From a virus, in the IMG/VR virus record IMGVR_UViG_3300007504_000003, positions 1 to 64,000 of that record: 64,000 nucleotides of DNA. One strand, given 5' to 3'. Position numbers and translations under genes: made by a program. Positions within the stretch are counted from its first letter, which is position 1, and each line of letters starts with the position of its first letter. Positions 1-64,000 of the stretch are shown here, one piece after another. Below the pieces are notes generated by a model, which did not search any database, was not told the origin of the DNA, and saw only the letters and a program-made list of their open reading frames with translations.

Positions 1-497
1 CGCACGTCTGGGGACGGCTTCACCCGATACATCTCGTTGCCGTCGTTGAGGTCACCGACGACTACCCCCGCTGCGTGGACACCCGTTAGGACCGCATACA
101 GCCTCAAGAGGAGCTGATGGGTCGCGTCCTGCCCCAAGCCCGCCGAGTCCCGAAAACGCCGGTCAGACAGCTTGTGGAAGGCGGAGAAGCCCTTCAGGAA
201 GGGCATCGTGTACCCGATCACCTCGCCGGATCGGGTGGTCGCCAGATCGATGGGAGCCAGCACCTCCGAGGGCAGCCCCGTCGGGAATTCGCGGATCTTC
301 TGTCCCTTGAGCCGGAGGGCGTTTCTCTTTGCCCTCTGCTTATCCGGGGGGTCAGCCGGGTCGATGCGGTGGAAGACTTTGAGGGCCTGCCTGTTACCAA
401 ACCGGTAGACCTCGGCTTCGCCGCCCTTCGCGATGAAGGTGGGCTGACTCGGGTCTACCGAGTATCGCTTTCCACCGACGTAAACGTGCCGACTCAT
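1..497 (-). CDS. Protein kinase-like protein (C-terminal part outside window)
   Basis: My translation of the minus strand from the ATG at 497 runs open to the window edge (165 codons). It shows a kinase N-lobe: a glycine-rich loop (IAKGGEAEVYRFG, about residues 22-34), a VAIK-like lysine (ALKVF) and, near the edge, a catalytic loop VVVGDLNDGN with the catalytic Asp and the metal-binding Asn. The DFG segment would lie outside the window. The ATG overlaps the stop of the PP2C gene by ATGA, so the two are translationally coupled. With the PP2C and VWA genes it forms a TerY-P-like triad (kinase, phosphatase, VWA). Substrate is unknown. Family call is strong; biological role is inferred. Confidence 0.8.
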   Translation of the reverse strand, partial: MSRHVYVGGKRYSVDPSQPTFIAKGGEAEVYRFGNRQALKVFHRIDPADPPDKQRAKRNALRLKGQKIREFPTGLPSEVLAPIDLATTRSGEVIGYTMPFLKGFSAFHKLSDRRFRDSAGLGQDATHQLLLRLYAVLTGVHAAGVVVGDLNDGNEMYRVKPSPDV

Positions 498-1315
498 GAA
501 GCCTCCTCAGGCTCCTCCGTTTCCTCGGAGGGCTTCCTCTGAATCCGGATGATGGAGCAATCGTCATCCAGCGGATTCTGAGCGGGTCGCCGGCCTCGCC
601 AGGGACCGCAGGCGATCAGCCGACGCCGGATGTTGGTGGGGTGCTCCATCCAGAGAGGGTCGTAGAACTGGCTGAGAGACCCGAGGGGCTTGTCCCCGTG
701 GGCGAGCCGCTGGGGGGTCACCACGAAGGGGAGAGCCCCGTCCGTCGCCAGGATGAGTCCGTTGACTTCAACGGTGGGCATCACCCGCTCGATCACGAAC
801 CCCGAGTTTTCTCCCACGTTCAGGAGAGCGTAGACCGGATACGAGGGCTGGTTCTCCTCGTCGATGAGGACGGGGTCTTCCTCGTTGACCTGATAGATCC
901 CGTCGCCCTTCCGGAAGAGGGTTGTTGTCTCCGGGGTCATCACCACCCCGACGACGGTAGCCATCATCTTGGTCGTGATGAAGTCCTGAAGAGGCTCTTG
1001 GAGCGTGGACGCCATTGTGATCACGGCGTTGAGCCACATGGCTCGGGCCGCTTCCAGGGCGACAGGGACTTCCATCGGGGTGTCAGAAGCGGTGTAGAAC
1101 CTCACGATGTTCCGCACCAGGGAAGTCGCCTGGAGCTTGGCTCCGATCTCGGAGTCGAGATCGAAGGAGAGGTTCCCTCCGGAGCAGCCGTCACAGACGA
1201 TAGCGACGAGCAGCTCCGGACTCTGGAAGAGAGCGAGAGCGTCCTGGTTGTTGAGCCCCTGTTCAAGGTGCCGCCGACCCAGGACCGACCCGGCCCCGAC
1301 GTGGAAGTCATTCAT
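494..1315 (-). CDS. PP2C-family Ser/Thr protein phosphatase
   Basis: A 273-residue protein with the PP2C layout: an early Asp in NNQDAL (residue 25), the metal-binding Asp-Gly in VCDGCSGG (42-43), ATDG in the C-terminal half and a late DDDCS segment. PP2C enzymes remove phosphate from Ser/Thr using two metal ions held by these aspartates. I chose the ATG at 1315 because a GAGG ribosome site sits just upstream; a GTG two codons earlier (1321) is possible. It lies between a VWA gene and a kinase gene in one minus-strand operon, so the kinase is the likely opposing enzyme. The C-terminus is acidic (EETEEPEEAS). Confidence 0.85.
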   Translation of the reverse strand: MNDFHVGAGSVLGRRHLEQGLNNQDALALFQSPELLVAIVCDGCSGGNLSFDLDSEIGAKLQATSLVRNIVRFYTASDTPMEVPVALEAARAMWLNAVITMASTLQEPLQDFITTKMMATVVGVVMTPETTTLFRKGDGIYQVNEEDPVLIDEENQPSYPVYALLNVGENSGFVIERVMPTVEVNGLILATDGALPFVVTPQRLAHGDKPLGSLSQFYDPLWMEHPTNIRRRLIACGPWRGRRPAQNPLDDDCSIIRIQRKPSEETEEPEEAS

Positions 1316-1367
1316 GGTCACCCTCGGGTGACCCCGAGCCGGGTCCCGGCCTGGGGTAGCGGTCAGA

Positions 1368-2222
1368 TCAGGTGAAGAAGGTGGAGCTGGGGCCCGGGGC
1401 CACGGAGCCCGAGGAGACCTGACTCACGCTGGAGGAGATCCGGAGGAAGGCTCGGGTCACGTCGGCGTCGATGCCGATGCAGCCATCCTCGAAACCCATC
1501 TCCTTCGCGATGGCGTAGAAGGAGGACTGCTGGATGGGCGTAGCGGGGGTGTGGCGGGGATCGATGCCGACGAAGGCGAGGACGAACCGCTCGGACATGA
1601 TGAGGTCAGAGGCGACCTTCTGAAGCTCCGCGGCCTTCTTGACCTTCGCCGCCCCGGACAGCTCGGTCTCGCCGCCGTCGGTCATCACGATGCAGATGGT
1701 CGTGGTGGGCGTCGGGACGGGGGAGACCTCCTCGTTGTACTGGTGGTCCGCGACGGCGGCAGCCACCATGTCCTGCCAGGACTCCATGAGACGGGTGCAG
1801 CCCCCGTTGGCCCGGTAGTCGTACTCCCCGGGACCCGAGCCGAACCGCTGGGCGGACGAGAGGGGGGCGGCGGGGTGGATGACCCCGCACTGCGACCCGA
1901 ACCGCCACTGCGAGATCGCCATGTCACCCGAGCGGCTGTCCTTCTGGAGCTGGGCGAGCAGGGCGTTCTGACCCGCGATGACCTCCCGGACCTTGGAGGA
2001 CATGGAGCCGCTGTCGTCCACGAGGACGAAGATGTTGATCGCCTCGTTGACCCCCTGGCGGGTCAGGTCCGCTCCGCCGGCTCCGAGGGCGACGAGCGGG
2101 GAGGCCCCGCCAGCGAGCACCTGGGAGGAGGAGCGCGAGAGGATCGGGGCTTCACCCTTGGATGCCCCCGAGAGGAGGGAGGACAGACCGGAGAGACCGT
2201 TGATGGGGATGCTGGAAGACAT
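1368..2222 (-). CDS. VWA-domain protein (TerY-like)
   Basis: A 284-residue protein with a Ser/Gly/Ala-rich N-terminus (about 1-60) followed by a von Willebrand A domain. The MIDAS metal site is intact: DxSxS in FVLVDDSGSMSS (D69, S71, S73), a Thr in GGCTRLMESW and an Asp in IVMTDGGETEL. This is the TerY type of VWA protein, which in bacteria is encoded with a PP2C phosphatase and a kinase. Here the same partners lie directly downstream on the same strand. No signal peptide is visible, so it is probably cytoplasmic or a virion component. The VWA call is firm; a stress or signalling role comes from the known triad, not from this sequence. Confidence 0.85.
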   Translation of the reverse strand: MSSSIPINGLSGLSSLLSGASKGEAPILSRSSSQVLAGGASPLVALGAGGADLTRQGVNEAINIFVLVDDSGSMSSKVREVIAGQNALLAQLQKDSRSGDMAISQWRFGSQCGVIHPAAPLSSAQRFGSGPGEYDYRANGGCTRLMESWQDMVAAAVADHQYNEEVSPVPTPTTTICIVMTDGGETELSGAAKVKKAAELQKVASDLIMSERFVLAFVGIDPRHTPATPIQQSSFYAIAKEMGFEDGCIGIDADVTRAFLRISSSVSQVSSGSVAPGPSSTFFT

Positions 2223-2253
2223 TGCCTACTCGGTTGGTGTTGTGGGGGAAGGA

Positions 2254-3387
2254 CTACCGCAGGGCGGCGGGGAGGAAGTTGTCCGTGGTCCGGACGACGT
2301 TGATCCCCTCGGCCTTCCACTGCGCGAGAGCCGCCTGGGCGACCGCGGGGAAGTTCAGGGGGCTGGAGGCGTCGTTCTCGAACCCGGGGATGGCGGGGAC
2401 GGGGCTGGAGGCATCCTCCAGCACGTAGAGCTTCTTGACCAGATCCGGATCCCGAGCCGCGAAGTGCTTCTTGATCTGGTCCACCGTCGCACGGACACAG
2501 TGGGAGAGGGCCTCGCCCCAGATGACCACCACGTCGTACTGGACGAGCTTGTCGATGTAGCCCGCCCGGACCTCCTCACCGAGAACCACGCCGTCGATGA
2601 CGCCGACCTCGTCCCCGACGATGCCGTAGGACTCCGTGAACGCCTGATAGCCCTTGATATCCACGCCGTCGTCCGCCCGGCGAGTGACCTCGTGGAACAT
2701 CTGGACCTCAGAGAGGATCGGCATCAGCGAGTGGTGGGTGGAGCCGACGCGGCAGTGGTAGGGCCAGATGGTCAGGGGGGGCGAGCCCTGGTCCGCGAGC
2801 GTCTTGCAGTAGGCCGACGCGAGGTTCCGGGAGAACAGGGTGACGTAGGTATCCGTGCTCCCGTCCGGGTGCAGGCCAGTCACCACACCGAGGGTGTCCA
2901 CGGTCATCGTGGTGAAGGCCGGGGGCGGGGCCTTGGTCGTCGTGCTCCGCCAGAAGTCGGCGTGGAAGATCTGATACACCCGGTGGGTGTCCAGGCTGGG
3001 GAAGACCGCCGAGATGTACTGGAGGTTGTCCAAGATGAACTTGGACCCCCGGTAGGTGTCTCCGGGGGCCCCGGGGACGAACAGGGAGCCGCCCGACGGG
3101 GTCCAGGGGAGGTCGAGCCCGGAAGCCGTCCGCCCGAGCTGAACGTCCGGCGGGGCGCAGAATCCGACCTGGACGTCCACGGGGATCACCGCGACGGTCC
3201 CGCCGTTCTCCGAAGCGTCCAGAGACGCGGGCTTGATCCCGTGGGTCTCACGGAAGGCCCGAGCCTGGGCGGCGACCTCCTCTTCGCGGGTCAGATAGAC
3301 CATGCCCGCGACCTCGGGGTTGTTGATGAAGGGGCGGAAGAACTCGGGGTAAGGGAGCCCTGAGATGGGGCTGGTCTGAGTGGTCAC
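2254..3387 (-). CDS. Nicotinamidase/isochorismatase-like cysteine hydrolase
   Basis: A 377-residue protein starting at GTG 3387, after an AGAGGTG ribosome site; the open frame extends upstream but without a good start. It carries the nicotinamidase signature: catalytic Asp in IPVDVQVGFC (D71), metal ligands D133, H135 and H142 in SLDTHRVYQIFH, the conserved IWPYHCRVGS segment (about 207-216) and the nucleophile C297 in EALSHCVRA. Known members deamidate nicotinamide to nicotinate in NAD+ salvage. It is much longer than typical PncA (about 200 residues), with an N-terminal extension and internal insertions. It heads the minus-strand operon with the VWA, PP2C and kinase genes. The exact substrate is inferred. 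Confidence 0.8.
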   Translation of the reverse strand: MTTQTSPISGLPYPEFFRPFINNPEVAGMVYLTREEEVAAQARAFRETHGIKPASLDASENGGTVAVIPVDVQVGFCAPPDVQLGRTASGLDLPWTPSGGSLFVPGAPGDTYRGSKFILDNLQYISAVFPSLDTHRVYQIFHADFWRSTTTKAPPPAFTTMTVDTLGVVTGLHPDGSTDTYVTLFSRNLASAYCKTLADQGSPPLTIWPYHCRVGSTHHSLMPILSEVQMFHEVTRRADDGVDIKGYQAFTESYGIVGDEVGVIDGVVLGEEVRAGYIDKLVQYDVVVIWGEALSHCVRATVDQIKKHFAARDPDLVKKLYVLEDASSPVPAIPGFENDASSPLNFPAVAQAALAQWKAEGINVVRTTDNFLPAALR

Positions 3388-3571
3388 TCGCACCTCTTTC
3401 TCGCGTTGCCGGTGGCTTTCCCTCCGAATTTGAGCCTTTTGCTCAAAACCGGTTGGAAGTGCTCCTTTCTTACTCTCTTCTACGAACAACAGCAAGAAAG
3501 TTGCCGGAGATCCGCAAAAAAAATCCCACCGGTAGGGTGGTGCAACAGGCTGATCAGGAGTGATTAGAGCC
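3388..3571. promoter_or_regulatory. Divergent intergenic region with hairpin
   Basis: A 184-base gap between the divergent nicotinamidase-like (minus) and deoxynucleoside kinase (plus) genes. It contains a perfect 7-bp hairpin TTTGAGC/GCTCAAA (3429-3447) in what would be the 5' leader of the minus operon. AGGAG at 3556-3560 is the ribosome site for the plus gene. I see no clear -35/-10 pair and no CGTATA element, so the promoters here are unidentified. Confidence 0.5.
3516..3540 (-). terminator. Candidate intrinsic terminator or attenuator (minus strand)
   Basis: Read on the minus strand, a 5-bp GC-rich stem (CCACC/GGTGG, 3526-3540) is followed by GA and eight T residues (3516-3523). That is the shape of a weak rho-independent terminator. 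No minus-strand gene ends here, so it would act as an attenuator for the downstream minus operon or block antisense transcription. The short stem makes this uncertain. Confidence 0.35.
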
Positions 3572-4168
3572 ATGCGGATTGCTATTGAGGGACCTCCAGG
3601 CGTAGGGAAATCCAGTCTTTGTAGATCTTTGTCAGCTCTCATTCCGGGCTCTCTGGTCGTGGAAGAGCCGGTGCTGTCCAATCCCTATCTGGGGGATTAC
3701 TACCTGGAGCCGGCTCGCTGGGCTCTAGCGATGCAACTGGACCTGTTGACCCAGCGAGCCCTGGCTGCTCATGCCCAGCAAGACACAGCCGGGATCCAAT
3801 TCTTCGACCGCTCCCTGATTGGCGATCAGATCTTCGCCCGAGCGGTCTACCAGATGGGGCTGATGGAGGAGCGCGAGTACGAGACCTACCGAAAGGTCTT
3901 CGCCTCCCTCACAGTTCAGGTTCAGGTGGAGCCTGAACTGCTGGTCTATCTTCAAGCCCCGCCTGAAGTAGTCTTCAACCGGATCCAGGCCCGCAACCGA
4001 CCGGAGGAGACTGAAGGGCCCGGAATCCCTTACGAGTACCTCGTCAAAGTCTGGGAAGAGTACGAGATGTACATGAAGGGATCGATGGGCAACAACATTC
4101 TCGTCATCAACTGGTCCAGCTTCCAGCCCGCGGAAGCTGTTCTCAACCAGCTTCGCCCTTATGTCTGA
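3572..4168 (+). CDS. Deoxynucleoside kinase (dNK family)
   Basis: A 198-residue P-loop kinase. Walker A is IEGPPGVGKSSL near the N-terminus, followed by a VEEPV segment whose Glu is typical of the deoxyadenosine/deoxycytidine/deoxyguanosine kinase family, then FFDRSLIGD with the DRS motif and a LID region with arginines (IQARNRPEE). Such enzymes phosphorylate deoxynucleosides to dNMPs for DNA synthesis. The start is ATG 3572, preceded by AGGAG. Its stop overlaps the next gene. It fits the phage's own nucleotide supply together with NrdJ at 17-21 kb. Which deoxynucleoside it prefers cannot be read from the sequence. Confidence 0.85.
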   Translation: MRIAIEGPPGVGKSSLCRSLSALIPGSLVVEEPVLSNPYLGDYYLEPARWALAMQLDLLTQRALAAHAQQDTAGIQFFDRSLIGDQIFARAVYQMGLMEEREYETYRKVFASLTVQVQVEPELLVYLQAPPEVVFNRIQARNRPEETEGPGIPYEYLVKVWEEYEMYMKGSMGNNILVINWSSFQPAEAVLNQLRPYV

Positions 4169-4547
4169 GCCCGCTATACGAGCGATCGTGACGATCGCCT
4201 ATGACCGATTGAGGGTCAAAAGTAGCCATGCGCTCGTCAGCGAGCGAGACCATGCTCTTGCTGCGACGTGGCCCTCCGGGGGCCAGAGTCAACTCGCTCA
4301 TGGGCTACTCTTTGAGAGTATCCGACGAGAAGCCATTCTCTGCTTTCTCATCTGCCTTCAACGAGACCCGGAGTGGCTGACGAAGCTCCAGACTCTATCG
4401 GACGCCCGCAGAGCGGAAGCGATAGCGGAGATCGCTCAGAAAGTCGAGGCTTCCATCAAAACCTCGTTGAGTCGCTTGAGTCTCCGAGCGGTGGAGGAGA
4501 CTTATGCCTCTATGGTCAAACCCCTTGGTGGTTCCGGGGATGCGTAG
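4161..4547 (+). CDS. Hypothetical protein overlapping dNK
   Basis: A 128-residue protein whose ATG lies inside the last codons of the dNK gene (8-base overlap), so the two are probably translated together. It is mostly helical by composition (long Ala/Glu/Arg stretches around residues 75-110). I recognise no motif. Its 3' end overlaps the convergent gene 4516-5190 by 32 bases. Function unknown. Confidence 0.6.
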   Translation: MSEPAIRAIVTIAYDRLRVKSSHALVSERDHALAATWPSGGQSQLAHGLLFESIRREAILCFLICLQRDPEWLTKLQTLSDARRAEAIAEIAQKVEASIKTSLSRLSLRAVEETYASMVKPLGGSGDA

Positions 4548-5190
4548 CCGCCTTGCGTAGCCGCAGGCGCCAGCGCGCATTCTTATTAGAACAGTCCCGG
4601 GAGCAGTAGAGGCTGTTCTTCCTCGCGGCCTCCTCACAAGCCCTCCAGGCACAGGTGTGCTGGTCGCTCTTGGTCAGAGACTTCCACTCGGTTTCATGCC
4701 CGGGGCAGCAGAAAATCCGCTTCGTCGTGTTTCGGATTTCCAGCTTCTTATCCGGGGTTACCCAGATAATCACCGGACATGATCCCAGGGTACAGGACAT
4801 AGCGACGTGCTCAAGCGTCGGGCGAGGGGCCAGGGCAGCTCTGTCCGCGGCTCGGACAGAAGCCGCTCTGGCTGCATCTGCTCGACGCTTTGCCTCACGC
4901 TGAGCCCGAGCGGCCTGTCGCTCAGCTTCCGCCGCCCGGCTGGCGGCTTCTTCTGCTTCAGCCGCCGCTCGGCGTTCACGCTCGGATTGCGTCCAAGCCG
5001 CGTATTGACGCGCCGCGACGGCTTCGATCTTTTCTTTCCCGTAGACGATCTTCCCGCAGGTGAAGCAATGAAGCTGGGAACCGTCCGGACCCGCCCCGAA
5101 GTAATGAGTCTTTTCGGTCTCCAGTCCGACGTTGGTGCTGCCGCACTTGGGGCAGCAAACTCGGAAAGCAGTCGTGGTGTTGTGCGTCAT
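4516..5190 (-). CDS. Zinc-ribbon protein with Ala/Glu/Arg-rich coiled coil
   Basis: A 224-residue protein. An N-terminal zinc ribbon has CPKC (C13, C16 region) and a second CFTC pair, followed by a long charged helical stretch rich in Ala, Glu and Arg (about 55-115, a probable coiled coil). The C-terminal part has several Cys/His pairs (CTLGSC, CCPGH, CAWRAC, YCSRDC) resembling a second zinc-binding module. I chose ATG 5190: an earlier in-frame GTG at 5244 overlaps the TATAAG promoter-like element at 5236-5241. It could be a DNA- or RNA-binding regulator, but that is only suggested by the zinc ribbons. Confidence 0.65.
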   Translation of the reverse strand: MTHNTTTAFRVCCPKCGSTNVGLETEKTHYFGAGPDGSQLHCFTCGKIVYGKEKIEAVAARQYAAWTQSERERRAAAEAEEAASRAAEAERQAARAQREAKRRADAARAASVRAADRAALAPRPTLEHVAMSCTLGSCPVIIWVTPDKKLEIRNTTKRIFCCPGHETEWKSLTKSDQHTCAWRACEEAARKNSLYCSRDCSNKNARWRLRLRKAATHPRNHQGV

Positions 5191-5235
5191 GAGTAACCGG
5201 TGGGGCTCTTTATTAATACGAAGCTCCCCCGTCTT

Positions 5236-5243
5236 CTTATACA
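5236..5243 (-). promoter_or_regulatory. TATAAG promoter-like element
   Basis: On the minus strand the sequence reads GTGTATAAG, 45 bases upstream of ATG 5190. It matches the recurrent GTATA element found before many genes in the window. Confidence 0.45.
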
Positions 5244-5333
5244 CGGGAGACGAAAGACCTCGCGGTCTTGTGTGGAATCCGGTCGTCTGCCTGCTGGAAA
5301 AGGCGGCTAAGCAACCCAGCCCACTAAGAGTTC

Positions 5334-5339
5334 TATACC
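5334..5339 (+). promoter_or_regulatory. TATACC promoter-like element
   Basis: TATACC lies 25 bases before ATG 5365, in the short gap after the divergent zinc-ribbon gene. It fits the recurrent TATA-type element of this phage but lacks the CG prefix. Confidence 0.4.
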
Positions 5340-5364
5340 TCGGCGTGGGTAGGAATCAAGACCC

Positions 5365-6372
5365 ATGCAACGATCCGCCCGAGCTAGTGTCAAGCCCGTC
5401 CGTCAGCGGACGCAATACACCTGCGTCCCTTGCTCTCTCTCAATGGCTCTACAGGCGTTGGGGATCGACACGACTGAGGACGAGGTCAACAAAGTTCTCG
5501 GAGCCCGCCCCATGAAAGGGGCGAGCTGGGAGCAGGTACTCGCGGCGGCTCAGCACTACGGCTGTAGAGCTACGCTGACCATGCCGTCTACCGTGGCTCA
5601 ATTGAAATCCTGGACGGATCGCGGGGTCCCGGTACTCATCGCCTGGAATCCCGAAGGCCGGGAGTGGAGTCACGCGAGCACGGTCTTCCATGTAGAAGAC
5701 CGGGGGGAAGGAGAGCAATTTCTCCACATCGCAGACCCCAACATCCCCAACCCCAGCAAGACCGTCCGGGTTGTCCACGAGGACGAGTTTTACGGGAAGT
5801 GGTACGAGAAGTGGCCGAACTATCTTGTCCGCCGCCCGGCGGTCGCTATCGAACGGGAAGTGACCCCGGAAGGAAGACAGGTGCAAGCAAGCCGAAAGCC
5901 GGGTGACCCGGAGTACCAGGAGTGGGCTGAAGGGCAGCTTGAGGAAGTCGTCAGCCAAAAGGGTATCGAGGCTAGAAGCCTCCCAGGCCAGATCGGGATG
6001 CTCGCCTGGGAAAACGGCTACGAAGGGATCCCCCTTGAGCCCTGGCTCCTCTTCCTCGGCAAGACCTATCGCGTAGACGTGCGTGGGGAGCATAAGAAGG
6101 GCGAGAACGGTGCTCGGGGGATCTTCGCGGCTCAACGGGTCGCTGACCGGTGGCTGACCGCGAGGAAAAAGAAGAAGAAGACCCAACCTGTCGTTCAGAA
6201 GAAAGACCCCAACGCCCCAACCAAGAGGCCGGCTCCCAAGAAGAGGAATGAGATAGTCCGTCACCTCATGGAGAAGGGCGGACCTCGGGGCGGGACTCAC
6301 GGTGGGGGTAAGCGAACCCGGAATCGTCGTGACCGTCAGAAGTCCAAGCGTGACCTCCGACAGCACGACTAG
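5365..6372 (+). CDS. C39-like papain-fold cysteine peptidase with basic tail
   Basis: A 335-residue protein. Residues 13-130 look like a peptidase C39-type papain-fold domain: Gln/Cys motif RQRTQYTCVPC (C20), His in EWSHASTVFH (H103) and Asp in HIADPN (D124), giving a Cys-His-Asp triad. C39 enzymes cleave leader peptides, often at Gly-Gly. The middle carries RVADRWL (258-264), the short tag seen in several proteins here. The last about 70 residues are Lys/Arg-rich and probably bind DNA or help packaging. It may be a virion or maturation protease. No signal peptide is visible. The next gene follows 12 bases later. Confidence 0.7.
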   Translation: MQRSARASVKPVRQRTQYTCVPCSLSMALQALGIDTTEDEVNKVLGARPMKGASWEQVLAAAQHYGCRATLTMPSTVAQLKSWTDRGVPVLIAWNPEGREWSHASTVFHVEDRGEGEQFLHIADPNIPNPSKTVRVVHEDEFYGKWYEKWPNYLVRRPAVAIEREVTPEGRQVQASRKPGDPEYQEWAEGQLEEVVSQKGIEARSLPGQIGMLAWENGYEGIPLEPWLLFLGKTYRVDVRGEHKKGENGARGIFAAQRVADRWLTARKKKKKTQPVVQKKDPNAPTKRPAPKKRNEIVRHLMEKGGPRGGTHGGGKRTRNRRDRQKSKRDLRQHD

Positions 6373-6384
6373 GAGACCGAAGCA

Positions 6385-8166
6385 ATGATGACCCTGGCTG
6401 AGATGAAGGCTGCCCTTCAAGTGGACGCCAAGTTCCCGAAGGGCGTGAAAATGACCGTGGACGAAGTCGCTGCGGTTGTGGGGCCTGAGTTCAAAGAAAT
6501 GAACGAGGACCCCCCTCCTTCCGTGCTCAAGGTCCGGGAGGAGATGCAGAAGCAAGGGTCTTCCGCGGAAGACCTGATCTCCCGGCTCGCTTCGGAAAAC
6601 AACCTCCGCTTCCCAGGACGCGACCAGGAGGATCTGACCTCCCGTTTTGCCGGGATCGTCGAGGAAAACCCGGACTTCTTCCACGGCAACCTCGGGAAGA
6701 AGAGGGAAGAGATGCCCCAGCTCCGGGGGGAGCATCTTCCAGGCTTCTTGAACAGCCTGGAAGAAGGAGGCATCCAGGTGGTCCGTCTGCCGATCCCAGC
6801 GTCAACGCTGATGGCGACTCAGATGGAGATGGACAGCGAGAAAGTCTCCACTATGATCGCCAACGTGGAGTCCGGAAAGCAGACCCTTCAGGATCTCGCG
6901 GGAGAGGTTCTGGTCTCCCACGACAACCACATCCTCGATGGGCATCACCGATGGGCAGCCGTATTCGCCCTGGACCCCTCTTTTGAGATGCCCGCCATTC
7001 GGATCGGGATGGATATTGAGGGCTTGCTGGAAGCTGCTGAGATCTACGGCGGAGCGAAGCACGAGACCGTCAGACAGGCTTTCTCCGAGATCATCGCCAA
7101 GGCCGCTTCTGTAGAGGACTACGGGGATTCTCCCAGGATTGCGGCTTACCTGGGCTACCCGGTCCCCGAAGAGCCCGGAGTCCTGGTGTGGAACCTGCAA
7201 GCGTACATGAACGAAGGTCCAGGCGCCGCCGGGATGTTCAAGACGGTCAGGGATAAGCGAACCGCATCCGAAGGCGGTGCGGTTCCGATTCTCCTCCGCA
7301 TCCCGGCAGGAACAGTAGTTCACCAGATTCGTGCCTCTCGGGAAGGGCTGGTGAACCGGCTCCAGGCGACCGACTTGACTCCTGAGCGGAAGCACAGCGG
7401 GCTCTACGGCTTCAGGAAGGCGACGCAGAGGGACTGTGAGACCTGCATCCGGAAGCTCCAGCGGCGGGCTGTCAAGATCGCCAGGAAGCTCTGGGCCACG
7501 GAAGGTCAGGAAGCCGTGGACTTCCTGACCACCCACAAGGCCCGGACCAAGAGCAGGACCGCCAGGGTGCTGCTGACCGCGATGAAGGGGCTCGGCCCCC
7601 GCATCGCGGAGAAGATCTCCAAGGTAGCCTCTGTTGGGGGCCCCGTTGTCCAGCTCGCCACGGACGACACCGAGGTTCGGGTGTACGAGTCAGGAGGTCG
7701 CTTCTTCGGCCTCAGCTCGACGGAAGGAGAGAGCACTCTTCAGGCCAGTGACTTCAGCCATAGCCAGATGGCTGCCTGGATTCGTGAACGGATCGCGAGA
7801 AACCCGAGCATGACCGTCCTCTCCCACGACCAGGAGCGATTCGTTCTGGAAGTTCCCACGGGGGGCGTCGGGAAGACCGCCAGCGGGAGCCACGGTCTCT
7901 ATGGGTTCCGGTCCAAGACAGCCGATCGATGCCTCCAGGCGTGCTCTCAGGTGCGGAAGGCTTCCGGCGCGGTCGCTGTTGATCTTCACCGACGTCGAGC
8001 AGAGCAGCACGGCAGGATCACCGGATTCCTCAAGGCTCATTGCAGCGGGAGTCGGTGTCAATTCGCCAAGATGTTGCTCGACGCCTATCCGGACGCAAAC
8101 CGCCGACTCGCGTCAGTGGAGCTGCCCCCGCCGCCCAACTCCGTTGAAGGCTGGCTGAGCCTCTAG
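6385..8166 (+). CDS. ParB/Srx-like domain protein with duplicated LYGF-Cys module
   Basis: A 593-residue protein with AGGAG upstream of ATG 6385. The N-terminal half has a ParB/sulfiredoxin-type motif (LVSHDNHILDGHHRWAA, near residue 185), found in ParB-like nucleases and ATPases. Two related copies of another module follow: GLYGFRKATQRDCETC with a helical tail (about 336-400), and GLYGFRSKTADRCLQAC with a similar tail (about 506-575). The protein ends in PPPPNSVEGWLSL. I cannot assign a function to the duplicated module; its two Cys could bind metal. It follows the C39-like peptidase closely and may share its transcript. It could be a virion-associated or DNA-modifying protein. Confidence 0.6.
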   Translation: MMTLAEMKAALQVDAKFPKGVKMTVDEVAAVVGPEFKEMNEDPPPSVLKVREEMQKQGSSAEDLISRLASENNLRFPGRDQEDLTSRFAGIVEENPDFFHGNLGKKREEMPQLRGEHLPGFLNSLEEGGIQVVRLPIPASTLMATQMEMDSEKVSTMIANVESGKQTLQDLAGEVLVSHDNHILDGHHRWAAVFALDPSFEMPAIRIGMDIEGLLEAAEIYGGAKHETVRQAFSEIIAKAASVEDYGDSPRIAAYLGYPVPEEPGVLVWNLQAYMNEGPGAAGMFKTVRDKRTASEGGAVPILLRIPAGTVVHQIRASREGLVNRLQATDLTPERKHSGLYGFRKATQRDCETCIRKLQRRAVKIARKLWATEGQEAVDFLTTHKARTKSRTARVLLTAMKGLGPRIAEKISKVASVGGPVVQLATDDTEVRVYESGGRFFGLSSTEGESTLQASDFSHSQMAAWIRERIARNPSMTVLSHDQERFVLEVPTGGVGKTASGSHGLYGFRSKTADRCLQACSQVRKASGAVAVDLHRRRAEQHGRITGFLKAHCSGSRCQFAKMLLDAYPDANRRLASVELPPPPNSVEGWLSL

Positions 8167-8636
8167 CGGAAGAAAACTCGCGGGGTGTCCTGAACCTCTT
8201 CCAGAGCACTGAGGAGCTGACTCCTCAGTACCGGGTCTTGTAGACGAGCTACAAGATTCCCAGCCTCTCGCTTGGGCTGGACCTTCACGGTAACCGAGAA
8301 GAATTCATCGAACCGGGGTCCGAGGGCTCTCTTCAACTCATCTACTGAAGCGTCTCGACGGAGACGATACCGCGGCTCAGGGACTTTGACGTGGCATTTC
8401 GTCTTTCCCGATCCTGCCAACACCTGCCTGCCCGGTTGGTTGCCGCCGGCAGAGAGAGCTGCTGGCCGCAGATGCCTCCGTTTGAGGAGGTCAAAGACCT
8501 TGTTGGCGTGAGTGATGGTCTCCCAGAGAAAGGATCCGAGGTCCACTCGACGAGCCGTGGTTGCAGTCGCGACCTCTGCCTCAATCGCAGAGAGCAAGGC
8601 AGAAAGATCTTGTCGGAAGTGTTTAAGGTCCAACAC
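8163..8636 (-). CDS. Hypothetical protein
   Basis: A 157-residue protein. The best start is GTG 8636, whose first base overlaps the TAG of the upstream gene, so it is probably coupled to it. It is helical at the N-terminus (LKHFRQDLSALLSAIEAEVATA), with a basic middle. No recognisable domain. It converges on the gene ending at 8166 with a 4-base overlap. Function unknown. Confidence 0.55.
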   Translation of the reverse strand: MLDLKHFRQDLSALLSAIEAEVATATTARRVDLGSFLWETITHANKVFDLLKRRHLRPAALSAGGNQPGRQVLAGSGKTKCHVKVPEPRYRLRRDASVDELKRALGPRFDEFFSVTVKVQPKREAGNLVARLQDPVLRSQLLSALEEVQDTPRVFFR

Positions 8637-9391
8637 TATAGGCACTCTGGGTGGATGTAGCCCGAGGGCTGCTTGCGATAACAAAGAAGCTGGGTCCCCA
8701 TAGGCACATCCTCAATCGGCGGGAGCACTTCCCCACAAGCAACGCACCGGATCCCCGGTGAATAGCGAACCCAACGAGTCCCCGGGTGGTCTTTGGTTTT
8801 CGGCGTGGGTGCAGGATCACGCTTCGGCTTTTTCGCAGAAGCGTTGCGGCGGAAGACCCCGATCAAAGCTTCAACACAAGGCCCCGCCAGTAAGCAATCC
8901 CCGCATTCCGGGACTCGCTCCCAATGGGAAAAACAGGGGGTCCCTTCCGCCACCCGAGAGAGGACGTAATCCTCTACCTCTACATGCGAGAGGTTGTCCG
9001 GAAAGGAGAGGGCTAGGCCGAAACCACCGGAACGGGGTTCGGCCTCCATAATCTTCGGAGCGATGAGAGAGCCCCGCTCTGTCAGCGACCACATGCCCCG
9101 AGATTTCGGGGCTTGGTACGCGAGCCCCTGGTCTTTCAGAGAAAGGAAAGCACGCCCTATCCAATAGGGCACCTTGAGGCGGCCCTCGCCTCCTGGTCGG
9201 ACACCGTACTTATCCGCTTCCCATCCCAGGGAATCGAGGACGTAATCGATCACGGCGTCCCGACCTATCAAGGCTCCGGGGCTTCCCAGGAAATGAAGGG
9301 CCTGAAGCACCGGGACGCGAAAGAACGCGGGCTTGGGCTCAGCGTTCTTCGCCGCTTTGACTTGTTTCAAAACTCTCCTGGCGTCTCGCAT
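8636..9391 (-). CDS. Winged-helix (Mrr N-like) protein with C-terminal zinc site
   Basis: A 251-residue protein from ATG 9391. Residues about 20-105 resemble the winged helix at the N-terminus of Mrr-type proteins: helix-turn-helix around AVIDYVLDSLGW and a wing ending GMWSLTERG. Then come a Cys cluster (CFSHW..CGDCLLAGPC), a basic linker with prolines and a C-terminal CVACGEVLPP...CYRK...HPEC site that looks like a zinc knuckle. No nuclease motif is visible, so a DNA-binding role is more likely than restriction. It sits in a minus operon with 8163-8636 and 9399-10607. Confidence 0.55.
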   Translation of the reverse strand: MRDARRVLKQVKAAKNAEPKPAFFRVPVLQALHFLGSPGALIGRDAVIDYVLDSLGWEADKYGVRPGGEGRLKVPYWIGRAFLSLKDQGLAYQAPKSRGMWSLTERGSLIAPKIMEAEPRSGGFGLALSFPDNLSHVEVEDYVLSRVAEGTPCFSHWERVPECGDCLLAGPCVEALIGVFRRNASAKKPKRDPAPTPKTKDHPGTRWVRYSPGIRCVACGEVLPPIEDVPMGTQLLCYRKQPSGYIHPECL

Positions 9392-9398
9392 CGGTTCT

Positions 9399-10607
9399 CT
9401 ACCCTGTAGTGACCAGAGCACCGGAATCAGCCATCTTCCGGGCTTCCTCCAAAGGATAGAACCCCTGGGTGAAGCCCCACTGGCCTCCTCGGCGGATCTT
9501 GTTCCCGCCGATGGTCACGTAGCGATCACCGGGGTCAAGGTGATCGCGGTAGCCGGCACCCTCCGGCGTATAGCGACGCCACGCGAGGTTGCCATCGCTA
9601 TCGTAGACGGCGACGGACAGGGGCTCCATCCTGTAGCTGCGGTACGCACTCAGGGGCAAGGACGACTGGATGTACCGCTTCGCGGTCGCGACCGGCCCGG
9701 AGACGGGGTCCGGAACGGGACCGTTGGTGGGGGGCTCTACCTGCTGAGCATTCACCTGAAGGAGCTGGAGATTCATGGTGCCAGGGATGGGGCGGCTGAG
9801 CCACTCATCCAGGCTGGCGGCGACGTCATCCCCGGTGTCCTTCTTGTAGACGCGAACACCGGGGATGACAGCCCCGGTGGGGCTGTCCCGGAGGGGGCCG
9901 AAACTCCCCCAGTTCACATCGCGAGCGGCGGGCCCGGCCTCAAAGACCGCCAGCACCTTCCCCCATTCCTTCATGAATGAATCCTCAGTGTCCACCGAGC
10001 GGAGAGGAGAGAGGTCCACCGTGACCCCGGCGGTCTTCGCCATCTGCTCCAACTCCAGCAGGGCCCCCCGATACGCAGCGGCGTCCTGGATCTTGAGGGA
10101 CCGAAGGAGCCGGTCATTCATCAGCGTCCGGAGAGCCCCAGACAGCACCCGCCCTTCCAGAGACTTGCGGACAGAATGGAGGGCCTCGACGACGTGAGCC
10201 TGGGTCACCGGCAACCGACGCGGACCCGCCTCCTTCAGAGCCCGGCGGAGACGGGTGATAGAAGCGTCAGGAGCCACGTCAAGCCCCTGAAGGCTCGCCA
10301 CCCGGGCCAAACCCTCCCTGTCGTTGTAGGAAGGGCTGGAGGGCGTCCAGTCCCTCGTATGAGCCATGATACCTGCGGTCGCCATCTCCTGAGCGACCGT
10401 CCCCGGGTTCATCTGGGTGAGAGCGGCGAGGCTTTCGCTCACCAGCACGGGGTACGACACCCCGAGCCAGCCCGTGACGTAATCAACCCCGTCGCCGTAG
10501 ACGACGGGGCGGGCCTTGCCCCCCCTGGTGACGCCCTTCTTCCGGTTGAAGAAGGAGCAAGGAACCGGGCCGGGACCCGAGAGGGCTGCTGCGAGGGTCG
10601 TGGACAT
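9399..10607 (-). CDS. Hypothetical protein, possible virion component
   Basis: A 402-residue protein I do not recognise. It begins with a Ser/Ala/Pro-rich segment, has a helical middle (about 130-200) and ends in a Gly/Arg-rich part with WGFTQGFYP. No transmembrane segment or catalytic motif. A CGTATAAG element lies 20 bases upstream of its ATG. It is the first gene of a minus-strand unit that continues into 8636-9391. Confidence 0.55.
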   Translation of the reverse strand: MSTTLAAALSGPGPVPCSFFNRKKGVTRGGKARPVVYGDGVDYVTGWLGVSYPVLVSESLAALTQMNPGTVAQEMATAGIMAHTRDWTPSSPSYNDREGLARVASLQGLDVAPDASITRLRRALKEAGPRRLPVTQAHVVEALHSVRKSLEGRVLSGALRTLMNDRLLRSLKIQDAAAYRGALLELEQMAKTAGVTVDLSPLRSVDTEDSFMKEWGKVLAVFEAGPAARDVNWGSFGPLRDSPTGAVIPGVRVYKKDTGDDVAASLDEWLSRPIPGTMNLQLLQVNAQQVEPPTNGPVPDPVSGPVATAKRYIQSSLPLSAYRSYRMEPLSVAVYDSDGNLAWRRYTPEGAGYRDHLDPGDRYVTIGGNKIRRGGQWGFTQGFYPLEEARKMADSGALVTTG

Positions 10608-10627
10608 AAATGTCTCCGATGTGTCCC

Positions 10628-10635
10628 TCTTATAC
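10628..10635 (-). promoter_or_regulatory. CGTATAAG promoter-like element
   Basis: The minus strand reads GGTCGTATAAGAGGG, ending 20 bases before ATG 10607. It is a strong copy of the recurrent element. Confidence 0.55.
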
Positions 10636-10656
10636 GACCAGGGAGCCGGAACTACC

Positions 10657-12207
10657 CTAGTAGACGAGGAAAAAAGGGTCCCTCGCGGCGTCCTGAGCCC
10701 TCAACCAGACCTCCCCGCGAGCGGTGCAACGCAGGTTGCCGTGTCGCTGCACCGCCCAGCCCTCGCGGCAGAGGTACTCCACCACCTCACCGAAGGTGCG
10801 ACCCCAGACCAGGGGCTTGTCCGTCTCCGGGACACCCGGGAGGTGCGGGGGATCGACCCTTGCCCTCACCGAGTCCAGCCGGGGGTTCTCGGACTCCAGG
10901 GCGACCTTGAGCACCTTGAGGGCGACCTGCCCCTTCACCGCGCTCATCCTCAGGGTGTTCCTCACCGTCTGGATCAGGGTGCTCGCGCGGTCATACCCGA
11001 CGCCCTCCCTGTCCGCGAGTTCCTGAATCGCGAGGCCCTCGCACTGCGACTCGATCACGCCCAGATAGCGATCTGCGACGGACGGCTTGAGAGCCCTCAA
11101 TGCCCGCTCGACCTCCGCGAGTCCGTGGGAGACCGCTTCCCGCTCCAGAATGTCCGCCTCCAGGTTCCGCCCGGAGGCGTCGAGGAGCGGCCCCCCGGAT
11201 TCGTCTCCGTCATTGACATAGACGGGGTGAAACTCCTGGGTGGTGAGCGGGACCACCTGCTCCCCGTCCCGACGCTCGCGGAGAGTGGAAGCCCCGTACA
11301 GGGTACGGGAGACCGGGTCCCGCCCATCTGCCATCAGATCCGAGACCGCGGAGCGGTAGCAGTAGACCTTGAGCTGGCTGAAGTAGATCGTCTCCCCGCG
11401 GTTAATCCGCCCCGCGAACGAGTCCAGGTCGATCAGGGACACCAGCTTGTTGTGGACGTGCTCCCGGATCTTCCTGAACTGGAGGCTCCTCGGCAGCTTC
11501 TTCGCCAGATAGGCATAGAGCCTCTGCAAGGTCTGTTCATCGACGTTCTCGTCGAGCCACTGAGCGGTCTGGTTGTACCCGGGGCGACCCCGGGCCTGGA
11601 TGGTCTCCTCTGCCTGAAGTGCCCCCAGGGGGGTGAGCATCCACCAACCCGCCACCGGACGGGTACGCTTCAGCAGAGCATCCCGCTCGGAGAGCGGGAG
11701 ACCCCACAGGTAGTCGGGATCGATATGGGTGCAGGCACCCGTGGTGATCAACCGAGGGTTCTCGGGCTCCTGACCCGACTTCCAGATGACGGGCTGCCAC
11801 GTCAACTCCGGGCGGGAGTTGCAGTAACCCCGCCGCTGGTTCCGGAACGCCCACCCAACGACCCGGTAGAGGCCCGGCTTCGTGCCCCGCTTCTTGGCGT
11901 CCAGCCTCCAGCCAGGGGGGAGGTGATCGAGGCGAGTGACCCCAGCCATCTCCTTCAGACCACCGATCACGAGGATCTGGCGACAGAGGGCGTCGGTCTT
12001 TTTCACCGGGACGAAGGGCAGAACGACGGAGTGAGAGCCGTCGTCGCGGTAGGTAGACGTCAAAGCGTCCCGGTAGCAGGAGGGGACACCGTCGGTCAGA
12101 AGTTCTCCGCCCAGAAACGTCAGGTCGGAGAGGCTGTAGGAACCGAGGGTCCAGATCAGGGCTTCACGAAAAGCCCGAGCCGTAGGAAAACGGCGAGTCT
12201 CACGCAT
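10657..12207 (-). CDS. Sigma-70-like protein with extra N- and C-terminal domains
   Basis: A 516-residue protein. The centre looks like an ECF-type sigma factor: a helical region-2-like segment (around LVSLIDLDSFAGRI..FSQLKVYCYRSAVSDLM, about 250-290), a variable loop, then a region-4-like helix-turn-helix (LAIQELADREGVGYDRASTLIQTVRNTLR, roughly 390-420). Flanking segments of about 200 and 100 residues have no assignment; the C-terminal one resembles a second winged helix (FGEVVEYLCREGWAVQRHGNLRCTARG). It is a candidate for reading phage promoters. The sigma call is by pattern only and would need a profile search. Confidence 0.5.
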   Translation of the reverse strand: MRETRRFPTARAFREALIWTLGSYSLSDLTFLGGELLTDGVPSCYRDALTSTYRDDGSHSVVLPFVPVKKTDALCRQILVIGGLKEMAGVTRLDHLPPGWRLDAKKRGTKPGLYRVVGWAFRNQRRGYCNSRPELTWQPVIWKSGQEPENPRLITTGACTHIDPDYLWGLPLSERDALLKRTRPVAGWWMLTPLGALQAEETIQARGRPGYNQTAQWLDENVDEQTLQRLYAYLAKKLPRSLQFRKIREHVHNKLVSLIDLDSFAGRINRGETIYFSQLKVYCYRSAVSDLMADGRDPVSRTLYGASTLRERRDGEQVVPLTTQEFHPVYVNDGDESGGPLLDASGRNLEADILEREAVSHGLAEVERALRALKPSVADRYLGVIESQCEGLAIQELADREGVGYDRASTLIQTVRNTLRMSAVKGQVALKVLKVALESENPRLDSVRARVDPPHLPGVPETDKPLVWGRTFGEVVEYLCREGWAVQRHGNLRCTARGEVWLRAQDAARDPFFLVY

Positions 12208-12424
12208 ATGTTCAAGCTCCAGCGGCGTGGCTGCTCAGCAGCTCGGCCTGAAGGATTTCAGAGGGGTCAGTCAGGGTGCCGAGACAGGATGAGAAGATCA
12301 GGTCGCGGCTTGGAGAAGGTCGCACGTCAGGGCTCACTCGTCAAGCCCTCGGGCACCACTTTCTGTCCTCCCCCGGTGAGGAGCCTATAAGTCCCTGACG
12401 GTAGGAACCCATCGGGAGACAGGA
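12208..12424. promoter_or_regulatory. Divergent intergenic region with TATAAG promoter copy
   Basis: A 217-base gap between divergent genes. At 12374-12391 it holds CGGTGAGGAGCCTATA followed by AG. The first 16 bases are identical to 44352-44367, also ahead of a gene start. TATAAG (12386-12391) ends 33 bases before ATG 12425, which has GGGAGACAGGA upstream. The rest (12208-12370) shows nothing I can assign. Confidence 0.5.
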
Positions 12425-13498
12425 ATGCCTATCAACCCCCAGGATTTGTCTCTTCGGCTTCAGACGCTTGAAGCCGTCGCCGGGGAACCGCTAGGGGCGT
12501 GGTCTCAGAATCCTTACGTTGGATGGCAGCGGGCGAAAGCCTGGGTCGAGAACGAAGGCTCTGACATGGACCCCCTCTGGACGGCAGAACGAGATCATCG
12601 ATTCTGGTCGGCTTTTGAGGGTGCCGTTCTCGGATACCTCAAGAAGAACATGGGCCCGGCTGACTCCAGCCGGAACACGCCCGAAGAGGCGTTCTCCTCT
12701 ATCCTGATGGGTATCCCCCTCGGGGCTGGGCAGATCCGTGACCCCCTCTTCCGGGGGATCGGGAAGCAGCTCCGGACCAAGATCCTTCGGGGTCAGGCGA
12801 AGCCCCTGGATGTGCTCCGGCTGGCGATCAGGGGAGGCAAGCAGCGAGCGAATGACGAGCTGCGGGTATCTGGAGACCGGATCCGTCACCGCGATGAAGG
12901 GACTGACCTGACAGCCCCGGGAAGCTCTGACGACCCGAGGCATCGCCGTCAGTTGGGTGACCCGGGTCAGGCCCCTGCTTTCGCCCCTGAGGAAGGCGGC
13001 GTTAAGGAATTCCTCGGCAAGGATGCCCGGGAAGCCGTCATCCAAGCCATCACGAGGGGGATGGTGGGAGAGGGTCAATCCTCCCCGATCTGGCAGCGTC
13101 TCATCTCGGTGTGGCTCGGTCAGGATGACCGCTTCCCCAGGGCGAAGGCAAGTCCCCGTGAGGTTCAGGTACTCCAGGCGATTCGGGAGAACTACCGAAA
13201 CCTTCAGCAGAAGAGGCGGGAGCAAGGGGAGCCCGGGACTGAGGGCTACGACAGCAGCCTCGATTTCAAGTGGAAGGATGTAGCTGGACTGACTGGCCTC
13301 ACACCGGCTCAGGTGAGCCGGTCTATCCGGAAGCTTGGTGACAAGATCAACACGTTGCTCAAGTCTCCTGGTGCTGTAGAAGACCTGTTCAACACCCCCC
13401 AGCTTCGTCAAGAGCTGACGCAGCAGATTCGACTCGCGAAGACCAGGAAGAAGAAGGCGGCAGAACGAGTCGCCCTCAGGTGGTTGGAACAAGACTGA
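12425..13498 (+). CDS. Helix-turn-helix protein, possibly sigma-like
   Basis: A 357-residue protein. The last third has a helix-turn-helix reminiscent of sigma region 4 (FKWKDVAGLTGLTPAQVSRSIRKL, about 280-303), preceded by SPREVQVLQAI. The N-terminal half is helical without a clear motif. It ends in a basic stretch and RVALRWLEQD, a C-terminal copy of the recurring RVAxRWL tag. It could be a sigma-like or other transcription regulator, perhaps carried in the virion if the tag is a packaging signal. It has its own promoter-like element. Confidence 0.45.
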   Translation: MPINPQDLSLRLQTLEAVAGEPLGAWSQNPYVGWQRAKAWVENEGSDMDPLWTAERDHRFWSAFEGAVLGYLKKNMGPADSSRNTPEEAFSSILMGIPLGAGQIRDPLFRGIGKQLRTKILRGQAKPLDVLRLAIRGGKQRANDELRVSGDRIRHRDEGTDLTAPGSSDDPRHRRQLGDPGQAPAFAPEEGGVKEFLGKDAREAVIQAITRGMVGEGQSSPIWQRLISVWLGQDDRFPRAKASPREVQVLQAIRENYRNLQQKRREQGEPGTEGYDSSLDFKWKDVAGLTGLTPAQVSRSIRKLGDKINTLLKSPGAVEDLFNTPQLRQELTQQIRLAKTRKKKAAERVALRWLEQD

Positions 13499-13516
13499 AA
13501 ATTTCCTGAACCGGGG

Positions 13517-13524
13517 CGTATAGA
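13517..13524 (+). promoter_or_regulatory. CGTATAGA promoter-like element
   Basis: CGTATAGA ends only five bases before ATG 13530. If TATAGA is a -10 box, the transcript would start at or next to the start codon, giving a leaderless or near-leaderless mRNA. Confidence 0.5.
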
Positions 13525-13529
13525 GAGCC

Positions 13530-14015
13530 ATGATCATCTCCCCCGATTCCTTCCTCATGGAAGCAGGAGCCTACGTCTGGACTCCCGATCGCTCTCGGGC
13601 TGCCTGGGCTCAGGCTCATCAGACACTCCAACAAGTGATCCTCTCCGGAGGAGTGCAAGAAGTCACCCTGATGGTGGGCCTCCCCGGCTCAGGAAAGAGC
13701 CACTTCCTCAGTCAGAAGGAACCGGCTCCAGGTCAGGTGTTCTTCGATGCCACCTTCGCTCGCCCCCAACATCGGGCGACAACCCTCAAGGTGATTCAGG
13801 ACACGAGGAAGCCCGTGATGGTCTCCCTCATCTGGGTAGACACTCCGGTCTCAACCTGCCTGGAGAGAAACGCCCTCAGGCCCGAGGGTCGCAGAGTCCC
13901 TGAGGAACAAATCCTCTCGATGGCTGAGAGTCTCCGTGATTCTCCTCCCTCTTACCAGGAGGGGTTCACAAGTATCTGCATTGAGAGGAGCCCCTCAGGC
14001 TCTACTGGTGTCTGA
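13530..14015 (+). CDS. P-loop kinase, polynucleotide-kinase-like
   Basis: A 161-residue protein. Walker A is VGLPGSGKSHFL (about 49-60); a hydrophobic strand ends in an Asp (VSLIWVDTP); and the segment NALRPEGRRVPEEQI resembles the lid of T4 Pnk-type kinases (Arg-rich, then V/I-PEE). These enzymes phosphorylate nucleic-acid 5' ends or small substrates. It lacks a phosphatase domain, unlike T4 Pnk. Its 3' end overlaps the convergent ubiquitin-like gene by 21 bases. Substrate unknown; an RNA-repair role is possible. Confidence 0.65.
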   Translation: MIISPDSFLMEAGAYVWTPDRSRAAWAQAHQTLQQVILSGGVQEVTLMVGLPGSGKSHFLSQKEPAPGQVFFDATFARPQHRATTLKVIQDTRKPVMVSLIWVDTPVSTCLERNALRPEGRRVPEEQILSMAESLRDSPPSYQEGFTSICIERSPSGSTGV

Positions 14016-14210
14016 AGCGTTCACCACAGCACCTTCTTTCAGGGTCACCCTCTTCCTTGGTACCAGGATTCCCTGAGGAGGATCCTGAGCCCTCCGGTAG
14101 GTGATCGTGAGCAAGGTCCCTTGAGGGTGTCCGGTTAGAGCCACCAGCTCCTCATAGGTCATCTCGTCCTTTTGGATAGTGACCCGTCGTCCATTGAGAA
14201 TGATCTCCAC
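13995..14210 (-). CDS. Ubiquitin-like beta-grasp protein (multiubiquitin type)
   Basis: A 71-residue protein from GTG 14210, which has AGGAGG seven bases upstream; a longer frame from GTG 14252 lacks correct spacing. The pattern (EIILNGRRVTI, a Glu/Thr helix TYEELVALTG, LLTITYRR, then GILVPRKRVTLKEGAVVNA) matches the strand-helix-strand plan of the small ubiquitin-like domains called multiubiquitin in bacteria. The tail is NASDTSRA, not Gly-Gly, so conjugation would need trimming or would not occur. No E1, E2 or JAB gene is in this window. Family assignment is from memory of the motif. Confidence 0.55.
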   Translation of the reverse strand: MEIILNGRRVTIQKDEMTYEELVALTGHPQGTLLTITYRRAQDPPQGILVPRKRVTLKEGAVVNASDTSRA

Positions 14211-14800
14211 GGTGGCTCCTCCTGAGATTTCTATCTTGACACGAGGTAGCACCTCCCTGTAAGACGGGTAGGCTCTTTTTCCCCGTCAGGGGAAGCCCGG
14301 GAATTCTCGGCTCAAGGTTGGCTCCCTGATCCAACCCTCTGTAACCGAGCGGTGTCCGGGGTCGGGAAACCGATCTGGTATCAGACCACCAGCGAGAGAG
14401 ACTCTTGGAAGACCCGAGAGAAAAAGGACTGGCGAACCGCTCCGTCTTGCTCTTTCCAAACTCAACCAACGGAACTTTGAGGATCTGCCTCCTCCACAGG
14501 AAGTTGTGGAGGGACGGAGAGCGGGCCTCCCGGTTTTCACGAACCTCGCAGCTTACCGAGAGGTTCTCCCGTACAGGAAGTAGGGCTAGCAGGATTTGAA
14601 CTGCTGGAGAGGAGGTCAAACTCCCTCTGACTGAGCTTTCGCCCGAAAGCGGGAGAGATAATCTCTTGGACACCTAAGCTGACCTGGGTGCCAAGTGCTC
14701 CAGGTGTCTTCGTCGAAGGACTTCCCCTCAGGAAAGAGAGAGGAGTCAGAGAGAAGACCCTGTAGATCCTAGGCTAGAGCCCAGAGAGGTCCGCTAGGAC
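14211..14800. ncRNA. Gene-free hairpin-rich region, possible structured RNA
   Basis: Almost 600 bases with no credible gene but many perfect hairpins: GGTTGG/CCAACC (14316-14336), GTCGG-GAAA-CCGAT with a GNRA loop (14361-14374), an 8-bp CCTCCACA/TGTGGAGG (14491-14512), GAACCTC/GAGGTTC (14541-14566), GCTTTC/GAAAGC (14635-14650) and GACACCT/AGGTGTC (14669-14708). On the minus strand a T-arm-like AGCAG-TTCAAATC-CTGCT occurs at about 14588-14608, with a GCTCAGTCAGAG segment upstream. The D, anticodon and T loops are all abnormal, so I do not call a tRNA. It may be a phage ncRNA or a decayed tRNA cluster; strand is undecided. Confidence 0.4.
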
Positions 14801-14804
14801 CGAT

Positions 14805-14930
14805 CGCTTAACAACCACTCCAGCAACAACTACTTCAGCAACTCCTACAGCAACGACAACGAGTACAACAACAGCTTCTACATCTACAACGACAGCAGCT
14901 ACAACAACGACACCCCTGACGACTGAGAGC
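14805..14930 (+). other. CA-rich, G-poor low-complexity tract
   Basis: About 125 bases of imperfect (ACAAC)-type trinucleotide sequence, very poor in G on the plus strand. Both frames that stay open give only Thr/Ala-rich (plus, no start) or Val-rich (minus) low-complexity peptides. It resembles an unstructured rho-utilisation-like or CAA-type leader directly before the gene at 14957. Confidence 0.45.
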
Positions 14931-14941
14931 ACCTTCCTCCC

Positions 14942-14949
14942 GGTATAGG
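14942..14949 (+). promoter_or_regulatory. GGTATAGG promoter-like element
   Basis: TATAGG (14944-14949) ends seven bases before ATG 14957. It is the same arrangement as at 13517 and 61353. Confidence 0.5.
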
Positions 14950-14956
14950 GCTGATT

Positions 14957-15328
14957 ATGGCTCAACGGTCTTCTAGCAGGTTTACAGCTTCTACAGCGGA
15001 GACCTCTCTCGCTGTGCCTGTTTTCTATCTCCTGCTGGAGGTAGCCCAGGTTCGGTTCCCCTTATCCAGAAGATCGTCCCCTTCTGAGGTCATCCACATC
15101 TCCAGAAAGGGGGATGTATTGGATGAGCACCACGGAGAGTTTCCGGTCGTGGTCTCCTGGGATCAGTGGAAAGAGGCTGTGGTCCCTGTGTTGGAGGATT
15201 CTAATCTCCAGACAAGGCTTCCTCTCTGTAGAAGAGCTTTGGAGACCGGGAGAGTGGATACCTGGGTGGAACTTATCGGGGTTCGACTTCGGGAGAGCTT
15301 TGAGGCGGCTGGATATACTGATGGCTGA
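14957..15328 (+). CDS. Hypothetical protein
   Basis: A 123-residue protein with a Ser/Thr-rich N-terminus, a hydrophobic stretch (AVPVFYLLLEVAQV, about 19-32) too short for a confident membrane helix, and a helical C-terminal half. No recognised motif. Its stop overlaps the start of the next gene (ATG 15321). It heads the transcription unit leading into the clamp-loader genes. Confidence 0.55.
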   Translation: MAQRSSSRFTASTAETSLAVPVFYLLLEVAQVRFPLSRRSSPSEVIHISRKGDVLDEHHGEFPVVVSWDQWKEAVVPVLEDSNLQTRLPLCRRALETGRVDTWVELIGVRLRESFEAAGYTDG

Positions 15329-15518
15329 GAACAAACCGCGGAGACCCCCTGTAAAGCCGAAAAAGATCGACCAACAGGTGTGGATCTCTTGTCGAGCGAA
15401 GAGATCCTGTGAGGGGAATCAGGCGAAGATCGTCTTCCGTCAGAAGACAGGTGGGGGTGGCTCGATCACCCGATACCGGTGTCTCACCTGTAATGGGAGC
15501 TGGCATATCCAGCTCTGA
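15321..15518 (+). CDS. Small zinc-ribbon-like protein
   Basis: A 65-residue protein. A basic Pro/Lys-rich N-terminus (MAENKPRRPPVKPKK) is followed by SCRAKRSC and YRCLTCNGSW, four Cys spaced as in a small zinc ribbon. The ATG lies inside the end of the upstream gene (8-base overlap). It probably binds nucleic acid, but no specific role can be read. The clamp-loader delta' gene starts 15 bases downstream. Confidence 0.6.
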   Translation: MAENKPRRPPVKPKKIDQQVWISCRAKRSCEGNQAKIVFRQKTGGGGSITRYRCLTCNGSWHIQL

Positions 15519-15533
15519 TCGTAAGAAGGGAAC

Positions 15534-16136
15534 ATGAAGCAACCTGTTCCTCTCCTCTTTCATGGACCAGGGGCTATGCAGGAGTCTCATCAGAGGGCTG
15601 CTAGCCTTGGTCGTCAGGCTCATCAACCTATAGGGGAGGGGGGCTTGAAAGCAGAGGCGGCGAGGCTTGCTGCCAGGATCCTGAGGTTGTCCCCCCTGGG
15701 AGACATGGAATCGGTCTTGATCATCGGTCCTGTGGACAACATCCGTCCTGAGGCTCGGGACGTATTGTTGAAGCCTCTGGAAGAGTATCAGGAGGGGAGG
15801 ACTCTCCCGATACTCTGGGCTCATGATGCAGGGGATGTAGCTGGAACGGTTCTCTCTCGTTGTGAGGTTGTCTGGTGTCCCGATGGACCTCTCGCTGAAA
15901 CTTCGGTTCTCCATGTAGCGGAGAAGATGTTGTCAGCCTGGGAGGCGGGAGAGATCTCCACCATCATAGAGGCTGTCAGAGAGAATAAAGAGGACAGGGA
16001 GCTACTGCTCTCCGCTGGAGCCCTCTTGCTCGCGAAGAGAGGAGGGAAGCCCCATCGACTCTGGGAGTCGATCCGGCGGGCGATGGAGTTAAAGAATCCA
16101 ACCCTGGTGGAGGTTCTTGTCGCATGGCTTCCGTGA
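15534..16136 (+). CDS. holB: DNA polymerase III delta' subunit-like (clamp loader)
   Basis: A 200-residue AAA+ clamp-loader relative. The N-terminus keeps a degenerate nucleotide-binding loop (FHGPGAMQESH), as expected for delta'. The diagnostic part is the sequence PEARDVLLKPLEEYQEGR followed by PILWAHDAGDVAGTVLSRC, matching the sensor-1/SRC region of bacterial delta'. It is short compared with E. coli HolB (334 residues), mostly lacking the C-terminal collar. It overlaps the delta gene by 13 bases, and DnaX (38-39 kb) and the clamp (34-35 kb) are also encoded, so a full phage clamp loader is likely. GAAGGGAA precedes the ATG. Confidence 0.7.
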   Translation: MKQPVPLLFHGPGAMQESHQRAASLGRQAHQPIGEGGLKAEAARLAARILRLSPLGDMESVLIIGPVDNIRPEARDVLLKPLEEYQEGRTLPILWAHDAGDVAGTVLSRCEVVWCPDGPLAETSVLHVAEKMLSAWEAGEISTIIEAVRENKEDRELLLSAGALLLAKRGGKPHRLWESIRRAMELKNPTLVEVLVAWLP

Positions 16137-17125
16137 AGAACCAGTGGACCTTGAGGAAGCTGCCTCCAGTCGTCGTTGTCTCTGGGAACGACACCTTTAT
16201 GGCGAGGTTGGAGGTCGCGAAGGCTCGGAAGACTTTGATGGGGAGGGGCTATCGGTTTCTCCGACTCCCGGGAGAGGACCACTCAGCCCTGGAGGGTCTG
16301 ACGGCTCCTCAAGGGTTTATGTCGCTGGGCAAGGTGCTAGCGGTTGTGACCTCTCCAGAGAAGACCAGCCCGGAGGTTGTTCTTCGTCATTGGGAGAACG
16401 GAGACCCGGATACGTTGCTCCTGTTGCATCAGGAGGGGGCTGTCAGCCGGAAGAAGACGCCTCTCAAGGATCTCCTTGAGAGGCTACCCAACAATGTCCA
16501 CGCCAGATTCTCTCTCCCAAAGCCCTGGGAGGCTCCTAAGCGAGCCGTGAAATACCTGGAGAAGCTGGCTCAAGAGGAGGGCGTCTCTTTGGCCCCTGGT
16601 GTGGCCTCCGGGTTGGTTCAGGTTCAGGGGACCAACCTGGGGTTCCTGCATTTCGAGCTGTGGAAAGCCATTATTCTGGCGAGGTCGGAGGGTGTGGATG
16701 AGGTTGGGGGGTCTCATTTGAAGAGGGTCGTGTCCCCAATCTCCAAAGCATCTGTTGAGCCCGTTGTTCAGGCTCTCGCGAGGAAGGATCCCATGAGACT
16801 GCTCAGGGGTCTGGGGAGGTTGAGGGAGACCCATCCCACGGAGCCGACGATGTTGGTCTGTACCTGGGTTGGAAACGCAGCGACTAGATGGCTTCACGCC
16901 GCGAGCTTGAAAAATCTGGGGGGTTCAGATGAGGATGTGGCGAGCCTGATGGGCGTTCACGTTTTCGTCTACCGGAAGGAGATTCTTCCGGTAGTCCGGG
17001 TGTGGGGTGTGCTGCCTCTGAAGAAGCTCTTACACCGGCTGACGATAGTCACGAGGGCTGTGAGACAGGGGAGGTTGTCCCCGTGGGTCCTTTTGGAGGC
17101 TCAGCTCGTGGTGGCCTGTCGGTAA
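16124..17125 (+). CDS. holA: DNA polymerase III delta subunit-like (clamp loader)
   Basis: A 333-residue protein with the layout of HolA: an N-terminal AAA+-like domain without a P-loop (VVVVSGNDTFMARLEVAKARK, then LRLPGEDHSALEGL and FMSLGKVLAVVTSPEK), a segment on DTLLLLHQE, a helical lid (KRAVKYLEKLAQEEG) and a helical C-terminal collar (PMRLLRGLGRLRE...). Delta opens the sliding clamp. Length is close to bacterial HolA (about 340). The start overlaps holB. The call rests on fold-level pattern and on the neighbouring delta' gene. Confidence 0.65.
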   Translation: MASVKNQWTLRKLPPVVVVSGNDTFMARLEVAKARKTLMGRGYRFLRLPGEDHSALEGLTAPQGFMSLGKVLAVVTSPEKTSPEVVLRHWENGDPDTLLLLHQEGAVSRKKTPLKDLLERLPNNVHARFSLPKPWEAPKRAVKYLEKLAQEEGVSLAPGVASGLVQVQGTNLGFLHFELWKAIILARSEGVDEVGGSHLKRVVSPISKASVEPVVQALARKDPMRLLRGLGRLRETHPTEPTMLVCTWVGNAATRWLHAASLKNLGGSDEDVASLMGVHVFVYRKEILPVVRVWGVLPLKKLLHRLTIVTRAVRQGRLSPWVLLEAQLVVACR

Positions 17126-17203
17126 AACCCGGGGAATTCCACCATAGGTACTATATCGGGATCCTTTGGATCGGCAGTCCTTCGTGGTCCTCGGTAGGGG
17201 GTT

Positions 17204-17209
17204 TATAGC
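17204..17209 (+). promoter_or_regulatory. TATAGC promoter-like element
   Basis: TATAGC ends nine bases before ATG 17219 in the 93-base gap ahead of nrdJ. It fits the recurrent element. Confidence 0.4.
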
Positions 17210-17218
17210 CCTGGTTCT

Positions 17219-20200
17219 ATGCTGTCATCGTTTTTGGACCCCCTCCTCCGAGGCGCCGTGATGCCCGAAGTTCTCCCTGTTGATTCCCGCTCCAGCAGCA
17301 TCACGGCTCCTTCACTGACCTACCCGGAATCAGGCTCTTCCAAGGGGTTCTTCCGCAACCCCCTGTCGGAGTTCATCTACGTCCGCACGTATAGCCGCTG
17401 GTTGGAGGCTGAAGGCCGCCGGGAGACCTGGGATGAGTCCGTGTCCCGGTACTTCGACTTCCTCGCTCAGGAGCGGCCTGAGGTCCCTCAGGCGGTACTT
17501 CAGGAATGTCGGCAGGCGGTCTTGGACATGGAGGTCATGCCCTCGATGAGGGCCCTCTGGTCTGCGGGTGAGGCAGCACGCCGGGACAACACCTGCGTGT
17601 ACAACTGCTCGTTCCACCCGGTTGACAACCTCCGGGCGTTCTCGGAGCTGCTCCATGTCCTGATGTGCGGGACCGGGTGTGGGTTCTCCGTGGAGAAGGA
17701 GTTTGTCTCCAACCTCCCCCCGGTCGGGGACCTCAAGGGTGGCGACCCGATCCCTTACGTGATCGGGGACAGCACGGAGGGCTGGGCTGATGCGTTGTTC
17801 TTCGGGATGACTCACTGGTGGAAGGGCTACCGGGTCGCCTTTGACTACAGCCAGATTCGGGCCGCGGGGTCGGTCTTGAAGATCAAGGGTGGTCGGTCCA
17901 GTGGGCCGGATCCCCTCCGTCGGCTGATGGAGTTCGCGGAGGAGGTGGTTCTGGGTGCCGCCGGCCGGCGGATCAAGCCGATCGAGTGCCACGATATCTG
18001 TTGTCAGATCGCTGAGATCGTCATGGTCGGCGGCTTCCGCCGAGCGGCTCTCATCTCCATCTCCTCTCCGGATGACGAGGAGATGAGGCACGCGAAGGAC
18101 TGGAGTCGTGGGGACTTCCCCACGATCCGCTACATGTCGAACAACTCGGCGTACTGGCTGGATCGGCCTTCTGAAGAAGTTTTCTGGGGCGAGTGGTCTG
18201 CCCTGGTCCGCTCCAAGTCAGGAGAGCGAGGGTTCCTGATCGACAACTGGCACAAGCGGGCGGCGCTTCGGGAGCCGAACACCTGTCGGACCAACCCCTG
18301 TATCAGTGTCCGCTCCTGGGTCAACACCCTCAACGGGCCTCGGCAAGTCTCCCAGCTCATCGGGCAGCCTTTCGAGGCAATCGTGGACGGCAAGGTTTAC
18401 TCGTCCAGCGACCGTGGCTTCTGGCTCACGGGTGAAAAGGAGCTGTTCCGACTGGCGACGACGGAAGGCTACAGTCTGGAGCTGACGGGGAACCACAAGG
18501 TCTGTCGGGTAGTTCAGTCCCGTCGAGTCCAGAGGTTCGAGTGGGTGGAAGCCTCTGAGCTGGAGGCTGGCGACCTCATCCGGCTCAACAACCACCGGGC
18601 AGTCGAGCTGGCTGGGGACGAGGTCGCAAAGGCTCGTGGCTGGCTGATGGGTTCCTTGCTGGGTGACGGCACCTTCACGGTGGAATCCTCCGAGACCAAG
18701 AGCGATCACGGCCACCTTCGCTTCTGGGGTGACGACGCTGAGCACATGGCTGTTCAGGCGTTAGAGCGGGTCAAGACGGCAGGCTTGAGAATCCGAGCTG
18801 ACGCCAAGCCCAACCAGAACAAGACCAACGGGTGCTGGCAGGTCTCCAGCACGGCTCTGGCTGGGATGGCAGAGACTACCTATGGGATGGTCCCGGCCTC
18901 CAAGACCATCACCCGGAAGTTGGAGCAGGAGACCGAGGACTTCATCTCTGGGTTCCTGTCGGGGCTGTTCGATGCAGACGGGTCGGTTCAGGGTTCGCAG
19001 GAGAAGGGTGTCTCGGTTCGGCTGGGGCAAGCCAACCTGAACACCCTGGAAGCTGCTCAGCGGATGCTGCTTCGGCTCGGTGTCGTCTCCACTATCTACA
19101 AGGAGCGTCAGCCTGAGGGCTACCGCAATCTCCCCGATGGCAAGGGAGGCTATGGCTCCTACTGGTGCAAGGCAATGCATGAGCTGGTCATCGCCAAGGA
19201 CAACCTGTTCCAGTTCGAGTCGATGGTTGGGTTCACCGAGCCTGCGAAGGCGGCTCTCCTGGTGGACCTGCTGGGTCAGTACCGTCGCCAGCCGAACCGG
19301 GAGCGGTTCGTGGTTCGGGTCGAGTCCATGACCTCGATGGGCGTGGAGAAGGTCTACGACTGCACCGTCCCGGAGCTGGGGGCCTTCGATGCCAATGGGC
19401 TCTACGTCCACAACTGCTCGGAGATTTCCCTCCGGTTCTCCAGGGCGACGGATCCCTGGACGGGTGAGGGTGGTGGGGGCAGCTTCTGTGTCTCCGGGGA
19501 CACTCCGCTCATTACCCGGCAAGGTCTCTACAACATCAAGGATGTTGTAGGCAAATCTGTGGAAATCTGGAATGGGGAACGGTGGTCTGAAGTTCGCCCT
19601 TTTCAGACTGGAATCGGGCAGAAGCTCTATCGGGTCCACATGTCGGATGGCTCCTACCTGGACACCACGGCGTACCATCGTTTCTCGGTGTCAACCAAGG
19701 ATGTCAGGTCGGGAAAGTTCAAGGCGATGACGGTAGCCGAGATGCTCGACAACCCCATCAAGGCTGCTCGTCGTACTGAGCCTTTCCAGATCGTGCAGGA
19801 GGGGGGACAGTCGGTAGGCTCTGATTGGGCTTACACGATGGGGGCTATTGTTGGGGACGGGACTGTCAGGCGGAAGACTCGCAAGTCCGGTTACGTTTGG
19901 GAGGGTTCCTACGCGGAGTCTTTTGGGGCGAAGGATAGCGTCATGCCCATTCAGGGGGTCGCCGGCAACCCTCGCGTTGCCAACGCAGGGAATTTGGCTT
20001 TGCAGAAGGTCTCCTATTTCTGTGCCAACCATGATCCCGAGATGGTCTCCGCTCTGAAGACCGACCCGGAAGCCCTTAACGGCGTGTTCCAGTGGTGCCG
20101 TGAGGACATTCTCAGCTTCCTGGCAGGGTGGCTGGATGCTGATGGAACCGCCACCGATACAGGTCGTGTGCGGCTCTACCTGAGTGGTGAGGCTCGGGCG

Positions 20201-21436
20201 CGGAAGGTTCAGCTTCTATTGACTCGGTGCGGCATCCGGTCGAGTATTGGCCTGCTGGGAAGGGCGGGGACGGAGACCAATCTGGGTGTCCGAAGGAAGG
20301 ATCTCTGGTACGTGGACATTACGGACTGTGCCAGCATCCCGTGTCATCGCTTGGACACGTCGAGAGGACACAAGCCCCGGTTCAAGTCGAAGTTCCAAAC
20401 CATCCGGTCCATCGAAGAACTGCCGGGTCTCCACCACACGTTCTGTTTTGAGGAGCCCGAGCGGCACATGGGGGTCTTTGGGAATACCTTGACTTACCAG
20501 TGCAACCTGACCGCGGCTGTCATGCGTCCGTGGGATACTGAAGCCTCGATGGCGAGGAAGGTTCGCCTCGCGACGTGGCTGGGTGTGATTCAGGCGTCCT
20601 TCACGGACTTCCCCTATCTCCGCCCGGCGTGGTCGGAGATCTGCAACCAGGATCGGCTCCTGGGGGTCGATATCACGGGTCAGTGCGACAACCCGGCTCT
20701 GAGCCAGAACTGGCAGGTGATGTTGAACCTCAACCGCGTCGCTCAGGACACGGCGGCAGAGGCAGCCGGGTGGATGGATCTCCCCTTCCCGGTGGCGATC
20801 ACCTGCGGGAAGCCTAGCGGCAATTCCAGTCAGCTCCTCGATTGCGCCAGCGGTTTCCACCCTCGTCACAGCCGCTACTACTTCCGGCATGTCCGGATCG
20901 CCGCCAGTGATCCGCTGTTCGCCCTCGTCCGGGACTCCGGCGTGCCCGTCTTCAAGGAGAACGGGCAGGAGCACCTCTCGGACGAGGAGGTTTCCGTCTG
21001 GGTGGCTCGTTTCCCGGTGAAGGCTCCTGATCACGCAGTCCTCAGGGAGGATGAGACTGCCCTGGGTCAGCTCGACCGGTACCTCAACATCATGAGGACA
21101 TGGTGCTCTGAGAGAGGGCACAACCAGTCCGCGACCATCTACGTCCGGGAAGAGGAGTGGGCCGAGGTCGGTCAGTGGGTCTATGACCACTTCGATGAGA
21201 TCACCGGTCTCTCGTTCCTCCCCTATGATGGGGGGAGGTACACCCTGGCCCCCTACGAGGAGGTCACCGCGAGTCAGTACCGGGAAGCCGTCAACGACTT
21301 CCCGGAGATCGACTACGCCCTCTTGAGCTACTATGAGAAGGAGGACCGCGGCGGCGGCTCGGCGGAGCTAGCTTGCTCAGGGGGGGCCTGTGAAGTTGAT
21401 TGGAGCCTGGAGGCGGAGCAGGCCAGCAAGGCTTAG
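17219..21436 (+). CDS. nrdJ: Class II (B12-dependent) ribonucleotide reductase with two inteins
   Basis: A 1405-codon frame; removing two inteins (372 and 338 residues) leaves a 695-residue extein, close to monomeric ribonucleoside triphosphate reductases. Extein marks: DNTCVYNCSF and MCGTGCGFSVE, the active-site NPCSEI, FCNLTAAV, and a C-terminal redox pair CSGGACEVD. It reduces ribonucleotides to deoxyribonucleotides using adenosylcobalamin, so it works without oxygen and without a second subunit. ATG 17219 lacks a good ribosome site; ATG 17261 has GAGG upstream and is the alternative. Inteins sit at NP|CSEI and GGSF|CNLT, both in the catalytic core, so no activity is possible before splicing. 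Confidence 0.9.
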   Translation: MLSSFLDPLLRGAVMPEVLPVDSRSSSITAPSLTYPESGSSKGFFRNPLSEFIYVRTYSRWLEAEGRRETWDESVSRYFDFLAQERPEVPQAVLQECRQAVLDMEVMPSMRALWSAGEAARRDNTCVYNCSFHPVDNLRAFSELLHVLMCGTGCGFSVEKEFVSNLPPVGDLKGGDPIPYVIGDSTEGWADALFFGMTHWWKGYRVAFDYSQIRAAGSVLKIKGGRSSGPDPLRRLMEFAEEVVLGAAGRRIKPIECHDICCQIAEIVMVGGFRRAALISISSPDDEEMRHAKDWSRGDFPTIRYMSNNSAYWLDRPSEEVFWGEWSALVRSKSGERGFLIDNWHKRAALREPNTCRTNPCISVRSWVNTLNGPRQVSQLIGQPFEAIVDGKVYSSSDRGFWLTGEKELFRLATTEGYSLELTGNHKVCRVVQSRRVQRFEWVEASELEAGDLIRLNNHRAVELAGDEVAKARGWLMGSLLGDGTFTVESSETKSDHGHLRFWGDDAEHMAVQALERVKTAGLRIRADAKPNQNKTNGCWQVSSTALAGMAETTYGMVPASKTITRKLEQETEDFISGFLSGLFDADGSVQGSQEKGVSVRLGQANLNTLEAAQRMLLRLGVVSTIYKERQPEGYRNLPDGKGGYGSYWCKAMHELVIAKDNLFQFESMVGFTEPAKAALLVDLLGQYRRQPNRERFVVRVESMTSMGVEKVYDCTVPELGAFDANGLYVHNCSEISLRFSRATDPWTGEGGGGSFCVSGDTPLITRQGLYNIKDVVGKSVEIWNGERWSEVRPFQTGIGQKLYRVHMSDGSYLDTTAYHRFSVSTKDVRSGKFKAMTVAEMLDNPIKAARRTEPFQIVQEGGQSVGSDWAYTMGAIVGDGTVRRKTRKSGYVWEGSYAESFGAKDSVMPIQGVAGNPRVANAGNLALQKVSYFCANHDPEMVSALKTDPEALNGVFQWCREDILSFLAGWLDADGTATDTGRVRLYLSGEARARKVQLLLTRCGIRSSIGLLGRAGTETNLGVRRKDLWYVDITDCASIPCHRLDTSRGHKPRFKSKFQTIRSIEELPGLHHTFCFEEPERHMGVFGNTLTYQCNLTAAVMRPWDTEASMARKVRLATWLGVIQASFTDFPYLRPAWSEICNQDRLLGVDITGQCDNPALSQNWQVMLNLNRVAQDTAAEAAGWMDLPFPVAITCGKPSGNSSQLLDCASGFHPRHSRYYFRHVRIAASDPLFALVRDSGVPVFKENGQEHLSDEEVSVWVARFPVKAPDHAVLREDETALGQLDRYLNIMRTWCSERGHNQSATIYVREEEWAEVGQWVYDHFDEITGLSFLPYDGGRYTLAPYEEVTASQYREAVNDFPEIDYALLSYYEKEDRGGGSAELACSGGACEVDWSLEAEQASKA
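18299..19414 (+). other. Intein 1 of NrdJ (LAGLIDADG type)
   Basis: A 372-residue intein starting with Cys (CISVRSWVNT) and ending GLYVHN, followed by extein Cys of CSEI. Block B has LTGNHKVCRV. Two LAGLIDADG-like motifs, MGSLLGDGTF and LSGLFDADGS, mark a homing endonuclease. The last His-Asn and +1 Cys are as in standard class 1 inteins, so splicing is expected. Confidence 0.9.
19487..20500 (+). other. Intein 2 of NrdJ (Gln-terminated, LAGLIDADG type)
   Basis: A 338-residue intein starting with Cys (CVSGDTPLITRQGLY) and ending FGNTLTYQ before extein Cys of CNLT. Its C-terminal residue is Gln instead of Asn, a known variant class of inteins. Block B reads DTTAYHRFSV. LAGLIDADG motifs are MGAIVGDGTV and LAGWLDADGT. 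The extein between the two inteins is only 24 residues. Confidence 0.85.
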
Positions 21437-21624
21437 ACAGGGCTCCTCTTGTAAGAGACCTCCCCGCCGCCTCGTTTCCAAGCGGCGCGGATTCGGTCGG
21501 GGAGCCCCTCTTCTTCGTCCAGGTCGAAGCTCGTGACCGAGAGGAAGATTCGTCCCTCTCTCCACCCCACCGCGAGGATCTTGTCCCTGGGAAGGGCGAA
21601 CCCTGGGAAGGGGGTGAGCGTCAT
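21433..21624 (-). CDS. Small hypothetical protein
   Basis: A 63-residue protein on the minus strand, converging on nrdJ with a 4-base overlap. Its start lies 10 bases after the stop of 21635-22063, so both are probably on one transcript. Composition is ordinary (MTLTPFPGFALPRDKILAVG...). No motif; function unknown. Confidence 0.5.
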   Translation of the reverse strand: MTLTPFPGFALPRDKILAVGWREGRIFLSVTSFDLDEEEGLPDRIRAAWKRGGGEVSYKRSPV

Positions 21625-21634
21625 CGACGAGCCT

Positions 21635-22063
21635 TTAGCGGAAGGACTCGTCGTTCATGGGGCACTCCACCCCGCCGCCACCATTCGCCCACGCTGCGAT
21701 GAAAGCCTCGTAGGTGGCTTCGCCGTCGTAGCCCTCTTCGACGCACCAGAGCAGCGAGGACGTGTCGCGGAAGGTAATCCGGATCAGCCGGTCGTCGCTG
21801 AAGGCCACCGCCGCGACCTGCTTGGCCCGGATCGCAGCCTTGCCCGTGTGGTCCGAGAGGACCACCCAGCCACGGGTCTGCCCCTCGACGTTCCGGGTGA
21901 CCCTGCCGTACACCCTGGCCCCGTCTTCCGACGTGAAGCTGTTGGAGTCGCCGTTGATCGCGAGGTGGATCTTGCTGTTGGAGTAGGAGATGCCATTGAC
22001 GGCATCGCAGGCCAGGGCGATCAGGGCTCCCTGGGAGGTGAATCGGGCGATTCGGTTACGCAT
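21635..22063 (-). CDS. Hypothetical protein
   Basis: A 142-residue protein of beta-rich appearance (many alternating hydrophobic residues, e.g. GWVVLSDHTGKAAIRAKQVAAVAF). No recognisable motif. It is preceded by a clear CGTATACA element 22 bases upstream and forms a two-gene minus-strand island between nrdJ and the recD2 unit. Function unknown. Confidence 0.6.
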   Translation of the reverse strand: MRNRIARFTSQGALIALACDAVNGISYSNSKIHLAINGDSNSFTSEDGARVYGRVTRNVEGQTRGWVVLSDHTGKAAIRAKQVAAVAFSDDRLIRITFRDTSSLLWCVEEGYDGEATYEAFIAAWANGGGGVECPMNDESFR

Positions 22064-22085
22064 TGCACTCTCGGTTGGTCCCTCT

Positions 22086-22093
22086 TGTATACG
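22086..22093 (-). promoter_or_regulatory. CGTATACA promoter-like element
   Basis: The minus strand reads GGTCGTATACAAGAGGG, 22 bases before ATG 22063. It shares GGTCGTATA and AAGAGGGAC-type flanks with the copy at 10628-10635. Confidence 0.55.
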
Positions 22094-22169
22094 ACCGCCC
22101 TGTAAAAACTTACGCCGAGAATTCTTCCTCGGGTGGTCTTTTTCTGGGAGGGGTTTCGTAGAGGGATCT

Positions 22170-22694
22170 ATGAGTGCAGAGTTTCGAGCCCTCGTGATTG
22201 AGGGCGTATTCTATCGGCTGGATGGTCGTCTCCACTGCCGTCAGGATGACGGTGAGGAATGCCTTGTTTTGGATCGCCTCTCCCTTTTCCTGGGAGAGGC
22301 GGTTCACTTTGCAGCCCAGCATGTCCCTCCGAACCCGCCTCGCGTGGGATCTTGGGGGTTGGGGAGTTGTCTGGGCGAAGCGACGGGGTGGTGTTCGTAC
22401 CATCACCGGGATCCTCACCGGCTCTTCCAAACACATGGTCAGGGGACTTTGGTGGGGGAGGGGTCTCGCTGGTGGGTTCGCGGCGTAGACGGCTCTCCCC
22501 TCGCCCGGGGAGTTGAGGAGGTGTTGGACGGTCACCACGGGAGGATTTTGATGGCTTCGGCGTGGACCGTTGACCAGATGAGGGATCGGGTTCTCGCTTC
22601 GGGGATGGGCGATCGGGTGCAAGATCTGACTCATAAGGCAGAGGATCTACGGGCTGTTGTGGGCAAGATAGTTGACTCCACCGGAGGAGACTGA
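22170..22694 (+). CDS. Hypothetical protein
   Basis: A 174-residue protein starting at ATG 22170 (GAGGGA upstream). The N-terminal half has a YRLDGRLHCRQDDGEECLVL segment; the C-terminal half is helical (VDQMRDRVLASGMGDRVQDLTHKAEDLRA, in pieces). No known domain. Its TGA overlaps the ATG of recD2 (TGATG), so it is coupled to the helicase and may work with it. Confidence 0.6.
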   Translation: MSAEFRALVIEGVFYRLDGRLHCRQDDGEECLVLDRLSLFLGEAVHFAAQHVPPNPPRVGSWGLGSCLGEATGWCSYHHRDPHRLFQTHGQGTLVGEGSRWWVRGVDGSPLARGVEEVLDGHHGRILMASAWTVDQMRDRVLASGMGDRVQDLTHKAEDLRAVVGKIVDSTGGD

Positions 22695-25060
22695 TGCTCT
22701 ACTACAGCGGTCGAGTGAACCGGGTGATTTTCGAGAACCCGGCAGACGCCTTCTACATCTTGGTGGTTCGCCTGGACGAGCAGTTTCAGGAAGACAGCCT
22801 CGTGACCTCGTCTACGATTTGCGTCCGCGGGAACATCCTGGGGATGAAGGTTGCGGTAGGGACGTGGTTCGGCTTTGAGGGGAAGTGGGTCAATGACCCG
22901 AGGTACGGCAGGCAGGTGAAGATCGTGAAGTCCCCGGTGGTCCGGGGAGGGTGGACGACAGAAGTAGCCGTCGCCATGCTTCCGAATCACGGGGTCCCGA
23001 CTCGGGTCGCGGAGCGACTGGCGGAGCATTTCGGAGACTCTCTCGTGTCTTTGCTCGACACGGGCAACCCGGAGCTGTTGGAAGACGTACCTGGAATCAC
23101 CCCTTTCGCGGCGGCTCACGTTTCGGAGCGGTGGACTGCTATTCGTTCCTACTTCGCCGCTTTGGATTTCCTAGGCGATGCGGGTCTGCCTCCCAGCAAG
23201 GTGAGGATGGTCTGGTCGCACTTCGGGGACGAGACGGAGAAGGTGCTGACAAGCAACCCCTGGAGTCTTGTCCAGGTGGACGGGGTGACCTTCCAGCAGG
23301 CCGATGAAGTCGCTCTCAGGATGGGCAAGTCTCCGGATGATCCGAAGCGGGTGGCTGGGGCGGTACTTCATGCGGTGAAGGAGGCTCGTGTCTCCGGGCA
23401 TCTCTATCTGAACACCACCAACCTCTTGGGTGAGGTCCGCTCGATCATCCCTGGAGTCGTCACTCCACAGCGGTTGGCTGCCGGGATTCGTTTCTTGTAT
23501 GAGGGTGACCTGCTGGTGGTGGACCAGAGCACTCGACCTGGGCTGGTGGCGATCTACGATCCCTGGACACACCACCTGGAGTCCGAGTGTGCGAGGCTGC
23601 TCAAGCTTCGCTGGGAGTCGGCTCAAATCGTCGGTGAACGAGCAGAGGGTGTGGTCCGTCTCATGGGGTGGGCTGGCCCCGCGGCGGAGAAGTCGGCAGA
23701 GGCCGGGGGCTCTGTCCGCGAGGTCGCGAGAGCGGCCTTGACGGATTGGTCCGCGGGTTCACGGATGCAGTTGTCGGACCATCAGCTCCTCGGAGCTTTG
23801 AATTCTCTTGTAGAGCCCGTGTCGATTTTGACGGGCCTCCCCGGCACCGGGAAGAGCACGACCCTTCGGGCGGTCGTCAAGGTGCTTCAGGACGCCGACA
23901 TTCAGTTCCTCCTCCTGGCTCCTACCGGGATCGCCGCGAAGAGGATGAACACCTTGACGGGGGCTCCCGCTTACACCATTCACCGAGCCTTTGAGGCAAA
24001 GGGGTGGGATAAGGGTGAAGAGCGGGACGCCACGTATGTGGGGGTCGTGGGGTCCGGGGCTCAGGAAGGGGGGAACGGGTCGGATGAGACCTGGGGGAGC
24101 GCGGGAGAGGCGGACGTGGTCATCATTGATGAGTCTTCGATGATGGATCAGCATCTCCTCTACAGGGTCCTGACTTGCACTCGCTCGGATGCCAGGATCG
24201 TGTTCGTCGGTGACGCAGCCCAGCTACCTTCGGTGGGTCCTGGGAATGTCCTGAGGGATCTGATCGCGACGGAGATCTTCCCGACAGTCAACCTGACGCA
24301 GATTTTCCGACAAGCGGACACCAGTGATATCGTAGTCGCTGCCCACGATATCTATAACGGCGTGGTCCCGACCCCCTCTCTCAAGGGAGATTTTACTCTC
24401 TTGGAGACTCCTGATGAGGACAAGGTTCAAGACCTCATTCTGAAGTTGGCTACAGGCTTGTACGAGCGGCGTCGGAATTTTCAGGTGCTCTCGCCCAGGC
24501 TCGGTGGGGTCATCGGGGTCACGAAGCTGAATGAGAAGCTTCGTGGGCTCTTGAATCCGAAGTCGCCAGGGGTCCAAGAGATGAGGATGGGGAGCGATAT
24601 CGTCCGGGAAGACGATAGGGTCATGGTCGTCAAGAACAACTATGAGCTAGGCGTCTTCAACGGGGACGTGGGCAAGATTGCTCGGATTGATCGGAAGGGC
24701 CGGAACGTGGAGGTGAAGATCCACGGTCCCCCGGTCTCTCATGTGAATTTCCCTTTCCGTGATGCCCCGAGATTCCTGCGGCTTGCCTACTGTCAGACCA
24801 TCCACAAGATGCAGGGGCAGGAGGCTGATGTGATCGTCATGCCCCTGGTCCCCGGATTCGGCTGGCAGCTCCAGAGGAACCTCATCTACACCGCGATCAC
24901 CCGGGCTCGCAAAAAGGTCTTCCTGGTCGGCACCCGTACTGCCCTGTCCCGAGCGGTAGAAAACAACCGTCCGGATGCTCGGAACACGCTGTTTCCTGAG
25001 CGTTTACAGGCTCTTTTTTGTGCTTCTGGGCTAGCCCAGAAAGCCTCTTCCGGGGGGTAA
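22694..25060 (+). CDS. recD2: RecD2-like superfamily 1 DNA helicase
   Basis: A 788-residue SF1B helicase. The N-terminal about 340 residues match the RecD2 extension with helix-hairpin-helix-like segments (LEDVPGITPFAAAHV, and later VDGVTFQQADEVA). Motor motifs follow: Walker A LTGLPGTGKST (about 380), motif Ia LLAPTGIAAKRM, Walker B VVIIDESSMM (about 478), motif III FVGDAAQLPSVG, motif IV VNLTQIFRQ, motif V TIHKMQGQEADVI and motif VI IYTAITRARKKV. RecD2 unwinds DNA 5' to 3' in repair and recombination. It stands next to SSB-like, RuvC and RecA genes. Its stop codon lies inside a strong hairpin. Confidence 0.92.
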   Translation: MLYYSGRVNRVIFENPADAFYILVVRLDEQFQEDSLVTSSTICVRGNILGMKVAVGTWFGFEGKWVNDPRYGRQVKIVKSPVVRGGWTTEVAVAMLPNHGVPTRVAERLAEHFGDSLVSLLDTGNPELLEDVPGITPFAAAHVSERWTAIRSYFAALDFLGDAGLPPSKVRMVWSHFGDETEKVLTSNPWSLVQVDGVTFQQADEVALRMGKSPDDPKRVAGAVLHAVKEARVSGHLYLNTTNLLGEVRSIIPGVVTPQRLAAGIRFLYEGDLLVVDQSTRPGLVAIYDPWTHHLESECARLLKLRWESAQIVGERAEGVVRLMGWAGPAAEKSAEAGGSVREVARAALTDWSAGSRMQLSDHQLLGALNSLVEPVSILTGLPGTGKSTTLRAVVKVLQDADIQFLLLAPTGIAAKRMNTLTGAPAYTIHRAFEAKGWDKGEERDATYVGVVGSGAQEGGNGSDETWGSAGEADVVIIDESSMMDQHLLYRVLTCTRSDARIVFVGDAAQLPSVGPGNVLRDLIATEIFPTVNLTQIFRQADTSDIVVAAHDIYNGVVPTPSLKGDFTLLETPDEDKVQDLILKLATGLYERRRNFQVLSPRLGGVIGVTKLNEKLRGLLNPKSPGVQEMRMGSDIVREDDRVMVVKNNYELGVFNGDVGKIARIDRKGRNVEVKIHGPPVSHVNFPFRDAPRFLRLAYCQTIHKMQGQEADVIVMPLVPGFGWQLQRNLIYTAITRARKKVFLVGTRTALSRAVENNRPDARNTLFPERLQALFCASGLAQKASSGG

Positions 25061-25082
25061 TACCCTTACACCCCGGAAGAGG
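25044..25082 (+). promoter_or_regulatory. 12-bp perfect hairpin covering a ribosome site
   Basis: CCTCTTCCGGGG (25044-25055) pairs perfectly with CCCCGGAAGAGG (25071-25082); the 15-base loop contains the recD2 stop codon. The right arm contains GAAGAGG, the likely ribosome site for ATG 25092. There is no T-run, so translational control or mRNA end protection is more likely than termination. Confidence 0.6.
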
Positions 25083-25091
25083 AAAGTTCCT

Positions 25092-25502
25092 ATGCCGCTG
25101 GACAGTAAGGAAGGCATGTCGGATGCTGAGATCGCGGAGTACCTGACTCGGATCGCGGGTCAGCTTCGCATCAGCAAGATCACGGTCACCCGGTCGATCA
25201 AGACTCGCGCGGGTGATCACTTCGTTGCGTTCTCCGGGGGAGTCACGAGCGTTCAGGATGACGGCTCGGGTCCGGGGACGGATGCGGAGCTGTCGGTGAG
25301 TGACGGCGAGGTTCTGGAGAACGGCTTCACCCTCCGGGAGGGGATGCTCGCTCAGATCCTCCTGGCGAGGGAGGTACATCTCGCGGTCTACAAGAACGCC
25401 TGGGCAGCGGGTAGCATCAAGAAGACGGTATACGAGGGCACCACGGCGGCGATCCGCCAGAACTTTTCCCAGCTCGTCCTGGGAGTGATTAAGGGGCGAT
25501 AG
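25092..25502 (+). CDS. Hypothetical protein
   Basis: A 136-residue protein between recD2 and a coiled-coil protein. The N-terminus is helical (SDAEIAEYLTRIAGQL), the middle has a Gly/Asp-rich turn region, and the C-terminal part is a mixed helix (IKKTVYEGTTAAIRQNF). No recognisable motif. It overlaps the next gene by one base, so the two are coupled. Its ribosome site is buried in the hairpin at 25044-25082. Confidence 0.6.
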   Translation: MPLDSKEGMSDAEIAEYLTRIAGQLRISKITVTRSIKTRAGDHFVAFSGGVTSVQDDGSGPGTDAELSVSDGEVLENGFTLREGMLAQILLAREVHLAVYKNAWAAGSIKKTVYEGTTAAIRQNFSQLVLGVIKGR

Positions 25503-26485
25503 TGAGCAAGCCGTCAGCCTTTGATGAGCATCGCATCCAGGGGATTTACGACACCCTGGAGGGAATGCACATCACTCTGGACTCCAACCCGATCATCTAC
25601 GGGCCGAAACGTCTTCAGGAGAAGGTCGCCGCCGCTCGGAACTACTTGACGGGTCTGGAGGGGATCTACCTGGACGTCTTCCGTGCTCTGAAGAGCAGCG
25701 AGGACACCTTCCGTCGAGAGAAGCTAGGTTTTGAGCTGGAGGAGAAGCGGCTCCTCGCGGAGGACCCTGAGGTCAGGGCGGAGCGGAATATCCGAGACCG
25801 CGAGGCTCGGTGTCATATGAAGCTGCGGGACGCCATCTCGCGGCTGAATGAGTTGGAGATTCAGATCGCGAACCTCCAGGCCCTCATTGCCATCTTGAAG
25901 ACCAAGCGGACGGATCTGAAGGATGTGGGGTCCAAGCTGCGGGATCAGATGAAGCTGGTCCATGAAGAGATCGGCCTGGGGAGGGTGTGGGGGACCGCAC
26001 CGGCTCCCGGTGCGGCTACCGTCGCTCTGAGGCCGGGTCAGGCTGGGATCATTGTGGATGATCCCACAGACATTATCGCTCAGGTGGATGGGGAGATTCA
26101 CCTGGGGACCGTCTCCGGGTGGGAAGACCCGACGGAGTCCTCTCAGAAGGAGCCCGAGCCCGAGCCTGAGGAGGAGGAGCCCGTGCTGGGCCTCGGAGCA
26201 CCTGAGGAGGTGCGTTTGACGGCTCAGACGCCGCCTGAGCCGGTTCTGGAGCCTGTAGAGGAGGAAGAGGCCCCCCTGGACCTGGATATCTTTGATCGGG
26301 TGGTGGATGACGACCCGGAGAAGATCCCTCCTGGGGATGAGACGATCAGCTCGGATGACTTGGATTCCCTGCTGATGGCATTGCCGGAGGCTCCGATGCC
26401 GCGGCAGAAGGCTACGGCGCCTGCGGCAGCAGTCGTCACTGAGGATATCGACGCGCTCATTGATATGCTCTCCGCCGGGATGTGA
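25502..26485 (+). CDS. Coiled-coil protein with acidic linker
   Basis: A 327-residue protein beginning with GTG 25502. Residues about 60-160 form a long charged coiled coil. A Pro/Glu-rich acidic linker (about 210-275) follows. The end has two related acidic-hydrophobic segments, SSDDLDSLLMAL and the C-terminal EDIDALIDMLSAGM. Similar tails end the SSB-like and RecA proteins encoded next, suggesting a shared docking motif. The plan resembles a scaffold or replication accessory factor; there is no enzyme motif. Confidence 0.55.
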   Translation: MSKPSAFDEHRIQGIYDTLEGMHITLDSNPIIYGPKRLQEKVAAARNYLTGLEGIYLDVFRALKSSEDTFRREKLGFELEEKRLLAEDPEVRAERNIRDREARCHMKLRDAISRLNELEIQIANLQALIAILKTKRTDLKDVGSKLRDQMKLVHEEIGLGRVWGTAPAPGAATVALRPGQAGIIVDDPTDIIAQVDGEIHLGTVSGWEDPTESSQKEPEPEPEEEEPVLGLGAPEEVRLTAQTPPEPVLEPVEEEEAPLDLDIFDRVVDDDPEKIPPGDETISSDDLDSLLMALPEAPMPRQKATAPAAAVVTEDIDALIDMLSAGM

Positions 26486-26619
26486 CCTGGACTCCTGAAG
26501 AGGGTAGAAAAAATAGTGGGGTGGCTAGCCCAACATGCGGGAGCCAGGGGTACATGGAGACGAGCGAGGCCCGTTTAATCAACTAAGTGCTCGCTCATCA
26601 CCATAGGAGAACAGAGACC
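26486..26619 (+). promoter_or_regulatory. Leader of the SSB-like gene
   Basis: A 134-base gap with a 7-bp stem GAGCGAG/CTCGCTC (26562-26596, 21-base loop) and AGGAG at 26605-26609. No CGTATA copy. The hairpin ends just before the ribosome site and could affect expression of the downstream gene. Confidence 0.4.
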
Positions 26620-27318
26620 ATGTCTGAATACATGGAGTTTGGATTCGGAAGCGGCGACGAGGGCTTCCAGAACAAGGCGAGCCGCTACAAGGGGAAGGAG
26701 GGGCGGACGGATCGCCTGAGCCTCGTCTGGTGGCCCGTGGACGACGACGGCAAGCCGAACCTCGGGGCCAAGAGCCCCCGGTTCGTCGGGGCCAACAGGG
26801 GGTACAAGAAGGGCGTGGGGTACTTCCTGGTCAAGGGGCCGGAGTACGCCAAGCTCGGCAGGCCGAAGAAGGCTATCGCGACCATCGTGGTCAAGTGGCC
26901 TTCGGACAACGACGGCACTCTGGACCGGGATCGCCTCACCTCCGGGTTCCAGGTGTTGAGCTGGACCTTCAGCAAGATCCGCTACGACCAGCTCGCTCGT
27001 CTCCACAACGAGTGGTCGTTGGGTGAGCACGACTTCCTCTTCGCCTGCGAAGACACGCAGTACCAGAAGGGCACCCTGACCCCGTGCAAGGAGTCGGTCT
27101 TCCGCTCTATCATGGAGAACGAGAAGGCGGCCCCGATCCAGGCGAAGATCGCCGCCGCGATCGAGCGGATCGCCGCCGATATCCGGACGGATCTCGCCCG
27201 CGATCTCTCCCTGGACGAGATCCGGGAGAAGGCGGGTATGGACTCCCCGTCGATCACGGGTGCGTCCGTGGACGCAGGCGTGGTGGACGATTTGCTGGAC
27301 AGCATCGGCACCTCCTGA
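26620..27318 (+). CDS. Probable single-stranded DNA-binding protein
   Basis: A 232-residue protein (ATG 26620 after AGGAG). The N-terminal two thirds are rich in Trp, Tyr, Phe, Lys and Arg in a beta-type pattern (GRTDRLSLVWWPVDDDG, VGYFLVKGPEY, IATIVVKWP), as expected for an OB-like ssDNA binder. The end is helical and finishes in the acidic DAGVVDDLLDSIGTS, like the acidic tails of SSBs that recruit partners. It sits directly before ruvC and recA. There is no classical SSB signature, so the role is inferred from composition, tail and context. Confidence 0.55.
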   Translation: MSEYMEFGFGSGDEGFQNKASRYKGKEGRTDRLSLVWWPVDDDGKPNLGAKSPRFVGANRGYKKGVGYFLVKGPEYAKLGRPKKAIATIVVKWPSDNDGTLDRDRLTSGFQVLSWTFSKIRYDQLARLHNEWSLGEHDFLFACEDTQYQKGTLTPCKESVFRSIMENEKAAPIQAKIAAAIERIAADIRTDLARDLSLDEIREKAGMDSPSITGASVDAGVVDDLLDSIGTS

Positions 27319-27336
27319 TCGACCCGGGGTCGGGCC

Positions 27337-27993
27337 ATGAAGGTACTCGGATTGGACCCGTCCCTTACGGGATTTGGGTGGGCGATTCACGACACGGCGG
27401 CCACCGGGAAAGCTCGGTGTGCCGCCCGCGGCCGGTTCGCTACCACCCCTCGGCAACTCTTCATCTCCCGCTATATGCAGCAGCGGGAGCGGCTCCGTGC
27501 TCTGCTTCAACAGCAGCATCACGATAAAGTCGCCTTAGAGTTTCCGATCTTCAATGACCTGTACTCTGAGGGGATGTACGGGCTCTTTCTCTTCACCTGC
27601 GAAGCTCTTTACGAGGAGAAGCAGGACGTCGTCTTCTTCGCCAACGGGCAGATCAAGTCACACGCGGCTGAGTCTCTGGGTCGCCCGAAGGGCTGGAAGA
27701 TGGGCAAGTCGGACATGATCGAGGCCGCCCAGGTAGACACCGGGGATCATCGGGCGTGGAACCACAATGAGGCTGACGGCTACCTGTGTGCTGTTCTGGG
27801 AGCCCGGTTCTGGTCCCTTCAAGCCGGGGCCATCGAAGCTGGTGACTTGACCGCGGTGGAGAAGAGAACCTTCACCCTCATCCACAAATTTCAGCGGGGT
27901 AAGCGGGCCGGGCAATCCCAGGTTCGTGGGATCCTGCACCGGGAAGACGAGCGGTTTTTCCGTTGGAGCAAACGAGATGGCGAGATCGGCTAA
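27337..27993 (+). CDS. ruvC: RuvC-like Holliday junction resolvase
   Basis: A 218-residue RNase H-fold nuclease. Catalytic acids follow the RuvC order: Asp in LGLDPSLTGFGWA (D7), Glu in VALEFP, and Asp in WNHNEADGYLCAVLGARF. RuvC-type enzymes cut four-way junctions during recombination and before packaging. It is longer than E. coli RuvC (173), with a basic C-terminal extension. The recA start lies within its last codons (17-base overlap). Gene order SSB-like, ruvC, recA, rad50, mre11 makes a recombination cassette. Confidence 0.85.
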   Translation: MKVLGLDPSLTGFGWAIHDTAATGKARCAARGRFATTPRQLFISRYMQQRERLRALLQQQHHDKVALEFPIFNDLYSEGMYGLFLFTCEALYEEKQDVVFFANGQIKSHAAESLGRPKGWKMGKSDMIEAAQVDTGDHRAWNHNEADGYLCAVLGARFWSLQAGAIEAGDLTAVEKRTFTLIHKFQRGKRAGQSQVRGILHREDERFFRWSKRDGEIG

Positions 27994-29164
27994 GAAGAAA
28001 GGCCCCGTGAGCGCGCTGGCGGCCACCCGGGCGAATCTGTCGAAGATCTTCAAGGATTCGACCGAGTACCACACCGAACTTGATATGAATCGGCTGAAGG
28101 AGTCGCTCCCCCACATCCCTACGGGGAGCCTCGCGATGGATTGGCTGATCGGGGGCCAGCCCAACACCTTCGGGGTTCCTCCTTGCCCCGGGATTCCCAG
28201 GGGGAAGATCATCCAGCTCTGGGGGCATGAGGCGGCCGGGAAGACGACCTTTGCTTTGACCGTCGCTGCTTCGACCTGTGCTGGGGGTGGTTCCGTCCTC
28301 TACCTGGATTGGGAGCACGCGGTTGATGTGGGGTACGCGAGCATCCTCGGGGTTCCGGTCACGGACCCGGACAAGTTCATGCTCTCTCAGCCCAATACGA
28401 TGGAGGACGGACTGAGAATCATGTGGGTCGCCGTCTCTTCCGGCGTGGACCTCGTCGTGGTGGACTCCGTGGGTGCTGCGGTCCCCGAGGCGGAAGCTCA
28501 GAAGAGCACGAAGGAAGTCGCGGATACGGGTCAGGTTGGCCGGGTCGCCCGGGTCTGGAGCAGCTACCTGAGGAAGTTGCAGGCCCGGATCACCCGGACG
28601 GGGACCGCGGTGATCGGGATCTCTCAGGTCCGCTCAAAGATCTCGACGGGAGGGAAGTCCTACGGACCCCAGGAGACCATCCAGGGTGGTAACGCCTGGA
28701 AGTTCTGGGCCTCTGTCCGCATCAGCCTCAGGAAGGTCCAGAAGAAGACGGCGAAGGTCTACTCCACTTTCCGCCACAAGGTCGATGAGGTCGTGATCGG
28801 GAATCGGGTCAAGGCGAAGCTGGTCAAGTGCAAGGTCTCACCCAACCAGGGGCATGAGATTGAATTCGTCATCCGGCAGGGCTACGGGATCGACGATGTG
28901 GCGACTGCGATGGAGATCGCGACGGCTCACGGGATCATCAAGAAGTCTTCTTCCTGGCTCACCTGGAACCGCCCCAACGAGGACCCCCTGAAGTTTCAGG
29001 GGGAAGAGAAGATGCGGAAGGAGATTCTGGAACGGAATCTCATGGCTGAGTTGTATGGGCAGGTGAGGCCCTTCCTCTCTCAAGAAGCCCCGGAGGGTGA
29101 GGAGGAAGAAGAGTTCGTCGATCCCGTGGTGGACGAGCTGGATGCACTCCTGGGAGACGTCTGA
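27977..29164 (+). CDS. recA: RecA/UvsX-family recombinase
   Basis: A 395-residue strand-exchange ATPase starting at ATG 27977. Walker A is GHEAAGKT (83-90), followed by YLDWEHAVDVGYA and a Walker B-like VDLVVVDSVGA. Loop regions GQVGRVARVW and VIGISQVRSKI match RecA, and GGNAWKFWASVRI matches the GGxALKFYAS segment. It forms filaments on ssDNA and pairs homologous DNA. The C-terminus is acidic (EGEEEEEFVDPVVDELDALLGDV), as in RecA, with a DELDALL motif like that ending two nearby proteins. Confidence 0.92.
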   Translation: MARSAKKKGPVSALAATRANLSKIFKDSTEYHTELDMNRLKESLPHIPTGSLAMDWLIGGQPNTFGVPPCPGIPRGKIIQLWGHEAAGKTTFALTVAASTCAGGGSVLYLDWEHAVDVGYASILGVPVTDPDKFMLSQPNTMEDGLRIMWVAVSSGVDLVVVDSVGAAVPEAEAQKSTKEVADTGQVGRVARVWSSYLRKLQARITRTGTAVIGISQVRSKISTGGKSYGPQETIQGGNAWKFWASVRISLRKVQKKTAKVYSTFRHKVDEVVIGNRVKAKLVKCKVSPNQGHEIEFVIRQGYGIDDVATAMEIATAHGIIKKSSSWLTWNRPNEDPLKFQGEEKMRKEILERNLMAELYGQVRPFLSQEAPEGEEEEEFVDPVVDELDALLGDV

Positions 29165-29167
29165 TCG

Positions 29168-30385
29168 ATGGCTTTTACCGTCCACATCGAGAATTTCCAG
29201 TCGATCAAGTCTGCGACTCTCCGTGTGGACGGGTTCACGGTGCTCTGCGGCCGGAACAATTCTGGCAAGACCGCAGTGATGCGAGCTATCCGGGGAGTCT
29301 TCACCAACCCCCCGGCTGGTGCCCTGATTCGCCATGGGGAATCCGAGTTGTCGGTGGAGATTCGCTTTGACGACGGTCAGTGGGTCCGGTGGGAGAAGAA
29401 CGTCAAGGGCAAGGCCAAGTATACGGTCAACGGAGTGGTCCTCCAGAACGTAGGTCGGACAACTCCACCTGAGGTTTTGGCTCTTGGGATCCGGCCGGTG
29501 TCAGCCGGCGGGGTCAAGGTATGGCCTCAATTCGCTCAGCAATTCACGGGTCAGGTCTTCCTGTTGAAGATGCCTGGGTCTGCTCTGGCGGAAGCCATCT
29601 CGGATGTGACTCGGGTTGGTCGCTTGAACAAAGCCCTGAAATCATCGCAGAGCGATCATCGGGCTGCTCAGCAGGTTCTCACTCTCCGCAGAGGCGACCT
29701 GGAAAAGACGCAACAGGCCCTCAAGAAGTTTGAGGGCCTGGATGACTTGGGCTCTACCCTCGTCGCCTTGAAAAGGCGAGAGGAGGAAGTGGCCTCTCTA
29801 CGAAAGAGGATTTCCAGCCTGGAAGCCTTGAACAGCATTCGGTCTCAGTACCTTCAGGTGGTGGATTCTCTCCAGGGACTCCAAGAGGTCTCTCTTCCCT
29901 CCGTGGAATCGCTCAGAGTAGCTCGTGAGGCGGTGGCCTCTCTCAAAACTCACCGTCGTCTGAGCACCCAGAGGAGGACGGCTTGTGCTGCCGTGGAGAG
30001 CCTGCGGCAGGCTCCTCTTTCTGGAGTCCCGACGGCTACACGGGTCGGGGATCTCTCTGCGAGAGTCGTGGAGCTGCGTGAGTGGAAAGATCTTCGGGCA
30101 CGTCAGCGTCTCCTACAAGAGCAGGTCGAGCATCTCGGGAATCTCCCCGGGGATCAGGTGGAGGGGCTCCGGGAGGGTCAGATCGCCGCTCTGAAAGCTC
30201 TCAAAGCCCTGGCCCAGCTCCAGGGACTCGCCCGGTCGAGGCAGCAAGCGAGACTTGCTGTGGAGCGATTGGAGGGGAGTCTTTCAGACTCCCGGCAGGA
30301 ATTGGAGTTCTGGGAGTCCAACGTGCATGAGCTGTTAGACTCCAGGGGAGATTGTCCCTTGTGTGGGCAGGAGGTGGCTTCGTGA
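29168..30385 (+). CDS. sbcC: Rad50/SbcC N-terminal half with zinc-hook CPLC
   Basis: A 405-residue protein. It starts with the ABC-ATPase N-lobe of Rad50/SbcC: Walker A CGRNNSGKTAV (28-35), then a Q-loop region around VKVWPQFAQQFTG. A coiled coil occupies about 150-390. It ends exactly at a zinc-hook motif, DCPLCGQEVAS (C396, C399). The signature, Walker B and D-loop are absent. They are encoded separately at 35026-35658, so Rad50 is split. It overlaps the mre11/sbcD gene by four bases. Two such proteins would join through the hook's zinc. Confidence 0.85.
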   Translation: MAFTVHIENFQSIKSATLRVDGFTVLCGRNNSGKTAVMRAIRGVFTNPPAGALIRHGESELSVEIRFDDGQWVRWEKNVKGKAKYTVNGVVLQNVGRTTPPEVLALGIRPVSAGGVKVWPQFAQQFTGQVFLLKMPGSALAEAISDVTRVGRLNKALKSSQSDHRAAQQVLTLRRGDLEKTQQALKKFEGLDDLGSTLVALKRREEEVASLRKRISSLEALNSIRSQYLQVVDSLQGLQEVSLPSVESLRVAREAVASLKTHRRLSTQRRTACAAVESLRQAPLSGVPTATRVGDLSARVVELREWKDLRARQRLLQEQVEHLGNLPGDQVEGLREGQIAALKALKALAQLQGLARSRQQARLAVERLEGSLSDSRQELEFWESNVHELLDSRGDCPLCGQEVAS

Positions 30386-31344
30386 TTCGTCTTGTGACCA
30401 GGACCGACGTTCATCTCTCGGACAAGGGTCCTCAGAGCAGGACGGACGATTGGGCTTCAGCGGTGTTGGACAAGCTGAAGCAGGTGGGTCTGGTTGCCGA
30501 GAAGGTCGGGGCTTCCGCGGTTCTCGATAACGGGGACTTCTTCCACATTAAGAGCCCCCAGAGGAACAGCCATGATTTGATTCGCCGCGTCGCGGATCTC
30601 CATGCGAAGTACCCGTGTCCGGTCTATGCCAACGTGGGTAATCACGACTGCGTTTACGGGGACATTCGTTACCTGGACAAGCAACCATTGGGGGTCTTGT
30701 TTAGCACGGGGGTCTTCCAACGCTGCTATGACGAGTATGAGGCTGTTTTCGAGAAGGATGGGGTGAAGGTCCGGGTGGTGGGCATTCCCTACCACGGGAC
30801 GGAGTATCAGATGGAGCGGTTTGTCCAGCTCCGTAAGGGTGATGAAAACCATCTCATCGTGATGGCTCATGTCCTCGCCAGCCCCCAGGGCGGGTCGATG
30901 TTTGAGGGGGAGGATATCGTCCGCTACCAGGACTTAGCCGATCTGGACCCTGACGTGTGGGTGTTCGGTCATTGGCATAAGGACCAGGGTGTCGTTCGGG
31001 TGGGGGAGAAGCTGGTCGTGAATATCGGGTCTCTGACCCGTGGTTCACTCTCCCAGGATGATCTCAATCGGAAGCCGGCGTGTTCTGTCCTGACTTGTTT
31101 GGAGGATAGGGTAGAGGTCAGCGTGGTCCGGCTGCGTGTGGCTCCCTCCGCCCAGGTCTTCGATCTGGAGAAGAAGTTTCGGGGGGAGGTCCGGGACATG
31201 ACGGTCTCTGGATTTGTTGAGGCTCTCCAGAAGACCGTGATCGAGGACCAGGGCACTCCTCTGGAGGATTTGATCCGTCAGAGTCAAGGCGTGCCCGAGT
31301 TAATTCGGGAGCGGGCCCTGTCTTACTTGGAGCGGGTGGGGTAG
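30382..31344 (+). CDS. sbcD: Mre11/SbcD-like nuclease
   Basis: A 320-residue calcineurin-like phosphoesterase from GTG 30382, with GGAGG upstream. Metal motifs are complete: TDVHLS, LDNGDFF, VGNHDC, MAHV and VFGHWHKD. Mre11/SbcD works with Rad50/SbcC to process DNA ends; phage T4 gp47 is the counterpart. Directly downstream of, and overlapping, the Rad50 N-half, so they are coexpressed. Length is close to T4 gp47 (339). The C-terminal part (residues about 250-320) is helical, as in the Rad50-binding region. Confidence 0.88.
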   Translation: MIRLVTRTDVHLSDKGPQSRTDDWASAVLDKLKQVGLVAEKVGASAVLDNGDFFHIKSPQRNSHDLIRRVADLHAKYPCPVYANVGNHDCVYGDIRYLDKQPLGVLFSTGVFQRCYDEYEAVFEKDGVKVRVVGIPYHGTEYQMERFVQLRKGDENHLIVMAHVLASPQGGSMFEGEDIVRYQDLADLDPDVWVFGHWHKDQGVVRVGEKLVVNIGSLTRGSLSQDDLNRKPACSVLTCLEDRVEVSVVRLRVAPSAQVFDLEKKFRGEVRDMTVSGFVEALQKTVIEDQGTPLEDLIRQSQGVPELIRERALSYLERVG

Positions 31345-31355
31345 GATGAGAGCAC

Positions 31356-31376
31356 AGGAGGTGGAAGAAACCTCCT
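31356..31376 (+). promoter_or_regulatory. Hairpin AGGAGGT/ACCTCCT before lipoprotein gene
   Basis: A perfect 7-bp stem (31356-31362 with 31370-31376, 7-base loop) that masks an AGGAGG sequence. A second GGAG downstream probably serves ATG 31389. The stem could regulate or stabilise the mRNA between sbcD and the lipoprotein gene. Confidence 0.4.
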
Positions 31377-31388
31377 CTGGAGCCACTC

Positions 31389-31778
31389 ATGCGGACTCTT
31401 GCCCTTGCCCTACTGATCTCGGGTTGTGCATCCAACCGGATGATAATCCGAGACACCAACGTCTATCAGTCCGAGATCAACTGGTTCGCGGTGGCTGTTC
31501 AGGACAGCGCGGCAGCGTTGGAGGCCGCCGCTGCCTCTGCTCTTGCTTCGGGTGACCAGGATTCATGCTTGGAGTACGCGGAGTTGTCTCTGGTGCTTTC
31601 TGTTCGCGGGACCTACCACACACAGCAGGCGCTTTTCCTAGCGGAGCTGGAGGAGGATCCCGGTGATCCTCCAGAGGTCCCCGCAGCGGACACGTTGTGT
31701 CCTGCCTCGGAGGAGGCGGAAGAGAAAGAGGAAGAGGAAGTTCTGGAAGTTCTTCCAGAAGACGTAGCCCCGGAGTAA
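31389..31778 (+). CDS. Small lipoprotein
   Basis: A 129-residue protein with a short lipoprotein signal: MRTLALALLISGCAS has a basic Arg, a hydrophobic core and an ISGC lipobox, so Cys13 would be lipidated after signal peptidase II cleavage. The rest is helical with an acidic Glu-rich tail (about 100-129). It would sit in a membrane facing the periplasm or outside. Phage lipoproteins often act in superinfection exclusion or lysis, but nothing here tells which. It lies between recombination genes and a small hydrophobic-ended protein. Confidence 0.65.
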   Translation: MRTLALALLISGCASNRMIIRDTNVYQSEINWFAVAVQDSAAALEAAAASALASGDQDSCLEYAELSLVLSVRGTYHTQQALFLAELEEDPGDPPEVPAADTLCPASEEAEEKEEEEVLEVLPEDVAPE

Positions 31779-31782
31779 GCCC

Positions 31783-32151
31783 ATGTCAGCCAATTCAGAT
31801 TTGATCGCTCAACTCGCCAAGATGGGCGTCACCGACGCCGTCGGCAAGTTGGGCAACCTCGCCCCCAGCAGTTTGCTAGAGGAAACTGCTCTGGGGACTC
31901 TGACAGACATGCTCGGGACTCATGGAGCCGCAGGGCTCCAGATGAGCCTGAATATGGTGACCAAGTTGGGAGCCGGTGAAGCTCTCAGCCAGGAGGAGAT
32001 TCGGGCGATCGGGCTCATGACTTCTTCGGATCTGGTCGCTGCGATGGAGCAGGCGGAGCAGACAGAGAAGACGGCTGCGGTCGAGTTCCTCACGAAGGTC
32101 GGTAGAGTGCTAGGCCCCATCCTAGCGGGGCTTATCAGCACCCTTATCTGA
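31783..32151 (+). CDS. Small protein with hydrophobic C-terminus
   Basis: A 122-residue protein, four bases after the lipoprotein gene. It is helical and Ala/Leu/Gly-rich, ending in VGRVLGPILAGLISTLI, a hydrophobic or amphipathic segment of about 17 residues that could insert in a membrane. With the lipoprotein it may form a membrane-acting pair, but no holin or spanin motif is clear. Function unknown. Confidence 0.55.
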   Translation: MSANSDLIAQLAKMGVTDAVGKLGNLAPSSLLEETALGTLTDMLGTHGAAGLQMSLNMVTKLGAGEALSQEEIRAIGLMTSSDLVAAMEQAEQTEKTAAVEFLTKVGRVLGPILAGLISTLI

Positions 32152-32161
32152 CCGAGTCCAC

Positions 32162-33118
32162 ATGCCCCCGAAGAAGGAATTCACTCTCTATTGGAGCAGT
32201 TTGCTCAAGTATGAAGAGTGTCCCCGGAAGTTTCTCTGGTACCGGGGTTGGGGCGATATCGACCTGGGCAGGGGTCCCGGTCGGGGGAAGGAAATCCCGG
32301 AGAAGAAGAGCGAACACCACGCCGTGATGGGCATCGTCCTGGCGGACATGTGCGAGTATTTCTACAACGATGAGGAGTACAAGAACCCGGAGGGGCTCCT
32401 CCGCCGCCTGGAGACGAAGTGCCGGGCGAGCTTCAACCGGAATCTACGGCGGAAGTATATCGACTGGCGATCGGCTCCGACCCGGGATGAGATGTGGGAG
32501 GTGATCTGGTCTGGGGTGGAAGGCTTCATCCGGACGGTGAAGCAGAATCGTCTCCTGGGTGTGTACTCCAGATCGGAGGTTGACCTCCTGGGGTACGTCA
32601 ACAAATACACCCCGATTGGTGGGCGGGCCGATATCATCATTCGCCGTGAGGACACCGGGATCACGATTCTGGATGGCAAGAACAGCAAGAGCAAGGGGAA
32701 GTACACGGACCCGGACCAGCTACGCTGGTATGCCCTCTGTCATTACCTCTTGTACAATAAGCTGCCGGATCGCCTGGGCTTTGTGTACTTCCGTTACCCC
32801 GCAGGGGCCCCTGTTCTGGATAAGGACGGGAACGACACGGGCGAGGTGGAGACCGGGGTGGACTGGATCCCGTTCACTCGGGAAGACATTCAGGGGTTGG
32901 CGATTCGGGCTATCGAGGCCCGGAAGGGGATGGACAAGAAGAAGTTCCCGGCGACGCCGAAGCCGAAGGTCTGCCGGTGGTGCGAGTTTGAGCCCGTATG
33001 TACTCCCCGGTTGGAGCAGCGGGCCGCAAATTCGGCTAAGCGTCGTAAGAATTCTCTGAAGTCGTCGGAGGAGTTTTTCGGGACCCTGGATGGGGTTGTG
33101 GACCTCTCCTTCAAATGA
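32162..33118 (+). CDS. PD-(D/E)XK nuclease with Cys cluster (Cas4/AddB-like)
   Basis: A 318-residue protein. The nuclease core has GGRADIIIRR and ITILDGKNSKSKG, giving the Asp and D-x-K of the PD-(D/E)XK fold, then QLRWYALCHYLL as the QxxxY-type motif. An early Cys (KYEECPRKF) and a C-terminal CRWCEFEPVC group make the four-Cys iron-sulfur cluster known from Cas4 and AddB. Members trim DNA ends. It lies in the recombination cassette, so a RecB-like exonuclease role is likely. No Cas gene or CRISPR is in the window. Confidence 0.8.
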   Translation: MPPKKEFTLYWSSLLKYEECPRKFLWYRGWGDIDLGRGPGRGKEIPEKKSEHHAVMGIVLADMCEYFYNDEEYKNPEGLLRRLETKCRASFNRNLRRKYIDWRSAPTRDEMWEVIWSGVEGFIRTVKQNRLLGVYSRSEVDLLGYVNKYTPIGGRADIIIRREDTGITILDGKNSKSKGKYTDPDQLRWYALCHYLLYNKLPDRLGFVYFRYPAGAPVLDKDGNDTGEVETGVDWIPFTREDIQGLAIRAIEARKGMDKKKFPATPKPKVCRWCEFEPVCTPRLEQRAANSAKRRKNSLKSSEEFFGTLDGVVDLSFK

Positions 33119-33128
33119 GAGGTGCCTT

Positions 33129-33593
33129 GTGGCGAAAAAGTCCCCCAGGAAAATGACTGAGGCGGAAATTCGCAAGCTTTCGGATCATGGGCTCCTCCGG
33201 TTCCGGGCGGCGGTGTTGGACGCTAAGCAACGCCTGGAGGAGCGATTCCTGGCTCAAGAGCCCTACCAAGCGGCTCGTATGCCTGACGGGACCGATAGGC
33301 GACGGGGCTTGAATCAGCGGTATGACCCCAGCGGCAATCGCCTGATGAGAGATATCACGGGTGAGGCTGATCTTTCCGAGCACAAGCGTCTTACCTTCCT
33401 GGCTTACGCGACGGATCGTGAGGCTCGTCGTCGGCGGATTGGGAAATGGCAGCGTTGGGAACCCAACCTTCAGGTAGACGACCCTTCTTCCGTGACTCCT
33501 TCTGACACACCGGGGGCTCACTGTCCTCTGCGGAGTCAGAGGGAGGGGTCCAGGTCCGGCCGCAGGGGCTATAAGAACCGCCACAGCAGATAG
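33129..33593 (+). CDS. Basic hypothetical protein
   Basis: A 154-residue protein starting at GTG 33129 (GAGAGGTG upstream). It is Arg/Lys-rich throughout, with a helical N-terminus (TEAEIRKLSDHGLLRFRAAV) and a disordered Ser/Arg/Gly C-terminus. It probably binds nucleic acid; no domain recognised. It follows the PD-(D/E)XK nuclease by ten bases. Confidence 0.5.
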   Translation: MAKKSPRKMTEAEIRKLSDHGLLRFRAAVLDAKQRLEERFLAQEPYQAARMPDGTDRRRGLNQRYDPSGNRLMRDITGEADLSEHKRLTFLAYATDREARRRRIGKWQRWEPNLQVDDPSSVTPSDTPGAHCPLRSQREGSRSGRRGYKNRHSR

Positions 33594-33613
33594 ACCGAAA
33601 GGTCAGCGGCGGT

Positions 33614-33621
33614 CGTATAGG
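33614..33621 (+). promoter_or_regulatory. CGTATAGG promoter-like element
   Basis: GGTCGTATAGG, 23 bases before ATG 33645, which is preceded by GGAGGTG. It would start the unit clamp-associated coiled coil, clamp and Rad50 C-half. Confidence 0.55.
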
Positions 33622-33644
33622 GGGGAGCAGGAGGTGTTTACACC

Positions 33645-33914
33645 ATGTCCGGTCTTGACACTCGGATTCAGGAAGCTGTCCAGAAACGAGAACAGCTCGC
33701 GAAAGAAGTTCAACGCCTCTCTGGGCGGAGAGAAGAGGCTGAGGCTCGTCTCCGCCAGATAGACGATAGGTGTCGGGAGCAAGGTCTCGATCCTGCCCAT
33801 CTGGACGCCACGATTCTGGAGTTGGAGACGCGGTGCTCCGAGCTGGTACTGGCTTTGGAGCGAGACCTCCAGACCGCCGCCCACACCCTCGCCCCGTATT
33901 TGGAGAATGGATGA
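33645..33914 (+). CDS. Small coiled-coil protein coupled to the sliding clamp
   Basis: An 89-residue protein, nearly all coiled coil with heptad-like Leu/Ile spacing (IQEAVQKREQLAKEVQRL...). It overlaps the clamp gene by ATGA. It might brace the split Rad50 or bind the clamp; no motif decides this. Confidence 0.6.
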   Translation: MSGLDTRIQEAVQKREQLAKEVQRLSGRREEAEARLRQIDDRCREQGLDPAHLDATILELETRCSELVLALERDLQTAAHTLAPYLENG

Positions 33915-35035
33915 AGATTCGAGCTGCCCAGAAAGATCTTGAGCAGGCCCTCAAGACCGCGTCTGTTGCACTCGCCAAGAAGGGCGGGTTGGAGTCTCAC
34001 TTTGTGGTCCGTCTGAAGGACGACAAGGTGGCGGTCCTGACGCACAACCAGCAGGTGCTCGCCTCCGCTCCTCTGGTCTGCGAAGTGACCGGTAAGGAAG
34101 GGGCTTTCACGGTGGAGGGCTGGCGTCTCCTCCGGTGGGTCTCCGGTGTGGGGGACGTTGCTCTCACCCTGGAGAGCAAGGGTTCGATCGTGACGGGGAC
34201 GTCCCCCTCCGGGAGTGTCCGCTGGCCCAGCCTGGATCCGGTCACTTTTCCTTATTGGGATAAAGGCTTCGCGAAGTCTTCCACCCAGGTGACGGTGAAG
34301 GCTGTGCGTCTCCGCGCTGCCCTCGACCACACCCGGGATTTCATCTTCCCTCATGAGTCTCAGGCTCCTCACCTCGCCCTTACGGAGGTTCAGGAGGGGG
34401 TCTTGAAGTCGATGGATCTTCGGGCCTTTGCGATGGTGGAGTCCGACGTCCTGAAGGGGTCCACTCTGAAGATTCACCTGGATCAGGTGGGTCCGGTCAT
34501 GTCCTACCTCGCCAGCCTGGGAGATGGTGACGTCGATCTGCGGCTGGCTGGGGGGACTCTCTTTTTCTCGGGATCAGATGGGTCCGTGTTCGGTCTCGCG
34601 TTGCCGCTGGCGGAGTTCCCTGAGATCGACGTGGACAAGGAGGATGAGCCCGATTGCGTGGTCTCCTTCCGGACGGAAGATCTTCGCCGTGTCCTGGTCA
34701 TCCTCTCGACGTCGGCGGATAAGGACAACCAGAAGGTTCGATTCCTCTGGGATCCGGAGGAGGAGAGGGCTTCCCTCTCTATGGAGAGCTTGGCAGGCAG
34801 CAGCGACTCGGTCCCGGTCCCGGCGGTCTCTGTAGAGAAGATCGAGGCGTTCCCTGATGGAGGCTTTCAGTTCTCTGTCCCGCACCTGAAGAAGATGCTG
34901 GACAAGAACCCGGAGGAGGTCATTCGGTTTGACCTCATCAAGAAGGTCAACAAGAAGGGCCAGCAGACGGGGCTCGTGCGCTTTTGCTGGGAAGCCCACG
35001 GGGACACCTACTTGACGGCTATTCAGTGGCTCTGA
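33911..35035 (+). CDS. dnaN: DNA polymerase III beta subunit-like sliding clamp
   Basis: A 374-residue protein, the usual length of bacterial DnaN (about 366). The start MKIRAAQKDLEQALKTAS resembles the DnaN N-terminus, followed by three repeated beta-rich domains; a segment VKAVRLRAALDHTRDFIFPHE fits the start of domain 2, and the C-terminus ends DTYLTAIQWL, like the beta tail (YVVMPMRL type). It would encircle DNA and hold the polymerase. Clamp-loader subunits are at 15.5-17.1 and 38.0-39.4 kb. Similarity is remote, so the call rests on length, ends and context. Confidence 0.7.
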   Translation: MKIRAAQKDLEQALKTASVALAKKGGLESHFVVRLKDDKVAVLTHNQQVLASAPLVCEVTGKEGAFTVEGWRLLRWVSGVGDVALTLESKGSIVTGTSPSGSVRWPSLDPVTFPYWDKGFAKSSTQVTVKAVRLRAALDHTRDFIFPHESQAPHLALTEVQEGVLKSMDLRAFAMVESDVLKGSTLKIHLDQVGPVMSYLASLGDGDVDLRLAGGTLFFSGSDGSVFGLALPLAEFPEIDVDKEDEPDCVVSFRTEDLRRVLVILSTSADKDNQKVRFLWDPEEERASLSMESLAGSSDSVPVPAVSVEKIEAFPDGGFQFSVPHLKKMLDKNPEEVIRFDLIKKVNKKGQQTGLVRFCWEAHGDTYLTAIQWL

Positions 35036-35658
35036 CGGCTTCTGAGCTGCTCCAGGGTTACTCTCAGGCTGTGGGCCTGAGAGAGAGCCTTCGGCGCACT
35101 GAAGCTGCCTATCTTGGAGAGATTCAAGGTCTCGCGGCGGAGACAGAAATTCTGGATCTGGTCGCTCGTCTCTTCCAGAAGTTGATCGATCGCGAGGTCA
35201 CCGCTAGCGTCACGGCGGTGGAGCGACTCCAGGTGGAGGGGCTCCAGCGGATCTTCACGGATCAAGACATTGAGGTCAAGTCCACCGTAGAGGTCCAGCG
35301 AGGGAAGGTGTCGGTGTCGCTGACGACCATCCAGCACCTTGATAAGGACAACAGCATTGAAGGAGCCTCAGACGCCGCGTTTGGGGGGTCCGTGACCACG
35401 GTGCAGTCGGTGATTCTGAGGATCACCGTCTTGTTTCGTCGAGGGATGCGTCCGGTCCTGTTTCTGGATGAGGCTCTGCCTGCGGTGGACACCACCTATG
35501 TGGTGAACACGGGTTATTTCCTCCGGGGGCTGTGTGCTCGCCTGGGCATGGACCTGCTGATGGTGACTCACCTGACTGCCCTGGAGGAGTCCGCGGATCG
35601 CAGCTACCGGATTACTAACCGAGGCGGGGTGGCCTCAGTTAGGGAGCAGCCCCGGTAG
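35026..35658 (+). CDS. sbcC: Rad50/SbcC C-terminal half
   Basis: A 210-residue protein from GTG 35026, overlapping the clamp stop by ten bases; the start has no strong ribosome site, so coupling is likely. A short helical arm (about 10-75) is followed by the Rad50 C-lobe: signature-like FGGSVTT (about 119-125), Walker B RPVLFLDEA (142-150), D-loop LPAVD and the switch His in MVTHL. It has no Walker A and no CxxC hook. The N-half with both is encoded at 29168-30385, on the same strand but 4.6 kb away. Together they would give one ATPase. Confidence 0.82.
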   Translation: MALTASELLQGYSQAVGLRESLRRTEAAYLGEIQGLAAETEILDLVARLFQKLIDREVTASVTAVERLQVEGLQRIFTDQDIEVKSTVEVQRGKVSVSLTTIQHLDKDNSIEGASDAAFGGSVTTVQSVILRITVLFRRGMRPVLFLDEALPAVDTTYVVNTGYFLRGLCARLGMDLLMVTHLTALEESADRSYRITNRGGVASVREQPR

Positions 35659-35677
35659 GGTGGGGACCGAGGAGACT

Positions 35678-36175
35678 ATGCAGTCAGAAGGATCGATCAA
35701 GCAGAAGTTGAAGCAGGTGCGCTTTCGCCACCTGAAGCGGCTGATCGAGCTGAATCTTGCTCCTCGCCCGTGTAACTGCGAGTTCAACGAGTCCGTGGGT
35801 TCCCCATCCGGGGAACCTCTCGGGATCTGCATGAACCCTGTTGGGAAGTTCGCGGATCTCTACCAGATCTGCGATGAGAACCTCAAGCTGGACCTGTCAG
35901 GGTCCTGCGGCATGTTCTCACCGCGGAAATCCAAGGAGGAGATCAAGAAGGACTTCGTGAACTTCTTGGAGGCTGCGACGATGGATGAGATCGGCGCCTC
36001 TTACCCGGTCCTGGCTGCTCTCATGTGGGTCCTCAGTGACCCCCAGGCGGGATCAGCTCCGCCTGTTGCTGAGAGCGAGCAGAGAGCACCCGTGAGTCTC
36101 CCGGTCCCTCCCCCCCGTCCGGAAGCGCGGAAGCGTTCCTGGTGGCAACGTCTCTGGGGCGGCTGGGGTGGCTGA
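35678..36175 (+). CDS. Cys-containing hypothetical protein
   Basis: A 165-residue protein (ATG 35678 after AGGAG). The N-terminal half has a set of Cys (PCNCEF, LGICMN, YQICDE, GSCGMF), which could hold a metal or iron-sulfur centre. The C-terminal part is Pro-rich and ends in a Trp-rich basic patch (RSWWQRLWGGWGG). No assigned family. Its stop overlaps the next gene's GTG. Confidence 0.55.
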   Translation: MQSEGSIKQKLKQVRFRHLKRLIELNLAPRPCNCEFNESVGSPSGEPLGICMNPVGKFADLYQICDENLKLDLSGSCGMFSPRKSKEEIKKDFVNFLEAATMDEIGASYPVLAALMWVLSDPQAGSAPPVAESEQRAPVSLPVPPPRPEARKRSWWQRLWGGWGG

Positions 36176-36683
36176 TCTACTGCTAGTGAGGCCTTACCGG
36201 ATTCAGAGACGGAATGCTCTCTTCGCGGAGTTTGTGGTTGAGCCTGATCTGGCTCCTTTCCTGGTATCCTCAACTAGGGGCTTCCTTTGGGTGGATCGGG
36301 TCTCAACCAACCGGAGGATCCGAGCTGCTTTCCGACGCGATGTAGCTCGCGAGAATTACTACCGAGGCGTGGTCGCTGCGGTAATCACGGAGGGGGACCG
36401 GCGAGGATGGGGGAACGTCCATCCTCTCACATCAAAGGGACTTCAGGCCGCTATGGATCACCTGTCGTACTATGACCTCCTCCCGGTCGATGTGCTGGTG
36501 GGGGAGACTGTGGATCCTCGGGTCTGCGAGAACCAGGAACACACCAAGGTCTCCTGGTTGGGAGATGAGGTGGTGGTGGTACCTCGGGATCGAGCTTTTC
36601 TGGGGTTTCTTGGGGAAGACCCCAGCGGAATCAGCATCGTGGTGGTTCATAACGCTAGCCGTGGTATGGCGGTCCTACGGTGA
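36168..36683 (+). CDS. Hypothetical protein before the primase
   Basis: A 171-residue protein from GTG 36168, overlapping both neighbours (8 and 4 bases), so it belongs to the operon leading into the TOPRIM primase. Beta-rich (FAEFVVEPDLAPFLV, VVVVPRDRAFLGFLG). No motif. Function unknown. Confidence 0.55.
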   Translation: MADLLLVRPYRIQRRNALFAEFVVEPDLAPFLVSSTRGFLWVDRVSTNRRIRAAFRRDVARENYYRGVVAAVITEGDRRGWGNVHPLTSKGLQAAMDHLSYYDLLPVDVLVGETVDPRVCENQEHTKVSWLGDEVVVVPRDRAFLGFLGEDPSGISIVVVHNASRGMAVLR

Positions 36684-37408
36684 AGGAGTGGCTTCAGGAG
36701 CGAGTGTCTTCGGCTCAGGATCTCTTCTACGTGGGTGAAGACTACGTCTTGGGTCGCGGCGTCCCGGAACCTCTGGCCCTTCGCCTGGGGATGGGCGTGT
36801 GGTCGGACATTCCACCCCCGACCCCGCACCCGGACCCGCTCTTTCGGGAGCGTCATGGCTCATATGGGGAGAAGCTGGAGGGAATGCTGGTGACGCCCCT
36901 GTACTCGCCCCGAGGCGAGTTGATCGGGGCGGAGTGTCGTGGGATGGAGCAGAAGCAACTCGTCCGGCTTCTGCTCCCAGAAGCCAAGTGGAATCCGGTG
37001 TTCCTGGGTCTTGATTTTGAAGCGGCTACCCAGATTCACACGGGCGGCGACGTCTGGGTTTGCGAGGGTCTCTTTGACCTGGGAGCCTTGAGTCATGTAG
37101 TCCCTCAGGAGGACACGGTGCTGGCGTCTATGTGGGCCCGTCTGTCGAAAAAGCACGTTACCTTCCTCCGGAGGTTTCTCCGGGGTTCGGTCTACGTCGT
37201 GTACGACGAGGACCCTACAGGGCGGAAGGGCGTGCTGGGTTGGGTGGACGAGAAAACCAAGCGGACATATTGGGGAGCCCTCCGTTCCCTGAGGGCTGCT
37301 GGTATTACGTGCCAGGATGTACGCTACAGAGGTGGCGGAGATCCTGGTGAGATTTGGGAAAAAACCGGTTCGGAGGGTCTGCGACAGGCCCTCGCGACTT
37401 ACCTGTGA
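36680..37408 (+). CDS. TOPRIM-domain DNA primase
   Basis: A 242-residue protein from GTG 36680. The N-terminal part (GRGVPEPLALRLGMGVWSD) matches the start of the DnaG catalytic core. The TOPRIM domain follows, with the Glu in VWVCEGLFDLGALS and the DxD in VYVVYDEDPTGRKG. These residues hold the metals for primer synthesis. It lacks the N-terminal zinc-binding domain and the C-terminal helicase-binding domain of DnaG, so it is a minimal form. It lies just ahead of DnaX, consistent with a role in phage replication. A topoisomerase or nuclease TOPRIM protein is less likely. Confidence 0.75.
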   Translation: MKEWLQERVSSAQDLFYVGEDYVLGRGVPEPLALRLGMGVWSDIPPPTPHPDPLFRERHGSYGEKLEGMLVTPLYSPRGELIGAECRGMEQKQLVRLLLPEAKWNPVFLGLDFEAATQIHTGGDVWVCEGLFDLGALSHVVPQEDTVLASMWARLSKKHVTFLRRFLRGSVYVVYDEDPTGRKGVLGWVDEKTKRTYWGALRSLRAAGITCQDVRYRGGGDPGEIWEKTGSEGLRQALATYL

Positions 37409-37416
37409 GGATGAAG

Positions 37417-37995
37417 ATGGCTGTGAAGTTCTATCCTGCTAACGACACTATCTGGAAGTCGATGAAGGACCGGGTCTTTCAGGACCACCATGATCTCGTC
37501 GCGGTGATTGACGGGATCGCGGTGATGTTTCGGGACACGGCTCCGAAGGAGAACGGGATCGCTATCCCCTTCCAGGTGAAGAGGGCCCCGGGCGTGCTGG
37601 GGGGCCTCAGCGAGGTCCGGATCGAGTACGCCTTCTTCATCATCTTGTCGGCGGATCTCTGGGATCGGGCTTCGTCCAGGGAGAAGGACGCCTGGATGGA
37701 CTCGGCTCTCTGTGCCTGCTCTGCGGAGGAGGACACGGAGTCTGGAGAGACGAAGACCAAGCTCCGGAAGCCCGACGCCTGGGGCTTCCGGGATGCTATC
37801 CGTAGGCACGGCATCAAGGCCCTCTTCCCGCCCGTGGACAGCCAGGATGAAGTAGCGGACGGCAACAACATCCTGAACCTCTTGCAGGCTCCCAAGCCTG
37901 CGACGAAGAGGGTCCCGGGTGACGGTCCGGAGGTTGAGGCCGATTCCGCTCCGGAGCCCGAGGAAGCTAGCCTGGAAGTGGCGGCAGAGGCGTAG
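37417..37995 (+). CDS. Inactivated phage metallopeptidase-like protein
   Basis: A 192-residue protein from ATG 37417 (GAGG upstream). The central part, FFIILSADLWDRASSREKDAW, then MDSALCA, and later LRKPDAWGFRDAIRRHGI, lines up with the 'putative phage metallopeptidase' family, whose consensus there is roughly DHELCH and LRxHD. The His and Glu ligands are replaced: HELCH reads SALCA and the later His reads Pro. It therefore probably lacks zinc and activity. The C-terminus is a long acidic tail. It stands between primase and dnaX; a structural or inhibitor role is possible. Confidence 0.6.
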   Translation: MAVKFYPANDTIWKSMKDRVFQDHHDLVAVIDGIAVMFRDTAPKENGIAIPFQVKRAPGVLGGLSEVRIEYAFFIILSADLWDRASSREKDAWMDSALCACSAEEDTESGETKTKLRKPDAWGFRDAIRRHGIKALFPPVDSQDEVADGNNILNLLQAPKPATKRVPGDGPEVEADSAPEPEEASLEVAAEA

Positions 37996-38015
37996 TCTCT
38001 TAGAGGAGGTGCCTC

Positions 38016-39374
38016 GTGGCGTGGGATACTCAGTATCGGCCGGCGGGCTATGAAGCCGTCGTGGGTCAAGAATCCCACGCGGCGATTCTGCGGGAGATCG
38101 TCTCGGCAGGGGCCGGGTTTGAGCAGAGCTACGTGTTTTCTGGGCCTTTTGGGTCGGGCAAGACGACGATGGGCCGGATCCTCGCCCGAGCTTTGCTCTG
38201 CGATGATCCGCAGAGGGGTAATCCCTGCGACGCCTGCCTCTCCTGTCGAAACATCCTCCGGTCGGGGTCTTCTGAGTCTTTCGTGGAAGTGGACGCCGCT
38301 ACGAACAGCGGCAAGGAGGATATCCGAGGGATCGTGGAGAGCCTCCAGTATGCGACGTTCTCAGGGACCCGTCGTATCTACCTCTTTGATGAGGCTCACC
38401 AGCTCTCCAAGGGAGCCCTGGACGCCCTCCTCAAGGTCATGGAGGATTGCATCCCCGGGACGGAGGACAAGTGGCTGATCTGCATCTTCTGTACGACGGC
38501 TCCGGAGAGCATGAGCGCGACGATCTTCGATCGTTGTGCCCCCTCGTTCACCATCAAAAAATGTACGCCAGAGCAGGTCGCGGACCGCCTCGCCTACATC
38601 TGCGATGAGGAGTCGGTGGTCTATGACAGAGCGACCCTGGAGCTGATCGCGGCCGTTAAGAAGTGCCACTTCCGGGGAGCCATCAAAGCGATGGAGACCG
38701 TCGCGAAGTTTGGCAGCGTGGACCGGACCAATACGGCTCGCGTCTTGAATCTGGGGGCCTTCGACGCTTATTTAGCGATTCTTGAGCAGATCGGTCAAGA
38801 TGAAGCGGCTTGTCAGGTCGCGGTGGACGGTCTCCTGCGCTCGACGAGCCCGGCGAGCGTTTACCACGCCCTGACTGATCTCTTCATGGTGGCTTACCGG
38901 GCGGTTCTGGGTGCCGGCTCCATCCCCTTGTACCTGGATAAAACCCGTGTGAAATCAGCAGGGAAGCTGCATGGTAGCTTTCTCGTGGCCTTCGCGACTC
39001 ACATGTCTTCCAGACTGGCCCGCCCCTCAGAGGCCACGCTTCGATGTGATCTCTCGTTGCTTCATCAGATAAGAGTGGGTACTCCTGTTAGGACCCCCGC
39101 GGCTGCGGTTGTTGTTCCACAACCCGCCGTGAAGTCTCAGCCGGAGAAAGCTGAGGCTCCCTCGGGAGATGATCCCGGTAAGGTGTCCCTACAAGTCCGA
39201 AACATCGGAGGAGTACACGTTGATGAGAGAGCAGTCAACCGGGAGACTCGAAAGCGGCTGGAGGATCAGCCAACCCCGATGGGGTTGCGGGGGATGTTGT
39301 CCCCGGAGCAGTTTCGGGTTGAACTTGGCACTCTCTTGGACCGTCTAAGTCACGATGACAGGCGACCTGCGTGA
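38016..39374 (+). CDS. dnaX: DNA polymerase III gamma/tau-like clamp-loader ATPase
   Basis: A 452-residue protein from GTG 38016 (GAGGAGGT upstream). It begins with the DnaX hallmark WDTQYRPAGYEAVVGQE; Walker A is FSGPFGSGKTTMGR, the zinc site is CDACLSC with a preceding Cys, Walker B is IYLFDEAHQLS, and the sensor region reads FCTTAPESMSATIFDRC. A Pro/Ala/Lys linker and a short C-terminal domain follow, so it is nearer gamma than full tau. It would load the phage clamp together with the delta and delta' proteins. It overlaps the NusG-like gene by 20 bases. Confidence 0.9.
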   Translation: MAWDTQYRPAGYEAVVGQESHAAILREIVSAGAGFEQSYVFSGPFGSGKTTMGRILARALLCDDPQRGNPCDACLSCRNILRSGSSESFVEVDAATNSGKEDIRGIVESLQYATFSGTRRIYLFDEAHQLSKGALDALLKVMEDCIPGTEDKWLICIFCTTAPESMSATIFDRCAPSFTIKKCTPEQVADRLAYICDEESVVYDRATLELIAAVKKCHFRGAIKAMETVAKFGSVDRTNTARVLNLGAFDAYLAILEQIGQDEAACQVAVDGLLRSTSPASVYHALTDLFMVAYRAVLGAGSIPLYLDKTRVKSAGKLHGSFLVAFATHMSSRLARPSEATLRCDLSLLHQIRVGTPVRTPAAAVVVPQPAVKSQPEKAEAPSGDDPGKVSLQVRNIGGVHVDERAVNRETRKRLEDQPTPMGLRGMLSPEQFRVELGTLLDRLSHDDRRPA

Positions 39375-39894
39375 TGCACCGACCTGGGTGGTTCTTGAAC
39401 TGACAAGTGCCGGGGAGGCCCTTGCCCGAGAGGGCGGTTTGGAAAAAGCCCTCCGAGATCATCTCGGGGTGGATTCAAGCCACCCTGTCTTTGTCCCCTG
39501 CGTCCGATTTACTCAGCAAGAGAGGACTGTCTCCATTTGTCTCATGGAGGGCTACGCTTTCGTTGCTTCGGGTCTGGGGGATTCGGATTATGTCGCCCTG
39601 GAGCGCGATTGCCCTTATGTCCGGTCGGTGCTCTCTCAGCCCGGAAGGGTCCGGACCCTCAAGGTCGTCCAGCAGCGTTCTATTGACGACATGAGGAAGC
39701 AGCTCGCGGAGCAAATCGCCTCCGATATCGAGGAAGGAATGACCGTCGTTGTCAACGACGGTCTTTACTCGTCTCTGGAGGGCGAGGTTTTGCTTCTTGA
39801 CGGAGATCATGCAAAGGTGATGTTCACCATGAGATCACTGAAGAGTGTCCAAACCATCCCGCGGGCTTTTCTTTCCCCGTTGGAAGATCAATAG
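39355..39894 (+). CDS. NusG-like transcription factor
   Basis: A 179-residue protein. The N-terminal 100 residues fit the NGN domain (TWVVLELTSAGEALAREGG, then PCVRFTQQERTVSICLMEGYAFV and CPYVRSVLSQPG). The C-terminal 55 residues fit a KOW domain (DIEEGMTVVVNDGLYSSLEGE, in part, then VMFTMRSLKSVQTIPRAFL). Length equals bacterial NusG (about 180). NusG-family proteins bind RNA polymerase and change pausing and termination. It lies directly before a sigma-like gene, so the pair may control phage transcription. A diverged specialised NusG (RfaH/LoaP type) is the best reading. Confidence 0.7.
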   Translation: MTGDLRDAPTWVVLELTSAGEALAREGGLEKALRDHLGVDSSHPVFVPCVRFTQQERTVSICLMEGYAFVASGLGDSDYVALERDCPYVRSVLSQPGRVRTLKVVQQRSIDDMRKQLAEQIASDIEEGMTVVVNDGLYSSLEGEVLLLDGDHAKVMFTMRSLKSVQTIPRAFLSPLEDQ

Positions 39895-39903
39895 GAGAGA
39901 GGT

Positions 39904-40515
39904 ATGCGAGGTTGGTGGGGCGGTCACAAGGTTTTGGATCCCGCGGAGTTGGAGGCACGGTTTTCCAACGAGGACGGGTTGGGTGCCCTGGGGATCTCTC
40001 ATCGGGATCATCTGGATGATGTGCAGGAAGCCCAGATGGAGCGAGTCCGGGAGGCTCTTCGGAGCATCCCTCACCGCGAGGCGGATTTCATTGAGCTGTA
40101 CGTGTTCAAGCGTCGTAAGCAGACGGATATCGCAGCGATTTTCGGAGTAAGTCAACCGACGGTCAGCTACCGGCTGAAGCGGGCGTCGGCCCGGATTCGG
40201 TACCTGATTGAGCTGCCCCCTCTGAAGCAGGGGGAGCTGGAGGTCGTCCTCAAACGGACACTGGATGACCCTCTGGATGTTCAGATTATGCTGCTGATGT
40301 TTGAGACCACCTGCCAGAGCGAGGTGGCGAAGAGGCTGGGGGTCTCTCAGGGGTTGGTCAGGCACCGGTTCTTGCGGTCGATCAAACGCCTGGATGAAGC
40401 CGGCGGGTGCCAGAAGTATGCGGATTTGTTCCGGTATGTGTATAAGAATCTAAATATGTTGCGTGAAGTTCAGCGTCCCCAATGCCAGTCCACGATGACC
40501 TACCTGCTGGACTAG
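39904..40515 (+). CDS. Sigma-70-like factor with two helix-turn-helix units
   Basis: A 203-residue protein (GAGAGGT before ATG). The centre is a region-4-like helix-turn-helix with a typical upstream helix: LRSIPHREADFIELYVFKRR, then TDIAAIFGVSQPTVSYRLKRASARI. A second helix-turn-helix follows (QSEVAKRLGVSQGLVRHRFLRSI). No clear region 2, so it may be a partial sigma, an anti-sigma-like adaptor, or a DNA-binding regulator. Adjacent to the NusG-like gene. It is a candidate reader of the CGTATA elements. Confidence 0.55.
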   Translation: MRGWWGGHKVLDPAELEARFSNEDGLGALGISHRDHLDDVQEAQMERVREALRSIPHREADFIELYVFKRRKQTDIAAIFGVSQPTVSYRLKRASARIRYLIELPPLKQGELEVVLKRTLDDPLDVQIMLLMFETTCQSEVAKRLGVSQGLVRHRFLRSIKRLDEAGGCQKYADLFRYVYKNLNMLREVQRPQCQSTMTYLLD

Positions 40516-40562
40516 TCGATATTCGGTCTATTCAGGGCCAGGAGTAGAAACCCTGGATAGAC

Positions 40563-40877
40563 GTGAGCACGATCCTCTCAGTTCATCGAGTTGTCCTCGC
40601 CCGCACCGTGGCTCGACGGTGGCTGGAGGCTCAGGCTCGCCCTGAGTACCGGGTGAAGGTCTTCTTCAATGGTGAGCGAGACGGGCGGGGTGTGGGGAAG
40701 CTCCTGCATCTTTACCGGGATGGGAAGACCAAGGTCGGCGGCGTTGAGCCCATCTTGGACCTCGGGATCCGAGAAGAGTTCGATCATCTCGTACTTTGGT
40801 CCGAGGACCAGGAAGCGATGGTTCGTCTCAGCGAGTGGTTTGAGAAGAAGGGCTACGAGACCACCGGAGTCTGGTAA
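40563..40877 (+). CDS. Small protein carrying the RVAxRWL-type tag
   Basis: A 104-residue protein from GTG 40563. The N-terminus contains LARTVARRWLEAQA (tag TVARRWL, 15-21), followed by a compact alpha-beta region (IREEFDHLVLWSEDQEAMVRLSEWF, in part). The gap before it holds a small stem CCAGG/CCTGG. It precedes fibre-like genes and may be virion-associated because of the tag. Function unknown. Confidence 0.5.
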   Translation: MSTILSVHRVVLARTVARRWLEAQARPEYRVKVFFNGERDGRGVGKLLHLYRDGKTKVGGVEPILDLGIREEFDHLVLWSEDQEAMVRLSEWFEKKGYETTGVW

Positions 40878-41308
40878 TGGCCGGAACGCTCATTCTCAGC
40901 GAGTTCACGTTCCGCTCCGGGGCGAGTAGTGCCAGCTACTACTATTTCACCATCGTCTCAGACTCCTCGGGGAACCTCTCGGTCAGGAACCTGACTGCAC
41001 CCACAGGTCTGCTTCAGGATTCTCTGACTGAGCTACCGCAGTCGGTCACGGACGATATCAGCTCTGCCTACACCACGGTGGAGGATTTCTTGGCTTCAAC
41101 TAGTGCGATCAGTGGTGAGGTGACCTTCACCGCGGAGACTTCCAAGAGCGTGACCTTCACGACGGCTCTCAACTCCGCTACCTACTCGGTGTTCTTCGAC
41201 TCTGACGCTTTCGTTCCTTTCAAGGCTACTTCTAAGGCGACGACGGGCTTCACGATCGAGGCAGGCACGACGTTTACCGGCACCGTCCGTTACAACGTCT
41301 TCCTCTAA
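40877..41308 (+). CDS. Small fibre-like or adhesion protein
   Basis: A 143-residue Ser/Thr/Ala-rich beta protein. Its C-terminal about 65 residues (GEVTFTAETSKSVTFT..., then TSKATTGFTIEAG and FTGTVRYNVFL) match the C-terminal domain of the next gene product. This is a shared beta-sandwich module typical of tail fibres and receptor-binding tips. The N-terminus has a tyrosine-rich YYYF. It is probably a virion surface protein. It overlaps the preceding gene by one base. Confidence 0.6.
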   Translation: MAGTLILSEFTFRSGASSASYYYFTIVSDSSGNLSVRNLTAPTGLLQDSLTELPQSVTDDISSAYTTVEDFLASTSAISGEVTFTAETSKSVTFTTALNSATYSVFFDSDAFVPFKATSKATTGFTIEAGTTFTGTVRYNVFL

Positions 41309-41317
41309 GGACCGAAG

Positions 41318-42511
41318 ATGCCCGACAACTTCCAGGTGGACCAGCTTCAGATTGAGCCCGGCAGCGGAGATACTCTGACGGTGAGTCGGGACGCGACCGC
41401 GGGGGCGATGAAGTTTATCGACGCGGTGGAGACTTCAGGGCTCTTGCTCTCTCAGCTCGCGGGTCTCCAAACGATCACTGGCATTCTGATGGTCGGCCGG
41501 GCAGGCTCGGGGGCTCAGTACACCACCATCCAGTCAGCGATCGACGCTGTCTCGGGAGCCACCGCGGCCTCCCCGACGTTGATCCTGATCGGTCCCGGCA
41601 CCTACACCGAGAACCTGACCATTGATGAGGACGGGGTTTGTCTGGTGGGTCTGGGTCGGGTTGTTCTCCAGCCCAGCACCGCAACCAGTCCGACGATCAC
41701 GATTCAGGCGGGGTCCGGAATCCCTCTCTTCACCCTCCTGCGGAACCTTCGGGTGGAGCACACGGGGGACGGGGAGGACTGCGTTTACATCGTGGGTGGG
41801 GCCAGTTCGACCGTCGCCAGCACGGGAGTCTACCTCCACGATTGCGATCTGATTGCCTCCGGGGTCGGGACCTACAACATCCGAGCCTCCGCGGTTAATC
41901 ACATTCGGGTGGTCGGCGGGTCCTGGGAAGGGTCCAGCTCGACAGCGGTCTGCTCGGTTGCTAACTGCGCTTCGTTTCACCTGGAGCGGGTGGCTCGGGT
42001 CATAGACCTCCAGCTCTCCTATGACACCGCGAATTCTCGACCCTCGGTCACGACTTCAGAGTACAAGGTGGTGGGTTGCTCTCAGATAGGAGCCTCGACC
42101 AATGACTTGGACGGGGCAGGGAGCCTCCTTTATGCCGGCTGCCCTTCCGTTGGTGCCATTACGATCGGCGGAGATCGGACCCTGACCCTGGTGGGGTCTC
42201 GGGTGGGGAATCTGGTTCTCAATGAGACGATTGCTTGTACTCGTATCGGAGGAGCCCGGGGGACGCTGACAGGGGATGGAACGATGACGGAGTCCGGGGT
42301 GATGGCTGTGGTGGCTTTTTCTTCGGAGACCTCCAAGGCGGTTCTCTTCGACGCTGACATGCCTGATACCAGCTACGCGGTCCATCTCGATTGGGAGGAT
42401 ACCAGCCTCACAGCAGCGGTGACCTCCCGGGCAACGACGGGGTTCACGATCTCGACAAGTGCTAGCTACACGGGCAACGTGTCCTACACAGTCACAAGGC
42501 AGATGACATGA
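41318..42511 (+). CDS. Right-handed beta-helix tail spike or fibre
   Basis: A 397-residue protein. Residues about 65-330 have the pectin-lyase-like pattern (AQYTTIQSAIDAVSGATAASP, then LIGPGTYTENLTI, with repeated short beta turns), the parallel beta-helix of phage spikes. The N-terminal 50 residues may attach to the tail; the C-terminal about 70 form the domain shared with the gene before (SSETSKAVLF..., SRATTGFTI). It probably binds or degrades host surface sugars. No catalytic residues can be assigned. Acts at the virion surface. Confidence 0.7.
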   Translation: MPDNFQVDQLQIEPGSGDTLTVSRDATAGAMKFIDAVETSGLLLSQLAGLQTITGILMVGRAGSGAQYTTIQSAIDAVSGATAASPTLILIGPGTYTENLTIDEDGVCLVGLGRVVLQPSTATSPTITIQAGSGIPLFTLLRNLRVEHTGDGEDCVYIVGGASSTVASTGVYLHDCDLIASGVGTYNIRASAVNHIRVVGGSWEGSSSTAVCSVANCASFHLERVARVIDLQLSYDTANSRPSVTTSEYKVVGCSQIGASTNDLDGAGSLLYAGCPSVGAITIGGDRTLTLVGSRVGNLVLNETIACTRIGGARGTLTGDGTMTESGVMAVVAFSSETSKAVLFDADMPDTSYAVHLDWEDTSLTAAVTSRATTGFTISTSASYTGNVSYTVTRQMT

Positions 42512-42636
42512 TGAGAGAGGCCCGGGTCGCGTCCCGTTGGCTTACAGCTTCCCTGACCTTTCAGGAGTTGGCGGCGGGGGTCATCGAGTTGACCCAACGG
42601 GGCCGTAAAATGAGACTACTCCAGCCCCGTCGTTGA
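42508..42636 (+). CDS. 42-residue micropeptide with RVASRWL tag
   Basis: A short frame starting with ATG 42508 (overlapping the spike stop by ATGA) reads MMREARVASRWLTAS, then a Leu/Ala-rich helix and a basic end. It contains RVASRWL (residues 6-12), the tag shared with several other proteins. Coupling and the tag argue for a real gene. It may be a tag-only peptide or a remnant. Confidence 0.5.
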   Translation: MMREARVASRWLTASLTFQELAAGVIELTQRGRKMRLLQPRR

Positions 42637-42649
42637 GTAGGGTCAAGGC

Positions 42650-43036
42650 ATGGCCGAGGTTCCCTACACTAGTTTCGATGAGTTCACGGGGGACGTGTTG
42701 GACTCTGATGTACCTGTCATGGTCCAGTTCACGGCTTCCTGGTGCGGTCCCTGCAAGGCGATGGAGCCTTCACTGATCCAGATCCATGATGTTCTGGTGG
42801 CCTCAAAGACGGGTCGGGTGGTGAAGGTAGATGTTGAACAGGACATGGAGCTGGCTGAGCAGTTTGAGGTCCGGACGGTGCCTACATTCATCCTCTTCTG
42901 GGATGGCGATCCCGTTGATCGTTCTATCGGTGCCGTGGGGATGCAGGGCATCGTAAATCTCTTCACCCGGAATTCTTCCCATGCAGAAGCCCCTGAGTCC
43001 TCTTCAGAGACAGGTGATTCGTCTGGGGCAGGTTGA
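42650..43036 (+). CDS. Thioredoxin-like protein
   Basis: A 128-residue thioredoxin fold with the redox motif WCGPCK, the strand before it (VPVMVQFTAS) and the cis-Pro in VRTVPTFILF. A Ser/Glu/Gly tail of about 20 residues follows. Thioredoxins reduce disulfides. Class II reductases like NrdJ here need an external reductant, so this could be its donor; it could also act in virion assembly. Lies among probable virion genes. Confidence 0.85.
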   Translation: MAEVPYTSFDEFTGDVLDSDVPVMVQFTASWCGPCKAMEPSLIQIHDVLVASKTGRVVKVDVEQDMELAEQFEVRTVPTFILFWDGDPVDRSIGAVGMQGIVNLFTRNSSHAEAPESSSETGDSSGAG

Positions 43037-43259
43037 GCCTGAGCTGAGATCTGGACTTCTTCAGCTATTGAAAGAGGCTGGGTACAAGGGCAACCCGGAT
43101 GGGAAAGATATCTACCCGAATGAGATAGACCATGGTTACGACCAGCCCCTCGCTGGGGGGACGGACGTAATGAAGCGGCTTCAGGACCGCCTGCTCCACG
43201 AGCAGGGTCGTCCTCCTCGGGACAAGAACCCGGTGCTCAAGGGAGCCTCGAATGAATGA
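42981..43259 (+). CDS. Small hypothetical protein with PELR-LLQLL motif
   Basis: A 92-residue protein whose ATG lies 56 bases inside the thioredoxin gene; GTG 43014 is an alternative start. It contains VIRLGQVEPELRSGLLQLLKEAG, resembling the AIRLASVTENPELKTALLGEL segment of the gene at 43897. Shared motif suggests a common role, perhaps in the virion. Its end overlaps the next gene. Confidence 0.5.
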   Translation: MQKPLSPLQRQVIRLGQVEPELRSGLLQLLKEAGYKGNPDGKDIYPNEIDHGYDQPLAGGTDVMKRLQDRLLHEQGRPPRDKNPVLKGASNE

Positions 43260-43887
43260 CGATTTCTGGAAGAGCCTCATGGGCAGCGAGTTCGGTGAGC
43301 GGGATGCTTTCGGCGGTTTCCTTGAGGACGAACCTGTGCCTGAAGCGGGTCTGGAGGCCCTATTCCCTCAGGGAACCCAAGGCGGCCCCCCTGAGGTCAA
43401 CTACTTCAGCGATCACGAGGTAGGTGGGGATTACTTCAGCCAAGTGGTCAACCTGACCGACAAGCTGAAGGAGGCCAACGCGGTCCCGGAGCACCCCCCA
43501 GCGGGGACCCGGGTGCGGTTCAAGGTCAACCTGGGCTCCGTGCTCACCTACGACGATGTGCCCGAAGGAGAGTCCATCGGTGAGGTGGTCACGGTTCGGA
43601 CGGCGGCGGGTGATTTGACGGAGTACAACGGTCTCGTCTTCACCCTCTGGCCTGATGGCAAGGTTCGTCCAATCGCCGCGAATCACTTGTGGTTGGAAGA
43701 GGTCCCTTCGCCCCCGGCTGCGACCAAGCGAGTCGCCAACCTGGGTGATCTCAACGGGTTCCTTCGGGTCGCCGCGGACACCCTGATCAACAAAGCGACG
43801 CGGGATCTCTGGTCTGTCCGGAAGGACGGGAAGGACTTCGTGATCGAGCGTCTCTTCCGCGATGATGGAAACCCCCTGAAGGCTTAG
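43252..43887 (+). CDS. Hypothetical protein, probable virion component
   Basis: A 211-residue protein. The acidic N-terminus is rich in Phe/Glu; the middle is a small beta barrel-like region (GTRVRFKVNLGSVLTYDDV, GEVVTVRTAAG); the C-terminus reads RVANLGDLNGFLRVAADTLI and then KATRDLWSVRKDGKDF. I recognise no domain. Coupled to the preceding gene by an ATGA-type overlap. Virion placement is inferred from the neighbourhood. Confidence 0.55.
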   Translation: MNDDFWKSLMGSEFGERDAFGGFLEDEPVPEAGLEALFPQGTQGGPPEVNYFSDHEVGGDYFSQVVNLTDKLKEANAVPEHPPAGTRVRFKVNLGSVLTYDDVPEGESIGEVVTVRTAAGDLTEYNGLVFTLWPDGKVRPIAANHLWLEEVPSPPAATKRVANLGDLNGFLRVAADTLINKATRDLWSVRKDGKDFVIERLFRDDGNPLKA

Positions 43888-43896
43888 GATTTAGAC

Positions 43897-44115
43897 ATGT
43901 CCTCTCGACCTGACACGACCCTCTGGGATGTAGCCCAGCTCAACGCTGGGAAATCCGCAGACGCCCGGCCTTTCAGTGGTTCTCACAGCAACCGAAGGGT
44001 TGCTTCCGAGGTGGCTCTTCGTCGGAAGGCGATTCGGCTTGCTTCCGTGACGGAGAACCCGGAGCTGAAGACGGCTCTCCTGGGGGAGCTGAGGAAGGAT
44101 ATTCGTCGAGCATGA
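43897..44115 (+). CDS. Small hypothetical protein
   Basis: A 72-residue protein with NRRVASEVALRRKAIRLAS, a possible diverged tag, and the NPELKTALLGEL segment shared with 42981-43259. Overlaps the next gene by ATGA. Function unknown. Confidence 0.5.
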   Translation: MSSRPDTTLWDVAQLNAGKSADARPFSGSHSNRRVASEVALRRKAIRLASVTENPELKTALLGELRKDIRRA

Positions 44116-44357
44116 GTCTACGAGACCTCATCAATCAAGATACCTCCCTGGCTCCATTTACGGGGTCCAGTGCTCCTCCTGGTTTGACGGAGGAGGAGTT
44201 TCTTGCTCGTCAAGCTTCGGATTCCCAGCACATGACGATGAGTGAGTTGAAGGAGAGCCTGGGCCACCCGGGTCGGGTTGAAAAGGTGGCGGATACGGAG
44301 CGGGGACCCTTTACGGGAGCCTTGGTATATCGGGGGCCTCCTCTCACGACTCGGTGA
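44112..44357 (+). CDS. Small hypothetical protein
   Basis: An 81-residue protein beginning LRDLINQDTSLAPF, without motif. Its stop codon lies inside the 16-base promoter-like repeat at 44352-44367. Function unknown. Confidence 0.5.
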   Translation: MSLRDLINQDTSLAPFTGSSAPPGLTEEEFLARQASDSQHMTMSELKESLGHPGRVEKVADTERGPFTGALVYRGPPLTTR

Positions 44358-44369
44358 GGAGCCTATACC
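44352..44369 (+). promoter_or_regulatory. CGGTGAGGAGCCTATACC promoter copy
   Basis: Sixteen bases (CGGTGAGGAGCCTATA) identical to 12374-12389. TATACC ends 32 bases before the TTG start at 44402. Two identical copies at different loci support a functional element. Confidence 0.5.
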
Positions 44370-44401
44370 TCTGGTGGAGTTGAGACCTCAGGAGACTCCC
44401 C

Positions 44402-45022
44402 TTGACCCCCTCAGCTTCCCGAGTAGCTGACCGTTACTTGAAAGCGAAGGCCCGTTCCCGCACCGCGGGCGAGGTCATTTTCAAGAAGGACCGGAGCGGC
44501 GACCGCAACGAGTGGGCCTGGAATGATCACGCTCCCTCTGCTCGGGAGATGGACGAGGGGTTTGTGTTCGACCCCCGCCAGCTCAAGCCCCTCGCCCAGG
44601 TGCTTCGGTCTACCCTGGCTGGTTTGGGCCATGTCTCCAGTGCTCACCAGAATTTTCTCAAGGTCAAGAGCGCGAGGGTGAGCCCAGATGGGAACCTCGG
44701 AGGACGGGGTTACATCCAGAAGATCGCGGACATGCGGCGGGGGTTCATGAACGTCTGCGAGGCCCTGTCTGCGTTATCCGATACCCTCTATGATGAGATC
44801 AACGCCCCTCATTGGAACCCTGAGGCAGCCGTGGACAAGCGGGAGCGGGAAGAGGTTCAGGATATCGTGGACGACGCTGAAGAGATTCGTCGGGACCCGG
44901 AAGGTTGGGCGAAAGAGGAAGAGGCGGAGATGGACGCCGAGCATGACAAGATGGCTTCTTCTGAGCGGGTACAGATGAGGAATCGGGTCGCTCACCGTTC
45001 CTTGTCCCGGAGGATTGGCTGA
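44402..45022 (+). CDS. RVADRYL-tagged hypothetical protein
   Basis: A 206-residue protein starting at TTG 44402, with AGGAG upstream. The N-terminus carries RVADRYLKAKA (tag 7-13); near the C-terminus NRVAHRSLSRR is a possible second copy. The body is charged and helical with an acidic segment (VDDAEEIRRDPEGWAKEEEAEMDAE in parts). No enzyme motif. It overlaps the next gene by ATGA-type coupling. Probable virion cargo or structural protein. Confidence 0.55.
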   Translation: MTPSASRVADRYLKAKARSRTAGEVIFKKDRSGDRNEWAWNDHAPSAREMDEGFVFDPRQLKPLAQVLRSTLAGLGHVSSAHQNFLKVKSARVSPDGNLGGRGYIQKIADMRRGFMNVCEALSALSDTLYDEINAPHWNPEAAVDKREREEVQDIVDDAEEIRRDPEGWAKEEEAEMDAEHDKMASSERVQMRNRVAHRSLSRRIG

Positions 45023-47211
45023 TGAGTGTTGATAAGCATTTCCCGGATGACGTCCTCCTTGGCTCTGAGGATCCCATTCTTGACCTGGACGTAGATCCGG
45101 GTCAGATGAGCAACCTCTCCGCCGCCCTCTGGGGCGAGGACCCGGAGACGCCCCTGGAGGCGTCGCCTGGGATGTTCCAAGATGACAGCGGGGTCGCGGA
45201 TCTCGGGCGTCTGATGGAGAGTTCTGTTCAGGATTTGTCCTGGTTGAAAATCTCCGAGCAGGACGCTGAGCGTCTCCCTGAGAACACGGAGACCGGGACG
45301 GTCATCCCTGAGCTGGAAGAAGCGTGGGGCCAGCATGTGCAGGCTGACGCTCGTTATCCTGCCCTGGACCGGGAGAAGATTGCTTACGAGCGGAGTCAGG
45401 ACCGGCCCGTTCCCGAGAAGCACAAGTCGGCCTCGGACCTCCGGTGGGTGGTTCAGAGGGCGATGCGGCGATCGGCTCGGGGAGAGCCCCTCCAGGCTCT
45501 CCTTCAGGAGGCCCGTCAGGCGGCTGGTCGCAGTGCTCCTCGGGTCGCGAAAGCTCTCGCATGGGTCAAGGAAGATCATGGGCTCGCCGGTCGGGTCTTC
45601 CTTCGGGCTGAAGCGTACCCGGGTTGTGCCAAGGGCAAGTGGAAGTCCGAGCTACCGAAGATTGGACGGGGTGCCCGCTATCTGGTGAGCAAGCAGGGTT
45701 GCGGTGGTTGTGTCCACAACCGCGGTGGGTCTTGTTCCGTCTTTGCTCGGAAGCTTGTGGCGACGGTTCCCTGGGAAGAGGCTCAGGAAATCTATCAGCC
45801 ATTGCTTGAGGCCACGGGTCGGCAGGTAGCTGCCGACGCTACGCCTCGGCTCGCTCTGAAGATGGCATTTACGGCTCCCCAGGCCGACGTGAGAGCCGCG
45901 GGGGACCATCTCCCGACCCATACGGCACCTAGCCAGCGAGTCACGGCTGAGGAGGCTGTCAGGGCCTTCCAAGAGACTCCTCGGGAGCCTGCCCGAGCGT
46001 TGGACAACCGGGAAGCGGAGCTGTCCGTTGTCCGCCGGAAGGCCCAGCTCAAGATCGCAGGGTGGGTCAAGTCCGGGCTGTTGACTCGGGAGGCGGGATC
46101 TCAGATTGTCCGATCGGACCTCTCTCCCGGAGAGATGCTCCGTCGGGCAGCGACGCAGATTACCCGCCCCCTCCCTCCTGAGGCGTACTCCGGAGTCTCG
46201 AATGATGTGCGGCCTACACCGGCTAGCCCTGAACATGCCCGGGAAGCGATGGCGGAGGCCGCCAAGACCCCGGGCCCGGCTCCCGTGGATATCTCTCACC
46301 GAGAGCCAGCGGCTCGTCGGAAGCAGGCCCACCGTCAGCTCCTCGCGTGGCATCGGAAGGAGTGGTTGACCCGGGAAGACTGCCGGCGTCTGGTTCAATC
46401 CCAGGCGGATCCCCGCCTTGTCTTGAAGGCAGCGGCGACCTTGATCACTCGTCAGACCGGGTCGAACCCCTACACAGGTCAGCCCAACGAGAGGACGATC
46501 AAGCTGGCGACTCCGGAGCAGGTCTGGGCCTCGCTCAAGAAGGCGGCGGAAGGTCGTAAGGAGGTCCAGTCTCAGGTGGATGCTACCGTAGCCGTCCGGG
46601 AGCATCAGGCGACTCGGGAGTATCGCCTGAGTCAGGATCTCCAGCGACGAGCTGATCTGGTTCGTAACGCCATGCGACGGGGTCTGAAGGGCAAGGCCCT
46701 TCGGAACCATATCGCTCGGGTTGTTCCGAGGGAGCACGCCAAGGAAATCCTCGGCAGCCTGGGGCCAGATCTGCAAGCTGCTCTACAGTCGGCCCCGCCG
46801 AAGCGCCGGTCGTATGACGGAGTCCGCTATGAGGCGGCTCCCGGGGCGGGTAAGAAGGCCAAGGTAGCGAGTGCTCGGGAGGTCCGCGATTGCGTTCAGT
46901 GGACCCGCCGGCAGCTTCACTATGGGCTCTACGGGACTCGCCTCAAGCAAGGTCTACGGTCTCGGTTCGCCGCTCATGTCATCGGGGCGGCGATGCCTGC
47001 CCTCCGTGATCTGATTCAGGCTGAAGGTATCAAGGCTCGACAGAAGGCAGCGAAGAAGAAGGCTGAGCTGGAAGTGGTCCTTTCAGGGCCGGGATATGAC
47101 CCTGATGAATTCAAGTTGGGTCGCGAGGCAGAGTTGGAGCACATCAACTTCAACCAGTCTGAAGACCACGATCCCATTCAGGACATTCAGTTCGGTGGGA
47201 TGCTCTGGTGA
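45022..47211 (+). CDS. Large helical hypothetical protein with Cys cluster
   Basis: A 729-residue protein. The acidic N-terminus (about 1-125) is followed by repeated Arg-rich helical units: RWVVQRAMRRSARGEPLQAL (about 140), LVRNAMRRGLKGKALRNHI and WTRRQLHYGLYGTRLKQGL. A Cys-rich segment (PGCAKGKWK, then CGGCVHNRGGSCSVF, about 193-240) could bind metal. No catalytic motif. It sits between small virion-like genes and the packaging genes, so a virion or assembly protein is plausible. Confidence 0.5.
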   Translation: MSVDKHFPDDVLLGSEDPILDLDVDPGQMSNLSAALWGEDPETPLEASPGMFQDDSGVADLGRLMESSVQDLSWLKISEQDAERLPENTETGTVIPELEEAWGQHVQADARYPALDREKIAYERSQDRPVPEKHKSASDLRWVVQRAMRRSARGEPLQALLQEARQAAGRSAPRVAKALAWVKEDHGLAGRVFLRAEAYPGCAKGKWKSELPKIGRGARYLVSKQGCGGCVHNRGGSCSVFARKLVATVPWEEAQEIYQPLLEATGRQVAADATPRLALKMAFTAPQADVRAAGDHLPTHTAPSQRVTAEEAVRAFQETPREPARALDNREAELSVVRRKAQLKIAGWVKSGLLTREAGSQIVRSDLSPGEMLRRAATQITRPLPPEAYSGVSNDVRPTPASPEHAREAMAEAAKTPGPAPVDISHREPAARRKQAHRQLLAWHRKEWLTREDCRRLVQSQADPRLVLKAAATLITRQTGSNPYTGQPNERTIKLATPEQVWASLKKAAEGRKEVQSQVDATVAVREHQATREYRLSQDLQRRADLVRNAMRRGLKGKALRNHIARVVPREHAKEILGSLGPDLQAALQSAPPKRRSYDGVRYEAAPGAGKKAKVASAREVRDCVQWTRRQLHYGLYGTRLKQGLRSRFAAHVIGAAMPALRDLIQAEGIKARQKAAKKKAELEVVLSGPGYDPDEFKLGREAELEHINFNQSEDHDPIQDIQFGGMLW

Positions 47212-47272
47212 AGTAACGGAGCAAACTCCAATAGATTCCCTATGGAAAACGGGGGATCAGGAGTGCTCGCTC

Positions 47273-47842
47273 ATGAAGCTCGTCACTGGTCAGAAGCCCT
47301 TTACCATCCTGGTCGCCAATCTCAGGCAGGGGTCGGACCCGAGCCGCGGGTCCGTTGGGAACCCGGAGAAGGTGCGGACAGGGTTCACGATTCAGCATCT
47401 ACCCCAGGTCAGCCGTGGAGGGGATGGTCTCGCGAGGTCCAATCGCGGGACCACACCGGGGGTCACCACACAGCAGGGCCTCCTGTCTGGTGACCCTGCT
47501 GGAGCTACCGCGACGATTACCGTGGACGACAATGATTTCACGGACAAGGCGTTCTTGTTCATCGGCCCTTATGTCCTCACCTCGGGTGAGGATTTCACGG
47601 TTGGGGGGAGCACGGGAGCGACGGCGACGGCAATCGCTACTGCGATCGGAGCCCTCCCAGGAATCACGGCGAGCCCCTCAGGTTCAGATGTGAACATCAC
47701 AGTTCGGGGAGGTCCCGCGGGGGACCGGGTACGGTTTGATGTTCTCTTCGCCGGGTCAGTGACCAACTACACCCTGGCTCCTGCGAATGGCTACTGCTCG
47801 GGAGGCTCGCCGTCTCTCGGGGCCCCAACCCTTCTGCCCTGA
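47273..47842 (+). CDS. Probable virion protein
   Basis: A 189-residue protein from ATG 47273 (AGGAG upstream); a longer frame overlapping the previous gene is unlikely. Beta-rich and Gly/Thr-rich, with ATATITVDDNDFTDKAF, then TATAIATAIGALPGI and DVNITVRGGPAGDRV. This resembles Ig-like or decoration proteins of phage virions. It lies just ahead of the packaging genes. No certain family. Confidence 0.5.
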   Translation: MKLVTGQKPFTILVANLRQGSDPSRGSVGNPEKVRTGFTIQHLPQVSRGGDGLARSNRGTTPGVTTQQGLLSGDPAGATATITVDDNDFTDKAFLFIGPYVLTSGEDFTVGGSTGATATAIATAIGALPGITASPSGSDVNITVRGGPAGDRVRFDVLFAGSVTNYTLAPANGYCSGGSPSLGAPTLLP

Positions 47843-47851
47843 AGGTAATTG

Positions 47852-48502
47852 ATGCCGAACCCTTCCCTGAACCAGATTCTTGCTAACCTGCCCGCAGGGA
47901 CTCAACGGGTGCAGGTGGTAGACGCCTCTGGGAAGACGAAGTGGAGGGCTCCAGATCAGGTCCGGAAGTCGGACGTGATTGCGATGAAAGGAGGAGCCCC
48001 CGTAGTCATGCGCGGTGCTCCTGGCCGCCCCGCTCGGGTGGAGTTGCCCCCCGCCTCGGACGAGGTCGGAGAGGTATGTCGGCAGAAGAAGGAGGCGATT
48101 CGGGATGACGATCTGCGGGGCAAATTGGCCCGGGACCCCAACCAGGATGTGCTCCCGGTAATCATGCAGGGGATCGCGGAAGAGGCCGCGAGTCTGAAGT
48201 TTGAGCGAGAGGAAGCAGAGCGGCAGGGGGAGCAGACCGCGATGATCTCTTCCCGGCGAGTCCGAGCCCTTACAGCTCTCGGGGATGCCTGGGTCAAGAG
48301 GATGGAGAGGACGGCGACAATCGATCTGGAGGGGGACCAGTTCAAGCTCCTCTTCCGATTCGTTTTGGAGACTTTCCGCGCGGTTTTGGAGGACTCCGGG
48401 GTTCGCCCCGAGCTGGTGGAGACCATCTTCACGAGGATGGGTGAGAAGCTCGACGACGCTTGGAAGGCCGAAGCCCGAGCTAAGATGCGAGGGAAGTCGT
48501 GA
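47852..48502 (+). CDS. Possible small terminase subunit
   Basis: A 216-residue protein from ATG 47852. The N-terminal half is mixed; the C-terminal half is helical and charged (SLKFEREEAERQGEQ, then LTALGDAWVKRMERT, LLFRFVLETFRAVL). It overlaps the large terminase by four bases, which is the usual place of the small subunit. There is no clear DNA-binding motif, so the call rests mainly on position. Confidence 0.4.
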   Translation: MPNPSLNQILANLPAGTQRVQVVDASGKTKWRAPDQVRKSDVIAMKGGAPVVMRGAPGRPARVELPPASDEVGEVCRQKKEAIRDDDLRGKLARDPNQDVLPVIMQGIAEEAASLKFEREEAERQGEQTAMISSRRVRALTALGDAWVKRMERTATIDLEGDQFKLLFRFVLETFRAVLEDSGVRPELVETIFTRMGEKLDDAWKAEARAKMRGKS

Positions 48503-51500
48503 GCCTCGCAGATCTCGCGAGGAATGTCGGGAGGACCACGACCACTCAGGGTCGTGAGGTCGCTGATATCATCACGTTCATCGAGGCTCCCTGGGGCCTC
48601 GACTTCAAGCTGTTCCCCGTTCAGCGGGTCATCCTCAAGGTCCACTACGGACTCGCTCTGGACGATAACGAGTTCGACTATCCGCTAGACGCCCCGGTCC
48701 CGGAAGACCACCCCCATTATGACCCGGAGGTGTTGGACCACGACGGGTACTACAAGCATCGACTCGTCATCTCGGACTGGCAGAGGAAGAACTACCAATA
48801 TCTGACGGAGGCGGGATATCTCCGCTACCTCCACGATGACGGTAGGTGCAATGTCCGAGAGGTCGTCCCCGGGCATGAACGTAGGGAGATGATCCTAAGT
48901 GTCGGAAGACGCTCAGGAAAGTGCTTGAAAGCCGGGTCTCTGGTCCTGACCTCAAAGGGAGTTCTTCCAATCGAGTCTTTGGGAGATCCCGAAGGCCCTG
49001 AACACCAACCCTGTCGGATTACAGTAGCTCAAGAGGGCAGGCAGACCACGGCAGAGTCAGCGTACTTCTATAACGGTGGTGTTCGTGAAATCCGAGACCT
49101 GAAGACCTACTGTGGATTCAGGCTTGGAGGCACACCCAACCATCGCATCAAAGTAATGAGCCCGGAAGGCTTTGTCGTCTGGAAGTACCTGGGGGATGTT
49201 GAAGAGGGCGATTTCGTTGCGATTCATCGAGGGACAAACCTGTGGCCGCAGGAGTATCTCGATGTTTCCCCCTACTGGTCTGACCTGGGTAGGAAAGACC
49301 TGTCTCTCCCGACACATCTGACTGAGGAATGGGGGCTTTTGCTTGGGGCTCTTGTGGGGGATGGCTCTTGGACTCGGGACCGGGTGGTTGAGCTGACAGT
49401 GGCTTGCCCAGAGTTTCGGGTCGAGATGAAGGCCCTGTGGACAAGGCTGTTCGGGGGGTTCAAGGAACAGGGTGTTGGGCACTCCCCGAAGACGACCAGA
49501 ATTCAGTTTCATAGCTTGGGGGCTCGACAGTTCCTCCACGACCTCGGGTGGGTCTACGACGCAGATCGTCGCTCCAAGATGGTCCCCTGGTCTGTCATGC
49601 AGTCTACGGCTCCTGTCGTTCGGGCTTTCCTCCGAGGTCTATTTGAGACTGATGGCGGGATGGAGTCCAACGGGAAGGTGGTCTCTTTCTGCTCCGCCAG
49701 CGAGCGTCTTGCCCATGAGGTTCAGACCCTCTTGCTGAACCTGGGGATCGTGAGTCGAATCCGGGCCAAGTGGAATAAGACCTATGAGCGGAACTATTAC
49801 ATCCTCATTGTCCGAGGGCTCCGGCATAGGCAGATGTTTGCGGAGCGAGTGGGATTCGTATCCCGACGCAAGATGGAGCCTCTCTGGGCGGGTCTGAAGT
49901 CTTCCAGTCGAGAGGGTGGGAATTCGGAGTCCATTCCATACCTCCGTGAATGGGGCTCAAAGCTGTTAGCCTCAGTCCCGACCAGTAAGCCGGGACAAGG
50001 GTGGTCGCGGTCTGACCTGCGGGGGGTGATGGGGAACACCATCAAGCCCAGCTCGACAGAGCAGATGACCTATCCGCGTCTGGAGAAGACGTTGGCAGAA
50101 GCTCGGCGGCTGGGGGCTGACCAGGAAATCGTCCAACACCTCCAGGAGATTTACGACCTCGACTATTTTTTCGACCCTGTGGTCTCGGTTGAGCAGGGTG
50201 AGGAAGCGGTCTACGACCTAAATGTCCCTCAGGGGTCCATGTTCGTTGCCAATGGGATGACGAACCACAACACGACAATATCTGCCTGCATCGCAGCTTA
50301 TGAGACCTACAAGCTGCTTTTGAAGGGGGACCCTCACCGGTACTACGGGCTGCCTCACTCCAACGTCATCCAGCTTATCAGCGTCGCGACGGATAAGGAT
50401 CAGGCGGGGCTCTTGTACCGTGAGGTCGCCGGGCACTTCAAGTCCTGTGACTTTTTCTCGCCGTACATGGCGAACAACACCATGTCATACGCGAACTTCC
50501 AGACGCCGTATGATATCGACCAGTATGGGAGCTACGCGGACGATCCCAAGGCCCGCTCCAGCATCAAGATCACGTTCCGCTCTTGCGTGGCGAAGGGGCT
50601 GCGAGGAGCAGGTAATATCCTGGTCATTCTGGATGAGGTGGCTCACTTCACGGACGCGGGCCAGTCCGGCGCGGACGAAGTCTATCAGGCGGTGACCCCC
50701 TCTACTTCTGCTTACTCCCCGAAGGACCCGGCGGATAAGCGGCTCCCGATTGGAGAGGTGGAAGGTCGGATTATTCTGATCAGCTCTCCTCTCGGTAAGA
50801 CCGGGCTGTTCTATGATCAGTACACCCTGGGGTTCCAGCCTGGACCCTCGGAGAACATGATCTGCGTTCAGGCTCCCACCTGGGAGGTGAACCCGACAAT
50901 CCCGGCTCATGAGTTTGAGAAGCACTACCTGAAGGACGTCCGGGTCTTCTTCACGGAGTACGGGGCGGTCTTCAGTGACCGGACACGAGGCTGGATTGAG
51001 AACGAGGACGACCTTCTTGCCTGCATAGACCCCGCCCGCAGGCCCAGGTTCCGAGGTCGGAGCCGGTTCCCGCATTACCTGGGCTTCGACTTCGCGATGG
51101 TGGGCGACGCCTCCGCTGTCGCTATCGGCCATGTCGAAGATCGAAACGTCGTCGTGGATTTTGTGGACTCGATCCAGGCAGGAGAGGGTCAATACGCGGA
51201 CGTGGATCGTCTTCGGATGGAGTGGGTCGCGGATTGGTTGAAGGATCTGAGTCAGCGGTTCTACCTCGTCAACGGGATGTTTGACCAGTGGGCTGGGCTC
51301 CCGTTGGAGCAAGCTCTGGAAGACCGGGGCCTGACTCAAATCAGGGCGGAGCACTTCACGGCTCCGTTGTCCTCTCGGATCTACCGCAACTTCTACAACA
51401 TGATGCAGGAGCGGAGGGTTGTCCTCTATGACTGGCCTCGCCCCGTAGATGAGCATGGGATTGAGCAGCACTGCCCTTATATCGCGGAGATGCTGACTCT

Positions 51501-51828
51501 CCAGGCGGAGCATAAGAGCAAGTATGTCACGGTGGTAGAGGCTCCTCCTGGGCGGGACAACCACGATGACCTCTCGGATGCTGTGGTTCGGATGGTGTGG
51601 CTGGCCTCTCAGTCCATCGGAGAAGGTCGGCATCTCGCGACGGGGGGTGGCCCACGTCCAGGTTCGTTGAACAGGCACCCGAATCCCGGATCCCTGTCCC
51701 GAGCACGCCGTAAGGCTCTCCTGGGTGGGAGTTCCCTGAAGCGTATGGATCCCCGTAAGGCGAGGGCGGGGGGGATGAGTCCATATCGGGGGCTGGTGAT
51801 GGTCTCCCACAAGAAAAAGAAGAGGTGA
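48499..51828 (+). CDS. terL: Terminase large subunit with intein
   Basis: A 1109-codon frame from GTG 48499. Removing the 450-residue intein leaves a 659-residue extein. Motor: Walker A LSVGRRSGKTT, reconstituted across the splice junction, and Walker B ILVILDEVAHF, with a coupling motif RIILISSPLGK. Nuclease: Asp residues in FDFAMVGDASAVAIG and HDDLSDAVVRMVW. TerL pumps DNA into the prohead and cuts the concatemer. The intein splits the Walker A motif between Lys and Thr, so unspliced protein cannot hydrolyse ATP. Followed by two small genes and the portal. Confidence 0.9.
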   Translation: MSLADLARNVGRTTTTQGREVADIITFIEAPWGLDFKLFPVQRVILKVHYGLALDDNEFDYPLDAPVPEDHPHYDPEVLDHDGYYKHRLVISDWQRKNYQYLTEAGYLRYLHDDGRCNVREVVPGHERREMILSVGRRSGKCLKAGSLVLTSKGVLPIESLGDPEGPEHQPCRITVAQEGRQTTAESAYFYNGGVREIRDLKTYCGFRLGGTPNHRIKVMSPEGFVVWKYLGDVEEGDFVAIHRGTNLWPQEYLDVSPYWSDLGRKDLSLPTHLTEEWGLLLGALVGDGSWTRDRVVELTVACPEFRVEMKALWTRLFGGFKEQGVGHSPKTTRIQFHSLGARQFLHDLGWVYDADRRSKMVPWSVMQSTAPVVRAFLRGLFETDGGMESNGKVVSFCSASERLAHEVQTLLLNLGIVSRIRAKWNKTYERNYYILIVRGLRHRQMFAERVGFVSRRKMEPLWAGLKSSSREGGNSESIPYLREWGSKLLASVPTSKPGQGWSRSDLRGVMGNTIKPSSTEQMTYPRLEKTLAEARRLGADQEIVQHLQEIYDLDYFFDPVVSVEQGEEAVYDLNVPQGSMFVANGMTNHNTTISACIAAYETYKLLLKGDPHRYYGLPHSNVIQLISVATDKDQAGLLYREVAGHFKSCDFFSPYMANNTMSYANFQTPYDIDQYGSYADDPKARSSIKITFRSCVAKGLRGAGNILVILDEVAHFTDAGQSGADEVYQAVTPSTSAYSPKDPADKRLPIGEVEGRIILISSPLGKTGLFYDQYTLGFQPGPSENMICVQAPTWEVNPTIPAHEFEKHYLKDVRVFFTEYGAVFSDRTRGWIENEDDLLACIDPARRPRFRGRSRFPHYLGFDFAMVGDASAVAIGHVEDRNVVVDFVDSIQAGEGQYADVDRLRMEWVADWLKDLSQRFYLVNGMFDQWAGLPLEQALEDRGLTQIRAEHFTAPLSSRIYRNFYNMMQERRVVLYDWPRPVDEHGIEQHCPYIAEMLTLQAEHKSKYVTVVEAPPGRDNHDDLSDAVVRMVWLASQSIGEGRHLATGGGPRPGSLNRHPNPGSLSRARRKALLGGSSLKRMDPRKARAGGMSPYRGLVMVSHKKKKR
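48922..50271 (+). other. Intein of TerL (LAGLIDADG type)
   Basis: A 450-residue intein from Cys (CLKAGSLVLTSKG) to NGMTNHN, followed by extein Thr. Block B is LGGTPNHRIKV. LAGLIDADG motifs: LLLGALVGDGSW and LRGLFETDGG. The +1 residue is Thr, one of the accepted nucleophiles. Confidence 0.9.
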
Positions 51829-51833
51829 GGTAG

Positions 51834-52091
51834 ATGCCTGTCCGAACCCCTACCTCGCCCCTGTCTGCTCACCATCGTTTGATGGTGACGATGGTGAAGA
51901 CCAGTCACCGGAAGGCGAAGGTCAGCCCCACGCCGGAAGCCTTGGATAGGGTCTCTCGTGTCTTTCAACGAGCAGGGGGCTCCTGGGAGAGGCTGTACCT
52001 TGGAAGTTCAGAGGACATGACTCTCCTGAAGCGAACACTGAAAGTGGCGGTAAAGTCAGGCGTCTTTACGAAATCACCCTCTTGGTCCTGA
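51834..52091 (+). CDS. Small hypothetical protein
   Basis: An 85-residue basic protein six bases after terL, with GAGGTAG upstream of ATG. Sequence features: VSRVFQRAGGSWERLY and LLKRTLKVAVKSG. No motif; function unknown. It lies in the packaging operon. Confidence 0.5.
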   Translation: MPVRTPTSPLSAHHRLMVTMVKTSHRKAKVSPTPEALDRVSRVFQRAGGSWERLYLGSSEDMTLLKRTLKVAVKSGVFTKSPSWS

Positions 52092-52102
52092 ATTGGTGGT
52101 CG

Positions 52103-52426
52103 ATGCCAACACGAAGCCACGCCCGCAATGCCCCGAATGAGCGAGAGAAGCGTCTTCTTGTTCATCTGGTGCGTGCTCAGAGAGAGCTGGACTCCGCTCT
52201 GAGGCTTTGTCGGGAGGCTGCTCGTCGCGATGAAAATCCCGAGCGGAAGAAGGCTTATCGGAGAATGTCCGTGAACCTGATGCGTCTACACAGGCAGGTC
52301 AGTGAGATTCAAGGGACTCATCGGATTCAGGATCCGGTGTCCCCGGCGACCCCTCCCCTGAGTCGGGATGCGTTTTCGAGTCTGGTCCGTGGGGTTCAGG
52401 CAGACCTTGGGGTGACTGATGGCTGA
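52103..52426 (+). CDS. Small helical protein before the portal
   Basis: A 107-residue protein from ATG 52103; an in-frame TTG at 52082 is possible. It is a charged helix (REKRLLVHLVRAQRELDSAL) with an Arg/Glu-rich middle. It overlaps the portal gene by eight bases, so it is coupled to it. Function unknown. Confidence 0.5.
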   Translation: MPTRSHARNAPNEREKRLLVHLVRAQRELDSALRLCREAARRDENPERKKAYRRMSVNLMRLHRQVSEIQGTHRIQDPVSPATPPLSRDAFSSLVRGVQADLGVTDG

Positions 52427-55400
52427 TGAACCTACGACAGGCTCGGGGTCTCCCCCGGGTAAGCCGCCACGTCGTCTCGCGTCGATGGGTCCGGATCTGT
52501 CTGAGCAGGAGGGAGTCCCGGTGAGTCGAGTGAAAGATCGGAGCAAGGTCCGAGTCGGCAAGCCGAAGAGGCTCGTCCGGGCTTCCTCGATGCGAATGGG
52601 CTACAGCAGCTCAGGGCTCGGGTCGGCCAGCACTGTGGATGCGGCTCACGGGAACTACTACCACCCGGAGCTGAGCACCGATTTTCTGGAGCTGCCCCAG
52701 AGTCAGCAGGAGCAGTGGAACTTTTATCGGCACTTCTACCGGTCTCATCCCTTCGTGGGGCAGGCGCTTGATCTCCATACGGAGTTGCCTCTGTCGAAGG
52801 TCCGGATCTCGCCTCCTAAGGCGAGGAACCGGGATTTGGCGATGGCGGCTTCGCGGTTCTGTACTCGCTGGGCACAACGAATCAAGCTGCTCTCTCGTCT
52901 CAGGGAAATCGTCCACGAGTATCACCTGTTGGGCGTGGTGAACATCTACGCAGAGGATACCTCTCCGGATATGCCGGATGAGGTGCGGTTCCGTTCGGAC
53001 ACGTACCTGGAAGAGACTCCAGATGGAGAACCGCTCCTCAGGACAGAGCGACGGCTCCGGGAGGACGCCAACGAGCGTGCCGTTGCGTGGTTGAAAAAGA
53101 ACTACAAGGGGTGGACAGCCCTGCGGGTTCTTCCACCTGAGCAGGTGGATGTAGAGAGCTTCCCTTTCACTGATGAGAAGCTGTTTAGTCTCCGCCCAGA
53201 CAAGCGGACTTTGACCCTGGTTGACCGGGCTCGTGGGGGGGATCGTCGAGCACGTCGGGTGTTGGAGTCCATGCCTGTGGAGGTGGTCAAGGCTCTACAG
53301 GATGGGGAGGCTATCCCTCTCAACACGGATCCGGACGCCGGCTCCTTCATCTACCACATGGAGCGAAAGCGGTCGCAGTACGAGAACCGCCCCCACAGCA
53401 TGTTGGAGCGGTGCATCCTCCCAGGCACCCCCATCACGGTTCTTCGGAACAACACCATACTTGAAGTACCTGTCGAGCTGGTCAACGTCGAGACCGATCT
53501 CCTGCTCACGCATACCGGAGCCTTTCATAAGGCTGAAGCAGGCTCCCGCCCTGTAGCGGAGGACATTACTGTTCTTTGGCTCGATGGCGAAGACCGTCCC
53601 CTATGCCTCACCTCAGACCACCCGCTCCTCCGTCTTGACGACGACAGTTCTGAGAAGTGGGTTTACGCCGGGAATCTCAAGGAAGGTGACACCCTCCGAG
53701 AAGCCCACCCGGTCCCTACTTCAGGACACCCTGAAGTCATCGATCTCGCTGCTTGGTGGGAGAATAAGGGCTCGCTTCAGGTTGAGCGTCGAGTTCGGGA
53801 CAACCAGCAAGGTCTGGTTGTTGACACCACCCGTGAAGTTCGGGTAGCCGAAGTCATGGCGGATGAGGAGGGCCTTACGGTCCACTTTGAGCATGACCAG
53901 GACGATGTAGGACGTGTCAGAACCGTCGAGAACGACCGGCGACTTACTCGTTGGCTCAAGTCCCTCAAAGAATCAAAGACGGCGTCCTCGACGGCTGTGG
54001 CCGCCGTTACGGGGCTCACCAAGTCCGAGGTCCAGAACGCTGTCCGTCGTTTCGAGAGAGATGTGCCTGCCTTCCATCGGACAGTCGAGGGGCGAAAGGT
54101 CACTTGGTACCCTCTCCCGGAGACTGCCACCTCCCCAGGCTCAGTCGTCACCAGAACAGAAACCAGCTCTATTCACCAGATCCCGCTCACCCCCGATTTC
54201 ATGTACCTCCTGGGTACATGGTTCGGAGATGGTTGGGCTTGGAAGGCAAAGGGCAAGTTCCTCAACACAGTTTGCCTTGCTTGGTCTATCGATAAGAACG
54301 CCGACAAGCTCCGGTCTCGAATCCGAGACCACCTGGAGACCTTCTTCGGGGCAGATTCCGTGGTCGAGGGCAACCTGTTCTCTGGTTCCGGCTCCTCTAC
54401 AGAGAATCTCCGGGTTGAAGATTCCTTGTTGGCTCGGTGGTTTTACGAGGAGTTCGGAGGATCGGCTCAGACCAAGACAGCCCCCAAGTGGGTGTTCGAC
54501 CTTCCTGAGCAGCACATCTTGTCCTTCCTCCAGGGTCTTCTGGACACCGATGGTTTCTGTCGAGCAGGCCGGGTCTCGACTGCTCTGGTTCAACTGGACA
54601 ACGAGACTCTCATCCGTCAGGTCCATCTGCTATGCAGCCGAGTCGGGATCAAAACACAAGTGAGACCTGTTCGCCGGGAAGCCCGCAGTTGGACACGCAC
54701 CTGGGTGACGACGGAAGGGGTTCAGGAGAAGACTTACGACTACGAGCCTAAGACCTTCTGGCAGGTGTCCTGCACCCGACATGAGGATGTTCTCAAGTGG
54801 GTCTCCGGGACCATCAAGGGTGCCGAGGTCAACTGGCCGGAGAGGAACCACTCCTGGGGGAGCCCGTTCCAAGACGGGTGGCTGACCCGGAAGGTCAGGA
54901 AGGTCGAGACCGTCTGGTACGAAGGGCTTGTCCACTCTTTTGACGTTGAAGTAGATTCGAGCCTTGTTGCTCTAAGTGTCTGTATTCACAACTGTATTCG
55001 GACGCTCGTCCACCAGGATAAGTTGCGACAGGCAAATGCTTCTATCGCCTCTCGGCATATGACTCCGGTGAGGATCGTCTGGGCGGAGGATATGGACGCC
55101 GCGGACACGGAGGCTCTTCGCGATCAGGTCGATATGGCTCTCGCGGATCCAGATTTCTCCATCGTGGCGAACTTTGAAATTCGCTGGGAGGAGATGGGGG
55201 GAGGACAGGGGAACCGACTCCTTGAGACCTCCCAAGAGTATGACCGGGCGGATCGGGAGCTGTACGCCGGCCTCAGTGTCACCGAGTCTCTTCTGACAGG
55301 AGAGTCAACCTACTCCGCCGACAGGACGAGCCTGGAGGTTATCAACACCCGATACATGTTCCTTCGGGAGTTCCTTCAGGACTTCGTTCAGGACTGCCTA

Positions 55401-55787
55401 TTTGAGCCCATGTGCCGTCGAATGGGTTTTATCGAAGAGGATGAAGATGGGGAAGAGGTGGTCCTGACTCCGCTTCTGAGCTTCACCCGGTTGGGCATCC
55501 GGGACACTCAGGACACCTTCGACGCCTTCATGAATCTCTACCAGAAGGGTTCACTCCCGGTGGAGACCATCTATGAGTTGCTCAACATCGATCCGGTGAC
55601 CGCGACTGAGAAGCTCAAGGAGGACTCCATGACGCTTCGGGACGCGACCTTCAACGAAGTCTTCCGAGGTCTCTATAGCGAGGTAGCTCGACAGTTGGTT
55701 GAGGGCTCTGACGCCGTGGATAAGATCGCGAAGATTCTGGGGCTGGAGTACGAGAAGCCGAAGGAGGACTCTGGAGGGAGGTTCTAA
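52419..55787 (+). CDS. Portal protein with intein
   Basis: A 1122-codon frame; without the 527-residue intein the extein is 595 residues, in the range of large portals. Extein marks: NFYRHFYRSHPFVGQALDL, IVHEYHLLGVVNIYAED, the QVDVESFPF region and, after the splice, LAGLS-like RELYAGLSVTESLLTGES, with a C-terminal helical part. The portal forms the ring through which DNA enters and leaves the head. It follows terL, as usual. The splice junction is MLER|CIRTL. Capsid and protease genes are not in the window. Confidence 0.82.
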   Translation: MADEPTTGSGSPPGKPPRRLASMGPDLSEQEGVPVSRVKDRSKVRVGKPKRLVRASSMRMGYSSSGLGSASTVDAAHGNYYHPELSTDFLELPQSQQEQWNFYRHFYRSHPFVGQALDLHTELPLSKVRISPPKARNRDLAMAASRFCTRWAQRIKLLSRLREIVHEYHLLGVVNIYAEDTSPDMPDEVRFRSDTYLEETPDGEPLLRTERRLREDANERAVAWLKKNYKGWTALRVLPPEQVDVESFPFTDEKLFSLRPDKRTLTLVDRARGGDRRARRVLESMPVEVVKALQDGEAIPLNTDPDAGSFIYHMERKRSQYENRPHSMLERCILPGTPITVLRNNTILEVPVELVNVETDLLLTHTGAFHKAEAGSRPVAEDITVLWLDGEDRPLCLTSDHPLLRLDDDSSEKWVYAGNLKEGDTLREAHPVPTSGHPEVIDLAAWWENKGSLQVERRVRDNQQGLVVDTTREVRVAEVMADEEGLTVHFEHDQDDVGRVRTVENDRRLTRWLKSLKESKTASSTAVAAVTGLTKSEVQNAVRRFERDVPAFHRTVEGRKVTWYPLPETATSPGSVVTRTETSSIHQIPLTPDFMYLLGTWFGDGWAWKAKGKFLNTVCLAWSIDKNADKLRSRIRDHLETFFGADSVVEGNLFSGSGSSTENLRVEDSLLARWFYEEFGGSAQTKTAPKWVFDLPEQHILSFLQGLLDTDGFCRAGRVSTALVQLDNETLIRQVHLLCSRVGIKTQVRPVRREARSWTRTWVTTEGVQEKTYDYEPKTFWQVSCTRHEDVLKWVSGTIKGAEVNWPERNHSWGSPFQDGWLTRKVRKVETVWYEGLVHSFDVEVDSSLVALSVCIHNCIRTLVHQDKLRQANASIASRHMTPVRIVWAEDMDAADTEALRDQVDMALADPDFSIVANFEIRWEEMGGGQGNRLLETSQEYDRADRELYAGLSVTESLLTGESTYSADRTSLEVINTRYMFLREFLQDFVQDCLFEPMCRRMGFIEEDEDGEEVVLTPLLSFTRLGIRDTQDTFDAFMNLYQKGSLPVETIYELLNIDPVTATEKLKEDSMTLRDATFNEVFRGLYSEVARQLVEGSDAVDKIAKILGLEYEKPKEDSGGRF
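53412..54992 (+). other. Intein of the portal protein, with a helix-turn-helix insert
   Basis: A 527-residue intein from Cys (CILPGTPITVLRNN) to VALSVCIHN, followed by extein Cys. Block B is LTSDHPLLRL. LAGLIDADG motifs: LLGTWFGDGW and LQGLLDTDGF. Between the splicing and endonuclease parts lies a winged-helix-like insert (STAVAAVTGLTKSEVQNAVR and the following VEGRKVTWYPL), probably aiding DNA recognition. Confidence 0.88.
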
Positions 55788-56080
55788 TCTCCCAGGAAAG
55801 AGAAGACCTCGGAGATCGCTGCCGTCATCTTCTTCCGGCAGCGAAGACAGTCGATTGCGTCGCTGCCGGGGGCTCCCGCGATGAAGTCCTCCAGAATCAC
55901 GTAGGCAGGAGCGGCGTCCGTAAACACGCGGACGTTCCACCTGGAACGGAAGATGAGGCCCGGGTCGGCGGCTACAGCGAGCCAGAAGCTCGCCTCTGAG
56001 ATGAGCTTCTGCCCACAAAGAGCCACGGAGACGCCGCCCTGGGGGTCTTCTTTCATGCAGTGGACGCGCAGCTTAGCCAC
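55784..56080 (-). CDS. Small Cys-containing protein
   Basis: A 98-residue protein that converges on the portal (4-base overlap). It has HCMKED, ALCGQK and DCLRCRKKM, giving pairs of Cys/His that could bind zinc. It is the last gene of the minus-strand island 55.8-57.5 kb and overlaps the tyrosine phosphatase gene. Function unknown. Confidence 0.55.
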   Translation of the reverse strand: MAKLRVHCMKEDPQGGVSVALCGQKLISEASFWLAVAADPGLIFRSRWNVRVFTDAAPAYVILEDFIAGAPGSDAIDCLRCRKKMTAAISEVFSFLGD

Positions 56081-56768
56081 CTTTGCCCCTCCTCAGTAGG
56101 CTCGCCTTGCGGTTGCGTTTCTTTTCGTCCCGGGGAGACAGGACCCGAGGGTAGCCTCTCTTTGAGCAGCCGAGGCGATGGGTCTCTTTGAGGTGGTTCC
56201 ACTTGTCAGTCAAGTACCACTCGTCATCCACAGCGTCCTGGGGAGAGAGCATATCCCAGCCTTCCAGCCGACTGGCGATCTCGATCATCCTCGTGTTTGG
56301 GGATGCGAAGCCGTACCTCTGGTGCCTTGCTTGGCAGCGGTAGACGTACTCCGCTGCCTCTCGGGCTCGGGATTCACCCCACTGGCTCGCGTGGATGATA
56401 TACGCAGCCGCGGTGCTTCGGCTGATGCCGACGTAGCAATGGATCAGCAAGTCCCCTTCTGCGTCCAGGTCCAGACCCTTTCCGAAGTCGAGGAGGGCTC
56501 GGATGTGGTCTTCGGTGGGGCCGAAGAAGGCGGGGACGGGGCCCCCCCAGCCTCCGGAGGCTGAGCGATATTCTACCTCTTGTTCGATATCGTCGAATTC
56601 CAGGCGGAGACGTGGGCCTCCGAAAGACTGGAAGCCGAAGGGGGGGTGTCTGTTGGTTCTCTCCCGGCGGCTGGAGCCGATTGAGACGACGGCACGCAGA
56701 GCAGCCCGGCGACTCTTGGAGTTGAGCCGTCGGGCTGCTTGTGTCCGTCCGCAGATGATCAGGTTCAT
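56073..56768 (-). CDS. Tyrosine or dual-specificity phosphatase
   Basis: A 231-residue protein from ATG 56768, coupled to the upstream gene by ATGA. The PTP loop is intact: LLIHCYVGISRSTAAAY, with C111 as nucleophile and R117 binding phosphate (CX5R). An upstream LEFDDI may supply the general acid. The C-terminal region is basic (KRGYPRVLSPRDEKKRNRK). PTP-type enzymes hydrolyse phosphotyrosine or related esters. With the PP2C and kinase at the left edge, this phage carries two phosphatases. Substrate unknown. Confidence 0.75.
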   Translation of the reverse strand: MNLIICGRTQAARRLNSKSRRAALRAVVSIGSSRRERTNRHPPFGFQSFGGPRLRLEFDDIEQEVEYRSASGGWGGPVPAFFGPTEDHIRALLDFGKGLDLDAEGDLLIHCYVGISRSTAAAYIIHASQWGESRAREAAEYVYRCQARHQRYGFASPNTRMIEIASRLEGWDMLSPQDAVDDEWYLTDKWNHLKETHRLGCSKRGYPRVLSPRDEKKRNRKASLLRRGKGG

Positions 56769-56995
56769 GATTCTTTTTGGATCGGGAGTCCTTGGACTCG
56801 GAAGGCGAGCGGGCTTCGTTTTCGGCACTCGGGTCCGATAGCGAAACCCCCGTGGCTGTCCTCACCGTCGTAGTCTTTCGGTACGATGACTTCGTCCAGG
56901 GTGATGTGGACAACCCAATAGGGGCGATCGATCCGAACCGGTTTCTCGCAGAAGAAACACGGCTCGTATCGGTTTGGGTCCCGCGTCCGAGTCAT
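56765..56995 (-). CDS. Small Cys-containing protein
   Basis: A 76-residue protein with CFFCEKPV (zinc-knuckle-like CxxC) and a later GPECRKR. ATGA overlaps at both ends tie it to the SWIM protein and the phosphatase. Function unknown; a small zinc-binding adaptor is likely. Confidence 0.55.
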   Translation of the reverse strand: MTRTRDPNRYEPCFFCEKPVRIDRPYWVVHITLDEVIVPKDYDGEDSHGGFAIGPECRKRSPLAFRVQGLPIQKES

Positions 56996-57495
56996 CAGAA
57001 CAGGTCGTCCAGGTTGGAGGCGGCGGGGTCCACCCGGGGACCGTCCGCCGGGACGGTCACGGTCATGGTGAAGGGCTGGTCGGTGGGGCGACCCTCCATG
57101 TCCCTCATCGCCTTGGCGATGCGAGCCGCGTCGGCGTCCAGGGCGGCCCGGAGGGTCTCCCTCTCCTCCACCGCGGTGATGCGGTTCAGACCCTCGGTCG
57201 CCACCGCGAGGGTGTGCTTGCAGGGGCCCACGTCTGCGCCCCGGATGGCGTCGCGGCAGGTGCAGGTCCAGCGGTAGGCCCCGCGGCCCGTGTGGCGGAC
57301 GGTCTGGTTGTAGGTCCGCTCGCCGTCCTGCGAAGCGGTGGTCGCGGTGACCTCGTAGACCTCGCCCCGACGGTTGCGGCGAGAGTTGAGAGTGTTGACG
57401 GAGAGGGACTCGGCGCGGTCCTTTCGCTTGTCTTCGCCGCTGGCGAAGATGTGGGAGAGGATGCCCTTCAGGGTGTTGCGGGTGATGACGGCCAT
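56995..57495 (-). CDS. SWIM zinc-finger protein
   Basis: A 166-residue protein from ATG 57495 with AGGAG upstream; a longer frame to 57537 overlaps the promoter-like element. A SWIM motif, CxCx(n)CxH, occurs in WTCTCRDAIRGADVGPCKH (C78, C80, C92, H94). SWIM domains bind DNA or protein partners. It ends in SNLDDLF, an acidic-hydrophobic tail reminiscent of partner-docking tails. First gene of the minus island. Role unknown. Confidence 0.7.
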   Translation of the reverse strand: MAVITRNTLKGILSHIFASGEDKRKDRAESLSVNTLNSRRNRRGEVYEVTATTASQDGERTYNQTVRHTGRGAYRWTCTCRDAIRGADVGPCKHTLAVATEGLNRITAVEERETLRAALDADAARIAKAMRDMEGRPTDQPFTMTVTVPADGPRVDPAASNLDDLF

Positions 57496-57524
57496 GATGC
57501 TCTCCGCTCCTTGAGTTCTGTTGA

Positions 57525-57532
57525 TGTATACG
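57525..57532 (-). promoter_or_regulatory. CGTATACA promoter-like element
   Basis: The minus strand reads GGGCGTATACATC, 29 bases before ATG 57495. Good copy of the recurrent element, driving the phosphatase-SWIM island. Confidence 0.55.
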
Positions 57533-57561
57533 CCCACCCCCGAAAAAGTTACCGCTTTTTT

Positions 57562-57571
57562 CCGGTATAAT
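57562..57571 (+). promoter_or_regulatory. CCGGTATAAT promoter element
   Basis: A perfect TATAAT (57566-57571) ahead of ATG 57603, with GTGAGGAAC as ribosome site. No -35 box is seen at the usual distance. It lies back to back with the minus-strand element at 57525. Confidence 0.55.
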
Positions 57572-57602
57572 TTTTATGGTTGGGGCGGGGTGAGGAACCT
57601 CG

Positions 57603-60600
57603 ATGAATCAGCATGTTCAGGTCGCTGCGGAGCTTCGCCGTCGCATGGGGAGTCTGGTGTATACCAGCTCGGGTGTGTTGTATGTCCTGACACCCGAGAC
57701 GCTGGCTCAGTTGTCTGAGGGTGACCAATGGGTCGGGCTGGTGTCTTCGGACGATCTGGAGGGGGCTCACCGGCTTGTAGAGCACTGCGGCGGGGGTGTA
57801 CTCCGGGAGCCTTCGTCGGGGACCTATGCGGTAGAGACCGTTGCCAAGTGGGGTCGTGTAGGGGCTCAGGTCGGGACTGATACCGCCGCGGTCTGGGCGA
57901 TTGCTCCGGAGCAGCTCCATCATTTTATCGAAGATGAGGGGCTCGCTGGCCTGGATTGGCAGGTGTGGGCGAATCGCTGGGAGGATCTGGAGTCGTCCTG
58001 GCGTGCTCATGGCGGCGCCGTCTTTCATACGGGTGGGGACGGGGGGTTTGAGGTTGAGGTTGAGGGAGCGGTGCGTAGTCTGGGTTTGACTCGCCCCTAC
58101 GGTACCCCGCAGTACCGGGAGGCTGGCTGGTGGGCGATCACTCCAGAGGACCCTGGAATCAACCCGCCGCCCGTGGATAAGGGCGGCCTCATGAACGCGG
58201 TCCCTGGCGTCGATCCTGATGAAGGGGCGTTGTATAACGGGGACGGCCCAGCGGACATGATGGAGGCAGTCCTCGATGAGATCGACATGATCTATCGAGA
58301 GGCGTGGGGTCGTGGGGCCACCGTGGCGGAGATGGATGCCGTCTGGGAGTTTATCTTTCGCGGGTACCGGAAGGGAGCGAAGGCGTCGGGCTGGAATGTC
58401 TGGGTAGACAAGGCGGTCGAGTTGACCGGCGTTCCAATGAAGGTTCTCCTCCTTTGTCTGGACGAGTCGAGGACTCGGGACGCTGTTCGCCTTTGGCGTG
58501 AGGGGTCTGAGCGCGGGGACTTTACGGGGTTCGGGGAACATATCAAGGCGTGTGTCAGTCTCGCCTGGGATGATTCTTCTTTCATGATGGAGCAGCTTCC
58601 AGCGAAGCCGGATTCGGTCAAGTTACTCCTGGCTCGCCAGTACCGGCAGGCGTTTGATGAGGAGCGTTTGACGGAAGCTGGTAAGGCGATCGAAGGGTTC
58701 TCTCTCGGGATGGCTCTGGCAATCACGCAGGGGTTTGTGAGCACCCACCCGTTCTTCGACCTGGGGGAGATCCGACGATTCATCCAGATCCGGAAGAAGT
58801 ACCACGGGGTGTTTACGGCAGCCGCCGCTGTGCTGGCGGAGTATTTCGGGGACGCCCCTCGATTCCAAGCCGCTATCCCGGGTCTCAGGCGGATCTCTAT
58901 CATGCCCCCGGCTCAGGTTCGGGGAGCCTTGTCCGCGGGCGTTCAGGCATTCCGGTCGCTAGGTCGTGTTCGGGTGTCGGACCTCCCCGGGTACGAGTAC
59001 CAGTCTCCTCCGCGATTGGTAGTTCAGTCCTTCGTCGCGATTCACCGAGCCTTGCGGCTCTCGGGTCTTGAGGAGCGGGGGGACTACTACCGGGCATTCT
59101 CGGACCTGGAGACCCTTCTGGACGTCTTCCTCCGGAGTCGTTCGACTCCCGCCCCCGTGAAGACTCTCTTCCGTAAGCTGAAGCTGCTGGGCATCCCCAG
59201 GGACAGCGCAGACGTGCTCCACTTCGACGCAGACCCCGGGGCTTGGTTTGACCTGACTTCGGACCAGAGAGCGGGAATCCGTAGAGAGGTTCTCGGCCTC
59301 CAAGATGAGCTGTCCTCGTTGTTCACTCGGGACATGGACGTGGAAGAGCGTTCTGCGGAAGCAAAGCGGCTGATGGGGGCGTTGTCGCAGATTCAGGCCC
59401 GAGCCGGCATCCACCTTGCTCATCTCATGGAAGAGGACCAACCTCCTCTGGACAAGGTGCTTCGATCCGAGGCTCAGGTGAACCGGGACGGGCCGACAGA
59501 ATACGTCTTGGATTCGTTCAAGAAAGACCTCCTTTCCTCCTGGGAGGAGAGCCCCTCTTTCCGGCCGAAGCTCCTCAGTAAGCGAGAGTTGGGGAAGCTG
59601 TTCACGACGCTGGACAAGGTGAAGACGTTCTCGACGATGGAGCGGGTGATCAAGACTGCGGTTCGTCGTGGTCTGCTCCATAAGACCGCTCTGGAGACGC
59701 TGACGAGCAAGCTGGATAAGGCTCGTCGAAACAAGGCTCTTCGGGACAATCCTGTCCTGGCCCCTCTCCAGTGGGAGCCGATGACGGAGCAAGAGTTTGT
59801 CGCGGCTCATGATGCGGGAGGCGTTGATTTCCGAGGAGATGCTTGGACTGAGGAGCAGAAGGCAGAGGTGCTGGGCCGGGCGAGCCGGGCGATTGTGGAC
59901 TTGGAGGGCGTCTTCGGGAAGGGGTTCTGCGGCAGGCACGCCAGGAAGTTGATGTTCCGGTTCCACGAGGGCTCCGGGACGGGGTCGGGAGCCCTCGCTC
60001 ATTACTTCGGGTGGGAGGATCGGAATCGCTGGCAGCCTCGGGTGAGCTTCGGGGAGGATTTCGACGGGCTATTAGCCCACGAGCTGTCTCATTACTTTGA
60101 AGACCTCCTGGCCTTCCGGATTGAGAAGGCGACCAACCCGGACATGCCAGAGTACCAGTATGGGGACGTAGCCCATGGCTGGGGAGACCTCTTCGGGAGG
60201 ACGGGGACCTCTCTCCGTCAGTTTGTGGAGAGGTCGGGCAATAGCACGATGGGGAAGGCTCTTCAGGAGCACTTCCCGGAGTTCTTGGAGCTGATGGCGA
60301 CGGTGGTGTCCACGCCCGATTATGCTCGGTGGGAGGACAAGATCGGCGGTGCCCTCAGTGACGCTCTCTATGAGGCGATCACTGAGGTGACGGGTCAGAG
60401 CCCCTATGCCGAGGGCAACGAGCAAGCTCGTGGTTGGATGGATGCTCAGTACCAGTCAGACCTCCCTCCGGAGGTACTGGAGGCAGCCAAGCGGAGGGCG
60501 ATTCGGCTACGGGATGGGGATCCGCGGAAGCTTACCTACTACCACTCCTCCCCAGAGTGCTGGGCTCGGCTCTGCGAGCAGTATGTCTACACGAAATTGG

Positions 60601-61346
60601 CCCGCCAGGGGATCGCGAATCCCTGGCTGACGCAGTTGACCTATGACGTGGATGTGTTGGACCAGTTCGTAGAGGAGGCCACCTTTGAAGAGCGGATCGA
60701 ACCTCTCATGGACGCCGTGTTCAACAAACTCCGGGACCGCTCGATCATCGCCCGGGTCGTTCGTCGAGAGCAGGAGCTATCTCGGATAGTTGATAGAAAG
60801 TTGATCCTGTTAAAAACAGGTACTTACGAGCGTCTCCTCCGCTGTGGGGCGGCTGAAGGAGATGGTTCTCGGGTTGGTGTCTTCATCCCCTTGCCCGCGA
60901 ATCTGGCTCAGCAGTTCCCCTCTCTCAAGGAGGATTCGAGCCCTGTTCATGTGACCTTCCTGTACGCCGGGAAGGTCTGGGAGGAGGGGTTGTTCATGGA
61001 GATTCTGAGGCGTCGGCTAGGGGAGCTGGAGGCTCCTGTCCAAGCGAGGCTGGACGGTCAGGACTTCTTCCGCAACGCAGACGGCTACATCCCTCATGTC
61101 CGGGTTCGGTTCGATCAGGATCTTGCTCGGGTTCGGAAGCTAGTGATCGACGATCTTCGGGAGGCGGGCTGGACTCTGGCGGATAGGAGTCAGATGGTGT
61201 GGCGGCCTCATGTCACTCTCGGCTACCAGAAGCCCCACTCGGAGCATTATCAGGGTGAGGTCCCGACAGGCGGTTGGGAATTTGATCGCTTGGAAGTCTG
61301 GGGCCTGGAGCGTAAGAAGGTTTTGCTCCTGGGCAAAAAAGCCTAG
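57603..61346 (+). CDS. Polyvalent protein: zincin peptidase plus 2H phosphoesterase
   Basis: A 1247-residue protein. The N-terminal 200 residues have two beta-rich repeats; the middle is helical. Around 826-830 is a zincin motif LLAHELSHYFE, with an FDGLL lead as in peptidases carried in phage 'polyvalent' proteins. The C-terminal 130 residues form a 2H phosphoesterase: two HxT motifs, HVTFLYAG (1116-1118) and HVTLGYQK (1203-1205). Such enzymes cut 2',5'- or cyclic phosphodiester bonds; phage Acb1, which destroys immune cyclic nucleotides, is of this fold. Size and multidomain plan suggest injection with DNA. Activity is inferred. Confidence 0.7.
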   Translation: MNQHVQVAAELRRRMGSLVYTSSGVLYVLTPETLAQLSEGDQWVGLVSSDDLEGAHRLVEHCGGGVLREPSSGTYAVETVAKWGRVGAQVGTDTAAVWAIAPEQLHHFIEDEGLAGLDWQVWANRWEDLESSWRAHGGAVFHTGGDGGFEVEVEGAVRSLGLTRPYGTPQYREAGWWAITPEDPGINPPPVDKGGLMNAVPGVDPDEGALYNGDGPADMMEAVLDEIDMIYREAWGRGATVAEMDAVWEFIFRGYRKGAKASGWNVWVDKAVELTGVPMKVLLLCLDESRTRDAVRLWREGSERGDFTGFGEHIKACVSLAWDDSSFMMEQLPAKPDSVKLLLARQYRQAFDEERLTEAGKAIEGFSLGMALAITQGFVSTHPFFDLGEIRRFIQIRKKYHGVFTAAAAVLAEYFGDAPRFQAAIPGLRRISIMPPAQVRGALSAGVQAFRSLGRVRVSDLPGYEYQSPPRLVVQSFVAIHRALRLSGLEERGDYYRAFSDLETLLDVFLRSRSTPAPVKTLFRKLKLLGIPRDSADVLHFDADPGAWFDLTSDQRAGIRREVLGLQDELSSLFTRDMDVEERSAEAKRLMGALSQIQARAGIHLAHLMEEDQPPLDKVLRSEAQVNRDGPTEYVLDSFKKDLLSSWEESPSFRPKLLSKRELGKLFTTLDKVKTFSTMERVIKTAVRRGLLHKTALETLTSKLDKARRNKALRDNPVLAPLQWEPMTEQEFVAAHDAGGVDFRGDAWTEEQKAEVLGRASRAIVDLEGVFGKGFCGRHARKLMFRFHEGSGTGSGALAHYFGWEDRNRWQPRVSFGEDFDGLLAHELSHYFEDLLAFRIEKATNPDMPEYQYGDVAHGWGDLFGRTGTSLRQFVERSGNSTMGKALQEHFPEFLELMATVVSTPDYARWEDKIGGALSDALYEAITEVTGQSPYAEGNEQARGWMDAQYQSDLPPEVLEAAKRRAIRLRDGDPRKLTYYHSSPECWARLCEQYVYTKLARQGIANPWLTQLTYDVDVLDQFVEEATFEERIEPLMDAVFNKLRDRSIIARVVRREQELSRIVDRKLILLKTGTYERLLRCGAAEGDGSRVGVFIPLPANLAQQFPSLKEDSSPVHVTFLYAGKVWEEGLFMEILRRRLGELEAPVQARLDGQDFFRNADGYIPHVRVRFDQDLARVRKLVIDDLREAGWTLADRSQMVWRPHVTLGYQKPHSEHYQGEVPTGGWEFDRLEVWGLERKKVLLLGKKA

Positions 61347-61352
61347 TTGGTT

Positions 61353-61360
61353 CGTATAGA
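61353..61360 (+). promoter_or_regulatory. CGTATAGA promoter-like element
   Basis: CGTATAGA followed by GGGAC and ATG 61366, a five-base gap, matching 13517. Again a leaderless or near-leaderless arrangement. Confidence 0.55.
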
Positions 61361-61365
61361 GGGAC

Positions 61366-62634
61366 ATGTCGCCTTACGCTCCAAGAATCGCGGACCTTTG
61401 GCTGTCCCGCTCTGCGGATTCGGCTGCCCACGTTCGTTCAATCGCGTTGATGCGGTTTCTCTCCCGGCTGGCTCTCCGGCTGGGGAGAGCCGTGGCTGAG
61501 AACGTCTACGTGGTGGGCGGGGCGGTTCGGGATTTCGTCTTGGACCGTCCGATCAAGGATATCGACGTGGTGATCGACTCCGTCTCTCTCGGGAGAGACA
61601 GCGAGTGGTTCGCCCGTCAGATTTCCGCAGCCGTCCCGGCTCGGACGTCGCTGGTGACCAACAACTATGGGGTCGCCATTCTCACCATTTCGGAGTCCTG
61701 GGTTCTGGAAGGTGTGGAGATGCAGGGCGAAGTGATCGAGATCGCCAATGCCCGGACGGAGTCCTATGGGGGTGCTTCAGGGAAGGGCTACAAGCCCTCG
61801 GAGGTCGCTCCGGCGAGGATTGAGGATGACGTGGCACGCAGGGAGTTGTCCTACAACACCTTGATGATCCGGCTCCTCCATCTGGCGGACGGGCCGGATA
61901 AGGCAGACATTCTGGACCTGACGGGCTGCGGCCTCAGTGACCTGGAAGCTGGGATTATGCGTTGCCCGGCGGATCCCAACATTGTGTTCTCCGACGACCC
62001 GAGCCGGATGATCAGGGTGATTAAGTTCGCTCTTCGTTACGGGCACCGTCTCACTGAGGACACTCGGGCGGCGATCCTCAACAACGCGGAGAAGATCAAG
62101 AACATCCCGGGCGGGCATCTCATCAACCTCCTGACGGGGATCATCCTCCGTGAGGCGACCTGGAAAGAAGCCCTTCAGTGGATGCAGGATCTGAACCTCC
62201 TGGCACCGATCAGGGAGATGGTGCTGTCGGACGAGCAGCTCAAGACCTCTCTCATCAACCACATCCGGGGTTACCGGTTGGAGATGCTGTTCAGCTTGAT
62301 GGATCTGGGATTGCCGGTGGGCTACCGCGTGCGTTTCCTCCCTCGGGCGGATCAGAGTCATCTACGCGACTCTATCGGTCACTGGCCGGCTGAGGAAGCG
62401 TGGGGGTTCGTGGAAGCCTTGCGGAACCCTGGCGTCATCATCCAGGACAAGAAGTTTTTCCCTGAACTGGCTCGGGAGCATGGGTTCCTCGGCCCTCAAA
62501 TCGCGGGGTTCAACCGCGAGGTGTACCTGCCCATAGCTCGGAGGATCCTGATGGGGGATCCCCACATTCGGTTGAGCCCGGCCCGCTTTCGACGAGAGAT
62601 CGCTGACCGAGTCAGGGCACGTCTTCGGCGGTAG
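61366..62634 (+). CDS. cca: CCA-adding/poly(A) polymerase-family nucleotidyltransferase
   Basis: A 422-residue class II nucleotidyltransferase. The head carries VYVVGGAVRDFVLDRP and DIDVVID (catalytic Asp residues); then VIEIANARTESY, the DVARRELSYNTLMI motif and the neck motif DDPSRMIRVIKFALRYG. Length is close to bacterial CCA enzymes. It would add CCA (or A) to tRNA 3' ends. No normal tRNA gene is in the window. The N-terminus begins with PRIADLWLSRS, a form of the recurrent tag, so it may also be packaged. Confidence 0.8.
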   Translation: MSPYAPRIADLWLSRSADSAAHVRSIALMRFLSRLALRLGRAVAENVYVVGGAVRDFVLDRPIKDIDVVIDSVSLGRDSEWFARQISAAVPARTSLVTNNYGVAILTISESWVLEGVEMQGEVIEIANARTESYGGASGKGYKPSEVAPARIEDDVARRELSYNTLMIRLLHLADGPDKADILDLTGCGLSDLEAGIMRCPADPNIVFSDDPSRMIRVIKFALRYGHRLTEDTRAAILNNAEKIKNIPGGHLINLLTGIILREATWKEALQWMQDLNLLAPIREMVLSDEQLKTSLINHIRGYRLEMLFSLMDLGLPVGYRVRFLPRADQSHLRDSIGHWPAEEAWGFVEALRNPGVIIQDKKFFPELAREHGFLGPQIAGFNREVYLPIARRILMGDPHIRLSPARFRREIADRVRARLRR

Positions 62635-62657
62635 GTTCTCTATCTCAGTGGGGTGAT

Positions 62658-63782
62658 ATGAAGGATTACCCGCCCTCTCGTCTTGTAGCCTCTCGTTGGT
62701 TGGTTGCATCCAAGTCGAAGTACCGATCCGTTTTGCGGCGGGGTCGCTCTCGCGTGGAAGCCGCCTACCGGCAGGATGATTGGACTGCGGCTGCGGCTGC
62801 CTATGAGCAGGCGGCTTCGGCTCTCCGTCCCCTCGGGGGACTTCTGGATGGGGTTACCGTCGAGCGGCAGAGTGAGCGGAGGAAGCTGAAGAACGTCCGC
62901 CGGAACCTGTCTCTGATCAAGCGGTATACGGCTCCTGGCTTCCTCCGAGATACCGAGTATCAGACCGCCTATTGGGCTTGGAGTAGCTGGGAGACGCTAG
63001 AAGATGCCGTGAAGGCTGTTCTGAGAGTCTGGGAGCGAGTGACCGGGTACCAGAGCTTGACTCGCTCCTTCCAGCACGGCCCTTTCACGGTTGAGAATCA
63101 CTACGGCTACCGTGAGGAGGAATTGGCGGCACCCTTATCGCTCCTCTCAGGAGCGATGGATCAGATCCGCTCCCGGGGGTTTGAGGAGGTCTTGTACGGG
63201 GTCGTTCAAATAGTGAGCCCGAAGAGCGGGGGGTTCTGTGGGAGGTACTTCAAGAATGGGGACTTCCTTCAGATCAACGCGGATTGCCAGTACCGCTTAG
63301 GGGCTGTTCATACGGTGGTCCACGAGCTAGGTCACCGGTTCTGGTTCCAGAAGATGACGTCCGCACAGCAGAAGGCATATGACGACGCCTATTCGGGTAC
63401 AGCAGGCGTTGTGTTCTCTCTGGGGGACCGGGAGGACATGTGGCAGGCGTTCAAGGAAGCCGGGTACACCCTCCGAGGTGCTCATCGGCGGTTGAGGAAC
63501 CCCGCCTTGCGGGAGCATCTCTCGGATTATGTCCGGGAGAGGAGGAAGGGGTTGTTGATCGTCCCGGACCCGCGGACGGGGTTCATGGAGGCCCATGCTC
63601 AGAGAGCTTTCGTGGTCCCTTCTGTGAGAAACTTCTTCCTGGGCCGCCCCGTCTCCGTGAGTGATTACGCTGAAACAGGCGGGGTGACGGAGGATTTCGC
63701 TGAGGTCTTCGCGTTCTTCTGCACCGGGAAGAGGGTTGACGCAAGGGCTCTGGAACGCTTCCGGGACGCGACCGGCCGCTAG
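62658..63782 (+). CDS. Tagged zinc metallopeptidase
   Basis: A 374-residue protein beginning SRLVASRWLVASKSKYRS (tag LVASRWL, 9-15), followed by a helical region and then a metallopeptidase core: HTVVHELGHRFWF (222-226, HExxH) and, later, VTEDFAEVFAFF, with a possible third ligand. Fits a gluzincin-type phage peptidase. May act in head maturation, host-wall passage or on host proteins after injection. The tag and neighbouring peptidase suggest virion cargo. Confidence 0.7.
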   Translation: MKDYPPSRLVASRWLVASKSKYRSVLRRGRSRVEAAYRQDDWTAAAAAYEQAASALRPLGGLLDGVTVERQSERRKLKNVRRNLSLIKRYTAPGFLRDTEYQTAYWAWSSWETLEDAVKAVLRVWERVTGYQSLTRSFQHGPFTVENHYGYREEELAAPLSLLSGAMDQIRSRGFEEVLYGVVQIVSPKSGGFCGRYFKNGDFLQINADCQYRLGAVHTVVHELGHRFWFQKMTSAQQKAYDDAYSGTAGVVFSLGDREDMWQAFKEAGYTLRGAHRRLRNPALREHLSDYVRERRKGLLIVPDPRTGFMEAHAQRAFVVPSVRNFFLGRPVSVSDYAETGGVTEDFAEVFAFFCTGKRVDARALERFRDATGR

Positions 63783-63805
63783 TTCCTCTATGTGGGGAGG
63801 CTAGC

Positions 63806-64000
63806 ATGGAAACCCTCGCCCACGCTGAAGCCTCTGACGGCTCGCTCCCTATCATGGAGCCCCTCCACAATGTGCGGGAGGTGGCTAAGCAACTCATCCT
63901 GTTGGAAGACCACCTCTTTCATCCTGAGCGGCACTGCGAGGATTGCATCACCAAGCATCTCCTGACCGCTGAGGCGTTCGCAGAGGAGGCCCGTTCTCTC
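63806..64000 (+). CDS. Partial gene: small HC-C motif protein (runs off window)
   Basis: An open frame from ATG 63806 (GGGGAGG upstream) to the window end, at least 65 residues. It has a helical segment NVREVAKQLILLEDHL and RHCEDCITKHLL, a Cys/His site (HCxxC..KH) that may bind metal. C-terminal part lies beyond the window. Function unknown. Confidence 0.5.
   Translation, partial: METLAHAEASDGSLPIMEPLHNVREVAKQLILLEDHLFHPERHCEDCITKHLLTAEAFAEEARSL

Follow-up and report, generated by a model that had tools for sequence, protein, structure and literature searches.

A family of very large phages labels the ends of many unrelated proteins with one of a few short, interchangeable peptide tags, probably for packing into the particle and for delivery with the DNA. 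The tag described here (tag A, RVAxRYL) is best read as a label for targeting to the head, comparable in action to the capsid-targeting sequence (CTS) of phage T4, with the cargo delivered along with the DNA; the probability of this reading is put at roughly 0.6.

The window, i.e., the whole 64,000-nt stretch that was analyzed from a 126-kb viral contig, has a GC content of 60%. Gene calls are those of this analysis, and 64 window proteins plus one 42-residue ORF give the 65 proteins tested. The sequence-only reading had listed seven similar heptapeptides in dissimilar proteins, and all seven are present, in frame and on the + strand (Table 1). Five lie near the N-terminus, as was claimed; the copy at 13466, at residue 348 of 357, is thus C-terminal. 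In BLAST comparisons six of the hosts (g007, g013, g044, g052, g063 and g064) show no mutual match at E<=1e-4. The 42-residue putative ORF has a 4-base overlap with the end of g046, and its tag DNA is identical in the near-copy contig G001.

Table 1. Genes, tag copies and a candidate processing site in the window, with further tag copies from the remainder of the contig.
Feature	Position	Strand	Description
g007	5365..6372	+	C39-like peptidase module, tag at 258-264, then strongly basic C-terminal tail
tag RVADRWL	6136..6156	+	residue 258/335 of g007
g013	12425..13498	+	tag at extreme C-terminus
tag RVALRWL	13466..13486	+	residue 348/357 of g013; followed by EQD-stop
g044	40563..40877	+	104 residues, function unassigned; N-terminal tag retained in homologues
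tag TVARRWL	40605..40625	+	residue 15/104 of g044
putative 42-residue tag-bearing ORF	42508..42636	+	not called by the gene finder used here
tag RVASRWL	42523..42543	+	residue 6/42 of the putative ORF
g050	43897..44115	+	72 residues; C-terminal tag B-like sequence (LRRKAIRLAS..NPELKTALLGEL)
g052	44402..45022	+	helical protein, N-terminal tag; 12-sequence alignment
tag RVADRYL	44420..44440	+	residue 7/206 of g052
RTAG, candidate (K/R)xA-G processing site (cut after A)	44459..44470	+	between g052 tag and conserved body
g062	57603..61346	+	multi-domain protein of 1,247 residues with a 2H phosphoesterase, an LPD1-like region and, by eye, a HELSH motif
g063	61366..62634	+	tRNA nucleotidyltransferase/polyA-polymerase-like (PolyA_pol, E=3.3e-16); degenerate N-terminal tag
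tag RIADLWL (degenerate)	61384..61404	+	residue 7/422 of g063
g064	62658..63782	+	metallopeptidase-like (HELGH by eye); N-terminal tag
tag LVASRWL	62682..62702	+	residue 9/374 of g064
tag RVASRWL	64154		remainder of contig
tag RVAARYL	65975		remainder of contig
tag RVAQRWL	67920		remainder of contig
tag VVANRWL	69629		remainder of contig
tag RVAFRYL	70122		remainder of contig
tag RVAARYL	72033		remainder of contig
tag RVAARWL	113823		remainder of contig

The consensus from 44 non-redundant copies is (L)(A/S)x-R-V-A-x-R-[Y/F/W]-L-x-(A). This sequence would form a small amphipathic helix, with a helical moment of 0.633 (scrambled tags, 0.380; random windows, 0.290). Synonymous codons are mixed among the copies, and thus selection acts on the peptide. 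The AlphaFold2 model of g052 (mean pLDDT 67) displays long helices from 58 to 205, preceded by a helix at 5-16 and a coil to 49 in which nearly all residues are below pLDDT 50.

The tag is found at either end of proteins and at the borders of modules. A loose set of matches comprises 49 N-terminal, 16 C-terminal and 61 internal windows, the internal part including chance matches. Homologues of g044 carry it at residues 13-15 (G006_082 RVAQRW, G003_055 RVAERW, G002_078 SVAKRF and W03_594 SVAGRW), and relatives of g064 at residues 6-9 (G010_488 RVATRY, W03_381 RVASRF and G019_058 RVAERY); g064 itself matches the peptidase family phrog_4415 (E=5e-4) and no Pfam family. The domain search with g013 gave no significant match (best HTH_Crp_2, E=0.12). 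Residues 8-106 of g007 correspond to Pfam Peptidase_C39_2 (E=2.4e-9). A g007 homologue, L303:12644-13432, aligns over residues 1-264 and stops 3 residues past its own tag, RVARRFL, so that the internal tag of g007 is aligned with the C-terminus of that homologue. Stand-alone homologues likewise have N-terminal tags that align with the internal tag in g067 and with the second tag in g069, and the tag is also at module borders in G002_059 and G006_072. Although g062 has no strict tag of its own, a stand-alone homologue of its 2H module (L301:2958-3593) has a C-terminal RVAARYL. The tag also switches ends: it is N-terminal in g063, and in the homologue L294:17383-18714 (48% identity over 398 columns) RVASRWL is at the C-terminus instead.

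Two other terminal tags are present in the same phages, YDRRxA (tag D) and LRxxLIRLAxxxPxLRxxLLPLL (tag B), and the tags are interchangeable on one class of cargo. Among 365 families of 2-6 members, 5 include two kinds of N-terminal tag, a number reached in 0 of 2,000 shuffles. Over all 429 families, 6 are observed vs a plain-shuffle mean of 3.5 (maximum 10; family-level Fisher p=0.0009); the exchange test is clear only for the families of 2-6 members, which counts against a head label. That the peptide is a shared and transferable targeting tag, as had been proposed by analogy with T4, is strongly supported by its terminal and border positions, its mobility and its exchange, but the solely N-terminal placement that the analogy implies does not hold.

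The domains of the carriers include ART-PolyVal, GNAT, C39, Mx/Mx1 peptidases, Topo IB, SAM lyase, 2H/LigT and DnaJ, together with a sub-threshold Acb1 match. Several domains characteristic of polyvalent proteins are joined in one polypeptide in g062, g069 and G002_059: g062 combines a 2H ligase (2_5_RNA_ligase2, 34.5 bits, over the cut-off) with a sub-threshold LPD1 match (23.9 bits, cut-off 27), g069 joins Topo IB to a module that resembles a metallopeptidase (HEIGH by eye) and has the homologue G018_089, and the modules of G002_059 have their counterparts by homology in g063, in g062 and in the Topo IB of g069. Outside Tunturi_5 there are five ART-PolyVal matches, one of them below the family cut-off, and each carries tag A or tag D. 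Against a head label, Tunturi_5 has 8 ART-PolyVal matches, and the examined parts of these proteins display no tag A. Two further observations weigh the same way: some carriers, e.g., DnaJ, a CCA-like transferase and a single match to thymidylate synthase, are not obvious early effectors, and the untagged control set also includes Ferritin and NADAR domains.

Along the contig, 9 of 12 tagged genes are in the terminase-to-capsid block at 40.5-82.1 kb (34% of residues; Fisher p=1e-4). Homologues of the tagged proteins have the tag in 29 of 80 cases, as compared with 0 of 123 for homologues of the major capsid protein (MCP) and decoration genes and 0 of 58 for homologues of the two presumed protease and scaffold genes. 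From the type of cargo and from this gene neighbourhood, the virion is inferred to be the destination. A less likely alternative is that the tag docks proteins not to the virion but to a hub in the infected cell, where they would gather during infection; such a hub might be a chaperone, an adaptor, a membrane site or a compartment built by the phage. An amphipathic terminal helix and tag exchange would suit any localisation signal, and part of the cargo is metabolic (CCA-like, DnaJ). Yet the natural clients of a replication compartment are untagged (0 of 27 genes in the replication block of G000 and 0 of 118 homologues), the cargo is akin to polyvalent proteins that are injected, and the head block is where the tagged genes are concentrated.

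Cutting by a maturation protease had also been suggested, and the evidence is divided. A candidate site, (K/R)xA[ST], is upstream of 6 of the 16 C-terminal tags and is enriched in head-region proteins (3.81 vs 1.57 per 1,000 residues; permuted controls, 1.07 vs 0.94 and 1.43 vs 1.13). Downstream of N-terminal tags, the strict site is found in 1 of 49 and a loose form in 6 of 49, which is no excess over the 10.8% background. In the alignment of g052, A22-G23-E24-V25 is invariant with K/R-x ahead of it in 12 of 12 sequences. It is improbable that the motif is itself a maturation-protease recognition sequence that separates polyprotein modules and has no role in recruitment. The candidate site in head-region proteins and ahead of C-terminal tags would favour this, as would tags at module borders in g067, g069, G002_059 and G006_072. 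Against it, 24 of 33 strict tags are near protein ends, where cuts separate little; the strict conservation extends beyond an alanine cleavage site to R5, an aromatic residue and L7; N-terminal tags are followed by no excess of the site; and tag A is missing from the MCP and from the presumed scaffold and protease genes.

The motif is well above chance both in the window and in related contigs. The 65 window proteins contain 7 copies of [RTL][VI]Ax[RL][WY]L, a pattern as loose as the seven listed heptapeptides, whereas 1,000 within-protein shuffles average 0.035 and never exceed 1; the strict form has 4 copies vs 0.007 expected. Across eight related contigs (2,127 proteins), [RK]VAxR[WYF]L is found 33 times vs 0.17 expected and ranks top among 5,040 rearrangements; 24 of these motifs are within 20 residues of a protein end vs 5.6 expected, and with G000 set aside 21 of 24 are terminal vs 4.6. 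Contigs found through g052 have 11 motifs in 421 proteins (shuffle mean 0.027), 9 of them terminal vs 1.66. BLAST groups the 90 candidate carriers into 49 clusters. An unbiased N-terminal k-mer search ranks RVA.R first in G010, G018 and G019; against a head label, tag A is not singled out in G000, G002, G003 and G006. The degenerate DNA pattern is noisy in one comparison (46 matches in 23 contigs vs 17 for the backward control) and better in a second (20 vs 2); it has no match in 8 of the 23 related contigs, nor in the nearest isolates, phage G and Tunturi_5, which also weighs against a head label. The GC-rich window with its favoured R and A codons and the many control matches of the DNA pattern might lend colour to an origin by chance, through biased composition or from a DNA repeat that spreads; this is taken as refuted by the within-protein shuffles, the 5,040 permutations, the strand and reverse controls and the codon variation between copies.

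Under the head-targeting reading, a tag helix at either terminus of unrelated proteins, or at module borders in fusions, would during head assembly most likely bind an internal head component (scaffold, core or the capsid protein on its inner face), which would draw the cargo into the procapsid. This cargo, to a considerable extent polyvalent or ejected-type enzymes, would then enter with the DNA. Tags D and B may serve the same cargo class, and C-terminal tags may be cut off by the maturation protease after the alanine of (K/R)xA[ST]. A wider generalisation is offered tentatively and is open to doubt: phage G-type giants may use interchangeable address labels for virion cargo, with at least three terminal tags (A, B and D) plus MKRLIKK in phage G, homologous enzymes swapping or moving tags, some labels imitating head assembly contacts (tag C would repeat the N-arm of the MCP, QPLxxRRDY, and tag B would resemble part of the scaffold), and the label set forming a searchable index of injected counter-defence proteins.

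If the tag addresses the virion, the injected proteins of a giant phage could be predicted from sequence alone, many of them matching no Pfam family. Such proteins precede phage gene expression and are therefore prime candidates for anti-defence and host takeover; the tagged set already has a SAM lyase, ART-PolyVal proteins, peptidases and the Acb1-like match. Phage G-type head targeting would be testable directly with a short peptide, and the tag could be used to load chosen proteins into phage heads. A tag search could also reveal new viral tools for disarming bacteria.

The head itself is of the phage G type: the MCP matches the major head protein family phrog_2522 (E=2.8e-52) and is 40% identical to gp27 of Bacillus phage G over 99% of the query. 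Encapsulin cargo-loading peptides are likewise short and terminal and load cargo within an HK97-fold shell; the resemblance is one of described features. Another parallel is the T4 CTS of the internal proteins IPI-IPIII, together with the propeptides of Alt: a short peptide at the terminus directs internal proteins by its affinity for the core of the head (PMC9026906); here too a short terminal peptide is common to otherwise unrelated proteins of one phage. The T4 internal proteins covered there include the ADP-ribosyltransferase Alt, processed at both termini, and IPI, an inhibitor of type IV restriction. The IP propeptides are N-terminal, 10-19 residues long and removed by gp21. The present tag differs in that it is N-terminal, C-terminal or internal, alternative tags coexist with it, and its N-terminal copies have no evident cleavage site. 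The giant phage SPN3US, with its ejection proteins, has a giant head with numerous internal proteins; eight of them bear N-terminal propeptides, of which two measure 20 and 24 residues, and the prohead protease cuts at A-x-E (PMC10052503), whereas the candidate here is (K/R)xA[ST] and is absent from most tagged proteins. Polyvalent proteins of phages and conjugative elements are multi-domain fusions of peptidase, ART and other modules for which packaging and injection are predicted (Iyer et al. 2017, PMC5512222), and g069, G002_059 and G006_072 have a similar architecture. The available part of that paper describes no common short peptide tag for them, whereas here single modules and fusions share one.

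The seven peptides that the sequence-only reading had noticed in otherwise dissimilar proteins of the window are all in frame and on the plus strand. Their loose form, [RTL][VI]Ax[RL][WY]L, occurs 7 times in the 65 window proteins, against 0.035 after shuffling (at most 1 in 1,000 shuffles), and for the strict form, [RK]VAxR[WYF]L, the count is 4, with 0.007 after shuffling. Gene calls are our own throughout; a putative ORF of 42 residues (window 42508-42636), counted among the carriers in the earlier reading, overlaps the stop of g046 and is absent from the gene-finder calls. The window covers bases 1-64,000 of an IMG/VR virus record of 126,159 bases (contig G000), and seven further copies of the peptide, here called tag A, are found in the remaining 62 kb. 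The original observation is upheld and reaches well beyond the window, into the rest of the contig and into related contigs. In 13 copies (the degenerate copy at 61384 was excluded) V2, A3, R5 and L7 are each encoded by 3 or 4 different synonymous codons. Since synonymous codons differ among the copies, selection acts on the peptide, not on a DNA repeat.

The phage family was delimited with g075 (contig bases 81,141-82,016), the major head protein (MCP; phrog_2522, E=2.8e-52). Identity is 76% to the 485-kb uncultured phage LR745208, 45% to Tunturiibacter phage Tunturi_5 and 40% to gp27 of Bacillus phage G; more distant relatives are in mycobacteriophages such as Myrna (27%). IMG/VR has 221 stretches encoding g075 relatives, of which the best 80 were used. 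The coding strand of these 80 MCP loci displays 22 strict motifs in 18 loci, some of them from near-identical contigs; there are 0 on the other strand and 0 backwards. One of four permuted forms gives 2 matches, and the three others and the reversed form give 0.

Protein statistics are based on 2,127 proteins from G000 and the related contigs G002, G003, G006, G010, G013, G018 and G019, with the near copy G001 excluded. The strict motif is present 33 times; 200 within-protein shuffles give a mean of 0.17 and never more than 2. None of 5,040 letter rearrangements is commoner, and the runners-up (30 and 11) are re-readings of the same tags. In these eight contigs 24 of the 33 motifs lie within 20 residues of a protein end, with 5.6 expected; without G000 there are 24 motifs, 21 of them terminal (4.6 expected). 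Because the contigs are related, these counts are not independent. A motif-free search of the N-terminal 35 residues places RVA.R at the top in G010 (14 proteins, shuffle maximum 8), G018 (13, maximum 6) and G019 (10, maximum 7); tag A is not singled out by this unbiased search in G000, G002, G003 and G006. At the DNA level a degenerate pattern has 46 matches in 23 contigs against 17 for the backward control, which is the weakest of the controls; in four more contigs, located via the helical protein g052, the figures are 20 and 2. By this DNA pattern tag A has no match in 8 of the 23 relatives and in both isolates, phage G and Tunturi_5.

A repeat set, formed by G026, G027 and bases 240,001-340,000 of the 619-kb G024, has 11 strict motifs in 10 of 421 proteins (shuffle mean 0.027), counts that are possibly flattered, and 9 of the 11 are within 20 residues of an end, where 1.66 are expected. 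The set is partly blind: its contigs were found via g052, size decided which four records were taken from 15 loci, and the three stretches were picked from these with the DNA-pattern counts known and the terminal positions unseen. In a separate, extra set of loci, those lying within previously used contigs were dropped; near-duplicate contigs in that set, apart from G001, stayed in the family counts. IMG/VR searches with g044 or with g064, a metallopeptidase-like protein, returned only G001. Explanations by chance, by composition or by DNA repeats are rejected on the basis of the shuffles, the permutations, the strand and reverse controls and the mixed synonymous codons.

After removal of redundant windows, 44 non-redundant copies give the consensus (L)(A/S)x-R-V-A-x-R-[Y/F/W]-L-x-(A). 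As a helix, tag A is amphipathic, with a moment of 0.633 against 0.380 for scrambled and 0.290 for random sequences. The AlphaFold2 model of g052 (mean pLDDT 67) places the tag in a separate helix at residues 5-16 (pLDDT <50), followed by a low-confidence coil and then by long helices. Apart from this separate and uncertain tag helix, the model tells little.

In the large contigs G010, G018 and G019 the carriers are 130-606 residues long, and each of the 13 strict copies is either N-terminal (residues 6-16) or no more than 13 residues away from the C-terminus. The window's phage and its closest relatives have fusions of related modules, with internal tags at the joins. In g069 the second tag, at residue 170, is aligned with the one at the N-terminus of a stand-alone topoisomerase IB, G010_491 (59% identity, E=5e-89); in g067 the tag at residue 639 is aligned with those at the N-termini of G018_143 and G019_035. 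The tag of g007, at residue 258, is aligned with the C-terminal end of a C39 peptidase which stops three residues past its own tag. Topoisomerase IB modules are bordered on one side by a tag-like R[VI]AA[RK][YF] in 8 of 13 contigs, often without the final L; in W03 a tag-like sequence is at the protein end, and 4 of the 13 have none. The tag is N-terminal on the tRNA nucleotidyltransferase-like g063 and C-terminal on its 48%-identical homologue, and in G002_059 it directly follows the g063-homologous module. Tag A marks where cargo units end, and it can move from one end to the other.

Among the gene labels used here, those for terminase and MCP are supported by searches; those for the replication block, tail set, portal, protease and scaffold were given by eye or gene order. 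Under these labels, tag A is found in 0 of 27 replication-block proteins and 0 of 118 of their homologues, in 0 of 22 of the set taken for tail genes, in 0 of 58 genes taken for protease and scaffold, and in 0 of 123 MCP and decoration homologues, a count from which the MCP N-arm (tag C) is excluded by construction. Terminase and portal proteins have it in 2 of 38: G006_072 is a polyprotein whose terminase match is confined to its inserted, intein-like segment, and G003_041 bears a tag-like sequence (residue 15). For the 12 tagged G000 proteins, 29 of 80 homologues carry the tag. These homologue counts use a narrower definition, under which 8 of the 12 G000 carriers themselves count as tagged. 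Nine of the 12 tagged genes are in a block at 40.5-82.1 kb that begins with g044, includes the terminase and reaches the MCP. Intein-like insertions in G000 proteins are listed in the table.

Intein-like insertions in proteins of contig G000
Gene	Protein	Coordinates	Basis
g020	ribonucleotide-reductase-like	window 17219-21436	by eye
g056	terminase	window 48499-51828	residues 127-596 match Enterococcus and Bacillus phage helicase genes, one annotated intein-containing
g058	portal-like	window 52485-55787	by eye
g072	protease-like	contig 74888-78949	by eye

Domains were sought with Pfam and PADLOC in 55 of 90 candidate tag A carriers (carriers cut by the end of a stretch, carriers from the window itself and carriers judged weak were excluded) and in 31 of the 36 proteins with tag D, a second tag of the form YDR[RT]. 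The Pfam matches of the 55 carriers include topoisomerase IB, GNAT, ART-PolyVal, S-AdoMet lyase, 2'-5' RNA ligase/LigT, C39, Mx peptidase and DnaJ domains and a sub-threshold Acb1 match, every domain in one to three members; PADLOC returned only two families. An untagged control of 55 random proteins out of 859 (G010, G018, G019) has RecA, integrase, AAA, metallophosphatase, NADAR, ferritin and others, a contrast that is descriptive and carries no test. Outside Tunturi_5, 5 of 5 ART-PolyVal matches have tag A or D, and a further match, in G027, bears tag A; the 8 matches in Tunturi_5 are without tag A in the protein parts examined.

Other terminal tags are present in these phages too. Tag D is N-terminal (first 30 residues) in 37 of 50 occurrences, against 10.8 expected; its permuted forms are there in 2 of 15, 6 of 15 and 0 of 13. 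As N-terminal YDR[RT]xxA it is found in 36 proteins of the set (G010, G018, G019, L045, L048, L050, L058, L065, L068). Tag B, LRxxLIRLAxxxPxLRxxLLPLL, is at the N-terminus of 12 proteins in the main set and has 11 occurrences in the repeat set. It forms an end of 25-30 residues common to unrelated proteins, e.g., g090, g092, g095 and g128 of G000, and others in W03, G026 and G027. Tag B may derive from scaffold, a lead given by the by-eye similarity of two scaffold segments. The MCP N-arm QPLxxRRDY (tag C) is copied at the C-terminus of W03_664, at the N-terminus of G019_142 and internally in G024part_075 (residue 103).

Tags are exchanged between homologues. ART-PolyVal proteins have tag A in G019_196 and W03_047 and tag D in G010_184 and L058_016; the DnaJ-like protein has tag A in G010_527 and G019_288 and tag D in G018_167; and L058_014 (tag A) is 62% identical to L065_012 (tag D). 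Two kinds of N-terminal tag are found in 5 of 365 families of 2-6 members, a number reached by 0 of 2,000 shuffles (mean 0.55). This restriction, made because large families dominate the null, was applied after a plain label shuffle over all 429 families, which was weak and not decisive (6 observed, mean 3.52, maximum 10); a family-level Fisher test over all 429 gives p=0.0009. Bacillus phage G (L206-L230), the best-known relative and a phage that has been propagated in the laboratory (PMC5646251), bears a parallel N-terminal tag of another sequence, MKRLxKK, on 14 proteins. Three of these show by eye a YHGT-type ADP-ribosyltransferase start; Pfam detected no ART domain among the 14, its matches being SLOG, ParB, ferritin-like and some weaker domains. 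In the two-thirds of the Tunturi_5 genome examined, no terminal k-mer exceeds the shuffle maximum. A text search, in which preprints and most subscription papers were not covered, found RVAARYL, RVAARFL, LRPHLLPLL and SYDRRTA in no paper. The titles and abstract starts in a topic search, which turned up papers on T4 capsid-targeting sequences, giant-phage proteases and polyvalent proteins, describe no such tag. Virion proteomics of this phage family did not turn up in the literature consulted.

The sequence-only reading had also proposed that a maturation protease cuts the tag. A single cleavage site behind every tag is unsupported: [KR].A[ST] is found downstream of 1 of 49 N-terminal tags, and the looser [KR].A[STGA] behind 6 of 49 (untagged N-terminal windows: 10.8%). 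At the other end, (K/R)xA[ST] precedes 6 of 16 C-terminal tags (background 3.6%). The density of this pattern in head-region proteins is 2.4 times that overall, and 1.1 and 1.3 times for two permuted patterns, in a set of 194 non-redundant out of 282 proteins, tagged polyproteins included, from as far as 7.5 kb before the MCP in 60 contigs or loci. The lead is exploratory, as it was noticed after inspection of the data. In g052 an invariant A-G-E-V, with K/R-x before it, lies behind the tag region in 12 of 12 aligned sequences. A recurrent (K/R)xAS, often (K/R)TAS with acidic residues after it, is seen in the scaffold-like and protease-like genes that precede the MCP (G000, G002, G018, W03) and is a candidate maturation site.

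The earlier interpretation is supported in part: tag A is very likely a transferable tag of the targeting type, and cleavage is unproven. Since tag A is short, mostly terminal, portable, exchangeable, carried on enzymes of the injected type and absent from the replication block and the shell, binding inside the head is proposed. Tag A would bind an internal head component, and a lead on that component comes from tag C, a copy of the capsid N-arm, and from tag B, which by eye looks like a segment of the scaffold. We put the probability that the tagged proteins are destined for the virion at roughly 0.6.

According to PMC9026906, the first 10 residues of the T4 protein IPIII are enough for packaging, the propeptides work through affinity for the core, and the T4 head also carries the ADP-ribosyltransferase Alt, processed at both ends. 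The pattern of tag A is as expected for a head-targeting label. Membership in the T4 family is not claimed; tag A and the T4 capsid-targeting sequence would be alike in their way of working, and they differ in position and in exchangeability.
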